64,000 bases of DNA from assembly GCA_030272155.1 (NCBI GenBank), contig CP126206.1:3038001-3102000 (forward strand), written 5' to 3'. Below, piece after piece: positions 1-64,000 of this stretch. The notes under the pieces are model-generated. The model did no database searches, was not told the DNA's origin, and was given only the letters and a program-made list of their open reading frames with translations. The position numbers and the translations under genes are program-made. The stretch is from Tetradesmus obliquus. Taxonomy: Eukaryota > Chlorophyta > Chlorophyceae > Sphaeropleales > Scenedesmaceae. Positions within the stretch are counted from its first letter, which is position 1. Each line of letters begins with the position of its first letter.

Positions 1-640
1 CCCTCCTGCGCAGGGCAGAGCCCAACACCACACCAAGCATGGTGCTGCCATCACGCGGCACGATGGCCAAGCAGTTGCTGCCCTCGTTGCTTGCAGGAAA
101 TTCAACATCCTGCTCCTGCAAGCCCCAGCTGTCGCTGCCGTTTGAATCCTGCTGCAGCATCTGCTTGAATGGCACGATGCCCAGGCTCTTTCCCTCCACT
201 GGCAGCACCACAATGGACACCTCCACTTCATCTGAAGGCAGAGGAATGATTTCTGTGGGAGGCTGCGGCTTGCGAATTGCCACGCCACGTGGCGGAGAAC
301 GCTGCAGGACTAGGGCCTGCTGCTGATGATAAGAATGGCGCTGCAGGTGCTGCTTCTGCTGCTGCTGTTTGAAAGCTCCTGCCTGTGAGCTGGCAGGGCT
401 CATGATGAAGCTGTCGCCGTAAACAGGGCCTGCTACTGCATCGCTCATGAACCAAGCTCCGCCCGGAAGCATCATGAGGCGCTTAAAGGCGGAGGCATCG
501 TCTGAAGGAAGGGCATGCAAGCAGGTCCTGCTCCTGCTGTTGTTGGGCCTGCTGAGTACAGCTGGCCGCAGAGCTCTAGTTGCTGAAACGTTCGAATGGT
601 TGAGGTGTGGCACGCTGCTGCGTGCGTGCAGCGCCTGCAT
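1..640 (-). CDS. Hypothetical protein, 5' part only (runs off the window)
   Basis: An uninterrupted frame of 213 codons reads from an ATG at 640 down to base 1 and stays open at the window edge. The first 40 or so residues are rich in Ala, Ser, Arg and Asn and poor in acids, which resembles an algal chloroplast or mitochondrial transit peptide (inference). A more ordered segment follows (FKRLMMLPGGAWFMSD, then VYGDSFIMSP), then a Gln-rich stretch and an acidic/hydrophobic segment around residues 105-125. I do not recognise the family. A splice acceptor at 502-504 could make the true exon shorter, but the frame is continuous through it. The gene is head to head with the cis-prenyltransferase gene, 368 bp apart. 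Frame confidence is good; function is unknown. Confidence 0.55.
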   Translation of the reverse strand, partial: MQALHARSSVPHLNHSNVSATRALRPAVLSRPNNSRSRTCLHALPSDDASAFKRLMMLPGGAWFMSDAVAGPVYGDSFIMSPASSQAGAFKQQQQKQHLQRHSYHQQQALVLQRSPPRGVAIRKPQPPTEIIPLPSDEVEVSIVVLPVEGKSLGIVPFKQMLQQDSNGSDSWGLQEQDVEFPASNEGSNCLAIVPRDGSTMLGVVLGSALRRR

Positions 641-1008
641 GGTTGCTGCGTGCGTGGATATCAGCAGTTGTTCGGCACCTCCGAAACTTTGCAGACGTGA
701 GGCTGATCTTCTGCCTCTTAGAACGTAGTTATGCAAATCACCGCAAATCAGGCCATTTCAGCAACATGTGATGTCCATTGAGGGTGCATACCAGACCTTG
801 CTTGTCAGTCAGGGCTTGAGGGAAACCATTTGAAGCATAAGACGCTTGCAGCAATTCTATGTTACGCAAATTCCATCGTTGAATACTGATCGGTTGCTTT
901 GAACGGCCTCTAGCAAGCCCTCAACATGAAGTGACCCCTGCTGCTCTACAAGTTGTCACTCGCGCGCTCTGTTTCGCCACCTGCCAGGCCTATATCTGCA
1001 TCTGGCTT
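641..1008. promoter_or_regulatory. Divergent intergenic region between two start codons
   Basis: These 368 bases separate the ATG of the minus-strand hypothetical gene (640) from the chosen ATG of the cis-prenyltransferase gene (1009). They must hold both promoters and 5' leaders. I see no clear TATA box or other named element. Confidence 0.4.
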
Positions 1009-3264
1009 ATGCTTCGCTGTGTCAGGCGCCTGGTGGCGCTCCTTCTAGCCGGAAAGCAGCTGCCACAGCATGTAGCCTTCATCATGGATGGCAACAGACG
1101 GTTTGCTGACCAGCTAGGCCAAAAACGCATAGATGGACATACTCAAGGCTATAATAAGGTACATGGTTTACGAATGTGCTCACACAACCACTTTAGGCAG
1201 CACCAGCAGCCTGCAGCTGCTACAACTGCCAACATGGTCCTACAGCAGCTGCTAGCGCACCACATGCTGTACACCCACCTGTTGTTGGCCATAGATTGTG
1301 TCAGGAATTTGAATATGTGTCTCCACAATCAGAACATGCTGATGTTCAGCAATGTGTGTGAGCATATCGCTTGTCAGGTCTCGGAAGTGTTTCGGCAGCT
1401 GCCACTGCCAACCGCCTGATGGCCGTTTGCAACACACTCCATGCCTACACCAGTTAAACCAGAAGCTATCATACATGATGATTACATGTTGTATATAAGT
1501 ATTTTCAGCAGTCTCTGAAGTGCATGTGACATTGCGGCACTGCCTGGACCTTCCAGCAGCACAGCAGCATCAACCACCCCTACACTGATGCTATGGTTTG
1601 ACCGACACATTCCTGGTTTGACCAATGTTTGACTGAACCAGCCCCAGCTATTTGTCAGCTCGTGTATGTTTGACCGGTCCCTGCTGTCGAAGCAGGACGT
1701 GCAGTGGTGCTTGCAGCTGGGCGTACTAGCAAGAGCAATTATCCCTCCTCACACACACACACTGGTGCCTTGTTTGACCAAACGTACTGTTGTTTGACCA
1801 ACTCGTGACCCCGCAGATGAAGCAGATCGTGCAGTGGTGCCTGGAGCTGGGCATCAGCTGCGTGAGCGTGTACGCGTTCAGCGTCCCTACCTCAGCATCC
1901 CTCCCCACTCACGCACTGGCGCCTTGTTTGACCACCTCTGCTGTTGTTTGACCGCAGATGAAGCAGATCGTGCAGTGGTGCCTGGAGCTGGGCATCAGCT
2001 GCGTGAGCGTGTACGCGTTCAGCATCCCTATCTCAGCATCCCTCCCCACTCACGCACTGGCGCCTTGTTTGACCACCTCTGCTGTTGTTTGACCGCAGAT
2101 GAAGCAGATCGTGCAGTGGTGCCTGGAGCTGGGCATCAGCTGCGTGAGCGTGTACGCGTTCAGCATAGACAATTTCAGGCGGCCAGCAGATGAGGTGGAC
2201 GCTCTCATGGAGCTGGCGGCTGCAAAGTTTGATGAGCTAGCACATGTGAGCAATGGGGTGGTTTCAGTATGTTTCTGTTTTGCTGGCTGCTTGTTTTCAG
2301 TGTGTTTGTAGTTTGTGCTTGTTGTCTTTTTATTGTGATGTGCATTGGGATGTACGCGTTCAGCATAGACAACTTCAAGCGGCCAACAGATGAGGTGGAC
2401 GCTCTCATGGAGCTGGCGGCTGCAAAGTTTGATGAGCTGGCACATGTAAGCAATGGGGTGGTTCTCGTGCCTGTTGCGTGTTTCTGTAGTGTGCTGCCAG
2501 CCTGCATGTGATGTGTGTTCAGTTGAACTCTCGTCTGTTTTGTGTCTGGGTTGGCGCCTTCAGCATAGACAACTTCAGGCGGCCGGCAGATGAGGTGGAT
2601 GCTCTCATGGACCTGGCGGCTGCAAAGTTTGATCAGCTGGCACAAGTGAGCAATAGATATCAGTATGTTGTACTTTTGTACTTGTGTTCAATGTGGAGGA
2701 CTGGTGCATTTCCGTGTGTGTGTCCCGTCTACTGTCGTGTGCGATGTTTAGCGCATGTGGGCCATCAGCAGATGAGGTGGACGCACTGATGGAGCTGGCG
2801 GCTGCTACGTTTGATGAGCTGGCACACGTGAGTGGCTGGGTTGGCTGCATGTGATTGAAGTGTCAGAGTAAGGGCTTGCGGGCTGATGGGCAGCAGCAGA
2901 GGGACGCACTGATGGAGCTGGCGGCTGCAATGTTTGATGAGCTGGCACATGTAAGCAATAATGTCAGTCTGTTTGATGGTTTTCCAATCAAAGAGTGTCA
3001 GCATTCAAAGGCTTGAGCACAGGTGGGCCGTCAGCAGCAGAGGAGGCTGATTGATGGAGCTGGCGGCCGCATAGTTTGATGAACTGGCACGTGTGAGCGG
3101 CTGGCAGTGATGTTAAAGATTGCATTGTGTGCAGTGCGTTCCAGATGCATCTAGGTGTGTTCTCGCCACCTCAAAAGGTGGAGTATCAGAAGTACAGGTG
3201 ACTGCAATAGCAGCAGCAGCAGGTAAGGCAACAGCCGGCGTGTGTGCTTCTGACATCATTCTGC

Positions 3265-3296
<32 letters not shown>

Positions 3297-4191
3297 CAGG
3301 ATGAGGATGCCAAGCGCTGGGGGGCAGAGCTGCGTGTAGTAGGTGACCTGTCACGTGCCCCGCCAGCCATCCAGGCAGCAGCAGCACGGCTGATGCAGGG
3401 TTCTAAGGAACAGGGGCCTACACGTTCAATTGTGAACATCTGCTTCTCATACACGTGAGTGAAAGCAGTGTGTGTTGCTGTGACTGGGGTGCAAGTGACA
3501 GCAGCAGCAGCAGCAGCAGCAGCGCGGCTGATGCAGGGATCTAAAGAGCAGGGGCCAACACGCGCGGTCGTGAACATCTGCTTTTCGTACACGTGAGTGA
3601 AGCAGTGCATTATGCTGTGACTGGGGTGCAAGTGCCAGCAGCAGCAGCAGCGCGGCTGATGCAGGGTTCTAAGGAGCAGGGGCCCACATGCGCAGTCGTC
3701 AACATCTGCTTCTCATACACGAGAGTGTTGGTGTTACAGATGCTCCAGCAACAGCAGCAGCAGCAGCGGTGCGCAAGCTGTTAACATGCTGTGCTTCGTG
3801 CATGCTCATCATTTCAGCGCTGCTGGAACTTACCATGTAGGTCCAGCCAGGGGCTGCATCATGTGCTGCAGCAGGTGTTGGAATTGTAGTGCTGTGTGTA
3901 TCAATCACTGTGCTTGTTGCTTACTGCTTGTTACTCACTGCAGGTCCAGTCAGGAGCTGCAGCATGCAGTGCAGCAGGCGGCGGCTGGAGTGGCAAACTG
4001 CTCTGCTACACACTGTGTCAACACTAAGCTAAATATCCTCTGCTGCTGCTGCTGCTGCTGGTGGTGGTGGGTGCCCCGTGCAGGTCTAGTCAGGAGCTGC
4101 AGCACGAGGTGCAGCAGGCGGCGGCTGGAGTGGCGCAGTCGCAGCTGCTGTGCTACACACTGGCGCATCACTCACCCGCTGCATCCTCTGC

Positions 4192-4223
<32 letters not shown>

Positions 4224-5637
4224 GTGTTTGCCCCCTGCAGGTCTAGTCAGGAGCTGCAGCATGCGGTGCAGCAGGCGGCGGCTGGAGTGGCGGGCTGCCT
4301 ACTGCTTTGATACACACTGGCGCAGCTCTCACCCTCTGCACCCTCTGCCCCTGCTGCTGGTACACACGGTGTCATCTCTTACCTTATTTATCATCTCCTG
4401 CTGGTGTTTGCCCATGCAGGTCTAGCCAGGAGCTGCAGCATGCGGTGCAGCAAGTGGCAGCTGGAGTGGCGCAGTCGCAGCTGCTGCCGGATGACGTCAC
4501 GCCGCAGCTGCTGCAGCAGGTACGGAGGCACTGCGCTATCTGCCAGTTTCTGCATCTGCGGGGTCCGCTGTTTCAGCTGCTGCCGCAAGTTACTATCGAC
4601 ATAGTCGGTCGCAGTTAGTGGCAGGATCTCCTACCGCCACATATTTTTCTTGCAAGTGATGTGTGTGTGCTGGTGCTTTGACCGCGCTGGTGATTGCCGC
4701 CGCTGACATACAAACGTAACATGTTGCCTTTTGTGTGCATCACCTGCAGGTGATGCACACTCGTGAGTGCAGGTGATGCACACTCGTGAGTGCAGGTGAT
4801 GCACACTCGTGAGTGCCCGCCAGTCGACCTGCTCATACGCACCTCGGGCGAGCAGCGGCTCTCCGACTTTTTGCTCTGGCAATCCACCCATGCCTACATA
4901 ACATATGTTATGTAACATGTCACATGCAGGTGATGCACACGCGCGAGTGCCCGCCGGTGGACCTCCTAATCCGCACCTCAGGGGAGCAGCGGCTCTCCGA
5001 CTTCCTGCTCTGGCAATCCTCGCACGCCCTACTGCACTGGGATACATGCCTCTGGCCAGAATTCGGCTACAGCAACCTCCTGCGAGCTTTATTAGCATGG
5101 CAAGCTGCAGGCGGTGATCTGCTACAGCTGCGGCTGGCAGCAGAAGCAGCTGTAGCAGCAGAGGTTGTGGCGCAGCAGCAGGCAGCAGCACGGCTAAGTG
5201 GCGCGAGCAGCCCGCCGAGAGTAGTGTGGGCTGATGCGAGGCTGGATGAGGCCCTGCAGCAGCAGCTGCTGTGCGCGTCATCGCTGCTGCAGGATTACCA
5301 GCAGCATGATGTGTTAGCCGGACAACAGCAGCAGCAGGGGATTTTGCCGCCGGAGGCGTTAGCACAGCAGCAGCAGCAGCAGCAGCAGGGGCGCTGGTGG
5401 AGTAATGCCGGTTCCTGGGGCAGTGCCAAAGGCGGCAGCAGCAGCAGCAGCAGCAACGGCAGCAGTCCGTGCGGCAGCAGTCCACAGCAGGCAGCGTCAG
5501 CAGCACTGTCAGTGATTAGTGAGGATGCAGCCACGTGCTGTCCGCACCCCTGCTCACAGCTAAGAGTGGATAGCTATGTAGCCAGGTTGGAGCAGCAGCA
5601 CCTGAGTCGACTGCAGCTTCTGGCGACAGTTACCTGA
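1009..5637 (+). CDS. DHDDS: cis-prenyltransferase (dehydrodolichyl diphosphate synthase type)
   Basis: Builds the long cis-polyprenyl diphosphate used for dolichol by adding isopentenyl diphosphate to farnesyl diphosphate, normally at the ER. Exons: 1009-1158, 2099-2245, 3300-3454, 4420-4519, 4930-5637; splice phases agree and give 419 aa. Family motifs appear in order: [13 protein letters not shown] with the catalytic Asp (about residues 21-33), [51 protein letters not shown], and [15 protein letters not shown] with [14 protein letters not shown]. The N-terminus has a short hydrophobic stretch (LVALLLAG). The C-terminal 150 residues are Ala/Gln/Ser-rich with no clear family match. A GTG-started longer frame at 931 was rejected because ATG 1009 is the first in-frame ATG. 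Every intron holds partial copies of its flanking exons. Family assignment is firm; the exact 5' end is less so. Confidence 0.9.
1669..2098 (+). repeat. Decoy copies of the 5' part of cis-prenyltransferase exon 2
   Basis: A unit of exactly 141 bp places CAG acceptors followed by the exon 2 head (encoding [19 protein letters not shown]) at 1817, 1958 and 2099; only the copy at 2099 runs on into the rest of the exon. A fourth, diverged copy ([11 protein letters not shown]) lies near 1700. All decoys are upstream of the real exon and keep the acceptor but have no matching donor. Confidence 0.9.
2353..3092 (+). repeat. Decoy copies of the 3' part of cis-prenyltransferase exon 2
   Basis: Five partial copies of the exon 2 tail lie downstream of it: about 2353-2445, 2553-2645, 2769-2827, 2903-2950 and 3052-3092. 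Each ends in a splice donor (GTAAGC, GTGAGC or GTGAGT). They get shorter and more diverged with distance from the real exon, and the last has an in-frame TAG. They encode variants of [19 protein letters not shown]. Confidence 0.9.
3516..4300 (+). repeat. Decoy copies of cis-prenyltransferase exons 3 and 4
   Basis: Two tail copies of exon 3 (about 3516-3592 and 3647-3720, encoding [13 protein letters not shown] and NICFSYT) follow the real exon 3. The first keeps GTGAGT; the second has lost the donor GT. Four head copies of exon 4 precede the real exon 4 (4420): a degenerate one near 3840 and copies starting at 3944, 4084 and 4241, the last three after CAG acceptors and encoding SSQELQH. Confidence 0.88.
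4747..4900 (+). repeat. 23-bp triple repeat plus decoy head of exon 5
   Basis: A 23-bp unit starts at 4747, 4770 and 4793. Each unit holds a CAG acceptor, 13 bases of exon 5 start and a GTGAGT donor-like site. The third unit continues into a roughly 100-bp copy of the exon 5 head ([16 protein letters not shown]) that diverges at about 4890. The real exon 5 begins at 4930. Confidence 0.9.
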
Positions 5638-6165
5638 TTAGCAGCAGCAGCAGCAGATTTTGAGAAGGCTGCAGCTGCGGGTAGACAGTTATGTGGCCAG
5701 ATTGATCCAGCAGCCTTTGAGCCGACTGCAGCTCCTGGCAATGGCCACCTAGCAGTCTGTGGGGCAGCAGCAACAGTAGCAGCAGCAGCAGCAACAGTGT
5801 GCAGTTGGTGTGCTAAGCGCTGTCATGATCAGCGAGGATGATGCCACCTGCTGCCCCCACCCCTGCTCACAGCTAAGGGTGGATAGCTATGTGGCCAGGT
5901 TGGAGCAGCAGCACCTGAGCAGGCTGCAGCTGCTGGCGACAGTTACCTGATTAGCAGCAGCAGCAGCAGCTTTTGAGAAGGCTGCAGCTGCGCATAGACA
6001 GCGATGTGGCCAGATTGATCCAGCAGCATTTGAGCCGACTGCAGCTGCTGGCGATGGTCACCTAGTAGCGTGTCACATAGCAGGCAGCCAGAAGTATGCA
6101 GCACAGCAGCAGCAGGAGCAGCATTTACGCAGGCTGCAATTACTGGCGACAGTCACCTAGCAGCC
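5638..6165 (+). repeat. Repeated copies of the cis-prenyltransferase C-terminal codons in the 3' flank
   Basis: After the stop at 5635-5637, the last about 75 coding bases (encoding [20 protein letters not shown]) recur near 5671-5751, 5875-5950, 5989-6062 and 6106-6160, separated by short CAG runs. The copy at 5861-5950 keeps the same reading and stop. This is probably 3' UTR grown by tandem duplication. Confidence 0.8.
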
Positions 6166-7404
6166 AGGCCAGCATTATGCAGCAGCAGACCGCAGTTTAG
6201 AAGCTAGCTAGCGCAGGAGGGCCACATGATGTGTGCTCAAGCGCCCGGACGGTAGGTTCACATGCACACCGCGTGCAGCCACTGTTGCAGGAGTAACAAC
6301 AGCAGCTGGCTGCTGGAAACTCTCAGTGCCAGCGGGGTGTGCGTGTTACCCGCTGCACAGGCGTGTGTATACATGGGCCGCGGCTGTTGATGTAAACTTG
6401 TCCCTGGCTGGCGCTTATGGCTATTGTTACAAACAGCGCCTGAGTTCATCGCACTCAGCATGCAAAGGGATCAGCAGCTGCAGGGTCCACTGCTTTTGCA
6501 TGCGCAGTGTGCCAAGGCCTGATGGCGTGGTTGCCATGCCTTGATAGGTGGTACGCTGATGATGATGAATCTGTCAAGGCCCACAGCTGTGATAGGGTGC
6601 ATCCAGCTGGCACTGTGCCGCTGGATTGAGCCGCCTCAGCTACTGGCAGCTGGCCCTCGTGGATTTTGATGGGGCGCTTGACAGTGTGATGTGTGTTGTT
6701 GTTGCCACAGCATGTACATATTATGCGGATGACCTCTGGCCTGCTGGCACTTGCAACTTGCTGGCATTTGCAGTGCCAAGCAGATGGGTTTCAACTGCAC
6801 ATGTTCAACACATCCAGGAGCGCTGATGTTTCCATCAACATCCGGGTGTGCATGTGGCCGACGTGCCTGCCCTCTCGTGTTTTGTTGACTGCGTGATGTG
6901 CATGATTTGAATAGTTGCAGGTGTTGATGCCGCCGAGAGCGGCACACCATGCCGCTGCCAGTGCGGCGGCACCTGTTGTACATAGCATTTTCCATTGCCA
7001 CCCCCATTCTCCTGTTCTTTCAGCTGGTCTGTGGGGCGCGCGACCGATGGTGCAGTGCTATGGCTGGAATGGTAACATTTGATGATGAATTGCCATTGCC
7101 TTCTGGCCTACTGTTATGTATGGGCAAAGAACAAGTGCAAGTAAACATTACCCAGCACCAATATAGGTTGCAGAATCGCAAGCCCTTGCTCTACCACAAG
7201 ACATTGAGCGCCCTGTCAAAGAACACGGTGTTCTAAACTGCAGAGATAGCAGCACAGCCCGGACAAGGCTGCTGCAGCCACCACCACTGCTGCCCTCCTA
7301 CAAACACTTTCCAGCAGCAGCACTCCTGAGCGCTGAAGGATCAATCCTGCGCCGTCTCCAGCTGCGGCTCCACCTTCTGCTGCGCTACAACTCCACATCA
7401 GTTA
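6166..7404. other. Gene-poor gap between convergent genes
   Basis: This stretch lies between the 3' ends of the cis-prenyltransferase (+) and NAA35 (-) genes. It holds only short frames of under about 125 codons with no recognisable domain. I see nothing else I can support. Confidence 0.5.
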
Positions 7405-9804
7405 TCACCTTGCTGTTGCTGCTGTCGCTGCTGCTGCTGACTTGAGTGTCAGTGTGGGGAAGTTCTTGCTCACAGCAAACTCGTAATGCGGCTTCAACTG
7501 CGGCCCTGCTGCTGCAGGCTTTGCTGCTGCTGCTGCTGCTTCCCCGCTAGCCCCCGCTGTGCCGTTGCTGCTGCTGCTGCTGCTGGCGGCGGTGCGTGCC
7601 AGCAGCATCACTGCTATGCCATTTGTGGCTGCGACGCGGTCCATTGCCTTCAGGTCCAGCTGCTGCTGCTGGCTGATTGAGAGGCTGCTGGGGCCCTTCA
7701 GGGCAACGCCGCATGCCTGCTGTGCCTGCAAATAGGGCAGAGGCATGACACACCACACTAAGTGTCAGTTGCATATGGTTGAAAGCTGATTGGGAGGCTG
7801 CTGGGTCCCTTCAGTGCCACACCGCACGCCTGCTGTGCCTGCACAAGGAAAACATACGGCCGTTTGTGTTATGTCCAGCCAGCTAGCAAACAATAAAGCA
7901 AAACCCTGGGATTGGTGAGGCTGATTGGGAGGCTGCTGGGGCCCTTCAGGGCCACACCACACGCCTGCTGTGCCTGCACAAGGAAAACACACGGTTGTTT
8001 ATATTAAGTGCAGCCAGCTAAAAATCAATCAAGCAAAACGCTGGGAATGTTGAGGACCTTCAATGCAACACCGCATGTGTGCTGAGCCTGCAGGCAGCAC
8101 ACAAAGCATGCAACCCGCATGCAAAACATGTCTGTCAGTAGATTGGCAGTATGATGCAAGGCTGATAAGGCCCTTGAGAGCAACACAGCATGCCGGCTGA
8201 GCCTGCAAACAAGGTGTCTTGACTTAAGCTCAATATGACGTTGACTTGACGGGCACGCCAAATCAGACATGCCCGTAAGTGCATGACACGTAACAGCAGC
8301 AGCAGCAGCGCAGTCAGCGCTCACCCGCTTGAAGGAGTCCCCTGCCAGCCTCAGCAGCTGCACCGGCTCCACCCCCTCCACACTCGTGCTCGTCACAAAC
8401 TGCCCGTACGTGAGCGGCTCGGGCCGCTGCAGCGCCTGAAACGCCGCAAAGCGCTGGTCAAACCTCTGAGCCTCACTGTTGAAGGGTAGCTCTGGGTGGT
8501 TGTATAATTCGAGCAGTGGCAGTGCCATCATGAGCCGAAGCGTGCCCATTGCTAGCTGCCGCTGAGCCTCTAAAATGAGGTTGGAGAGCAGCCACGCGGG
8601 CTTGCTGCTGCCGCTGCTGTGCGCATGAGCATCGCTGCTGCTGCTGCTGCTGTGCTTGGCGGGCTGCTGTTGCTGCTGCTGTGCTGCCTTTGCTGCTGCT
8701 GTAGCTGCCTTGGATCCTTTTGATGAAGCTTTGGAAGGCAGCTTGGCACCGCCCAAGCCAGCAGCAGCAGCAGCGGTACTGCTGCCCTTTTTGTGGGTGG
8801 GTCCTGGTGTGGTGATGAGGGCTGGCTGCTGCTCCTGCAGGTGCTTGCTGCCCTGCTGCCACACCATACCCAGCAGATCCACATACCTGCAGGCAGGGCT
8901 CAAAAGGCAGGGTTTAGAGACATACTTTGCAGTGCAGTTGATGAGATTTCAGTGCAGGGTTGTGGTGCTGCTCCTGCAGGCACTTGCTGCCCTGCTGCCA
9001 CACCATACCCAGCAGATCCACATACCTGTTACACGGTGGAAGGGTTTAGGGTGCAGGGTTTAGGGTGCTAGACAAACAAGGGTTTCTGATTTGAAGGTGC
9101 AAGGATGAGGTTCAGATGCCCTGCTGCCACACCATTGTTCTATTGCTCACCAGTAGACCATGGCGTAATCTGCTGGCTCGTACAGGCTCAGCTCGAAGCC
9201 CATCAGCAGGTGCGCCATACACCCCCAATATTTGAGACTATGAGGACTCAAAGTCAAGGTATGCTTCTATTGCTCACCAGTAGACCATGGCGTAGTCAGC
9301 TGGCTCGTACAGGCTCAGCTCAAAGCCCATCAGCAGGTGCGCCAGCATGACGCTGCACGTCTCCACCTCCACCCAAGTCGCCAAGGGGCCCTGCATGCAG
9401 AAAATAAGCAGCAAATGCACAACATATGGTTGAGCACATGGATAGCAAGAGCGTTGATGCCACATCAGTAGGTGCGCCAGCATGACGCTGCACGTCTCCA
9501 CCTCCACACAGATTTGCAGGGGGCCCTAACCATCGCATCATCAGCAAATGCACAACCAAAAAAGTTAGAAAGCGCAGATGCAGCCCGTCAGTAAGTGTCC
9601 CAGCATATTCAGACACATACACGAAATGTGGCAAACTAACAACCATAACAACTAGTAACGCACCGCAATGTCTCCGGGGTGTTCGTTGGCCCAGGTCCAG
9701 CCATGCACCACCATGTAAGCTTGGAACTGAGGGCTGTTGTCGGCGTTGAGGCCGTGCTGGTACAGGTTGCCCCAGTCCTCAAGGCCCCTGATAAGACCAA
9801 GAAA

Positions 9805-9840
<36 letters not shown>

Positions 9841-9924
9841 GATGGCACTGAAGTCATGTACGTGTTGTATTGTCAGCATTGAGTACTTGCTGGTACAGGT
9901 TGCCCCAATGTGCAAAGCCCCTAA

Positions 9925-9961
<37 letters not shown>

Positions 9962-11869
9962 GCAGCAGCGGCAGCAGCAGCAGCAGCAGCAAGGGCAGCA
10001 GCAGCAAGGGCAGCAGTGGCAGCAGCAGCACACATGGTTTGAAAGGCAGGTTGGTGCAAGGTTCTATGTCCAGGTGAACTGGTACAGATTCCCCAGTCCG
10101 CCTGCGGTGCACTGCGTGCCAGCAAACAGCACGCAGCGGCGGACGCGGTTTCACTGTATAGAGGGTGTTGACTTGGTTCTGGGTGGAACACGTGTTTCAG
10201 AAAACAACGGCTTTCAAACACCTTCTTATTGAAACTGTGTTGTTCCCTTACCTGCGCAGGCGGCGCCTACAGCGGCTGCGGTTCATCAGCAGGGCGTGCA
10301 CCAGGTTGCTGGCAGCGATCACGGCTGGCTCCATGAACAGCTCCCATCATCACCACCAATAAAAGGCTGCCTCATGTTCTAGCAGCAGCAAGGCACGCAG
10401 CCAACAACATGACACTCAAAACCCTACCAGAAAACCCCACCCTCTAACTTGCAACCCAAAACCCTGAACCCTACCTGCGCAGCCTGCGCCTGCAGCGGCT
10501 GCGGTTCATCAGTAGAGCCTGCACCAAGTTGCTAGCTGCAATGACCGCCTGCTCCATGAAAAGCTCCCCATCATCACCCAAGTCTGCCTCGGGATCAAGC
10601 AGCAGCGAGGCACGAAGCATGCGAGGCGACAGACACCAAACTGGCACCACAGGACTGCTGCTGCTGCTGCTGCTGCTGCCGCGCGGTGCTGCTGCTGATG
10701 CTGGTGGTGGTGGTGTGCCGTTGGCTGGGTCCGCTGCTGCTGCTTCTGCAGCTGCTGCTGCTCCAGGTGGGTGGCTGGGGGTGGGTATGTGGTGCTGGTG
10801 GTGCTTGGCATCATAGCTGCCATCATCTGCTGCTGCTGCTGCTGAGCCGCCTTGCTGCTGCTGCTGCTGAGATGGCTGCTGCTGCTGCTGGCTGACTTGC
10901 GGCACCCATGCGTTGTACGACACCTGCAGCAGCAGTTGCGGAAAATGCGCATTGTGGGGTGCAGCCTTCTCAAACCAAACTTCTAACTGATATGTTGCAC
11001 CGTGCTGCAGTAACCCTGCTTAAAAATAACACGCGACACGCCTGAAAGAGCATGATGCGGATATAAACATCCCTTGCGAGTTCTTGCAAGTTCTACTCTC
11101 GAGTAGCTAGTATCATGCCGTAGCAAACGCCTGATTCGTACCGAAATCAATGAGCGGACTCAAAGAGCAGAAGACTGCAATGACCGCTGAATGATCAACC
11201 AAGCGTGTCATGTTAACCCTGCGGCAGACTCACCTGGGCGTGCATTGCTGCGCGTGACGTGACGCAAAGTTCATCGGGTAGTGTTGACCTTGATCCTGAT
11301 CCTATTCTTTATCGTGGACCTATTGTTTATCCTGATCCTGACCCTGACCCTGACCCTGACCCTGATCCTGATCCTGATCCTGATCCTGATCCTGATCCTG
11401 ATCCTGATCCTGATCCTGATCGTGCTCACCTGGATGTGCATCGCTGAGCGTGATGTGGCGCAGGTAGGCTGGGCCGCAAAGTCCGTCAGGTAGTCCTTCA
11501 GGGCGCGGTAGCTGCAGGGTTGAAATGAAACATGATTCAGGGTTTAGGTCAGCGTTCAGGGTTGGGGGCTAAGGTTCAGAATGCGGATCAGCAGAAGGCA
11601 GTCAGCAAGACACAGTTGTAGGTCGGCGATTAAAAGGTTGACTGCACATGACAGTGCTTCCATGCTTGGCAGGACGAGGCTGCTGTGGCAGCGGGTGCAG
11701 TGCGGGGCTGCAACACCCATGTTACATGTTACATAACATGTCATGTGACATGCCCTCACCTGTTCACGCTGGTGATGTGTGCCACGCGCAGCAGCTGGGC
11801 GGTGAGCGACTCAAAGTAGTCGACAGCCTCCTCGGCAGTGTACACCTGATGATTATTTGTGAGCGCAGC

Positions 11870-11916
<47 letters not shown>

Positions 11917-13499
11917 GATGACACCATGTTCAGTGACAGATGCTGAGCGGTCAGTGGCTCAAAGTAGTCCACAGCCTCCTCAGCAGTGTTGTTGTGTTAC
12001 CAGGGAGCGGCAGCAGCAGCAGCAGCAGCAACTGCACCAAATCTGAAGCTCAAAAGAACAAGGTGACAACATGATAACATGGTAACAGTGCAACATAGTT
12101 ACAAAGCGCACCTTGACTGTGCGTGGCGGCACTGCAGGCACCAGGTGGCTGTTCATGTCCTCCTGCCAGCCCAGGCCCTGGTGAGCGGCCCCCAGTGACA
12201 GGCTGGCCCGGATGTTAGACAGCTCAGCCTGCACAGAAATACAACAACACAGATGTAACATGGTAACAACCTGATGGTGGGGCACCCCAAGTACCAGGCT
12301 GGCCCTTATGTTGTACGGCTCAGCTAACAAGGATTGAGAATCCTAACTGAAACAGCATGACTGGTCAGTGAGACAGCAGCAGCTTGTTTCTTCCCACCCA
12401 CCAGGCACGCTCTTAAAAGCCTACTACTGTTACTCTTGCGACCCTTCAAGATGTGCAGTACACAGTCACCTGCACTTTTAGCAGCAGCTTTGCAACTTGG
12501 CCTAAGCCTTGTCCCCAACCGCCATGCAACGCATATCAAAAGCATTGGATATGTGTGAGATGTGTTAACAAGAAAAGTCACCTGTGCCTTCAGCAGCAGC
12601 TTGGCCGCCTGGTGCAGGTCCTGCTTCTGACAGCGCTTGAAAACGAACCCAAGCGATGCCCAGTGCTGTAGCCAATTCAAACATGATCATGCTTTTGTGG
12701 CAAAATCACCTGTGCCTTCAGCAGCAGCTTTGCCGCCTGGTCCAGGTCCTGCTTCTGGCGGCGCTTGATGCGGATGAGCGCCTGCAGCAGCAGCCGGCGG
12801 AACTGCAGCCGAGACACGACTGCTGCTGCTGCCGCTGCTGCTGCTGCTGCTGCTGCTGCCGCACCATCGGAGCCTGCTTGCGCCTTGTGCTGCTTCATGG
12901 ACAGGTCCTGTAGGGTAAAGTGACAGGGAAAGCATTATGCAGCAAGGGACATACTTCAGGCCAGCAATGTGTCAACAAGTGTTACGTGGCAGGGATGCAG
13001 TGTCTTTTGGCTGCACATAAAACTGCCGCTTCCAAGAAATGCAACGTTTGTTGGTGAAGCACATGTCTCCTGCCTGCTGCTGCTGCTGCTGCTGCTGCTG
13101 TGGCACCTAGGAACTGGCACCACTGCCATGCCGCCCTCCTGATTCCAATCCTGAATCTTCACTCACCTGGGAGTGTTCACCTGGGAGCGTTCCAATCCTG
13201 AACTCACCTGGGAGTCGACCGCCTGACTGAGCGCTGCCAGCAGCTTGTCAGTGGCAGCAGCAGCATCCCCAGGCTTGCCGCTGCTGCTGCTGCCGGGGAT
13301 TGGTGTGGGGCTGCTGGCCCCTGATGCTGCTGCTGCTGCTGCTGTGACAGCAAACTCTAGGGGCAGGCCTGCAATGTGTGCGTTGAAGTCTTCTTCCTGC
13401 AGCAGCAGCAGCAGCAGCAGCAATGTGTGCGTTGAAGTCTTCTTCCTGCAGCAGCAGCAGCAGCAGCAGCAGCAATGTGTGCGTTGAAGTCTTCTTCCT

Positions 13500-13530
<31 letters not shown>

Positions 13531-13564
13531 TGTGTGCGTTGAAGTCTTCTTCCTGCAGCAGCAG

Positions 13565-13597
<33 letters not shown>

Positions 13598-13680
13598 TGT
13601 GTGCGTTGAAGTCTTCTTCCTGCAGCAGCAGCAGCAGCAGCAGCAGCAATGTGTGCGTTGAAGTCTTCTTCCTGCAGCAG

Positions 13681-13725
<45 letters not shown>

Positions 13726-15800
13726 TGTGTGCGTTGAAGTCTTCTTCCTGCAGCCACCATCAGCAGCAAGCGCCTCAGTGGCACGGCCGCCGTGCAGGCT
13801 GCACTCGCCTTGTTGAAACCTGATGACAAACTGCACACAACCAGACTGGTGGCTGTTCCTGTATACACGCTAGTATTGCAAGCCTCTGCTGCACGTTTGA
13901 TAGACACAACCCATCAGTTGGTACAAAAAGGCCTGGGCAAAAAGCACGCGGGACAGCTGCCGCACCTCACACACGCAGCCGGTCATGACCAGGTGGTTCA
14001 CTTCTGCGCACAGCGCCTCAGTGGCCCGGCAGTACGAGGATAGCACCTGGTTGGAGGCAGTCCTGCGGCAGCAGCAGTAGCAGCAGCAGCAGCGGCAGCA
14101 GCAGAGGCATCTTAGGCAGAAGCTCATATGATCTTTGATTTGTCTGCTGTCATTGCTGTCCTTCCTAGCTGCTTGTTGCAAGTTCTTTTTGCATGTATTC
14201 GTATGTTGATCGAGGTGAGTATCAGAATTGTGAGGGCTAGTGGTGTACACCACTGGTGCAAATGCAGGTACTCATCTCGCGGGCTGCATCATGTACATGC
14301 TGCTGTAAGGTGTGCTTTCCAGGCTGCCCCCCTTGTGCCAAGTCGCTTCCAGGTACACCATGCGGTCAATCTGACTGGTTGTTATTGCTGATGTACTACT
14401 GCTCCTACCTCGCGGGCTGCATCATGTACATGCTGTACAGCCTCCTTGCCAGCCCGCCCCCCATCGTGCCATGTTAACAACACTACTTGCTCCCAGGAAC
14501 AGCAGGTGGCCCATCACCCCTAGCAGCTGGTCGTCTTATATTGCGTTTTTGCTTCAATTCTTGACCAATGTTGTACTGATTCTGCACCAGAACGAACAGC
14601 AGTATTCCTTACCTGGCAGGCTGCACCATGTACATGCTGCTGTAGAGCGTGCGAGCCAGGCTGCCCCCATTGCGCCAAGTCACTTCCAGGCACACCATGG
14701 GGTCAATCTGACTGCAGTACTGGTTGTTATTGCTGATGTACTACTGCTCCTACCTCGCGGGCTGCATCATGTACATGCTATACAGCCTCCTTGCCAGCCC
14801 GCCCCCCATCGTGCCATGTTGCTTCAAGGCACAGCAGGTGGTCAAACTGATTGCAACACAACTTCTATCACTGATTTTGTGCTGCTCTCACCTCGCGGGC
14901 TGCATCATGTACATGCTGCTGTAGAGGGTCCGTGCCAGGCTGCCACCGTTGTGCCAGGTTGCTTCAAGGCACAGCAGGTGGTCCATCACGCCTAGCAGCT
15001 GCTGTGGTGACAGCTCCAGCTGCATTGGGCGCTGCTCAAGTGGGGTACTGTCACCTTTGGGGCGCGCTCCTGCAGACAAACCACACACGAGGGCGGCAGT
15101 AAAAAACAGCAGTTTGGTCAGTTGCTGCTACTGCAGGGCACAGTGTATGCTGATCTAGGTGTGGGCGTGGGGTGGGTTGCTCATATTGGTGTTTCCATGT
15201 TTAGGTAGAAGTTTGAGTTCCCTTAGCAGAGGCAGAGGCGAGAGTAGCTGCATTGGGCGCTGCTGCAATGGGGTGGTGTCCCCCTTTGGGCGCGCCCCTG
15301 TGTTTGAATTACATCAAAGTTATCAGAATGTTTCAAAGTGGCAGTTTAAAGCAATCCAAGGCAGCAGATGGTGCGGGGTTGCTGCAGTGACTGCTGCTGC
15401 TATGATGCTGTATGCACACGCAGGGAAGGGGGAGGGGGAGGCAAGTGGGTGGGAGTACACTGGTGTTGGGATTAGCAGCACTGCACACGCTTGCTGTTGC
15501 TGCTGCTGCCAGCCCCAGAGAGCCAAATTGCAATGTAGCCGCTACAGTGCAAGACGTAAGTGATTGGCTGTAATGCCAGCATGCACGCTGCCAGCCTGGC
15601 ACAGCAGCAGCAGCGGTAGCAGCAGCAGCAGCAGCAGCAGGGCCCCCACCTGTATCCATCTTGGGGTTGCCGATCTCCACTGCACTCATGGCTTCGAAGA
15701 GGCTGAACACCGAGGTATGCAGCAGCTGCCCGACATTGAGCTCGCTGGAAGCCGCATCCAGCAGCGCAGACACGCTGACCCAGTCCACATTGGGATCCAT
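7405..15800 (-). CDS. NAA35: N-alpha-acetyltransferase 35, NatC auxiliary subunit (Mak10 family)
   Basis: Auxiliary subunit that helps anchor the NatC N-terminal acetyltransferase at the ribosome, with NAA30 as catalytic partner. Thirteen exons on the minus strand: 15800-15650, 15069-14892, 14062-13966, 13396-13208, 12907-12710, 12228-12112, 11845-11760, 11511-11430, 10923-10475, 9787-9664, 9390-9278, 8886-8325, 7725-7405. All phases agree, giving 888 aa (human about 725). Family landmarks in order: LFEAMSAVEIGNPKMDTG, QQLLGVMDHLLCLEATWH, EEDFNAHI, VDYFESLTAQLLRVAHI, RSRCRRRLRRGLEDW, LATWVEVETC, MGFELSLYEPADYAMVYW, RFDQRFAAFQAL and the C-terminal HYEFAVSKNFPTLTLK. The extra length is poly-Ala, Gln and Ser inserts. 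An in-frame stop upstream of 15800 supports that start. Introns carry many exon decoys. Confidence 0.93.
7790..8205 (-). repeat. Decoy heads of NAA35 exon 13
   Basis: Four copies of the first about 50 bases of exon 13 (encoding variants of AQQACGVALKGPSSLSI) lie upstream of the real exon, ending near 7790, 7918, 8040 and 8155. Each is preceded by a CTGCAG- or CTCAG-type acceptor on the minus strand. Divergence rises with distance from the real exon at 7725. Confidence 0.85.
8966..9525 (-). repeat. Decoy copies of NAA35 exons 11 and 12
   Basis: A head copy of exon 12 (YVDLLGMVWQQGSK) lies at about 9026-8969, upstream of exon 12. A tail copy of exon 11 (FELSLYEPADYAMVYW plus GTGAGC donor) lies at about 9211-9150, downstream of exon 11. 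A head copy of exon 11 (VEVETCSVMLAHLLM) lies at about 9525-9470, upstream of it. Confidence 0.85.
9875..10340 (-). repeat. Decoy copies of NAA35 exons 9 and 10
   Basis: Head copies of exon 10 (the DWGNLYQ segment) occur near 9920-9875 and 10110-10070, upstream of exon 10 and separated by CAG tracts. A tail copy of exon 9 (about 10340-10252), ending in a CAG/GTAAGG donor, lies downstream of exon 9. Confidence 0.8.
11296..11421 (-). repeat. Hexanucleotide array (CCTGAT/CCTGAC) in NAA35 intron 8
   Basis: About 90 bases (11331-11421) are nearly perfect CCTGAT or CCTGAC repeats on the plus strand, with imperfect copies leading in from 11296. The array starts 9 bases from the intron's donor at 11429. 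Confidence 0.9.
11930..12655 (-). repeat. Decoy copies of NAA35 exons 5, 6 and 7
   Basis: One head copy of exon 7 (TAEEAVDYFE) lies at about 11995-11930, upstream of exon 7. One head copy of exon 6 (about 12326-12275, IRASLVLG) lies upstream of exon 6. Two tail copies of exon 5 (12651-12583 and 12530-12470, encoding AAKLLLKAQ or VAKLLLKVQ, each followed by a GTGACT donor) lie downstream of exon 5. Confidence 0.85.
13372..13752 (-). repeat. Seven-copy array of the NAA35 exon 4 start, joined by CTG tracts
   Basis: The 24-base start of exon 4 (encoding EEDFNAHI), preceded by CTGCAG, occurs seven times. Plus-strand starts of the shared block are 13372, 13421, 13473, 13528, 13595, 13647 and 13723. 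Spacers are pure (CTG)n of varied length, two with a single interruption. Only the copy at 13396 continues into the exon. Confidence 0.95.
14265..14850 (-). repeat. Decoy tails of NAA35 exon 2
   Basis: Four copies of the exon 2 tail (encoding SLARTLYSSMYMMQPAR variants, then a GTGAG or GTAGG donor) lie downstream of the real exon, with donor ends near 14270, 14408, 14613 and 14752. A head copy lies upstream at about 15295-15245, and a copy of part of exon 3 at about 13815-13760. Confidence 0.88.
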
Positions 15801-17292
15801 CTTGCAAGCTGCGTTGACCAGAAGCTGCAGAACAGTACTTTGCTTTACTTTTTATTTTTGTATAGGATAGATGTGCTGCAATGCGGGCAGCGTGCCGAGG
15901 CAAGGGTTGTGACGCAGCAGCAGGCGATTCCTAATGATGCGGCTCACACGGTAGCAGGTTTACTAACTGTGAGACAACTATAAAACTTCACCTGCGTGAG
16001 TGAATAGCTCGCTCACATGAGTGATCTCGGTGACACAATGACAGTACTGCTGTCCTGCTCCCCTGTCGCTTGCAAGCGCTGCTGCGGCGCTGTGGCATGT
16101 CTTTTGACCACGTATAGTTAGTGAAACCAGGGATCGACACTTCTCGTTCTAGTGGTATACTACAAACGTCAGGGTGTGCACCAACAGCAGACAGGTAACT
16201 TGTCAGGCTGGCACTCAGTGCCTACAGCAGGCCTGAGGCCCAGCTTGCAAGCTAGCGTCCCCTGTGATCACTTCCGCCATTGGGAGTAAAAATATTTGAC
16301 TTCAAAATGACAGTTTTTGCGATTGCCTGCCTACATGGCAGCCTCTGCTCAGCAACAGCCCAATCAATCAGCGGCAGGTGAGACGCATCTGACAGCTGGC
16401 AGGTGTTGTGTGCAGGCCCATGCACGTTATTGCTTGCTAACAATGCACCAGACGGTATGAGTTAGTTTGCAGACATACATCACGCACAAGGACAACATGC
16501 CAAGGATGGCACGAACAGCGCAAAACTGCTTCAAGGCATTACGTGAGACGTTGCGCAGTGCGCAGCATATGCTGCACCACGCATGCAGCCGCCGTGCTGT
16601 CCAAAATTCAAGGTTCATTCCAGGGTGATGAAAGCGGACGCATCAAGACCACAAAGCGTGCACTCATTTTATTTCACATTCAACACATCCACCATGCGGC
16701 ACAAGCCAGCATCTGAGAAAGCACCAGTGCCAGCCAATAGTCTGTGCAAAATGGTTGCAATGGTCATAGTATTGCAACGCAGCTACATGCCATGTAGCCG
16801 GGCTAGTGGCTAGTGAGAGAACTGTATCATTGGCATGTTTTGCGTATGTTCGAACTTGATCCAGATGTTGATTGTGAATCAGCCATGCTGATCCTCGTTC
16901 ATTGCGCTGCTCAAGAACCTGCTGTTCAAGAACAAGCAACTCCAAAACTTGAACAACCCACAACCATGCACCGATTGCCAGAAAAACCTGTTGTTGCTGC
17001 TGACTGCAAGGCCTCTAGCTGCTCGCTACGCTATCCGTGCTGCTTGCTGCGGCAGCCTCGCCCCATGCCAACAATCCATGTTTGACCACGGTTGACCTCG
17101 CCTGACCCCGGCTTGACCAGCACGCAGGCCATGTTTGACCGCATCTGTCGACCTTCACACCCCACATAGGAGAAGCGGTAGTCGACTCTGTTGCTGTACA
17201 TGTCGCCGGGTGTACCAAAATGCCAACAGGCCATGTTTGACCAGGGTGGACAATTTCCTGGTGCGACAAAGGTTGACCGCCGCGGTCAACCT
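15801..17292. other. Gap between NAA35 and aldose epimerase genes
   Basis: Upstream region of NAA35 and 3' flank of the epimerase gene. The 3' flank holds a copy of the epimerase's last codons at about 17215-17155 (PGDMYSNRVDYRFS) and several TTTGACC motifs. No other gene is supported. Confidence 0.5.
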
Positions 17293-17793
17293 TCAAACAG
17301 CACAAGAGAAGTCGTAGCTGACTCTGTTGCTGTACATGTCTCCCGGGTGCACCACCATGCTTGGAAAAGTGGGCGTGTTTATGGCATTTGGGAACGCCTG
17401 CGCTGAGAGGCACAGCCCGCCGTACTGCTTGTAGAACAGCCCGCCCTTTCCTGCGAGCGCCATGTCCTTGGGCTTGCCGGTGAGGGAGTTTCCTGCAATC
17501 ACGGCAGCAGCAACATCATCGGCAGCAGCAGCAGCAGCACGATAAGATGTGCTATATCTTCCGGCTTGTGGAGCAGACCGCGCCATGCCCTATGCTGACT
17601 AAATACTTCCCCACTTGACTAGGACATAACTTCCAATTTGCGGACAGTTGGACTTTAAAGCAGCTGTCCAACCCACCGGTGTAGAGCTGCAGACCAGGTG
17701 CATTGGTCAGCACCTTAAGTCTCATGCCTGTTGACGGGTCAGTGACGGTGGCTGCCAGAGAAAGAGGACGCTTGGCTGCATCACTGCCCACCT

Positions 17794-17828
<35 letters not shown>

Positions 17829-20698
17829 GTGGCGGCAGTTCTGTGGAGGGCTGAGTGACAGCGGCCACCAGTGGCAGCAGCTGCCTGGCTGTGTCATGGC
17901 AAAACTCGAGTGGCAGCAGAACGGTTGTAAGCGGGCCGTTTTTACAAGCGTTCGTTACACCAAACATGACCGTTTTATGCCACCTAGAAACACGCACCAG
18001 CGGAAGCATATGCTGAGGATCACACCAAACATGAGTGCTGAGCCAGCAGCTGGCAGGCATAAGGCAGCAGCGACTGCAAAAGCGGTTGCAAATGAGGCTG
18101 CAGTGCTTCCTACACCTGGAAGCTTTCCATCGAAAGAGGCAGGTGCAATGCATGCATACTTGATGAGCATATTGTACATTACAATAATGTTTAAGACAGC
18201 AAACAGGCTGCAGCAGCTGCTGCAGCAAAGGATGTTGCAAAAGGCTGCCAACAACCTACTGCCCCACCCTGGGGCTTCGCAAGCGGGCTCCATCAGTAGC
18301 AACAAACAGGCAGCAGCGGCAGCACCTGCTGCAAAGGGTGTTAAAAATCAAAAATACCACTTCCCTTACCTGGGGGTTTTTGCCCGGCTTCCACCACACC
18401 GGCTGCTGGTCCGATGAGCCGATCTGAGGCACCAGGAAATTCACGTCATATCCCCTGTAGGGCAGGCAGTTCACATCATACTTGATACTTCACAGTTGAT
18501 AGTTCACAGTTCATAGTTCATGGTTCACATCATATCCCCTGCTCGGCAGGCAACAGCAGCAGCAGGGTTGGTCACAACCCTGACAAAACAGACCAGCGTT
18601 GCGCTGTAACTAAAATATTGATAACATGTAATTTGCAACTGGCATGCCTCCAATGGCGCCTCCTATGGCGCCTGCTAGCCTTTGCAGCAGTCTCAGCTGA
18701 TGTACTGACCTCTAATTACGCCTATTGCTTGCAGCAGACTCAGCTGATGTTCTGACCTCTAATCACGCCCATTGCTTGCAGCAGGCTCACCTGAGCGACC
18801 GGTTGGCCCCTGCAGGTGGTGGACGGATTACAGTGCCCGCAAGAATGACAAGGAAGGCGTCGTTGCTGACAGCATGCTGTACTAGTACATAGTGTAGTAC
18901 ATAGTGTAGTACTACAATCGTTGCCGTCGGCTGCCATCAGCTGCCCGCTGCTTGTAGCCTATCTTCCTGTCAGTTGGTATGTCACCACAACTGTGTGCAT
19001 CCCGCGCCCCAAGTATCTGCCTTTACTTAACAAATCTGCAAACTCACCTGTGTTGCCCTCCATCAGCTGCCTGCAGCTGTAGCCTACCACCTTGCCATGT
19101 GTAGCAAATCCAAAGCATGTGTAGCAAATTCAAAGAGATTTGGTGCTCAAGGGTGTGCAGTGTGTTCCACGGTGCTCACTCTCCTTTTCTGGTCTCAGAC
19201 CTGTGTTCAACCTGTTGTACAATTGTGCCACATGTGGCTCATACCATCCAATATGGTGCCAGGACCCACATGTAACTATCCTCTCTCAAAGCAGTAACTC
19301 ACCTCTGCGACCCGCCATCAGCTGCTTGCAGCTTGTATCCAACTTTGCGCCCGTTTGTGAAATCGTATGGCGTGCCTTTGACACGGAAAATCTGCCCCGT
19401 GGGCAGCAGCTCCCCCGGAGCATTTGGAGTGTAGAAGTTGCTGGGAATCTTCACAACCTGGAGCACAAGACACCAGAAGAGCACCCACACTTGATGATAC
19501 CTGCATCGGATATGTCCCAGCTTTGTGACAGTCAACTTTATGTATGTGTGGCAATTAACTTTGCTCTGCTGCACCGCTTATAACACATTTGGTCAAGATG
19601 TGGGATGCGCTCTCAAGCCTCTGGTCAACGCCTGGTCAAACTTGGTCAACGCCTGGTCAAACTCACGTAATCCAGCACGCTGCTGTCGCTTGCAGCTCCC
19701 TTCAGGTTGAAGTAGGCGTGGTTGATGACGTTCAGGGGCGTGGCCTTGTCCGTCATCGCCTGCATGCACAGTTACATCCATGTGTCACTTTGTTACATAA
19801 CAGAGTGTTTAATGTATAGAGGTTTCAGGACGTTGAGGGGTGTGGCCTTGTCAGTCATCACCTGCATGCACAAATTGTGTTATTTTGTTACACAGGAAGC
19901 TGGCGAAGGCGCCGAGTGTTGATCACGCTAACAAGCCTGTGTGTAGCAGCGCACCTGCATGGTGACGTTGAGGTGGCTGCCTTCCTCGGGTATGCTGTAC
20001 ATCATGTAAGTCATTGGAAGCTGCATCGCTCTGGTAGCATGTACATCATTTTAGCCATTGAGATGTAGCCTTGAACCTAGTTGATAGTAACACGCGCACC
20101 TGCATGGTGACGTTGAGGTGGCTGCCTTGCTCTGGGATGCTGTACATGACCATCACACGCACGTTGCCGGGGAACCTGCATGCAGCACGCCACGTCGCAA
20201 GTATATGGGTGGCTTGCGTCACAGCACGCCGCGTTGGTTGTTGGCAGAGATGTTACCGTCAGTTGCATGCAAGCAAGCTATTGATACATCCAAGACCGTT
20301 ACAGTAGATACATGCCACCATGCGACACTGCTGCGTGGCCTTGCGAGCTGGGGCAATGTGTGTTGCATGAAGACATATAAGCACGTACATGGCAATGGCT
20401 GTATACCAGCTGCTGATGTCCAGTGCCTGCACTCTGCTGCTGCACGTGAGATGTCAGAGAACTCCAGCTGGAATGAAATTGAAGTAGCAAGTAGCATTTG
20501 TGTGAGGGAGTGCTTCCAGACAAGGTGGCAAGAAAAATTGTCAACACCACTGCAGCCGCCAACATGTTATCAGAAGAAGCAAGCAGTGCAGCGTCACGCA
20601 CCCTGCCTCGCCTTCGTTGGATGTGCGCATAAATGTTGCGGTCAGTTTGTCAGAGCTGACGCTGGCGCTCCACATCACCTTGCTCCAGCGCACCTGAC

Positions 20699-20795
<97 letters not shown>

Positions 20796-21325
20796 AGGCG
20801 CCTCAGCTAACATGCGGGTTGCGAAAACTTTCCTTTCCACGGCCAGCTTGCTGAAAAACCAAGACTACCTGCGCTGCTTGGCTTAGCACGGAATTGAAAA
20901 CGCTAAGCTGTCTCTGCAGCCTGTTTATTGCCCTGCATCTGGCTGCTGCTGCTGCTGCTGCTGAGGCTGCTTCCTGGTTCAATTTTGTGAGATGCAGCTG
21001 CACAGCAGCCATGTAACAGCACTCAACGTACCACTGTCAAATGGCTAAAGCTTTCCCAGCATGCACTCCCACCACCCAATCGCTCTGAAGCTGCTTTTCT
21101 GCCACAGCTGTCAGTCTTCTGCTGCTGCCGGGCCAACCTCAAAGTACGTTGAACAAGTCAGGACCAGTATTAAGACCCCATCAGAAGCCATGTGACAAAA
21201 CTCACCGCGCCTCCGTGCAGTGTATTGTTGCCTTCATTTGCCTCCAACTTGAATGTTTCACCATCCAAGCTGAACTGCGCACTAGATATGCGGTTGCCAA
21301 CACGGCCAACCGTAGCCCCGAAGCT

Positions 21326-21392
<67 letters not shown>

Positions 21393-21629
21393 AAGTGCAT
21401 TGAGTCGCGTGGTGAACCATTACAAATGCAGCAGCACACCCATGCTGCTGCTGCTGCTGCTGCTGATCCGGCTGTTCCTGTTGAGCCTTTGCTGCTGCTG
21501 TTGCTGCGGTTGCTGTTGTTACCGCTTTTGCTCATTTGGAACCAAAGATTAGCCTGCTCCTGCTGCTGTTGTTGTTGCTGTTGGTCTTGCTTTCTTTGAT
21601 GCTGCTGTTATCCTTATTTTCTGCAATCG

Positions 21630-21663
<34 letters not shown>

Positions 21664-21825
21664 ACCCGGGATGAGGGTACAGGCTGTAGCCCGCTACCTC
21701 CTCATACCTGCAGCGCACATCCAAACCTTGTCAGCATTGTCAACACGCTTGATGTGCATGCTGTTCCATGCAACCACAAGCAACTCTGGCTGTAGCCAGC
21801 CACCTCATCAAACCTGCAGCAACAA

Positions 21826-21893
<68 letters not shown>

Positions 21894-22482
21894 GCTGCTG
21901 CTGCTCCTGCTGTCCTGCTCACCCCAGCACCACATCGACCTGCCGTGAGCTGTTCTGGCAGACTGGCACCAGCAGCTTTTGAATAGACGCTCCGATGGGG
22001 GTGACCGTTACACTGAAGTTGCTTTTGTTCTGTAGCACAAGAGGAGAGCATGCACAATAGACTCAGCTAGCAGTTTGATGTTCAATTTCCCACCCTTTGT
22101 TGCTGTCACTGCTGTCCTGTTTGTGATGGATCAGCACCAGCAGCTGCGGCAATTGCTGCGGCCGCCAATCCTGCTGCTGCTGCAGAGGACGGCAGCATGT
22201 CAAATGGTTGTAACGTTTTCATAGGCGACTTTCTTGTTCCACAACGTGCATGAATAGCAAGCTGTTCAGCAGTCTGCTGCCAATGCTGCTTCTGCCTGTC
22301 CTCATGCTGCGAACCTATACAACGCAGAAATTCAAGGAACCATTGAAAATCAGCATTACAGGTTGTCAGTGGATACTTAAGCTGGCTCGGCTACGTGCCT
22401 GCAGCGTGATGACCATGCACTGGCAGCACCCGAGGCACAGCAGTGCAGCCAGCGCCCACAGCAGCAGCTGCGAGTGTCTCAT
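17293..22482 (-). CDS. GALM: Aldose 1-epimerase (galactose mutarotase), probably secreted
   Basis: Interconverts alpha and beta anomers of aldoses such as glucose and galactose. Supported exons (minus strand): 22029-21923, 21707-21666, 21323-21206, 20693-20602, 20175-20100, 19759-19667, 19457-19303, 18454-18370, 17791-17677, 17492-17293; phases agree for 360 residues. Landmarks: VTVTPIGASIQKLLVP, DVVLGYEEVAGY, GATVGRVGNRI, EGNNTLHGGA with the substrate-binding His, WSKVMWSASV, FPGNVRVMVMYSI, TPLNVINHAYFNL, RGYDVNFLV with Asp, and GGLCLSAQAFPNAINTPTFP; the typical catalytic Glu after GLCLE is not conserved here (GLCLS). A signal-peptide exon starting at 22482 (MRHSQLLLWALAALLCLG) is likely, but its donor is uncertain. 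Intron 2 of the supported set ends with about 31 CTG units. Confidence 0.87.
18925..20006 (-). repeat. Decoy copies of epimerase exons
   Basis: Tail copies of the exon 19457-19303 (VGYSCRQLMEG and IGYKQRAADG) lie near 19087-19054 and 18965-18925. A head copy of the exon at 19759 (MTDKATPLNV) lies at about 19860-19805. A tail copy of the exon at 20175 (MYSIPEEGSHLNVTMQ plus GTGCGC donor) lies at 20006-19954. A head copy of the exon at 21707 lies further on at about 21814-21770. Confidence 0.85.
19131..19290 (+). mobile_element. Solitary LINE 3' end inside an epimerase intron
   Basis: This block matches, in opposite orientation and nearly base for base, the segment 55137-55002 just downstream of a LINE-type coding remnant. 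Both end in CTCTCTCAAA. I read it as a 5'-truncated insertion of the same element, inserted antisense to the epimerase gene and ending about a dozen bases before the exon that ends at 19303. No clear target-site duplication is visible. Confidence 0.7.
20700..20793 (-). repeat. Long CAG/CTG tract at an acceptor
   Basis: About 31 uninterrupted trinucleotide units. On the gene strand it is (CTG)n and lies directly before the acceptor of the epimerase exon starting at 20693. Confidence 0.95.
21327..21389 (-). repeat. CAG/CTG tract at an acceptor
   Basis: About 21 units; (CTG)n on the gene strand, running straight into CTGCAG at the acceptor of the epimerase exon starting at 21323. Confidence 0.95.
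21827..21893 (-). repeat. CTG/CAG tract within an epimerase intron
   Basis: About 22 units of CTG on the plus strand, so (CAG)n on the gene strand, between the exon ending at 21923 and a decoy head at about 21814. This one has the opposite orientation to the acceptor-linked tracts. Confidence 0.9.
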
Positions 22483-23747
22483 GCATGCGGTTGTCAGTAT
22501 TCACGTGATACCGGTGTTGTATGTGTTTGAATATGGTCATTATATGCAGCGAAAAATCATGGCGCGAGCACTCGTCGCAGGGCGGTTTTGAAAACTGTTT
22601 GCAAGCCAGGTCGATCAAACGCTGAAAATGAATCCAAACGGTTTATTACGAGATACATCAGCTGCTTTCATCCAATACATGGCATCACACTACGTGGTTG
22701 GTACACCGTGACAGCCCGCCAGCGCCATTTGCAGTACACGCTGCGAGACGAGTCACACGCAGCATTCGCTGCAGCTGCCATGCCCCAACATAACCTTGAT
22801 CATCCAAATTTCACATGCAGCAGTTTCTGTGGGTCTTTGACCAATGCGCATGATGCACCACCAAGCATACTGTTGTTGGGTGGCACCAGCGCGCACCCCC
22901 TCCTTGCTACACAGGCAGCAACCACTCAGTGGTGCCGCTGGGTGGCACTGGCAGTGAGACCATTCTGCGAACCCCTGCTGCACCCCAAGTGGTGAGGCAT
23001 CAGATACAAAACGCAGCACCATGGCTGATGTGCCACTCGTGGCAATAAGCCGGCGCATGTTCCAGGGCCATGTGATATGCATATCGCACCTACCATATGG
23101 TAGATTCATAACTCTGCAAAAGTGGCGTACCTATGAAGCCGAGGTGGCAGAGCACTTCAAGCCGCAAAAATGGACAAAGTTCCTCACCCACAGCAGCTGC
23201 TGTGGGCACTTGTTGGAAAAGCAGTGCCAAGGTGGCCTTGAGGCTGCCACGTGTGCTAGCACACGCCTGCACACCAGCAACCACTTGTGCAAATACAGAC
23301 ATGCAAAGAAGCAACAATGCCAAGGTACGTTGCCTGGCAACTTGTGTCCACATGAATTCGTGACTGCGCTGAACCTAAAACCCAGGGTGCTGATCCAGAT
23401 GTCAGCAGCTGCTGCAGTACTAGTGCCACTCCACATAAGCTTGCGGCCAGCGCTGCCCAACAAGCAGTGGGCGCCCTAATCGTGAGGCGAAGCAAGGTAG
23501 TGCCAAACCAAGCTGCTGAGAAAACAAGAAAGACACTCACAGCAGAACTGCCAGCATGCTCACAACAGCAGCAATAGCTGCAGCTCAAAACCAAATTGTG
23601 TTTGGCCTGCACCGCTGCCTTCCCTGACATGCAGCCTCTGCGTGCTGCTCCCGCCACACAGCAGTGCCACACCCTCATGAGGGTGATCAGTCACCACCTC
23701 ACTGGCACCCAAATACTATGTGACTGAGACCATCACACTCACAACAA
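22483..23747. other. Gap; holds a duplicate of the next gene's 3' end
   Basis: Between the epimerase start and the stop of the GPI-type gene. Bases about 23540-23680 repeat, with changes, the final coding segment at 23755-23890. The rest shows only short frames with no recognisable domain. Confidence 0.5.
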
Positions 23748-25402
23748 TCAAAGCAGAACTGCGAGCATGCTGACAGCAGCAGCAGCAGCCGCAGCCCAAA
23801 ACCCAAACCCTGTCCGGCCTGCACTGCTGCCTTCTCTGATACTCAGCCGCTGCGTGCTGCTTCCGCCAGTCAGAAGTGCTGCACCCTCCGTCACCATCTC
23901 ATTCGCATCCACATAATCAACAGCACTCAGCCCCGCCACGCCAGCCGCACTGTACGTGAAATTTGCCGCATTCCTGTTGCCACAAACATCAACAAACACC
24001 ACCTCAAAGGTGTGGTTTGCCTTGACGGTCAAAGACGTTTGACTGGCATTGACTGCAAATGCCTTTGCAGGCAGGGTGAGGGGAGAGCTGCACTTGGTCA
24101 GCAGCTCACCATCGTGGTAGCAGGTTTGGGTGCCCACGCCGTAGAACTGCCACTCAAAGGTGATGGGGTCTCCCGCCTGCGGATACAAAGCAGCAGAGAG
24201 CAGCAATGCTCAGTCATTCAGTGTTTGTACTGCAGAATCGCGGTAGCAGGTTTGGGTGCTCACGCCGTAGAACTGCCACTCAAAGGTGATGGGATCTCCA
24301 GCCAGCGGATACACAGCAGCAGGGAGCACCAACGCTCAGTCGTTTAGTGTTTGTACCGCAGAATCGCGGTAGCAGGATTGGGTGCCCACGCCGTAGAGCT
24401 GCCACTCAAGTGTGATGGGATCCCCGGCCTGCGATGGTGAGAGTTGTCCGATCACAGCACACAGCGCGGCAAGGGGGCAACAGCACACACAGCTGGTCAA
24501 CCAATGCACACCGTGCAATGAGCAAACACACAGTGAGCGAAACGCTTACACTGTTGGAGCGTGCAAACTAACCACAAGAGCCAACAAAGCTGCTGCCGAC
24601 AACGACAGCTTCTGTCCACTCTCCACACCTGAATTGCCTTGCCCACTTTGTTGCTGCTGATTGCCAGCTGCACCAGCGCTCTATTTACATACCGTTCAAG
24701 ACATCTAGCCAAAGCTGCAGCATGCAGCAAGCCCCCACCTGGATAGCCTTGCCCACTTTGTTGCTGCTGATGGCCGCCAGCTGCACCAGCACTCTATGTA
24801 TACCGTTCAAGACATCTAGCCAAAGCTGCAGCACCCTCCAAGCCCCCACCTGTATCGCCTTGCCCACTTTGTTGCTGCTGATTGCCGCCAGCTGCACCAG
24901 CGCTCTATGTATACCATTCAAGACATCTAGCCAAAGCTGCAGCACGCACCAAGCCCCCACCTGGATCGCCTTGCCCACTTTGTTGCTGCTGATGGCCGCC
25001 AGCTGCACCTTGCGCCCTGAGCGCTGCAGCCCCACCAGCGGCGTGGAGTCGTTGGAGCCGTTGAGCACCAGGAAGCCCATGTACTCGCTGAAGCCTGCAG
25101 CAGCAGCAGCAGGAACATGGGTCAGCCTCAGCAGCGGCGTGGTCTTGTCTAGTTCCCTCACCTGCCACCTCTGGCATGCCCTCCTGCGAGATGAGTTGCA
25201 GCTGTGGTCGCCCACTTTGAACTCGATCTGCAGTTGAGCTGGCAGCAACTGCAGCTACAGCCACCTGCTGCCCTCTTGCATGCACATCACGTCAGAGTCC
25301 CCTCACCTGCCACCTCTGGCATGTCCTCCTGCGAGATGAGCGCCTCACCCTGCAGGTCAACCAGGCCCGGGTACCTGCTGACCACCGACACTGCAGCGCA
25401 GC

Positions 25403-25472
<70 letters not shown>

Positions 25473-28180
25473 AACCAGTCACTTGCAGCATTGGAACATT
25501 AGTGCAGCACCCTGCAGGGCCACCAGGCCCGGATACCTGCTCACCACTGACACTGCAGGGCAGGAAAATAAAGCAACAGAGCGGCAGATGTTGTGACAGC
25601 ACAAACAGCAACATCTGAGCACACAAACCCGCATGCAGCAAGGCAGGACAGCATCAGCTGGTGTGCTGGCTGTGTTAGGCAGCCGTCAACCTTCACCTCA
25701 GTACCCAGGTGCTTCTGCTGCGGTTGCTTCGTGTGCATCTCTTCCCAGCAGAAAGTGCATGCTCACAACACAGTCATTACTAGTGGTAATACCAGCGCTG
25801 CCACGCACCTTTGGCACTCAGCCTGTAGCAGCCCTCAGCAAGGTCCCCAGTGTCAAGCGGGATGGTGATGACGTCAGCAGCGGTGGTCTCTGCAGCAGAG
25901 CGGCACATCAGTATGAGTCAGCATCTGCACTGCACGTGACAAGGGGGTTCCAGCGACATATCTGCGGCACAGTTGCACCTCCCCTCCCCCCTTGCTGTGG
26001 TGGCGTGGGGCGAAACCGGGTTATGTGAAGGCCAGCGCATCATGCAGCGCGCTGCTATAGTGCGTGTGATGCAGCGCACTGCCCTGGCTGTTGCTGCTGC
26101 TCACCTGGCGGCACCAGAAAGTACTTGTTGATGACGTAGGTGGCACCCTCGCCGTTGAACTGTGGAGTCGACTTCAGCGCTGTGCCGTTGACAGTCTTGC
26201 GCAGGCTGCCAAACACCTGCAGCAGAAGCAGTGATCACTGTGCTCTGGCACCTGCTGCCAACCATGTGACCTAATCAACAGCCTGCTGTTAAACTTGTGC
26301 CCACACATGCAGGTGCCTGCCGGAGCAGCAGCTGCCGGCCGGCCTCATCACTCTCGTGTGGCCGCTGAATGCATTCATGAATGCAAAAAGCATGACAGGC
26401 AGCGCAAAACACACACCTAGTAGGATGTAATGCCAGCATGCTTGCATGCAAGTGACTAGGATCTCTGTCGATACTACGACCACCCTTCATGTGGTCTAGG
26501 TCAGCCTTTGCATTCTAGGACATTTGGAACACATTTGCAGCTTGCAGGATTACCTGAATCACTGGCTGGAACAGCAGCGCCGCACCGCCGTCAGGCCGAG
26601 CGAGGCCCTTGCCGTTCTGCGTCAGCAGCTGTGCCAGCGGCTTGATGCTGCTCACGTTGACAGCAACTGCAAGTGCAACAGCAGCAGGGTGCGGCGGCAC
26701 ATACATCAGGCTGTGGATTGGTGCATCTTATTGTCAAGCTTCAGCTACAAGTTCAGCAGACAGCCGACTTACAGCCTCCTGGGTCGGCGCAGCTCTGGAA
26801 GTCAAACTTGGCAGAGGCCTGGCCATCATGCCTGTACCAGCAGACTGTGTGGCTGGAAGTCAAGGAGGCAGGCAGCCCAGCTGGAGAGGGGCTGACCGCG
26901 TAGCCTGATACTGTTACAGTGATGGTAGCACACGTCTCCACCTGCAGCAGCAACACCACCAGCAGCAGCGCCGCATTGTGATTTAGGGGTCGTGGCAGCA
27001 GTAGCAGAGCTTGTGGCATGACGATTCAGGTCAATGAGGCAGGCAGGCCAGCTGAGGATGGGCTGAGGGTGTAGCCTGGTACTGCTACAGTGATGGTAGC
27101 GCAGGTCTCCACCTGCAGCAGCAGAAGGAGAAGCAGCAGCAGCCGGAAGGCATCAGTGGTATGATTAGGGGTTGTGGCAACAGTGACAGCGCTTGGGATA
27201 CGATAAGGCAGTGCTACCCATGCGCTACGAACAACAGACCCCAGGCGCATGCTGCTGGGTCCATCAAATGGGGATGCGGTGTCAGTTGCATTGCAAAATT
27301 GCTGGGAAAGACTGTGCCTAGCAGCACTGCTGCACTCACATTGTCTGCCCCCAGGGCTCCTGCGGGACTTGGATGCTGCTGGGCCTCTTTAATGGCATTT
27401 GGTGTCAGCTGTTGAGCAACGGCAACCCCAACAGCAATAGCAGTAGCAGCAATTCTGTACCTATCAGCACTGCTGCACTCACGTTGTCTGCCCAGGGCTC
27501 CTGAGGCACTTGGATGCGCCCTGCCTTGCCAACCTTACTGCCCTGCTGCGCTGCCCCACTGCCATATGCAACAGTATAGCTCCAGTCGCCAGCTGCTGCC
27601 AGCTGCGGTGCTGCACCCTCAAAGCAGCTTGAAAGTTCATCACTGCCCATTAATGGGCTTGCAGGAACGAAGTATAGCACTGGCTGGGCTGCGCTGCCTG
27701 CTGTTCTGTGGTACTGCTTGAAGGCAACCTTGAACACTTCACCCAGGCCGCTGCTGTCTGTGCCGTCTACTGCTGCCTGCTGGGATTCGAGGCTCCATAC
27801 GCCAGGGCTGTTGCATACAGCATCGCCTGTGCACTTAGTTGCAGTGGTGCCGCTGCTGTCGATGACCCAGAGGGTCTCTGTGGTGCCTATCTGCTGGTAT
27901 GTTGGCTGCCAGTTCATCTTGGGCTTGCAGCCCTCGTATGCTGCTGCTGCAACGCCTGCAGAGGCATCGCATTTGGGTCTTTTGAGAGCGAGGTTATCGC
28001 TGAGCACGCAAGGAGAGTGCTGTGGCGTCCAGTACTGTCCAGTACTTTGCACAGGTGTCACCCAGGCTACTCGAGAGATTAGGTCTCAAGCTAGCTACGA
28101 GGCTTACCAAAAGTGCTCAAAAGTATCAAAGCAACCCATCCGAGTGCTGCACTGCCCTTGAGCACTCGAACTGCCGCCAT
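23748..28180 (-). CDS. Secreted, probably GPI-anchored glycoprotein of unknown family
   Basis: Exons (minus): 28180-28108, 28066-27483, 26941-26773, 26666-26554, 26216-26105, 25889-25809, 25390-25307, 25094-24961, 24176-23748. All phases agree, giving 592 aa. Exon 1 joins exon 2 to make a signal peptide (ALGWVALILLSTFAWVTPV). The C-terminus has small residues (EGSSAGRTG) followed by a hydrophobic tail ending MLAVLL, which fits a GPI-attachment signal. Several N-glycosylation sequons are visible (NVSS, NGTA, NGSN, NASQ, NHTF, NFTY) and Cys residues are spread through the ectodomain. Segments such as YFLVPPGETTAADVI and ITFEWQFYGVGTQTC suggest beta-rich modules, but I cannot name a family. Likely cell surface or cell wall (inference). 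Introns hold exon decoys. Confidence 0.75.
24215..25555 (-). repeat. Decoy copies of exons in the GPI-type gene
   Basis: Head copies of the last exon (GDPITFEWQFYGVGTQTCY variants) lie at about 24300-24215 and 24430-24345. Tail copies of the exon 25094-24961 (LAAISSNKVGKAIQ plus GTGGGG donor) lie ending near 24841, 24739 and 24628. A copy of the exon 25390-25307 head lies at about 25555-25490, and one of its tail at about 25235-25160. A head copy of the exon at 26941 lies near 27117-27030. Confidence 0.87.
25405..25470 (-). repeat. CAG/CTG tract between a decoy and its exon
   Basis: About 22 units, (CTG)n on the gene strand, between the decoy head at about 25490 and the real exon start at 25390. 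Confidence 0.95.
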
Positions 28181-28771
28181 GGTCCGAATCTCGCGCCTTT
28201 CTGCTCTCGCGGGTATGTGACGTGCCGACTGAAGGACGGGTGGAGCTAAATATGTCGAGACGTATCCAGCACGTATGAAGAGTGCTGCATACTGCCGTAT
28301 GGTGCTCTGAATATGGCCTGACAACGCCAGCTCAGCTGACATGGTGGGGAAGCTAAGCCCAACTGTCATGTGACACGAGAGCAGCTCAATGCATTTTGTA
28401 AGCTTTAAAAAGAGGGATGCACTCAAACAAGCGTAAACAGTTAACACAGGCAAAGCACACGATCAGGTTGTGCAGCAGCAACTGAGTCGCGTGTGCCACA
28501 GCAGTCAGTGTCTGCTACCTGCACACGCAGATGTGGCGTATGGCTATAGGTGAAAACACATTGCTGCAAGCGCAAGGCGCAGTATCAATCAATCGACCAA
28601 CACACCAGCACAAGGACATCCTGCAAGTGCTGGTGTGTGTGAAGGTACGGGCAACCTTGCTGCTGCCAGCCAAGTTGTGCAACCCTTCTGCGCAAGAGCT
28701 GCCACATATGCAGCTGCCGCATCCTGCAAATACTGTGGTCTGCTGAACTTCTACCAGCCTATCGCCAGACA
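28181..28771. other. Gap between two minus-strand genes
   Basis: 3' flank of the DUF455 gene and promoter region of the GPI-type gene. No gene or named element seen. Confidence 0.45.
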
Positions 28772-28959
28772 TCAGAGCACTGCAGCTGCGCTGGCTGCGG
28801 CCTCGGGCTTAGCCTCCGCTGCTGCTGCTGCTGTTACTGCTGCTGCAGCTGCTGGTGGTGCTGCTTCTGTGGACAGTGGCAGGTACCACTCTGGGCCAAA
28901 CCCTGCCATCTTCCTGGCTGCTTCATTAAAGGGAGGCTGCAGCAGCAGAAGCAGTACAC

Positions 28960-28992
<33 letters not shown>

Positions 28993-31698
28993 ATCAATTA
29001 AGCAGACATAATGCAACACAACTTCAGAATATCACAGCTGGCAGAAGGTGTTTCCTGCAAGCCAGGCTGTGCAGCAAACAAGCCTTTAACTGCGTGCAAA
29101 CAGCAGCCACATGATCTGCAATACTCAGCAGCAAATGCAGAGGATATGCGTCTACAGCCAACAGCATGGATGCCTGAAGTGGGATGTGAGAACCGACACT
29201 TTCATAACATGCAGTGCACCACATGCCACAGCTGCAAGCAGCGCTACTGCTCTGGCAGTGCACCTGACCCATATGTGTGACTATGCACTGCCTCACACCT
29301 TTAGGCTGCCCTTGAAGTGTGACCGTATGAGTGAGTGAAACCACGCCTCCACTGTGTCATACTTCCGCGCATCAGCAGCCCAGTCAGCGCCAGCTGCTGC
29401 TGCTGCTGCTGCTGTGCTGCTGCCGTTCAGCGCATCAGGCTGCTGCTGCTGATGCAGCTGCTGGTCCGGGCCACTGGCATCTGTTACTGCTGCTGCTGCT
29501 GCTGCTGCTGGCTGGTGGCTAGTTGCCACCTTGTGTAGGTGCTTGAGCCAGCGTACGCCAGCAGCACAGTGAGAGATCTCCTCCTGCAAATGTGTGAGAG
29601 AACAATCAGCAGCAGATTGACAGTACGTAGATCCTGCGCAAGTGCATCAGCAGTATCTGAAACATGTTACGGCGCACATACATAGACACTGCACCACCCG
29701 GCAGCCAACAGCAGCACATGCACAGCAGAGCAGCAGCAACGGCAGGACACGCCATGCCAAGACCACAAGCTACTCACCGCATAAAAAACATCCCACAGCA
29801 GCGCTGCTGTCTCCTCATCTCCATTGCCCCTGAACTTTGCCACTGTGCCCGGCAGCACATCAAGCCACCACCAGACGGCAGACAGCAACCAACAGACAGC
29901 CATGCAAATCTGCATCATGTCTGTTGTGCTGCTCACCGCGTAAATGACATCCCACAGCAGCGCTGCTGTCTCTTCATCCCCATTGCCCCTGAACTTTGCC
30001 ACTGTCCCAGGCAGCACATCCAGCCCGCGCGCCTCATGCACGCAGTGCTCGACCGCTAGTCGTGCTGGCAGGCTGTGCGCAGTGGCAGACGCAGACTCCC
30101 ACAACCTAAAGCGCAGCAGGCATCAGCGCAACAGACAGTAGCATGAGGGCAGTGCAGAAACCACACATGCTAGCCTGCAGTGAGTCTGAGCTGAAATTTC
30201 AAGTGCTGACTTTTTGGATGAACTTCATCCCTGTACCACCCGGCAGGCCTGACTTGTTCAAAACCATCAGGATATCGCATGTAACACCAGCTACTCAACG
30301 TGACTCACCCGTCGTGTCCTGGCAGTGCAACATTTGAAGAGCCGATGGCCTCCAGCCGCTCAGCACTTAGTACAGCCACGCAACCTTGCAGGAGCCTTGC
30401 AGGAGCCTTGCAGGAGCCTTGCAGGAACCACACTGATTGGTATCAATCGCACCCCTCATTGCTTTTCGCAAGCTCACCCGTCGTGTGCCGGCAGTGCACC
30501 ATATGCAGAGCCAATGGCCTCCAGCCGCTCCGCACTCAATGCAGCAAAGGCAACCTTGCAGGAGCCTTGCAGGAACCACACTGATCGGAATCCAACCACA
30601 CCCAACCATTGCTGTTTGTAAGCTCACCCGTCGTGTGCCGTCAGTGCGCCGTAGTGGGAGCCGATGGCCTCCAGCCGCACTCAGTGCAGCCAGCACATGC
30701 CTGAGCAGCGCCGAGGCTACCGTAACTAGCTTACCCATCGTGTGCTTGCAGTGCCCCGTATGCGGAGCCACCCATCTGCAGCAGGCGATCGGCACTGCAT
30801 GCGGCCATGAGTCCAATCAGCGCTTGCTGACGCCCAGTTCCCAAACCGCCCAGCGAGATTGATATGTGTCATTCCTATTCGTCAACTCACCCGTCATGTG
30901 CTGGCAGTGCGCCGTAGTGGGAGCCTATGGCCTCCAGCCGCTCAGCCAGGCTGCAGAAGTGGGAGCACTCCTCGGCAGCAACCTGCGGCACATATGAAAA
31001 GACATGGTGATGCACACCAGCCATGTGATCAGTGAATAAACGCCTGACAATAGACAAATTGGTGTCCTGCTACACTCAGCCAGGCTGCAGAAGTGGGAGC
31101 ACTCCTCGGCAGCAACCTGCGGCATAAAGTAAGCACGGAACCTGTGGGCCAAGGGACGGTGATGCAAGAGAGCCACATGGTCACTGAGTAACCCCATGCC
31201 AACAAGCTGCTCCAAGCGCCTTCAACTGACCCGAGCATGTGCAGCAGCAAGCAGAAGATGGCAGTAGTGCACTGCTTGCCATCTTCAGTGCACTACCGCC
31301 ATCTTCTGCCTCTGTTCAGATGTTTCAACTTAAGCATCTTGAAGGGTGCATACCTGTACGAAGTCATCGAAGAAATCCCGAGGCAGCTGGTAGCTGGGGT
31401 CGCTGCCAAAGCGAGCGATGATGTCCCAGGACAGATCAACTGCCCAGGACTCGATGTGCTGCATGGTAGCAGCAGAGGCAGCAGCAGCAGCAGCACCGGC
31501 AGCAGCAGCGGCAGCACAAGTCATGCTCACAGCAAGGATGTCCCAGAACAGGTCCACCGCCCAGCTCTCAATGTGCTGCAAGATAGCAGCAGCAGCAGCA
31601 GCAGCAGCACCGGCAGCAGCAGCGGCAGCACAAGTCATGCTCACAGCAAGGATGTCCCAGGACAGGTCCACCGCCCAGGACTCGATGTGCTGCAAGAT

Positions 31699-31746
<48 letters not shown>

Positions 31747-33402
31747 TGTCACCATAACAGCAAGGATGTCCCAAGACAGGTCTACTGCCCACGACTCAAT
31801 CGCTGCATGGCAGAACTTGCGGGCAGGAGCAGCAGCTATCATCACGACAAGAAACGTAGCATAGGTCCACCTCCCAGTTTTCAGTGTGCAACGGCGCTGG
31901 GCGAGAGACTTCTACGGAGCTGTTTCAGCTGCCCAATGAAAGTGAACCTCAGTTGTCACAATGACCGTCACATGTCACAGTGACCGTCACATTCGAATAC
32001 TTTGCAGGACAGCTCACCACGAGGCTGTGCAGCAGCGCCTGCCTTGAAGCCAGCGTGCCTCCCTTGCCTAGCTTTGGCATGTCCCTCGGGGCCACCAGCT
32101 TCACCTGCACGTTACATGACAGCATGTGACACGGTGTTGAGGGTGTAAGCATGTTACATGGCATGGTGTTGTCATACCATGACATGTAACATGCAACACT
32201 TGCATGTTGCATGTCATGGTATGACAACACATTACAACAGACAGACATTGTTGCCAGCGTGCCTGCCTTGGCCAGCTTTGGCATGTCCCTGGAGGCCACC
32301 AGCTTCACCTGCACGTTACATGTAGTGTTCACATGTAACGTGAACTAGCATCAACTTGTTACTTGTGCACAACATTCACAGCACACAATACAGTTATAGA
32401 TGCCTGGCCCCTCGCTAAGCCTGTAGCACCCGCCTGCTTACCACACTGGTCTGCACAACCTTGGACACGCCTGGCGCCCTCCATCAGTCAACTCTGCACA
32501 TGCTATATCCTTGCTGCTTCACATCTTCAGCCAGCACTAAGCTGCCGCCTTGCCAACGCCTTTTATACGCCTCTCGAACACCAACAAGCACTGGACATGA
32601 ACACGTCAACGTGAAGTTTGACTTACAGCCACCCACCTTGTCATCGAGCCGGTGTGGGCGATCTGGTGCTGCTGCTGACTCAGCCGGCCCAGCACTGACC
32701 TGGCTGATGTCTCCGCTGCGCCACAGCACTACTGCCTGCAGCACAAATTGTGAAATGCATCAGAGCCACATCAAAAAGCAAGCAGTTTCGCCCCACAGCT
32801 GTACCTGCTGCCAGTGCTGCTACTGCTGTTGTTGAAGGGGCGTGCATCTGTAAGACCAATGCAACGCGGCATCAGTTGCACCTGCATCGACGAAATAGCG
32901 GCTGCTGTGCTGCTGACGCTGGCGGCGGCGGTTGTGTGCTGGAGCTAAAACTGCAGCCGCTGCTGCTGTTGCCTTTTTGCTGCTGCTGCTGCTGGTGCTG
33001 CTGCTGCTGCCTCACCCTGTGAGTGAACTCTGCCTTCTGCCAGGGGTCACCTGCAACACAGCAGCATCAGTATCAGCCACAGCTTGATGGATATAAACCA
33101 TGTGTATACTTGCAAGCGGTGTTGGTCTGTGTTCACCACCAGCAGCAATCCCATTCACATAGAACTGTTGCTGCTGGCTGCACCCACTGCTGGGCAACAG
33201 AAGCGCCTTCCAGCCGGCTTGGAGATGGCGGCCACAAACTAAAATACAGCAATAGAGTAGGGGCTTCAACTGTGTCATTTGCTGCCTCAGACTTGTTTTG
33301 TCAGAGGGGCTGGCAGCGCCAGCAGCAGTTGCACAACTCACCCACTCGCAGCACCTTCAGTGCTGCTCCCACCAGTGTGTCGCCTGGCTCTGGGGCACTC
33401 AT
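28772..33402 (-). CDS. DUF455 ferritin-like (putative di-iron) protein
   Basis: Exons (minus): 33402-33342, 33050-33016, 32735-32637, 32104-32018, 31458-31354, 30982-30891, 30105-29937, 29583-29299, 28936-28772. Phases agree, giving 365 aa. The DUF455 order is clear: MPKLGKGGTLASRQALLHSL, HIESWAVDLSWDI, LPRDFFDDF, VAAEECSHF, LPAHDGLWE, EHCVHEARGLDV, EEISHCAAGVRW, FHSLIRSHFKGSLK, PPFNEAARKMAGF and EWYLPL. The four Glu/His sets (HIE, EExxH, E..HE, EExxH) fit a four-helix carboxylate di-iron or ferritin-like fold. The reaction of this family is not established. The last exon was found only by splicing, since its frame has few ATGs. A low-complexity Ala/Gln insert sits between HLHKVA and DTVEAWF. 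It shares a divergent promoter region with the next gene. Confidence 0.92.
29777..30780 (-). repeat. Decoy tails of DUF455 exons
   Basis: A tail copy of the exon 30105-29937 (LDVLPGTVAKF to LLWDVFYA, then GTGAGT) lies at about 29862-29777. Several tail copies of the exon 30982-30891 (LEAIGSHYGALTAHDG variants, then GTGAGC or GTGAGT) lie between 30300 and 30780. An 11-12-base repeat (CCTTGCAGGAG) occurs about four times at 30385-30424. Confidence 0.85.
31075..31806 (-). repeat. Decoy heads of DUF455 exons
   Basis: A head copy of the exon at 30982 (VAAEECSHFCSLAE) lies near 31120-31075. Three head copies of the exon at 31458 (ESWAVDLSWDILAV variants) lie near 31576-31530, 31691-31645 and 31806-31758, each after a GCAG acceptor and separated by (CTG)n on the gene strand. 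A head copy of the exon at 32104 lies at about 32312-32255. Confidence 0.88.
31251..31309. repeat. Inverted repeat, 24-bp arms
   Basis: Arms 31251-31274 and 31286-31309 are complementary with one mismatch and an 11-base spacer. It sits in the DUF455 intron between exons at 31354 and 30982. Confidence 0.85.
32166..32230. repeat. Long hairpin, 31-bp stem and 3-base loop
   Basis: Arms 32166-32196 and 32200-32230 are complementary over 31 bases with a single mismatch. It sits within a DUF455 intron and is surrounded by further GTTACATG/CATGTAAC-like words. Confidence 0.92.
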
Positions 33403-33852
33403 GGTTGATGAGTAACAGATAATAGTTTGAAAGCAGCTTTCAAATACGATTGCAGCTGTGTTGTTGCTGCTCAGCAGACAGATAACACCAGGCTTCAGCT
33501 GTGTCTGCTGTGCTGCTGCTGCAGCTGCTGGCCTTGCTGACGTGCTGAAGTTGGTGAGTTCAGCCGCCGTGCGTGACAGTATTTTGTACTGTAAACCAGT
33601 GTCGATACACACGGGAGTTACCGTGGCTGCCGCTGTGGCCAACCCGGAAGTACAGCACACCTTGCTGTCAAACCCTGCAACACCCGAAACTGTCAGTGAC
33701 AATCCAAAAGGCATGAAACCCATATCCTCCGAAGGAATGCTTGTAAAAGAGTGCTAAATGCTTAAACATCATGGAGTACACAGTGCACATGAAGCCGATC
33801 AGCATGTGAAGTCCCCAGACGCGCACCGAAATCCGTATAGTTCTACACCACC
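33403..33852. promoter_or_regulatory. Divergent intergenic region, DUF455 and coiled-coil genes
   Basis: 450 bases between ATG 33402 (-) and ATG 33853 (+). Both promoters must lie here. I see no clear core element. Confidence 0.4.
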
Positions 33853-34846
33853 ATGTTGAAAAACATATTTGAAAAGAAACGGAAGGATGCGTCGCCCGTT
33901 AGGAAGGAGGCAGCACCCCTCACTGCAGATGCACTGCTGCAAAAAGCACAGGTGTGCATCACACGGCTCCGTATGCTGCAGTCTTCCGACCCTGAGGCTT
34001 TCCCTCTGGTCAACGAAGCCTCGAGATACGGTACGTGAAGCCTCAAAGTCGCGATCCACAGCTGTTATCTGTGCATCAGCTGTGCTGTTTGACCTTTCTG
34101 GACCTGCTGTACTGCTGCATCAGCATCACATGTGCTCCAGCCATGCAGCTGCCGAGCCTGCTTTGTTTGACTACACAAAGCATCTCCTGCTGTTGCAGTT
34201 TGTAACAGCTGCAGCTCTTCCTGCAGCTGCAGCTCCTCCCATAGCAACTCACAGTTGTAACAATGTGCTGCTGTACAGCCCATCTTGCTGCGCTACGCAT
34301 CCTAACAGCTTCATGTGCCAGTCAAGACAGCTGTTCTTTCCATCATGCAGTGCTTGGTACAGTCACAGGTGATGCTTGGCACAGCAACCTGGATCCTGCT
34401 GCCCCTTTCTAATGCCTGCAGTGCAACAGCTGGAGATTGAGGTGCATAAGCTTGCAGGAAGCGACGAGCACCCGCTCTGGCGCCTGTGAGTCAACATGCG
34501 ATCCTAGGACTTGCTATAAGGTTTTCCAGCGACAGCTGCAGCAGCAGCTTCAGCCGCAGCTGCACATGCTGATGTCAGCTGCAGTAACTGCAGCAGTAGC
34601 ACTTGCAGGACGCTTGGCAGAGCATCGGCTGGGCTGTCCGACCTCGTGACAGCTGACAGCCTGCGCGCCTGAAGCCAGCCCTTGCTCCCTAACTCTTGCT
34701 TGGTTATTGTGCACCCTCACCGCTTGCAGGCAGCTGGACGAGTTGCAAGGGGACCTGAATGGCATGACGCAGCGCATCCTCAACTCGGTTGACATAGGGA
34801 GGCAGGAGCCGCCTGTGCGGAGCGCGGGTGAGCAGCAGCAGCAGTG

Positions 34847-34892
<46 letters not shown>

Positions 34893-35493
34893 TGGCAAGC
34901 GCGCAGCGGAGGCAGCTGGCGGGATCTGTCCTGCAAGCTGAGCCTGGGGTGTTATGGCAGCAGCAGCAGCAGCAGCAGCAGGGGCGGCAGCAGCAGTAGC
35001 AGCAGGGCAAAGCAGAAGGGGCACAGCAAAGGCGCCTGCTGTGATGTGTGTCCTGCAAGCTGAGCTGGCAGCAGCAACAGCAGCAGTAGCAGCAGCAGAA
35101 GCACAGCAGACCTGGCTTTAGGTTCGACTGTCCTGCAAGCTAGGCTGGTCTGTTATGGCAGCAGCAGCGGCGGCAGCACCTGGCCTGCGCATGTCATAGC
35201 TGTCCCTGTCAGACACTGAGCCCGTGCTTGCTGTGGCAGCACACATGGAACAAAAGCGCAGTGCTCGCTTGCAGGCAACACCACTAAGCACTGATGCCCT
35301 CTTGTGTGCACAATTTGCAGCGTCGCACACGCTGCTGCGCTGTATGCTGATCTTTGAGTGCGCTGTGGTTGATGCAGGCACGTCTAGCAGCTCCCCCTCA
35401 GCCGCCTCACTGGCAGCAGCAGCAGCAGCTGCGCCAGCAGCCGGCAGAGGTAGTGTTGATCTCCCGTGTGCACTTGTTGCATTGTCTCTCACC

Positions 35494-35524
<31 letters not shown>

Positions 35525-37618
35525 ACATTGTTTTGTTGTGAATGATGCAGGCACGTCCAGCAGCTCCCTTGCAGCCGCCTCACCAGCAGCAGCAGCAGCA
35601 GCAGCTGCGCCAGCATCACTAGCAGCGCCGCCAGCAGCAGCTGGAGGCTTTGGCATGCTGGATGACGACCTGTTCAGGTGTGCAGCAGCAGCAGCCGCAG
35701 CAGCAGCAGCAGCAGCACTCACATGTAGTCAAGCACAGCATGCATTGCTATGACGTGTGCCATGCCTGCACGCTGCAGCTTCTTGCATATGCAGCGCGTG
35801 TCAGGCTTTTTCAACATACATTTGCATTTCTTCAAACCCTGTAACAATGGCTGTGCTGTCACAAAACAGCAGTTGCAAACATTTGCCAGTGGCACCGCTA
35901 TGCACATCAAACAAGCTGCCCTCTGCCTGCCTGGGCGCTGCTGCACTGCTGTACTGCCTGCAGTGGCTTGAGCATAGCTGAGGCGCCCGCTTACAAGCAA
36001 CATGCAACCTCTCTGTCAACATCAAACTATTCTGCATCGCCTGCCTGGGCACTGGTGTACTGCCTGCAGTGGATTGAGCATAGCTGAAGTGCCTGCCACT
36101 TTTGCGCCGCCTCCTCCTTCAGCTATCAGCTATGGCCGCGCAGGCAGCCCAACACCCATGCAGCAGCAGCAGCAGCAGCAGCAGCAAGGTTTGCAGGCTC
36201 CACAGCAGCAACTCATCAGCAGCAGCACCAGCAGCAGGCCAGACTCGCCAGCAGCACATGCAGCAGCTGCAACCCAGCAAGCTAGTGCAGCAGCAGGCGG
36301 CTTCACAACCAACAGCACTCGGCTGCAGGAACCAGGACTAGTTATAGGGCTGGATCTGGGATCAGCAGCAGCAGCAGCAGCAGCAGCAACAGCAGGTGCA
36401 CATGTGAGCAGCAGTGGAGGCTCTGCAACTGCAGGCTTGGGGCCTTTGGATGAGTCGCTGTTCTGCGACGTAGGCTCTGCTGATTCCGGTGCTGCTGCTG
36501 CTGCTGCTAGTGAAGCCAGCACAGCTGCAGCTAGTCCTGCTGCAACACCGCCACGGACAGCTGACAGCGTAGCAGCACATGGCAGCAGCAGCAGCAGCAG
36601 CAAAGCAGCCCTGGAAGCTGCCGCAGGGCAGCTGCAGCAGCTGCAGCATGGGCAGCATGACATTGCTGCTGGTTCTGCAGTTGCAGCAGACACTCCACTG
36701 CCTGACATACTAGATCTGTCAGGACTGGCAGAGGAGCAGCAGCAGCACTCTGCTACAGCACCAGCAGCAGCGGCGCTACCAGCAGCAGCAGCAGTAGCAG
36801 CAACAGCAGCAGGCTGTCAACTTGATGTGCTTGATGAGCTGTCAGCAAGCACACTCACAGCGCCTGTGCCTGCTGCCGCCGCCAGCAGCAGCAGTGTACT
36901 TGGACTCGGCAGCAGCAGCCGTGACAGTTTTGATGCAGGCAGCAGCAGCATAGGCAGCAGCGGAGCCCAGATAGGAGGTTTAGCAGGAGTTTTAATGGAC
37001 AGCGTTAGCAGCAGCAGTAGCCACACAGCAGCAGTTGCTGCAGCAGTAGCAGCAGCCAGCAAAGGCAAGAAGAAGACTAGCAAAGTGCGAGTGGGGTATG
37101 GGAAGGCAGATGAGGATGCATCTGTCGGCCTAGATTTCTCTGCTGCTGCTCTGCATGCCCATGCGCCACCAGCAGCAACAGGTATTGGTTCCTCGCACAC
37201 ACCAGCAGCACCTGCAGCAGCAGCAGCAGTAGGTGCGCTTGGGCGGGCTAGCAGCAGCGGCAGCGGCAAGCAATCTTTTGAGCGTGATCCGCTAGCGCCA
37301 TACCCTGCACCCCCAGCTGTCAAACCCGGCATTCAAACACATGAACTGAACCATGCCAGCTCAGCAGAGGCCCACACAGCCCTAACAGCAGCAGCAGCAG
37401 CAGCAGCGGCTGCCGCACCAGCGCCTGCTGGTGGCGGCAGCAGCAGCGGCAGCGGCAGCGGTAGTGCACTGTCTGGTGCAGCTTCAGGCATTACCTCGTT
37501 CGCTGCAGCAGCGCTTGCTGCACTGGGGCTCGGCGGTGGCAGTGGCGCCAGCTCAGCTAGTCAAACCCCAAAGCTAGCATCACCACGCGGCTCCTTTTCT
37601 GGCGGCTCCGCCGCCACT

Positions 37619-37674
<56 letters not shown>

Positions 37675-37747
37675 TGTCTCTGCTGCAGCAGCAGGCAAGG
37701 AGCAGCCAGGAAGCATCCTGCGGCGCAGCAGCAGCAGCTCCGGCGGC

Positions 37748-37779
<32 letters not shown>

Positions 37780-38072
37780 CACGCAGCCGCCGCAGCAGCA
37801 GCTGCTGGGTCCTCAGCGACTGGCTGTGCCGCTGGCCACGCCGGCCCCGCAGCAGCAGATGCAGCGGCCGCAGCAGCTGCCACATCAGCAGGCACCGGCA
37901 GCAGCATATGCCAGCCTGGCTGACACGTATTCTGGCCCTGCTGCTGCTGCTGCTGGCAATGGAGTTCACGGTGGGAACAATCTGAGTAGGAGGAGAAGTT
38001 CATCATCAGCTTCGGGAGGAGCTTTGGGAGCAGGCAGCAGCAGCAGCGGCACTGCTGACAGGGGTGTTACTG

Positions 38073-38156
<84 letters not shown>

Positions 38157-39804
38157 TGGTGTCACTGCAGGCACTGGAAGAGTTCCTGTCACATCTTGGT
38201 GCTGGCCCAGCTGCGCACAGGTGCGGACAAATCTTATGCAGTGTCAGTGCCATGTATCAACTGCCGAAAGAGAGTGCAGTGTGTGTAGTAATACAGTTTC
38301 TTCATCCTGTGGATGCACATGCCCACATGCTCACAGGCATGCTCTTGTCACTTTTGTTGTTGAGCTGCGCACGTTGCTTCAACACACGGCAAGCGTAGCC
38401 TGCTCACAACAGTTGTAGCACCGATCAGCTGCGCAGACATGCAGGAGCGTGCTGCATCACCCTGGTTGAGGGATTTGAAATTTAGCACATGCAAACCTGC
38501 TTTTGCTCCTGCAGGGCGCAGGCAGCTGCAGCACAGCAGCAGCTTCTGCTGGAGGCGCTGCAGCAGCAGGCAGCAGCAGCAGGCCGCAGCGAGCGCCAGC
38601 TGGCAGCGCAGCGGCGGCAGCTGGCAGCAGCAGCAGCAGCGCTGGAGCAGCAGCAGCGGCCGGGGCTGGAGGCACGGCAGACTGCTGCTGTTGAGGCGGA
38701 GGACTTTGAGGCTGCTGCTGCCATTGACGAGCAGCTGCAGGTGCGTGTGTATATGTGTCTGTTTAGTGATGCAACGTCAGCTTGATCAACAACAGCAGCA
38801 GCAGGCGGCGGCTGCAAGTGGTTGCGGTGTAGAACGGCAGTTGCAGGTATGTATTGCCATGGTGATGTTGTTTCACATGAGCTCAGTCAGCGGCGGCCGG
38901 GGCTGGAGGCACGGCAAGCTGTTGAGGCAGAGGACTTTAAGGCTGCTGCTGCCACCGATGAGCAGCTGTAGGTGCGATTTTTTCAAAAGGGGTGGTTGGA
39001 TATGTGACAGGTTGAGCAGCAGCAGTGGCGCTGGCTTGAGGTGCATGCTGCATGGTGAGCAGATGCAGGTATGTATGCGTTTTAAAATATAATTGGCTTT
39101 GTTCTGTTATGGGCCCAACCAGCAGCGGCCGGGGCTTGAGGCAAAGCAGGCTGCTGCTGTTGAGGCGGATGACTTTGAGGCTGCTGCTGCCATCGATGAG
39201 CAGCTGGAGGTGCATTTTCAATCACAGCAGCAGCAGCAGCAGCTGCAGGTGCATGCTGCCATGACTGAGCGGCAGCCACATATGTGAGGCTTGTATCTCG
39301 CTTGAGCTCAAGCTGCAGCAGCTGTGCGAAATTGTGATGCCAGCCGAGACAGCCAAGCGTGCTTAGCATGCGCATGCAGAAATTATGTATGTGCCGCCAT
39401 GCGGCACCGTGATTAACATTTGATGCCCTGCAGGCACTGTCAGCGCAGCAGCAGCAGCTGGCTGCACAGCTGCATGAGACTGAAGAGCAGCTGGCGCAGT
39501 GCGCTAGCAAGCGCGTTGACTTGGTGGTGTTGCGTGGCCAGGTGAGAGGTGGCCTTTCAGCTGCATACGATGTTGCCAGCTGCATACGATGGTGGCTGGC
39601 TGTTGCTGTGGGTGGCTGTGCTGAACAGCTGCGCCAATCCAAGCAGCAGTTGGCACAGTGTGTTGGGGCAAGTACTGACATGGTGGTACTGCCGGGCCAG
39701 GTGGCAGATGTAGCTGCTGCAGCTCAAGCTGGTGCTGCTGGTCCAGCTGAGGCAGTGCTGCTGCTGTAGGTGTGTGTATCTTGTGAATTTGACCACTGCA
39801 GCGT

Positions 39805-39847
<43 letters not shown>

Positions 39848-39976
39848 TTGACTGTATTCTGAAGGCCAGGGGCGGCTGCGCTGTTGCAGCAACTTTGATG
39901 TGGAGGCAGCAGGTGCTTCAAAGCTTGAGAACGCCAGCAGCTCTGGTGAGAATCCCTTTATCACTGCTTGTGCCGA

Positions 39977-40009
<33 letters not shown>

Positions 40010-40264
40010 TGTGGTCCTTTCTTTTGCAGCTTCTGGAGCGCCTTGGTTGTTTTTTCGGCAGCCTGCGGGAGCAGCGACAGGCGGAGGTTGTGCAGATGGA
40101 TGAAGCTGCAGCAGTGGTGAGCTGTTATGTTTTTCTCCCAAATTTTTTCATTGCAGTGAATCATTCGCCGGTGCACAACAGCAGCCCAGCTTCCCAGATG
40201 GCATCAGGAGTACCTATCTATACTGTGTGCAGCATATGTTGACCGACATCAAACACCACATACT

Positions 40265-40305
<41 letters not shown>

Positions 40306-43300
40306 ACTGCTACTGCAGACAAGCCGGCTGGCTGAGGAGCAGGCCGCAGCAGCTGCTGCGGCAGCGGCAGCAGCCAAAGAGGCCCTGCAAGCCAAGCAGG
40401 CAGCACACCAGGCAGCGCAGGCTGACCTAGACAGCAAAGTGCAGGCGGCGACAGCCCCGGCAGTGGGGCAGAGGCAGCAGCTGCTGCAGCAGCAGGGGGA
40501 CTTGCAGGTAGGCACGGCCGTTGTTCGCGGTTTTTCGCATGTTGAGGTGTACGGGTTTCGAGTATGGGGCTGACAAGCACCAGCAGCTGCTGCGGCAGCG
40601 GCAGCAGCCAAAGAGGCCCTGCAAGCCAAGCAGGCAGCACACCAGGCAGCGCAGGCTGACCTAGACAGCAAAGTGCAGGCGGCGACAGCCCCGGCAGTGG
40701 AGCAGAGGCAGCAGCTGCTGCAGCAGCAGGGGGACTTGCAGGTAGGCACGGCGGTTGTTCGAAGTTTTTCGCATGTTGAGGTGTAAGGGTTTTGAGTATG
40801 GGGCTGACAAGCAGCAGCAGGTGTTGCAGCAGCATCATCAGCCAAAGAGGCCCTGCAAGCCAAGCAGGCAGCACACCAGGCAGCGCAGGCTGACCTAGAC
40901 AGCAAAGTGCAGGCGGCGACAGCCCCGGCAGTGGAGCAGAAGCAGCAGCTGCTGCAGCAGCAGAAGGACTTGCAGGTAGGCACAATAAACATTTGTAACT
41001 TTTGCGCGTTTTGAGAGCATGATTATTATTTGGGGGGATGATGAGAAGCAGCTGTTGCAGCAGCAGAACAAATACCTGCCGCCAGGAGGCAATTGTGGTG
41101 CTGCGCATAATCAGACTCATCACGGGCTTCGTGCCCAGCTGATCTAGCACATGGCAACGTTACACAGGGCAAGCACCAGCACATTTCATCGTCAATATTT
41201 GTGCCTGCCGCTGCACCGCTGGGGCCGGCGCATTACGTGCATACTTCCCTTCAACATATTGTCGTGCGTGCTTTCTGGCCTTTGCTGCTCCTCTTGTGCT
41301 GCCACTGCACCTGCAGGAGGGGGCGCATGCGCTGGCTCTGAGGGAGCAGCACACACAACAACATGATCATTGCATCAAATTTTTGCTCTGGTAACACTGC
41401 CGCTTGTAATGTTGCGCTTGCAGACAGAGGTGGATGCTCTGCGTGCGCGGCTGGCGCTGAAGGAGCAGCAGCTGGCAGCACAACATGCATGCACCATGCT
41501 TGCTTACTTGTTAGTTTCCACGAATATGTGCGCTACTGCCGCTGCGCTTGCAGGCGGAGGTTGACGCGCTACGCGCGCAGCTGGCGCTGAAGGAGCAGCA
41601 GCTGGCAGCGGCAGCGGCGGCAGTGGCGGCTGCTGATGACGAGATCGTGAGTAGGACCTTGCTGCTAGATAGATAGAGGGGTTACATGGTGCGTTCTTGC
41701 GGCATACGCCACCACCAACAACAGTTCAGATAGGAATCAGCATAGAGCTCAACACGGGCCGGCCCTCAAAGAGGCCCAACCCCTGGACCTTGCTGCTGTG
41801 TCTGGCTGGAATTCAGTGTGCTTGCATTTGTAGCTGTGGCGGGCAACAAACATGCAACTAACGCTTGCCCCACTTCAGCAAAAGTTGTGTTGCTTAAGTC
41901 ATTCATCACCGAGATTGCTGCTGCTGGTGCTGCTGGTGCTTCCGCCAGGCCTCGATGTCCTCTCAGTATGCCAGCGAGGAGGCTGACCTGGCAGGCCAGG
42001 CTGCTGATGTGGCAGCAGCAGCTGCTGACCTGGCAGCTGCTGAGTCAGCATCTGCTGAGCTGGCAGCTGCTGCTGAGGCCGCCAGGTCAGCGCTGCAGGA
42101 GCAGCAAGTGGCGCTGCAGCAAGAGGTGAGTGCAGGTGGTAGCACAACGTGGCAACTGCGGGTTTCAGCTCTCTTGAGAGTGTGCGGGGACAATCGAATG
42201 ACCAGGTGCTGCGTTGTATGTGAAAATGCAATGCGGGCGTGTACTGGCAGACCAGGCTGCTGATAGTAGCAGCTGCTGACCTGGCAGCAGACCGTCAACC
42301 TCAATCATCGTACTAAACCACGGCACCCTTGAATCATCACCGCAGGTGTCGCAGCTGGCGCAGTGGTCACAGGAGCGCGCGGATGCAGCAGCCGCTGCCG
42401 CTGCCTCTGTGGCTGCGGAGCGTGCCGCGCAGCAGCTGCTGGTGGGCCTGAAAGCAGCTGATGCTGAAGCGCAGGAGAAGCTGCAGGACTTATGCAAGTG
42501 CATTGACGATGCAGCAGCGCAAGTACAGGAGGCCGAAGTGCAGCGCGCCCGACTGGCGGCCGACAAAGCGGCAGCAGATGACAGGGCAGTGGCGGCTGCC
42601 GCGCGCCTGCCGGAGGTTGAGGCTGAAAAGAAGGCGGCAGCGGCAAAGAAGGTACGCTGTGGGCTGACCGTATGTCGTCGTGTTGTGCCTGTTCCTCGCA
42701 ACCCATGCCGCCACACGCCTGCCAGAGGTCAAAGATGAGAGGATGGCGGCAGCAGCAGCGGCAGCAGCAGCAGCAGCAGCAGGACTTGAACAAGGCAGTG
42801 AGGCTCTCAGCAGAGGCGAAGGCGCCACCAGTGATCTTGAATCCTCTGTTCTGACTGTGGCAATGCTGTTCTGCAGGACTTCAAGGAAGCAGCGGGGCTC
42901 TCAGCAGCGGCAACACCTGCTGCCGCCGCGTTGACCCGTGCTGCATTGACTGAAGTTTGTCTGGTCAATGCTGCTGCTCTGACTGCTGCGGATTTGCAGG
43001 ACTTCAAGGAAGCAGCTAGGCTGTCAGCCAAAGCCAAACGCTGGCAGTAGCAGCTCAAGCAGCAGCAGATGAGGCCGCCAGCTTGTCAGGCCGCCTTCCT
43101 CTGTTGCGACTTGTGATCTCACAAATCGTGCTGCATTGTCTGCAAATGCGCTTTGCAGGACTTCAAGGAAGCAGCACGGCTCTCAGCTGAAGCCAAGGCG
43201 CTGGCAGTGGCAGCCCAGGCAGCAGCAGACGAGGCCGCAAGCTTGTCAGGCCGCCTGGCGGCCATCACAGCACAGCAGGCCGGGCAGCAAGCGGAGCTGC

Positions 43301-44560
43301 AGGAGCTTCAGGCAATGCAGCAGGTGGGTTTGCAAGTTGTCTTTGGGTGTCGCTCTTTGCTGTGACGAATGCAGTCTGTTGCCACCTTGCACCTTGCTGG
43401 TGGGCTGGTGCACGAAGCAGGTGGGTGCTAAGGCAGTGCTAGTGGCACATGCAAGCAAGGGGAATTGGCAGCGCAGGCGCAGCAGGCTGAGCAGCAGGAG
43501 GAGCTGCAGGAGCTGCAGGCAATGCAGCAGGTGGATTTGGGTGTGGGTGCGGCTGCATGTTAGTTGGCGCTCTGATAGCCTTGTATCATAAGCCAATGCT
43601 CTGCGAAGCGCCCGCATTTCATTTTGCAGGAGGTGGCAGGGTGCAGCTGTCTTCTGCTGCAGCCTGTTCTCTTGATCATCCACCTACCACCACCTCACAT
43701 TCTTGGCTGACCGTTTGTCTCTCCTTCACGTTGTGTTGCAGGAGGTGGCCCGCGATGCAGCAGCAGCCGCCGTCTGGCTGCACATCTGTGGCAGCTACCA
43801 CTCACCACCCACCACCATCCTAAGTTGCTGCTTCACCTCTCCCCTGCATGTTGTGTTGCAGGAGGTGGCCCGCGATGCAGCAGCAGCAGCCGGGCGGCGC
43901 CTGGCCGGCAGCTGCCACCTGCTGCGCACGCAGCTGGCAGCAGCGGAAGCAGCAGCAGACCCGGATGAGGTGCAAGCAGCGCAGGTGAGTGCCAGCTCGG
44001 AGCTTTTGAGCATGGTCATGTGGCTGTTGTGCTGGTGGGGCTGGTTGGATGAGCCGCACAGTGGGCTGCAGCACTACAGGCAGCAGCAGACCCGGATGAG
44101 GTGCAAGCAGCGCAGGTGAGTGCCCCTTTGCTTCACCCGGTGCAGCAGGCCAGCTTGCAGGAACAGCAGGTGCAGGTGCAGCAGCAGCAGCCAAGCCTCG
44201 CATCACGCTCAACAAGACCAAGCGGCCAGCTCCCAGCGCAGCAGCGCATGTGAGGGGCGGCGCAGCGCGTGCAGATCTGCATCCTGCCATGCAGGGGTGT
44301 TGCGCAGCAGTGCAGGGCTTGCAGGCTTTCCTCTTTGGCTGTGGCGCAGGTGCTGCACATGCCGTAGGTGTGAGCTTTGCGTAGCACCACAACACCGGTA
44401 TCGGTTCGCTGCTTCTGGCGCTGCTACTGCATGTCTGATGCTACACTGCGATGGAGCATGGCGTGCTGCCGTCGCACCGTTTCAACCGCCGCTGCAATTC
44501 CCGCTGCTGCTGTTTCTGCTGCTGCTGCTGTTGCTGCGGTGCTGCTGCTGCTGCTTCTGC

Positions 44561-44611
<51 letters not shown>

Positions 44612-45028
44612 TGCAGGCTGACCTGGCTGCTGAGCAGGCTGCTGCTGATGCGCTGGCCGCAAAGTGGGGCGGCTTCAGTGAGCAGGAGCGGCACGTGGAG
44701 GGGCTGCCGGCAGCAGAAAGTTCAGCAGCGGGGGATGCAGCAGCAGCACTGGATGAAGCAGCAGTAGCAGCAGCAGAGACGGCGCCACGTGATGATGCAG
44801 CAGCAGCAGCAGCAGCAGCAGTAGCAGCAGATGCTGGTAATGCTGCAGAAGGGCAGGCGCAAGCAGAGGGTGCTGAGTTTGACGATGCAGCAGAACATCA
44901 GCAGGAAGGAATGGAGCCGGAAGCAGCAGCAGCAGCAGCGGCAGCAGCAACACCAGTGATTAGTGCAGTCACTGGCGTAGTGTTAGATGATGAAGGCGTC
45001 AGCGCAGCAGGGTCCCACAAATCATCAT

Positions 45029-45098
<70 letters not shown>

Positions 45099-45150
45099 TG
45101 CTGCAGAGGGTGATGATGATGCGGCTGTAGATGAAGCAAGCCCGCCTTGA
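33853..45150 (+). CDS. Large Ala/Gln-rich coiled-coil protein with a UVR-like motif
   Basis: Exons supported by phase: 33853-34030, 34422-34485, 34730-34827, 35551-35677, 36070-38220, 38515-38740, 39434-39541, 39802-39945, 40030-40116, 40319-40507, 41554-41646, 41949-42125, 42346-42651, 43159-43323, 43862-43984, 44617-45150, about 1589 aa. The N-terminal 190 residues are ordered (MLKNIFEKKRKD, ADALLQKAQVCITRLRML, LDELQGDLNGMTQRIL). A 717-residue exon of Ala/Ser/Gln-rich sequence follows, with about 27 consecutive Gln. Then comes coiled coil, starting with AAVEAEDFEAAAAIDEQL, which resembles a UvrB/UvrC-type UVR motif. The acidic, Ala-rich tail ends DEASPP. The start has a good context (ACCACC before ATG). 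The family is unknown; a scaffold or tether role is only a guess. A possible extra exon at about 44166-44249 (KPRITLNKTKRPAPS) does not fit the phase. Confidence 0.75.
38075..38155 (+). repeat. CAG tract coding about 27 Gln
   Basis: Uninterrupted CAG codons inside the large exon of the coiled-coil gene, translated as poly-Gln. Another run at 37617-37680 is read as poly-Ala. Confidence 0.95.
38890..39210 (+). repeat. Decoy tails of the UVR-like exon
   Basis: Two tail copies of the exon 38515-38740 lie downstream, near 38890-38971 (with a changed frame) and 39112-39210 (RPGLEAKQAAAVEADDFEAA), the second followed by a GTGCAT donor-like site. Confidence 0.85.
40575..40977 (+). repeat. Two near-identical tail copies of a coiled-coil exon
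   Basis: The last about 170 bases of the exon 40319-40507 recur at 40575-40742 and 40810-40977 with very few changes, each with the GTAGGC donor. The high identity suggests recent duplication or gene conversion. Confidence 0.92.
41311..44114 (+). repeat. Further decoy copies of coiled-coil exons
   Basis: Head copies of the exon at 41554 lie near 41311-41360 and 41432-41490 (EVDALRARLALKEQQLAA). Head copies of the exon at 43159 (DFKEAARLSAEAKA) lie near 42777, 42876 and 42998, and a tail copy lies near 43465-43530. Head copies of the exon at 43862 lie at 43629 and 43742, and a tail copy at 44078-44114. Confidence 0.85.
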
Positions 45151-46342
45151 AAGTGTTTGCTGGATAGGGTGCCGGAACTGGTCCGTAGCAGAGGTGATTT
45201 CAGTGGCAGCTCTTGCAGCTCCGGCAGCTTCCAGCATCTCAGGTGCACTGCCCACCCACAGAGCGCACTCACCCACACAGCGCAAGTTCTGTATTGCAGC
45301 ATCCATTGACAGTGTAGGAGGAGGCTGTGCAGTGGCTAAGCGGAGGAGGGTTGCTGTACGTGAAGTCAGGATTAGGGGCTGGTTGCCTTAGTGCAGCTTG
45401 CCAGTGCGCTAGAGTCACTGGCCAAATCTATTGGATGGCTGATGTAGTGGTTGCCCAATGAGCCTGTTCATTGGCTCGAAAACGGGCTGTGTTCCCGTCG
45501 TGTAACATACAAATCATGTATTGCATCAGCAGATGGTGCACCCACCAGCCCGGGTCTTAATACAGTCGCTGCATGAGGAGGCAGCAGCTTCCTAAGCATG
45601 AGCAGCACTGCTGCTGGTGTGACTGGCCACTGGTGCCTGCCAGTACTGCACATGACCGCCATGTCAATGATTGACACCTTGAGGTCGCTGCGCTGTGGTT
45701 GCTAGTGACAAACCTCAAGTTACCATGCAGGTGCTGCAAATGTTTTTTTTTAAGTATATATGGTGTTTCTGCGATCCTTGCACCAGGCAGTCACCTGGAG
45801 CAATGACCCAGGCTGTGAGGTTTGCAAACCCCCGTTGCCGAGTAGACCCGGACTGCATGGCAAGTGCTGACAGTCGGCCTATGAAAAACCAAAAACACCA
45901 CAGAGACCTTCAAATACATTGCGATGCATACGGCTATGCCGAGCACTCATCACGAGCCTGCGACGTGACTGGCAAGCGTTCCGACAGTGTCGACGATCTG
46001 TAGCAGTAAAGCCAACTAAACGTTTCAGCAAAACTTTCTATTGAAAGTACGCTGGTGCCTTACGGTGAGCGTGACCGGCACTGACATCAGCGGGCCTCAC
46101 GGTGACCTTCCCGGAAGTTTAGCTTTCTCCAACGCTGCACCGCAGCAGTGTTGGAACTTGCCCTTCCGTTCTGTTTTTTTATCGATTTATCTACGTGCTG
46201 CAGGTCTTGCTAGGAGAGGGCGCGGCGACTAACGCTGCATTTGTGCAGCAGCGACATCTGCTGCTGAGCAGCACCGCTCAGTCAGCTGACTGACCAGCAA
46301 GAGGGCCACAGCGTGTGACTGTGTAGCTGGTGTGACCCCATC
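45151..46342. other. Gap between two plus-strand genes
   Basis: 3' flank of the coiled-coil gene and upstream region of the protease gene. No gene supported; longest frames are about 100 codons without recognisable sequence. Confidence 0.45.
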
Positions 46343-47180
46343 ATGACAAGGACAATGTTTACGATCCATCCGCTGCGTCTGTGTAAGGCGCTGCTGCGCT
46401 CCATCACAGCAGCAGCACTTCTGCTGCTGCTGCTGCTGTTGTTGGACCAGCACCGGTTTGCAGCTGGCCAAGGCCTGGCTGTGTCTCCTGAGGCACTTAG
46501 TGCTGATGCGGAGCTTGTTGCTCAGCAGTTTGCTGTGTTTGAAGGCGCGGCTGAGCTTGCGACAAACCTGGGAGGCAGAGGCAGAGGGGGCCGGGGTAGC
46601 ACATCAAACCTGGGTGAGTGTGCTTCAGGGCAAAGTTGAATGCATAATGTTTGCCAGGTGCTCAGTCAGGCAGCGGCAACGGCAGGGGCAGCAACAGCGG
46701 CAGCGGCAGTGGCAGTTGAGCAGCAAAGTCTGCGCTGGTTTGTCACTCACAGTATGGGTTGCTGTCGATACGCAGAGTGAAGAAGCACTCAACGCATGAG
46801 CAGCCACAAACTGCATGACAACCAGGGGACGCAGAAAGACTGAACAACCAGAGCCGGTACTTCCCAAACCTGTGTCCTTGACCTGAAACCTACTTTGTCA
46901 CTTGCTTGTGTATGCGTGTTGCGCTATGCAGGCAGCAGCAAGAGCTTCAGGGACACAACAGAGTTTTTGCGCTTGCAGGTGAGGCCTGTAACCTCACATG
47001 CGCACCACGCTGCTGCTGCAGTTGTCGCCTGAGTTGGCCTGCTGATGTTTGACTGACATGCTGTTGCCTAAACCTTCTGCGTGGCAGACACGCATGTGGA
47101 TTTCACCTCAGCAACAGCAACAGCAGCAGCAGCAGCAGCAACAGCACCAGCAGCAGCAATAGCAGCAGCAGCAACAGCAC

Positions 47181-47236
<56 letters not shown>

Positions 47237-50200
47237 CGCCATGCCACATGTGGCCACTGTGCCTATTGCTTCAAAAGGGGGCATGCTTTGTTTGTTATGG
47301 CGTGTCTTTCAGCCAAAGAAGAATAATGCTTGATGGTTTGCCATTGTCTCTTGCGGCACTTGCGGTGTGTAACGTTTGTATCTGCTTGATGCTGCTGCTA
47401 CCCGCAGACGTCCATGTACTACGTGGCAGGCTCGCCTCAGGCCTACCAGTCCTGGAATGCAAGTGACACCGGCGGCTACAGACTTGTGCCCCCACCCTAC
47501 GACCAAGGCAGCTGCGCAACATGCGTGGGACATGCAGTGGCCTCTGCAGTGCAGATCTCACTGGGTTATGCCATGTCACGTTGGCAGCAAGTGGCACCAT
47601 TTAAGCTGGCCAAGTGGGCGGTGTCGCCCAGGTCGCTGTATTACTGCACCAAGGGCGGCCGCACATGCAACACTGGATGGACGATCCCTCAAGCGCTGCA
47701 AGTGAGTCAAGGTGCTATGCCGGCGGAAGGAAATGATTATGTTGTATGTACCAGGGTCAAAAGATTGCGAATCATTGCATACCACGACCGTGTCCACGAT
47801 ATCGCGATATCTTGCAAACCACTTTCAAGTATCGTGTTAAGTATCGTTTACTTTTTATCGAACCTGCTGCCTTTCGGCCTCCACCGCAGACGTACTTACG
47901 TAAACATAACATTGATGTTTTCGATGCCGCAAAATGAGGTCGTATTGGTCACGCTATCGAGTTGAAAATGCAAAATTAACAAATGACAGTATTGATAGTG
48001 GCTTGCAAAATACTGGACAGGGTAGTGGTATGCAATGTCATGATCAAACTGTTTGTTTGGACCATTCTATTTGAAATGACATAACGACAATCATATTATT
48101 ATTATTATGATTATTATTATTATCATTATGATTTTTATTATCATTATCATCATTTTAATATTGTTATTATTATTATAATAATTATTATTGTGACTATTAT
48201 TATTATTATCTTGATTATCACTATCTTCAATATTTTTTTAGTATGATTATAAAAAATAATAGAGTTGATAATAATAACGCACCCCAATAAACAGATTCAA
48301 CAGGTGTTACGAATGATAACCATTAAATTTTTCATACGCTGAGGTAAAATAGATAAGATAAGATGCTCCACGTGTGCAGGCGTTGCAGGACAACCCTGAA
48401 TGGATGCGGCCAGATGCGTGCTTCACAAAGGCCATGAGCTTGGCCAGCAACAACAAGCCAGAAGCCAATGTGGCCGACTGGGGGTCCATCTGCCGAGCTT
48501 CTGCAAGCAAACGGGCAGGCCAAGCATGTGCGGCGGCTACACCTGAGCAACCGTTGTTCACTTGCACCTACAAGTCCATGTCATCATTCTGGCAGGTAAA
48601 ACAGACCGCAATGCTCCTGCAAAATGTGTGCTCAACATAACACATGCCCAACCGTGACATTACGTCGCAGTTGCAACAGTGTTGCGTGGGCAGCAGATGC
48701 TCAGGTGTCAGGTCTCATCTTGGGCAATACTGCCCCTTCTAGGGGAGGAGGTTGAGTTTCGTCAGCTGGCAAAAGTGTGATCACACCTGTGACAGGCCGA
48801 CTTGTCACTACACACACTATGTGCATCGCTTGTTCTGCCAACAGGTGCAGCAACACATTCGCCAACATGGAGCGGTGCTGACAAGGTAACTTACACCAGT
48901 TGTATTTGTGTTACAATGTGTTACAAGAGCTGTTACTATCCATGTAGTGATTATACATTACTCTTATGACTCAGTGACACACCTACGTGTGAGACCCCCG
49001 GCAGTCAATGTGACATTGTACCGCCTTATTAGAACTACGCACGCCTTGCAACGTAGGCGGCCTATATCAGCTATCGCTGGGCCTCAGGCTTATCATTGGT
49101 TTACTACCTATCTTCCCAAACACTTCCACTACGCGCTTTTCACTCAGTGCTGCCCACAATGGTTGTATTTGTGTTGAGGTCGACAGCTGCCTTTCAGGCC
49201 GTGTTGACAACATCATCAGCTGTTGAAGGCAAATCTAGTAGGATTTACATGCGTGACATTGCTTTTGTTGGATCGCACGGCGCCATGCACGCCCCCGACA
49301 AAATCGGCACTCTCACTGCATTGTATTTTCAAATACCGCAGGTTGATCATCCCTGATGACTTTGCAGTCCAGTTCAACTACTCACAACGTCAAGTGAGAG
49401 GGGTTGACCTGCCACCTTACCGCTACAACACAACAGCAACAGCTGCCTACGGCCATGCAGCAGTGATTGTGGGGTACAACAACACCGACTTCACCTTCAC
49501 AATCCTCAACAGCTGGGGCTCAGGCAGGAACTCCGCAAACCCCAGGCTATCTGGCGGTATTACAGCGGATGGCATGTTCAAAGTCCACATGGGACTACTT
49601 GGTAGGTGAAATGCTGGATGTGCAGTGACATCTTGACACAGTCTCAGACAAGTAGTACTTGTTGTTGTGTAGGCTGCAAGTGATCGACAACACCACCACC
49701 ACTATGATAGGCAGTGACATGATAATTCAAGACTTGTTACTGTGCTGCTTGCTACAAACACAACAGCGTGTCGATGCGTGCATCAGCTGGGCTGCGGCGG
49801 TCGGCTCATGACAAATGAGTCGTAGCACTCGTGATTGCCTAGCCAAACTTTGGATTGGGCTGAGCCCGATCATCACTGGTTGCATGAACTCAGCTTGGTG
49901 TGTCTGTGCAGGCATTGCAGTTCCGGATGCCACGTACGGCATCGCTTGCCAGCCTGCTGCTGGAAGTGCACTTGACCCACACCATACACAACCTTGGACT
50001 GAAGCCACACGTGCAGCGGTAACATGGTGGAAGGATGCGCCAACGTCGCATGCCACCCAATGCTTCAACTATACTCCGGCAAGCGACGAAACCGTGGCGT
50101 CTGTTGCGGATCGATTTGGGCTGGACATGGTTACATTTGCTCATGACGAGCACAATGTCGACGTGTTTGGGGTGGGCAACGTCAGCATCAAGTTTCCCAA

Positions 50201-53200
50201 TCTGCGGGCGGAGGAGATGGCGTCTGTGCTGCAGATAGTTGGCACAGCCACCAAAGCCGTCACACGAGGGACATCTGCTTACCAGCCTTATTTCAAATGC
50301 ATTTACTACGATGAAACAGGAAAGGGAAGCCAAGTGGTGTGCAAAGGCACCACGCCGCAGCTCAATGCGGATTGCACTCGCCCTGGAACTGCAAGTTGCA
50401 CGTGAGCAACATATATGTCGGCATTAGAGCCTTGACATCCCGGATATTGGGCTGATGATCACCATGGCAACGAATCGTCTTCCAAGCATTTCACGTCCAT
50501 AGTTACTACTAAGTTGACAAGTGCTTTGCGATACATCTTACAGTGCAAAACTTGCAGAGCTGAACATGCTTCAAGCTGTGTGAAGTTGGCACACCTGGCT
50601 AAAGCACCGTGTTGCCATGACATGATGTCATGCATGCCGTCCTTGCAGGCTTGTGTTTTGGGATACCAATGTAACGCAGACGCTCCCCCAAGGTGCATAT
50701 CTGAAGGTTTGCAACGAGGGGTGGCGCACTCCTGGGGCTTTTGACAAAGTGGCATATTTAGTCAATTTCCGACGAGAGAACATCACTGAGGAAGAATCAC
50801 TGAAGTCAATCATGATGTTGCTTGACAAGAACATGACATATGAGGAGGCAACAAACCTCAGCCGATGTCAAGCTACAGACATAGCAACAACGCAATTTTT
50901 TTGGAGGCTCAACACTGATGTGACGATCAACTGGAAAGCGCACTGCCCACGAAATGGACCATTGATATCCCTGCTATTCAATGTTTTCAAACCCGTGGAT
51001 GTCAAGCAGCCTGTAGGCACTGATCTGGATGAGCAACTTGGACATTTGCTGTTGTCTTTCAAGTCGCTTCAAGCCTTGGAAATCTTCATCATAGCTGGGC
51101 AGTTGCCTCCGCAACTAGGTGCACTGTCCTCCATGCAAGATATTTCCATCGGGCACAACTGCCTTACAGGTGCGCCGGATTGAACTCAGACTGACGGTAA
51201 CTGCCACATGACCACATGGGGTGTGTTTATTGTGCAGTAGTGGCAGTGCTGATCCTTAGCATTGATGTTTCACGGAAAACAAAGGTACCCAGAACCACTC
51301 AAGCAACCAAAATCCCATGCTGAAATTCTGATCGCTGTCACATATGTTGCCCGCTTGTCCGCTAAGTCACGTACAGGTGGTGCCTTGTCATAAGGTAGAG
51401 ACGGTATGTAGCCCTTGTCTTGGATCTTGAACATGTTGTGGCAGCAGCCATCAAAGGCAAAGCTAGTCCTCAGCCATGGGTCGTACTAGCCCAAACGCGC
51501 ACATCATGCAGTATCATAACGTACGACATACGTTGTGTTGTGTTATTGAACGTGATGTCTTAGGACCACTACCGCCCAACTACATTGCTGGCTGGGATAA
51601 AATAAATATGGTTCAAATCATAGCAGCCACCAATGTTTACGTTGACGAGGACGGGACGCAATGTGGTGTCAGCTCAACAATCCCCCAACAGTGGGCACGC
51701 CCGAGCCCTATCAAAATCCTAGACTTGAGGTGAGATTATAGTGCCGGTCATGTACCTGCTCAAACGTGTAGCCGCTACCTTCAAGAAAGGCATGCAAGTA
51801 AACTAACTGCCAAGCATGGCAATTGTCGCATTGTTCGTAATCTCAATCATCAATCATTGACAGCGCACAGTGTGCGAAGGCTCCATCACTACTAATAGAA
51901 CAGCAACATTCCCTTTTCTTGCACAGTGCATGTTGTGTTGTGTTGCACCGTCAACATAGTCAGGCTTTTTTGACCTCCCTGGGCTGAAGCATGTCCCTCC
52001 CATGGTAACACTATATGCATAAACTTGTGATGACTAGGCAGTGCAGTGTGGGGCATGCGAGTACATGCTCTATCAGGCTTGCGTGCCGCATGCAGGAAGG
52101 CTGCCGCTGCGGCAGTGTAGCACTGCTACGGTTGAGGTTCAAGGTCTCAAAGCCCGAGCTCAAAGCTGATACATATAAAAAGGCATACGTTGCACCAACA
52201 TTATATTACCGTGTCGGACTGAGATGCCTTGTAGGCGTAGATTTCGGACATTGATCATCCAGTGTTTGCATGAGTTACTATACTAAAGGTCATGATGACA
52301 CTATATGTTTTTCAACACATCCACGGTGGATCCTGATCCGCATTTGGGTTGTCCTTTTGCTCACAGCGGAAATCAGCTGACAGGAGTTCTTCCTGACTTC
52401 TCAGTATGGAAACATGTGGAGACCATGCTACTTTTTGACAACAAGTTCAGTGGTGAAGTTCCAACTTTGTGGTCAAGGTGGAGCCTAAATAAAAAGCATA
52501 TAGTTTACACCATTGACCTTCACCACAACCAACTTTCAGGTGCGAAATTTTCAATTTAAAGCGGAGTTGGAAGAGGGCTGAGCCAATGATGATGTTCTCA
52601 CAACACGGCCGTTCAAATTGGTTTGATCATATCCGTGTGTTGTCAGTCAGGTTTGAAGGGCCGTTGTTGCACCGCAGTTAGTCATGAGCTACATTCAGCT
52701 AAGCTGCTTTGCACAAACCTCTCACGTAGGTGCTGATTGTTGCATTATGCACAGCCAATGCATCAACAAGGTGGTTCCTGCCCGAGAACATAAGCCGCAA
52801 GCCTTCAGCTTAAAAAAGTTTTAAAGGCTTTGCGACAAAGGGCCCTCAGGCTTTGCGACAAAGTTTTAAAGGCTTTGCGACAAAGGGCCCTCCGAGGGTA
52901 GCTCATCATTGTCACTGAATTCCACAGAGTTTGTTGCATCTGCGTGCAACAGGTATGTTTCCTCTCTCTTGGAAGTTCCTTGATCAACAAATATACAACT
53001 TGGTGCTGGATGACAACGTCAACTTGGAGGGTTGTGCGCCGGTCTCCGCGCTCACATCTGTGGTGTATGCAGGTGCGTAACTCAGTTACAGCAAACACTA
53101 TAGCACATGAGTTCATTTTCTTGGCATCACTGACCAGATTCTCCAAACCATTGCATACCACTACCGTGTCCACGATATCGCGATATCTTGCAAACCACTT

Positions 53201-56200
53201 TCAAGTATATCATTATTATATTATCGTGTTAAATCGTTTACTTTTTATCGAACTTGCTGCCTTTCGGCCTCCACCGCAGACGTACTTACGTAAACATAAC
53301 TTGATGTTTTCGATGCCGCAAAATGAGGCCGTATCGGTCACGCTATCGAGTCGAAAATGCAAAATTAACAAATGACAGTATCGATAGTAGCTTGCAAAAT
53401 ACTGGACAGGGTAGTGGTATGCAATGCTGTGGTGCAGTTTTTTCTTACAGCATATTAGGCTACAAGAGCTCTTCATATTACACTAATTTACACTACATGC
53501 TCCCTTCAACCAAAGGAGTGGGACCCCATTCAGGAGCCAACGAGAGGCCCATAGGGGGAGGAAGCATCGAAATCATAAATAGCCTGTAGTCTATGACTTA
53601 CAACAGTCTCATTGCAATGCCGTTGTTGCTATGTCTTGCTCCACTGTCACAGAACCTTGAGTAACACGTGCCCTGCTTTGTGCCTGCATTTAGCCAGCAC
53701 ACATGTAGCGAAGCACTGTTGGGTGTTTGTTATTGCATCCTCTGCTTGATTGGTGTTTGTTGACTAGCATGTGTGCGCACGGGCTATTACCATGGCTTGC
53801 TGCTTTTGGCTGCTTCTCAGGGGCTGGTGTCACTGACGGATTGAAATTGCCGTTGGTTGTATGATTATTTATGATGGTGCGCTTGGCTTTGCATTGCATG
53901 TTGGTGGCTTGGTGCTGTTGTTGGCCACTGGCTGGCTGTGACAAGGTAAGAAGCCGTTGCTAAGGCCCCAAGCCTGGAAATCACTATGTGCCCAACCTGG
54001 TTATACTTGAAGTTTACTATGCCTACTACTAAGCCTACTAAGCCTACTAAGCCTACTATGCCTACTATGCCTACTACTAAGCCTGCTGGCTTACTATTCA
54101 AATTTCTCTGGTGTCAATCTGTTCTTGTGCAGGCACCAAGATGACGGGACTTTGCGGCAGCGACGCGCTTGGCATTGAGCACATGCAGTGGTTGGCCTTG
54201 AACGACAGCCTGCGACAACTACTTCCTTGTGGGGCTACAACAGACCCTGAGTGGGAGCCGGTCATACAGGCATGCATCGGCACTCAAATTTTTTTTTATC
54301 TAAACTCAGGAATTTCGGGGCAATTACTGGTGGAGGCCAAACCACTTACGACAGCGTTTATGTCAGCGACTTGGGTGAGGACTATGGCAGACTTGCCATC
54401 ACCATACAGTCCATCTCCGGAGCATCCTATGTGACGTTCCTTGCCTTCAATAACTTCGGACTCAACTTGACGCACTTGCCTCACCTAGTGCAAGCTCTGC
54501 CAAAGCTGAAGCAACTCGGTTTTTACAAGTGCATCAACTATGGCTCCAGCATGGGCGTTGATGTTCCGGATGATCCTAAGGCTCGCCAGCTACCAATGTC
54601 ACTCGCACACGCAACACCTAGCCTTGAAAAGTCTGGTGCAATAAGTGCAACCTGTCGGGCACACTCCCTGCCTCGTACGGTTCCTGGAAGAACATGCGCA
54701 GACTTGAGCTGGACGACAACATGTTGACGGGGCCAATGTCACAGGTGAATCGTTTCTGACACCAAGGTTTTTTGCCTCAAACAGACATACAGTCTATGTT
54801 ACCTATCAGGCAAGTCTCCTGACTAGGATGTGGAAGACATACATGCAAGTCTCATGACGTCTTCCACATGCACTATTTGGCAAGTATCCTGACTAGGATG
54901 AAACTTGCGGCGTTGTAACACTTGCTGGGACCTTGGTGAAGCTGCAAGCTTGAAGTTCACCACTCCAAACGTTGATGCCAATGGCTCACCAGTTCGTTTT
55001 TTGAGAGAGGATAGTTACATGTGGGTCCTGGCACCATCTTGGATGGTATGAGCCACAACAGGTTGAACACAGGTCTGAGACCAGAAAAGGAGAGTGAGCA
55101 CCGTAAACACACTGCACACCCTTGAGCACCAAATCTCTTATGTTTATATCCAGAGACGTCTTACTGCGGTGCGCAACGGCACCCCACCTCACCGGCAGCT
55201 TGCCCTAAGTGCAAACCACACCAACAGATAGCATGTTGTCGCAAAAATAGCCAGAAGGGTTGGGCAGCAGCTTCTAAGGCAAGGTCCAGCAGTTGGCAGC
55301 AAATGGACAGTACAACTACCCTACTGCGCGTGACGAGATCATGAGCTAGGTTCAACAACATGTAGCGTGTCATCTTCTGGCACAAAACTGTCAGGCTGAA
55401 TTGGCACACTCGGATGTTCTGGGGACAGCCCCAACAGAACAGACCGGTACAACCACATACGATACATCACAACCGCCAGGCCCTCCTGATCTTCACACGT
55501 GAACACACGCGGCAGCATTGCTGCTGAATATCTATCACCAGTGCCTATTGGGCAGAAAATCTCTGAGCACGCGTACGAGGCACGCATATGGTCATATGCA
55601 GGGCATTCCAACATAAAATGTTGCAAGTTTTGCTATATTATTCTCAAGCAGTACATGTCGATGTCCATATGAACAAATTGCAGGAATGGAAGCAAATGTC
55701 GTCACTGTCAGTTTTGACGCTACAAAACAACTACTTGACAGGTGAGATCAGGGTACTTGCCTTACACTACACGGTGCTTGGATGTGCAGGTGGTGGTGCA
55801 AGTGCTCAGTGACGTGGCGTGTTCCGAAGACCTGCTGCCTTTGCTGAATCAATTGAGCCTCAATAAGCAGCGCATCCATTGTGCCGCATTAGCATTGTTG
55901 CCTTACGAGGGAGGCCCAGGGTGAGGCTCACCTGTGCCCAAGGCAGCGGCCGCCAAGTCAACAACACCAACAGACTGTGCACTGTTGATCGAGTTTGTAT
56001 CACTACCGTAATGGCACTTGTGGGCACCGTAACAAATACCCTGCCTTTTTCATGATGCAATGTTTCGTGTTGTGCTGGGCATATATATGTTTCCCACTTG
56101 CTTGGTGCTGACCGTATGTGACTGTAGGGGAGCTCCCATCGCAATGGGGTGAAGCTCAATTGATGCCGAAGCGTGTCGACATGTACCTCAATGGCAATGA

Positions 56201-56292
56201 AAGGCTAACAGGTACAATACCAGACAGCTGGGTCTGGTTCAGCTCGTCTTACATTGACGTGAGGGGCACCAACATCTCTGGTTGTCAACCAG
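46343..56292 (+). CDS. Papain-family cysteine protease joined to leucine-rich repeats
   Basis: Exons: 46343-46613, 46658-46714, 46932-46978, 47408-47701, 48380-48595, 48845-48885, 49342-49601, 49912-50401, 50649-51169, 51564-51729, 52367-52539, 52953-53072, 54133-54744, 55684-55741, 56128-56292. Phases agree through 53072. A signal peptide ([18 protein letters not shown]) leads into low-complexity sequence. The C1A catalytic set is present: DQGSCATC (Cys), AYGHAAVIVGYN (His) and ILNSWG (Asn). A segment FNYTPASDETVASVADRFGL is LysM-like (tentative). LRRs follow (LPPQLGALSSMQDISIGHN, LSGNQLTGVLPDF, LDDNVNLEG, LQNNYLTGE). A secreted or surface hydrolase is likely. The exon at 54133 changes frame at least twice, so the 3' part may be decayed or mis-joined. 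It may continue into the next LRR block. Confidence 0.7.
47773..48037. mobile_element. MITE copy 1 (265 bp) in a protease-gene intron
   Basis: Bounded by inverted termini CATTGCATACCAC and its complement, with a fuller terminal repeat of about 23 bases. The interior is related along its length to the copies at 53149 and 56945. No coding capacity and no clear target-site duplication. Confidence 0.88.
48085..48265. repeat. AT-rich ATT/TTA tract
   Basis: About 180 bases of imperfect ATT/TTA repeats just after MITE copy 1, inside the intron 47702-48379. It is by far the most AT-rich stretch of the window. Confidence 0.9.
52817..52892. repeat. Short direct repeat, period 44
   Basis: A block of about 32 bases starting AAGTTTTAAAGGCTTTGCG at 52817 recurs at 52861, with a third partial copy between them. 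Intronic. Confidence 0.85.
53149..53426. mobile_element. MITE copy 2 (278 bp)
   Basis: Same termini and interior as the copy at 47773, including the internal palindrome ATATCGCGATAT. Lies in the intron after the exon ending at 53072. Confidence 0.88.
54013..54095. repeat. Minisatellite of CCTACTAAG/CCTACTATG units
   Basis: About eight imperfect 9-12-base units ending about 40 bases before the acceptor of the exon at 54133. Confidence 0.9.
55002..55640 (-). mobile_element. LINE (non-LTR retrotransposon) 3' remnant
   Basis: On the minus strand, 55626-55339 encodes a 95-residue frame starting LQHFMLECPAYDHMRASY, which resembles the Cys/His segment after the reverse transcriptase of many non-LTR elements. 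It is followed by about 330 bases of 3' sequence ending CTCTCTCAAAAAA near 55002. A stop lies just upstream of the frame, so the element is 5'-truncated. The same 3' end occurs alone at 19131-19290. It sits in an intron of the protease/LRR gene in antisense orientation. Confidence 0.75.
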
Positions 56293-56944
56293 GTAGGTTT
56301 TGGTTGTCGATGACAACATGATGGCAGCAACGGTTGCATGGTGGACACAACACCAAAGCAATATTGCTTTGGTAGTAAGATGCATTAATGCATCATACTT
56401 CAGTGATGTCCTTTCAAAAGCACACAGTTGTGAGCCACGGGAATAGCCGCGTCAACTATGCACTGCGAGGTGCTTTGAAAGCCACGCTACCCTAGATGAA
56501 AACCCAATAAAAAGACGTACTAGCACCAACTTGGAGGCTCAAAACTTATGGCAGCACTCATTTGTTATGGTAACGCAACAGAGGACCGGATGTAACAAAG
56601 CAAGAAAATCCATTCGCAAGCGCATTTGTTGCAATCGTTATGGCTAAGGGAATGAGACAGGCGCCGATCTTTAGACTAGGTACCACTGAGTTGTCCCCAA
56701 CCGTCCTGAGGAGAATCAGGTGAGACCAGTAGACATATTGGCATGCAATTGCTTGTTTGCTGCAGCTAGAGCTCTTTGTTGACAGTGACGTTGCCATTTG
56801 CATCCTAGCATTCATCTTTATGCAACTCGAAGTGCATTTGACGAAGTACATGACAGTGAAGCAAGCGCAACTGGTAGCACAATGGCTTTGGCCGTGAGCC
56901 ATACTAGCAGTCCAGTTCAGATTGAATTTCGATTCAAATAGTAC

Positions 56945-57224
56945 CATTGCATTACACTACCGTGTCCACGATATCGCGATATCTTGCAAACCACTTTCAA
57001 GTATCGTGTTAAGTATCGTTTGCTTTTTATGGAATCTGCTGCCTTTCGGCTTCCACCGCAGACGTATACGTAAGTACGTACCTACGTAAACATACCATCG
57101 ATGTTTTCGATGCGGGAAAATGAGGCCTTATCGGCCACGCTATCGAGTCGAAAATGCAAAAAATAACAAAGGACAGTATCGATAGTGGCTTGCAAAATAC
57201 TGGACAGGGTAGTGGTATGCAATG
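56945..57224. mobile_element. MITE copy 3 (280 bp)
   Basis: Third copy of the same element, with slightly diverged left terminus (CATTGCATTACACTACC) and an intact right terminus. It lies between the two LRR coding blocks. Confidence 0.88.
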
Positions 57225-57310
57225 CCACTCGACAAAGCCAACAATCAACCTACATCAGAGTGGTCACTTGTTATAAACAACAATGCTGTCACACTTGATG
57301 TTGCGTATAG

Positions 57311-59696
57311 ATGGCATGTACGTGATCCCCGCGGTGGGGCGATGCTCTGGAGTCAGCCTTGAAGTTGCAGCAGTTCGAGCTCTCAAGGTGCTGTTGCTCC
57401 AGCATGGCGCAGGCGCTAGCCAACTAGCCAGCTGGGATACAGACAGTCCAGGAGAAGCAGGTGAATGCAACATCGCAGATGTGGCTGCAACATCGCATCA
57501 AAGACCATTTGCAAGACAACTGTCAGACTCCTTGGCTGGCAACAAATTGTGTTGAATACCGGCTTTCCCTGGGATCATGAATCGTTCATGACAGCCTCAA
57601 ATGTGATGCCTTCGACTCACAATGAAAGCCGCAATACGGGCAACGTCAACTATTGCAGTGGCCAACGTCAGTGTTGTTCAACCACATCGACATCATCTAT
57701 GCTCGCACAAGCATTGTGTATTCACATGCATGTGGTGGTTTGCCAAACTGGTCCAGGGCCAGACATCACATGAAGATCTTCAGTTCTAGAAAGCATTGCT
57801 GGCAAACGTGTGCGGCATGCATCGACAATGTCTGATGTAATTGACAAATGTGACACGCAGACATCCTCACTATTTCCTGCAGGTCCTAACACACCTCCGA
57901 GATACTGCAGGTTTTGGCGTGGCATAACTTGTGACGACAGCCACCACATCGTTGGCTTGAACCTCTCCACCTCGGACATAAGGCTGCAGCAACCGCTGGC
58001 GCTTTTAACATTAATTGACTCCATATCCAATGCAACCGGAGGGCAGAGCCTTGATCACCTCCGCTTTCTCGACCTCTCTCACCTAGGCTTGCAAGGGCCT
58101 CTGCAACATGGCCAGGGCCCAGCCTCTTCCCTTGGAGTTGCAGTCTTTCCCAACATGGAGCATCTGGATATCTCTTTCAACCACATGACTGGCACCTTGC
58201 CAGAGATATATGCAGGCAAGCAGTGTCGCTTGCAGAAGGTTGACAACCCTGCTATGCCCGGGCACCATTTATGGGTGTGATAACTGCGGCCAATTGTACG
58301 GAGTAGTGCAGCGTTATGTCCGTGCAATCAGCAACCACACCGACAACCTTGCTAGCTAAACCTGCTCTGATACCAACATCAATGTGCATGTTTGCAGGAC
58401 TGACATCCCTGACAGTGTTGATCATGTCAGGCTGCACAGGCATCCGCGGCACCCTGCCATCGGCTTGGGCCTCCCTGCAGCAGTTGCAAGTGTTGCAAGC
58501 CCTGAACTGCACTGGCCTCACTGGCACGCTTCCCAAGGAGTACGGGATGCTCAAGAGCTTGGGGGTGCTGGAGATCTCAGGGGCACATCTGATCGGGCAA
58601 CTGCCCACAGAGTGGGCAGATGCAACTGCTCTGAGGGCGATCGCAGTTGACGCACTGACAGCGGCACACCAAGCGAGCACGCAAGCAGAAGCGATGACTG
58701 AGCATGTCGACATCATTGTCAGCAGTCGCCTAAGAAACCTGTCTAGGACCACTCGCAGAGGCATGGTAACAAGCACGGATGCGGTCAATAGGTCTGTTGT
58801 GCAGGCAATTCAGCTTAGATACCAAGCCGCAATGCGTGCGAAACTTACAGCAAAGGCTGCGGATGCACTTGAGCAGGTTGTGTCCGATGGTGACAAATCC
58901 GGTGTCTTCATGGGGCTTACAAAGCTTCGGGTGCTGCGGTTGGAGGACCATGCCCTATCCGGAGATCTGCCTAGCGGCTATTCGCTGCTACAACAACTGA
59001 GGGTCTTGGATTTGTCACGTGGGCCAAGCGCTAGGGGCACACCGGGGTTGTCTGAGACGCTGCCATCAAGCTACGCTTCTCTGGATAATCTTGAGGTGCG
59101 TCACATGGCAGTGCCTGAGTCGTGTGCATTCCATGTGCTTATCGTAGGCATTGTGAGGGGTTGCACTACAACGGTTGCAATGGCAATAGGATCAGCCGTG
59201 TCACACCATGTGTTGTTGTTGTTGTCACAGAAAATGTTCAACGTTCAATGCTCGTGGATGTCACGAGTACGGTAAGCCATCCACCGAGCCTTGTTATGCC
59301 GCAGGTGGTGAACTCTCAGGCAACAACTTCAGTGGTACTTTGCCAAGCCTTTGGACCCGCTTGACAAACACGAGCGTACTGGATGTTGCGGACAACCAGC
59401 TCAGCGGGCAACTGCCTCCAACGTATGTCAGCATGCGGCGGTTGTTGGTGTTCGATGCGTCAAGCAACCAGTTAAACGGCAGCATACCCACCGTATGGGA
59501 CTTCATGGCGGGAGCGGACTTCAAACTAAAATGCCTGTCTCTCTTTGGCAATGCGGGCATGCAGCAGGCTGAGTTGGCTGCTAGAGCAAAGGCCTTGCAG
59601 AGGACCTCTGGGGGACGGCTGAGCGTAGTGGTGGGTCCGCCTCCAGTGGGTACACCACATTGGTGTGGTGTCAATGCCTTTGACAGTGATGGCTGA
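57311..59696 (+). CDS. Leucine-rich repeat protein with LRRNT-like cap
   Basis: Exons: 57311-57460 (or from ATG 57283), 57883-58215, 58398-59095 and about 59305-59696 with stop at 59694. The first two exons join into a plant-type LRR N-terminal cap: VAAVRALKVLL, LASWDTDSP, then YCRFWRGITCDDSHHIVGL with paired Cys. LRRs follow (LRFLDLSHLGLQGPL, LDISFNHMTGTLPEIYAG, LEISGAHLIGQLPTEW, LDVADNQLSGQLPPTY). The intron after 58215 starts with GC. Phase also allows splicing from the exon ending at 56292, so this may be the 3' half of the protease gene; a cap domain argues for a separate gene, while the lack of a signal peptide argues against. The join between 59095 and 59305 is not in phase, so an exon is probably missing. 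Confidence 0.65.
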
Positions 59697-60793
59697 CTCA
59701 GCGGTTCAACGGTTGGATCAGTCCTTGCACACAGAGTGCACACAGAGTGTCACCCTCAGAGTCTGTGTTTGGGAGATGGCGTATGGTACAACTGTTAGAG
59801 CGAAGTCACGAGAGTCAGCCTCACTTGCTCGAGTGGTTTGTACTACTATATGTTACATCGTGCTCTGCACTAGCTGAGGGCGGCACACCGCTTGGTGGAG
59901 GTTAGCACACTTCAATTTAGCAGCACTCAAAATTTGATAGTGCGATGGCTACACGTGGTTGCTCTGTGTGTTTGTACCAGTGAACCTATAGGCTGTTGAT
60001 CATGGTTACCATTAGCCATTAGCATGGCATTTGGTGGCCATCGGCATTTCAATGCCACTTCCGAAGTGGATGGGCCATTGACCACTAGTGTTGAACTTCA
60101 GCACATTCGGTGTCGACCTTGTTTACTGGTTGATGTACAGTTCTGTCTGATCTGCTGAAGTGTTTGTGTTGGCCAAAGTTGGTTGCGGTCGTACCGCAAG
60201 TTGCTAGAAGCCGCATATGCTACATCAAACTTAACACCATGATGGTACGTTTTCTGTCTTGTGCGGACCCGCCACACAAGAGGCCAAGCACTAGCAAAGT
60301 GAGATATGAAAGATATACACATGATGCATGAGTGCGAGACAACGACTTGACATAGTGGACACAGAGACAGATACCTAGGGCCTCGCTCACATGATTATGA
60401 CTACTGCAGCAGCTTCATGAGATAAGCAAAGTGCAACCACCTCCCCTGCCGTGGAGCATGCTCCGCTCCCAGCTGGTGTTGCGAAGCCAGCGCCATGACT
60501 GATGTGATCACACAAGATCCTCAGGTTCAATCAAACCAATCACCATCAGTCTACAGCCTTGTTAAACATGCGCAGATTCGTTGCACGGATCTCCTCACAA
60601 CGTTGTGAGCGGTGCTAACACCGCTGCCTGAGCATGGTCAAGCAGAGTTGATGTACGAACTTGTACAGTTGAGGTCCTTGCACAAAGCTAAATATGGCCT
60701 CCATGGATTTTCCTTGACCTGGAGGACTTTGCCACCAGCTCCAACCTGAATTCATAGTGTGAACCCCGAAGTTCACAGCATCAACAAAACACT
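59697..60793. other. Gap between convergent genes
   Basis: No gene, RNA or repeat of note seen. Composition is less repetitive than elsewhere, with almost no CAG runs. Confidence 0.45.
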
Positions 60794-62310
60794 TCAGAGC
60801 ATGAAGCCGATATTTGTCTCCAGGAATGACTGTCCCACCAGCTCCACCTTGAAGGGCAGCGCTGCCATGGCTGTCTTGAAGTGCAGGAAGGCCGGAGAGG
60901 TGCGGTGCGTGCCCTCATACGCCTCTCTGCTGACGTACCTGCAGTAAGAAACACAAACCACAGTCACTCCTAGCGAAAAAAGGGATGCTTTCGCACGTGC
61001 AAAGCAAACACAAGCACCAAGTAGGCAGCGGGTGAGGTGCGGTGCGTGCGCCTCTCTGTTGATGTACCTGCAACCACAACACAATCCAGATATCAACATT
61101 CTTGCTTACAACGGTCTGGGATGTACAAATCATATGCAAGCATAGCCAATGCACGGTGCAGTGGCAGGCAAGAGGTACTGCAGAGTGACAGAGCGTGAGT
61201 CCGATCCCAACAGCAAACCCTACTCCCTTTGCCTCATTTCAACGCACACACCTCTCGTACACCTTGATGTTGCAGGGGTCATTGTCCGCCTGCAGCATCC
61301 AACAGCCAGCGCCACCGGCTCCGCTGCTTTCACATACTACGCCAGTCGCACTAGGGTTCAAAGTAAAGATGACAAACCCTACAACTCCAAGCAGCAGCAC
61401 GCATAACATCAACATCCTCAACCCAGAAAACCGCACGCACCTCTCACACACCATGATGTTGCATGGGTCGTTGTCCGCCTGCAGCACCTCAAACGCCAAC
61501 GCCACCGGCTCCGCTGCTTTGACATACTCCGCCAGTCGCACTAGGGTTCAAAGTAAAGACAACAACAAACCCTACAACTCAAAGCAGCAGCATAACATCA
61601 ACATCCCAAACCCTAAGAACAGCACGCACCTCTCGTACACCATGACGTTGCAGGGGTCGTTGTCCGCCTGCAGCACCTCAAAAGCAAGCGCCACCGGCTC
61701 CGCTGCTTTCACGTACTCCGCCAGCGGCTGCCATATCGCCAGGAAGTGCAGCTTCTGCAGCTCGTTCTGAAACCGCAGGTTCACTGCGAGCACAAACGCC
61801 TGCAGCAACCAGGAAACGGTGCAGCAGGAGGCACACCACAGCTTATTGCAGAGCAGTGTTCCATGTACTTGAGGACAGGCCGGGTGTCATCGGCCGGGAG
61901 CAGCTGCCATATCGCCAGGAAGTGCAGCTTCTGCAGCTCGTTCTGAAACCGCAGGTTCACGGCTAGCACGAAGGCCTGCAGTAACCAAGAACGGCACAGC
62001 AAGAGGAACGCCACAACTGAGTTGTTTCAGAACATGTTCTCGATCCAAAGGTTCACTGCCAGCACATTTTGGAACCGTCGCTTCACTGCCAGGACAACCG
62101 CATGCAGCCAATACGAGCAGGTGCAGCAGGAGGGGGCACCACAAGTTGATGCACGATTGTCACGAGTACCGTAGGAGCCGGATGTGGCGGACAACCCGCA
62201 TTTTCTACAAGCTGAGAATCTACGGCGCTGTCCTGTCAAACACCTGCTGCATTGCTGCTGTGTACTGCCATTCTTGCAGGCTGCAGGTTGGGAGCTGCTG
62301 CACGGCACCT
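60794..62310 (-). CDS. Unassigned small gene, 3' exons only resolved
   Basis: Two exons join in phase: 61799-61630 (AFVLAVNLRFQNELQKLHFL, then AEYVKAAEPVALAFEVLQAD) and 60938-60794 (YVSREAYEGTHRTSPAFLHF, ending in a stop). The segment EYVKAAEPVALAFEVLQ is vaguely like the C-terminal half of hAT-family transposases, but too short and too isolated to call. Upstream exons are not resolved; the sequence from 62000 to 63200 is full of copies of short exon-like units. Decoys follow the same rule as in other genes: tail copies at about 61541-61452 and 61340-61250, head copies at about 61975-61905 (for the first exon) and 61069-61030 (for the last). Confidence 0.45.
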
Positions 62311-63180
62311 GTCACTGACCTGCCGCGCTGCTGCTGTGTCCCGCCTCTTCCTGCAATCTGAAGGGTGCCACCCGCGGCACTGCCCTTTCAAGCAACCGCC
62401 TCCCTGCTGCTGTGTGCCGCTTCGCCACCACGCAGTCGTCCCCATGCTGCTGTGTCTTGCACCGCCTGTTGCCACCCACCTGCCATGCTGCTGATGTGTC
62501 CCGCATATCTGGCAACCTGGAGGTTGCCATCTACCGCACTACTGCTGTGCCTCGCAGTGCCACTTCCTACCCACCTGCAGCGTTGCTGCACTGTGTGCTA
62601 TCTTTTGTGCAAGCTGAAAGGGCGCCACCCGCGGCTGCTGTGTCCCGCAGCACACCATCACCCCCCTGCCGTGTTGCTGCACTGTTTGCTATATTTCCTG
62701 CAAGCTGAACGGCGCCACCCACTTGCCACCCTGCTACTGTGTCTCACACTGCTTGTTGCCACCCACCTGCCGCGTTGCTGCTGTGTCCCGCCTTTCCTGC
62801 AAGCTCAAGGGCGCCACCAACTGGCACAACTTGCTGCGTCTTGCAGTGACATTTCCTACCCACCTGCCGCATTGCTGCTGTGTCCCGCCTTTCCTGCAAG
62901 CTGAAGAGCGCACCCCACTGCTGTGTTGCTGCCGACCCACTTGCCGCACTACTGCTGCATCGCGTGTCCCGGCTTGACCCACCTGCCGAACTGCTGCTGT
63001 GTCCCGCCTTTCCTGCAAGCTGAAGCGCGCCAACCGCGGCGGCTGTGCACACACTGCACCGTCACCCACCCATCTTTGCTGCAAGCTGCAGGGTGACCCA
63101 CAGCTTCTGTGTCCCGCAGCACACCATCACCCACCTGCCGTGTTGCTGCTGTGTCCCGCCTTTCCTGCAAGCTGAAGGGT
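62300..63180 (-). repeat. Array of exon-like micro-units (ERRDTAATRQ type)
   Basis: On the minus strand, a 30-base unit encoding ERRDTAATRQ or close variants is flanked by GCAG before and GTGGG after. Clear copies lie near 62320, 62770, 62865, 62985 and 63135, with more degenerate ones between. Unit spacing is irregular, about 90-150 bases. Confidence 0.8.
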
Positions 63181-63672
63181 GCTATCCGAGGCTTGTTGAG
63201 GTGGCTGTATAGGGCACAAAGAAGCCCTGTTGCTCCCGCTGCTGCTGCCAGCCTGCAAACCCCCAAAAGGCAACACATGCGGCAGCCAAGAAGGCACAGT
63301 GGTACCATACATTATATATTATTCGGTGATGTACAATCCACGTAGCCTTGCGGCATGCTCAGTGTCGACTGCAGCAGGAGTGTAAGCATTGCTGCTGCAA
63401 TGGCTGCTGGAAGCTGGCGGCAGCAACTCAGCTGCCAGCAAAGGACGCTTGCTGTTGCTGCAAAACACAACTGCAAGGTCGTGAAGAAGCACGACTGACA
63501 GATTGAAAGGGGTTTGCTGTGTTACCGCTGCTGCGTCAGCGTCGCAGCCTTGCAGCAGAACATAGGCTGTGCAGGCACGCTGTAGATATGCATGCTGCTA
63601 AAGCTGAGCACAAATCGGTCTAAGCAATCCACTTATTGTTCAACTGCATCTTGTATGTGCCACAGAGCTAAA

Positions 63673-64000
63673 ATGCAGTCTGGCCATGAACAGCAGCAAC
63701 AGCAGCAGCACCAGCACCAGCAGCAGCACCACAGCAGCAATCCCCAGCTCACCAGGTCAGTCTTTCGCTGGCCATTTCACAATCTAATTATCTTTCGAGT
63801 ATGTCTAACTCTATCAGATGAAACTCATCAGAAGCAGCAGAGATTACAGCTCGGACGAAACGTGTGCAAGCGTGGCAGTTTCGAGCACTACGGCAACCAA
63901 ACCATGCGTGACGAATTAGCTTGGTTGCAGTTAGCAAGAAAACGTGGAAGTATTGAATCGATCGACTTCTGCAGCAAGATACGTGAGCGAAATGCCAGGG
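63673..64000 (+). CDS. Open frame at window end, possible gene start
   Basis: An ATG at 63673 opens 109 codons with no stop before the window edge. The first 23 codons are Gln/His-rich, then HNLIIFRVCLTLSDE and a basic stretch (LARKRGSIESIDF). A donor-like AG/GTCAGT at 63755 could end a first exon instead. Nothing recognisable, so this could be chance or an intron reading through. Confidence 0.3.
   Translation, partial: MQSGHEQQQQQQHQHQQQHHSSNPQLTRSVFRWPFHNLIIFRVCLTLSDETHQKQQRLQLGRNVCKRGSFEHYGNQTMRDELAWLQLARKRGSIESIDFCSKIRERNAR

Follow-up and report, generated by a model that had tools for sequence, protein, structure and literature searches.

Partial copies of exon edges in lengthened introns of Tetradesmus obliquus and their probable origin by short tandem duplication

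The introns of several genes in a 64,000-nucleotide stretch of the Tetradesmus obliquus genome (104.7 Mb), here called the window, contain incomplete copies of neighboring exons, and the question arises how these copies originated. According to the original prediction, copies of an exon's 5′ part lie upstream of the exon, copies of its 3′ part lie downstream, and tandem duplications across splice junctions have produced both. When we compared the window with itself, 109 pairs of direct repeats were found at distances below 3 kb and no inverted pair at that range.

The junction rule and its spread

By homology, we identified a cis-prenyltransferase (DHDDS-like) on the plus strand, and NAA35, an aldose 1-epimerase and a DUF455 protein, all on the minus strand. 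A gene at 23-28 kb and the end of a gene at 41-48 kb gave no Pfam match in the parts tested. Edge copies were present at 13 of the 18 curated exons of the four identified genes and every copy conformed to the rule, so that the predicted pattern is real in the window. The prediction had counted seven genes and about 30 exons; four genes are anchored by homology, but the full count was not reproduced exactly. The clearest case is a prenyltransferase exon with three 5′-edge copies upstream and five 3′-edge copies downstream (Table 1).

Table 1. Exons, edge copies and arrays in the window
Positions	Strand	Feature	Associated copies or basis
2099-2245	+	Functional exon, cis-prenyltransferase (DHDDS-like)	DHDDS alignment across both exons; joined to exon starting near 3300
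1958-2025	+	5′-edge copy of exon 2099-2245, 68 bp identical, offset -141	
1817-1882	+	5′-edge copy of exon 2099-2245, 66 bp identical, offset -282	
1687-1722	+	Older 5′-edge copy of exon 2099-2245, offset -412	
2350-2445	+	3′-edge copy of exon 2099-2245 including donor, offset +200	
2554-2645	+	3′-edge copy of exon 2099-2245 including donor, offset +400	
2765-2827	+	3′-edge copy of exon 2099-2245, offset +582	
2887-2950	+	3′-edge copy of exon 2099-2245, offset +705	
3025-3092	+	3′-edge copy of exon 2099-2245, in-frame stop inside, offset +847	
8325-8886	-	NAA35 exon	5′-edge copy about 139 bp upstream, near 8956-9028
9278-9390	-	NAA35 exon	5′-edge copy near 9463-9556; 3′-edge copy near 9138-9217 (67 exon bp, 3 mismatches)
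9664-9777	-	NAA35 exon	Upstream 5′-edge copy near 9870-9959
11430-11511	-	NAA35 exon	3′-edge copy 196 bp downstream
11760-11845	-	NAA35 exon	Upstream 5′-edge copy near 11942-12039
12710-12781	-	NAA35 exon	3′-edge copy 12574-12640
14892-15019	-	NAA35 exon	Four downstream 3′-edge copies, between about 14271 and 14843
19303-19457	-	Aldose 1-epimerase exon	3′-edge copy near 19041-19087
19667-19759	-	Aldose 1-epimerase exon	5′-edge copy near 19829-19892
20100-20175	-	Aldose 1-epimerase exon	3′-edge copy 19949-20002
24111-25009	-	Two arrays, 126-bp and 111-bp units	Predicted gene; repeat self-comparison
29937-30072	-	DUF455 exon	3′-edge copy 29769-29866
30891-30982	-	DUF455 exon	5′-edge copy 31075-31124 (42 exon bp identical); 3′-edge copies near 30607-30678, 30456-30533, 30303-30364
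31414-31836	-	DUF455 array, about 114-bp units with next exon's 5′ edge; outside curated counts	
31972-32104	-	DUF455 exon, outside curated counts	5′-edge copy 32253-32322

Seven chaperonin genes outside the window follow the same junction rule, and their 54 exons together with the 18 from the window form our curated set of 72 exons, all from homology-identified genes. Partial copies adjoin 50 of these 72 exons. All 58 matches to an exon's 5′ edge lie upstream and all 65 matches to a 3′ edge lie downstream, which gives 123 right-side and 0 wrong-side matches, a ratio that is not blind because the exons were picked after the repeat matches were known. The remaining 8 of the 131 matches were internal (5) or covered a whole exon (3); complete duplicated exons, as expected of mutually exclusive or cassette duplicates, thus do not characterize the set. 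The splice dinucleotide is retained in 107 of the 123 edge copies, and 53 of them are 85-159 bp away from the exon edge. As to the predicted greater likeness of the nearest copies, only a tendency held: the nearest copy beats the farthest at 21 of 30 edges with at least two copies (sign test p=0.04).

The curated counts do not include exons whose edges were ambiguous. In the window, these were 13208-13396, 17304-17492, 31354-31802, 31972-32104, 29299-29489, 28772-28936 and the prenyltransferase exon near 3300; elsewhere, they were L029 8623-8767, L030 5442-5782, L033 4212-4514 and L035 449-629, 4074-4262 and 5264-5545. Locus L032 as a whole and other, mostly shorter predicted exons were also omitted. 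Taken at face value, L030 5442-5782 and L033 4212-4514 (sense coordinates) have wrong-side matches, because the predicted exon start itself resembles a copy.

For a replicate of two genes with 14 exons, the rule was fixed in writing beforehand. Here, 5 matches lay on the right side, none lay on the wrong side and 3 were internal; edge copies occurred at 2 of the 14 exons only, and 3 of the 5 partner copies are themselves predicted exons. In the tRNA-synthetase gene of this replicate (L038), the 7 exons tested had no edge copies. Uncurated counts, based on gene-finder exons of at least 30 bp, are noisier than the curated set. For copies outside predicted exons, the right-to-wrong ratio was 23:2 in the window and 19:6 in 20 arbitrary 10-kb loci. 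When copies inside predicted exons were allowed, in which case one pair may count in both directions, the ratios were 49:15 and 100:55; this permissive count also returned 195 whole-exon matches (23 in the window, 172 in the 20 loci) and 7 and 58 internal matches, respectively, presumably because the gene finder calls copies exons and because some loci contain tandem repeats in coding sequence.

The original prediction had called for a genome-wide repetition of the scan. Within 1 kb, repeats in the 20 arbitrary loci numbered 135 in direct and 5 in inverted orientation, which is the direct, short-range arrangement expected of small tandem duplications from break repair. Direct repeats within this distance occurred in 16 of the 20 loci, and their commonest spacing was 110-150 bp. 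Taken together with the chaperonin genes, these data indicate that edge copying is genome-wide but not universal. Telomere-like spacer repeats were rejected as a general feature, since they were matched once in the window and in only 1 of 38 loci.

Origin of the copies

The predicted interpretation as tandem duplication across junctions is supported by the one-sided curated matches, by the direct short-range repeats and by several arrays that repeat the whole unit including its intron part (for example 1811-2166, 99% matches). Short tandem duplications, typically of about 85-160 bp, would recur in genes of this genome, possibly where staggered breaks or paired nicks are filled in and their ends joined. 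A duplication across an intron-exon junction would leave the other copy, consisting of exon edge and splice site, in the intron and thereby lengthen it. The mRNA would remain unchanged and the duplication would be tolerated, since splicing takes up only the copy that remains joined to the exon body; repeated rounds would then build arrays. We consider it likely that such duplications, combined with tolerance by splicing, account for the copies.

More detailed inspection of the intron part suggested that plain neutral serial duplication is an incomplete account, since similarity stops within 20 bp past the splice site in 67 of 123 matches. Such a short intron extent is unlike the prediction of random breakpoints and neutral decay, and it was found in 42% of 53 near and 64% of 70 far matches. 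The exon edges might instead have been inserted separately as fragments, by template switching or templated insertion in break repair or as filler flanked by a long target duplication. The spacers would then be native or filler sequence with no duplicated intron part, and in many copies the match to the exon (93-100% identity) does break off at the splice consensus, where a spacer follows that cannot be aligned without gaps; in several arrays, the outermost copy shares the consensus only. However, diverged intron-part homology is present in a subset of the copies: 7 of 12 hand-picked pairs exceeded shuffled controls (no more than 2 of 300 shuffles scored as high), every mispaired control was likewise exceeded by 5 of the 7, and the other 5 of the 12 pairs had no clear intron-part homology. 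Whole-unit arrays and the fairly narrow spacing also argue against separate insertion, which leaves unexplained why the outer end falls at the splice site, and we regard it as unlikely. Introner-like mobile elements creating introns would fit the many affected introns and the short spacer units, but they are hardly credible here, since the copies consist of local exon sequence. Among the best candidates for two spacer-bearing stretches searched in the genome, there were no spacer relatives elsewhere and no dispersed family of near-identical introns; one stretch matched only a dispersed repeat and CAG repeats. An assembly artefact, which near-identical arrays such as that at 1811-2166 might suggest, is just as improbable, because the copies range from identical to more than 20% diverged, have distinct spacers, abide by the rule and occur on many contigs. 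Recursive splicing and AGGT-type intron gain were rejected, as no general motif was found at the copy ends by eye and in the inner-end test; the copied junctions belong to existing introns.

Alternatively, the copies might be in use as alternative or decoy exon edges retained for splicing control or for alternative products. The frequently intact splice dinucleotide and the partial synonymous bias described below are consistent with this explanation, but a partner splice site lies within 9 bp of the inner end in only 4 of 58 5′ copies (9% in control windows) and, as a slight excess, in 13 of 65 3′ copies (11% in control windows). Moreover, 24 of the 27 exon-part indels in the copies break the frame, and copies occur in housekeeping chaperonins, for which truncated products would hardly be useful. 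Use of the copies is therefore very unlikely, though less so than the introner and artefact explanations, and junction-spanning duplication remains our preferred reading.

Coding constraint and exchange with the exon

To define the degree of coding constraint, we counted codon differences between copies and exons. The raw counts (346 synonymous, S; 172 amino-acid-changing, N; 3 stops; 81 multi-difference codons set aside) inflate the bias because one exon change recurs once per copy, and deduplicated counts are preferred. When each variant was counted once per edge, we obtained S274:N164, a synonymous share of 0.626 (bootstrap 0.57-0.69 over edges, 0.53-0.67 over nine gene sets). By arithmetic estimate, about 0.49 would be expected of a copy free of constraint next to an exon under constraint. 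Single-copy edges gave S:N 95:45, and changes private to non-farthest copies gave S45:N26:X1 as against 26:44:1 in the context-matched expectation. Indels numbered 27 per 7071 bp in the exon part and 284 per 8155 bp in the alignable intron part, a comparison that is somewhat biased by alignments ending at indels. The synonymous share declines away from the exon (138:51, 110:60, 98:64; not deduplicated, p=0.04).

This constraint is uneven. Without deduplication, four gene sets gave S285:N112 and the other six, including the replicate (12 S, 11 N, 1 stop, 4 multiple), gave 73:75, which is the expectation without constraint; summed per-gene counts after deduplication, with the replicate excluded, were 224:106 and 50:58. 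As judged from these sequence comparisons, the copies in some genes evolve unlike dead sequence and under partial coding constraint.

Four-gamete incompatibility was seen in 36 of 104 site pairs, compared with a mean of 61.6 under free reassortment, and it grows with distance (5/24, 14/40, 17/40; p=0.10); as a direct sign of exchange, this is weak. The copies may still be exchanging with the exon. Direct repeats with a few tens of bp between them would keep exchanging with the functional edge by contraction or conversion, and copies with amino-acid-changing or frame-breaking mutations would be partly purged, since exchange would carry them into an exon under selection. Such exchange with selective removal of damaged copies is possible, but we hold it only tentatively. 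Still more tentative is the broader reading that introns of this lineage act as junction-duplication engines and that their truncated exon copies are under second-order purifying selection. Each copy would then be a mutational hazard, kept translatable though never translated, because the repeats contract onto or convert the exon. If true, this reading would explain mechanistically how introns of such algae became long and would define a conserved intronic class without a function of its own.

Relation to known systems

In tandem exon duplication for alternative splicing, whole exons are repeated in introns, whereas here exon edges are (123 edge and 3 whole-exon matches in the curated set). 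Small tandem duplications can arise from fill-in at break ends. Like such break-end duplications, the arrays are short, direct and without a mobile element, and this mechanism would fit. In mouse embryonic stem cells, small tandem duplications from fill-in were measured at breaks that had been induced, according to the excerpted text of PMC8355091, whereas ours are inferred from natural arrays. Tandem duplications of gene segments can be tolerated or used through splicing, as excerpts on Drosophila (PMC2891723) and potato (PMC4974935) describe; in the potato case, an intron-exon stretch was duplicated, and an 83-bp duplication also lies within an intron of that gene. In contrast to AGGT-type intron gain by tandem duplication, existing junctions are copied and existing introns lengthened at many sites of the genome, no new intron is formed and an AGGT pair is not required. 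Through gene conversion, selection can act on a non-functional copy, with haplotype diversity favored (excerpts of PMC3924837); selection in our case would be purifying and exchange is deduced. Among the matches listed in a search of open-licence papers, there was no report of the exon-edge-copy pattern. The component processes are known, and their scale, the junction rule and the constraint appear to be new.

Relatives of Chlamydomonas have long median introns (198-343 bp in the six species of Table 2 of PMC8226300), and the excerpted text of that paper leaves the driver open. Junction duplication offers a concrete, testable route to intron lengthening without mobile elements. If exchange polices the copies, sequence can be conserved in introns without having a function. 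Annotation errors are also predicted, and a simple gene finder here called many of the copies exons.

Direct repeats and the side rule for exon-edge copies

In self-comparison of the window, close repeats are direct: we found 109 direct and no inverted pairs less than 3 kb apart. In twenty arbitrary 10-kb loci, taken at fixed positions and spread over all 17 contigs of the assembly (104,662,953 bases), 135 direct vs. 5 inverted pairs were detected within 1 kb. At least one such direct pair was present in 16 of these loci, and the spacing peaked at 110-150 bp with a smaller rise at about 240-250 bp.

Gene-finder models of the window genes were checked by PDB and Pfam searches, and homology identified a DHDDS-type cis-prenyltransferase, NAA35, an aldose 1-epimerase and a DUF455 gene. 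Outside the window, the genome was searched for chaperonins (PF00118), and seven of the eight intron-rich genes fetched entered the curated set. Gene identity is based on homology; exon edges were set by the gene finder or by eye, and the alignments leave some exons uncovered. Copies were found beside 50 of the 72 curated exons, with 5'-edge copies upstream of 35 exons and 3'-edge copies downstream of 34. It had been claimed that partial exon copies with their splice site obey exactly this one-sided rule, and all 123 edge matches lay on the expected side in this set, which was curated by ourselves and non-blind; 5 internal and 3 whole-exon matches were additionally observed. Uncurated counts were noisier. 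For copies lying outside predicted exons, the right-to-wrong ratios were 23:2 in the window and 19:6 in the arbitrary loci; with copies inside predicted exons admitted, they were 49:15 and 100:55, respectively. As replicate, for which the rule was fixed in writing beforehand, we used two tRNA-synthetase genes (14 exons). Here, 5 right-side and no wrong-side matches were found; edge copies were present at 2 of the 14 exons, one further exon had internal matches only, and one of the genes (L038) had no edge copies at the 7 exons examined.

Origin of the copies

A typical near copy carries 35-73 bp of the exon edge (10th-90th percentile), and 53 of the 123 copies lie 85-159 bp from the functional edge, the remainder farther away. 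In 67 of the 123 matches, similarity extends at most 20 bp beyond the splice site. Among 12 hand-picked window pairs, the score of the intron parts was reached by no more than 2 of 300 shuffles in 7, 5 of which exceeded every mispaired control as well. Some arrays repeat the whole unit, intron included (see table). Therefore, at least some of the copies originate from duplication of the whole unit, after which the intron part diverged. The others may in part have come from separate insertion.

Intron gain by tandem duplication is indeed an established model, as originally stated, according to passages of PMC2891723 and PMC4974935. However, the process described there creates new introns out of an exon, whereas in Tetradesmus obliquus existing introns are lengthened. 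For Chlamydomonas relatives, long introns are reported in a section of PMC8226300 that leaves the driving mechanism open. Our literature search, covering open-licence papers, gave no earlier report of the junction-copy pattern among the matches listed.

A junction-spanning duplication would be harmless, because splicing would keep using the copy attached to the exon body; the side rule would then reflect survival, with no targeting required. The duplications might arise by fill-in and joining at staggered breaks, with which unit size and direct orientation are consistent and which, in the part of PMC8355091 cited here, was measured in mouse cells.

Partial coding constraint on the copies

Over 2261 codons, copy and exon showed 346 synonymous and 172 nonsynonymous differences plus 3 stops; codons differing more than once (81) were excluded. 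The trinucleotide-matched expectation was 177, 337 and 7, so that synonymous differences are enriched. Since an exon change shows up in all its copies, every variant was recounted once per edge, which gave 274 synonymous vs. 164 nonsynonymous differences (stops included), a synonymous share of 0.626 (bootstrap range 0.57-0.69 when edges are resampled and 0.53-0.67 when the nine gene sets are). Single-copy edges (n = 39) gave 95:45. For an unconstrained copy facing a constrained exon we estimated a share of 0.49, built from a context-matched share of 0.32-0.37 and an exon-lineage ratio of 28:5 under assumed equal neutral rates in copy and exon; by our arithmetic, the excess would vanish if the synonymous rate were threefold higher in the exon. 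Private changes of non-farthest copies, a test that is free of this assumption but presumes that copy order reflects age, numbered 45 synonymous, 26 nonsynonymous and 1 stop (expected 26, 44 and 1). The signal is uneven: the ratio was 285:112 in three chaperonin genes (L029, L031, L033) plus the minus-strand window genes and 73:75 in the remaining six gene sets, replicate included.

Frame-breaking indels (24 of 27 exon-part indels in the copies) and the missing second splice site in most copies make it unlikely that the copies are translated exons. Close direct repeats could contract or convert, so that copy sequence re-enters the exon, and via such exchange selection on the exon would extend to the copy. 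We think that exchange with the exon is the best account of partial coding constraint on untranslated copies. The synonymous signal declines with distance from the exon, the splice dinucleotide is intact in 107 of 123 copies (p = 0.008 if the neutral share is guessed at 0.78), and a four-gamete trend was seen (p = 0.10; 36 of 104 pairs incompatible, below the 61.6 under free reassortment); these observations weakly favour exchange.

Other repeats

Rfam at gathering threshold gave no match in the window. Short-range direct repeats are absent at 50-60 kb, and gene-finder predictions at 47.9-58.4 kb. The chlorophyll a/b-binding family has 52 matches in the genome, which marks the organism as a photosynthetic eukaryote; base composition and the structure of its genes suggest a green alga.

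Repeat features of the window and of chaperonin genes elsewhere (L029-L036)
Locus	Position	Observation	Reading
Window	1811-2166	Whole-unit array, intron included	
L030, L031		Whole-unit arrays, intron included	
L036	about 4240-4824 (sense coordinates, reverse of fetched strand)	Two sequence types alternate among five copies of a 5' edge	Higher-order duplication of two units, about 237 bp
L029	4421-4430, 4721-4730, 9342-9351	Telomere-like CCCTAAACCC in spacers of this one gene; absent from the other 37 loci examined	
Window	19133-19290, 55000-55139	Inverted pair, 87% identical, widely separated	Probably two copies of one element
Window	about 20235-20308	Dispersed repeat in aldose 1-epimerase intron, matches at many other genome places	
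Window	40347-40983	Predicted coiled-coil-like gene with 2.7 copies (96% matches) of a 234-bp unit, a length divisible by three	Perhaps in-frame protein repeat, not intron array
Window	47770-48037, 53146-53426, 56943-57227	Lower-GC stretch at 47.9-58.4 kb with three copies in direct orientation (83-90% identity)	Probably dispersed or mobile element
Window	many places, e.g. 20699-20794, 38074-38155	Predicted exons and introns both hold long CAG/GCA/CTG triplet repeats, with as many as 32 perfect units
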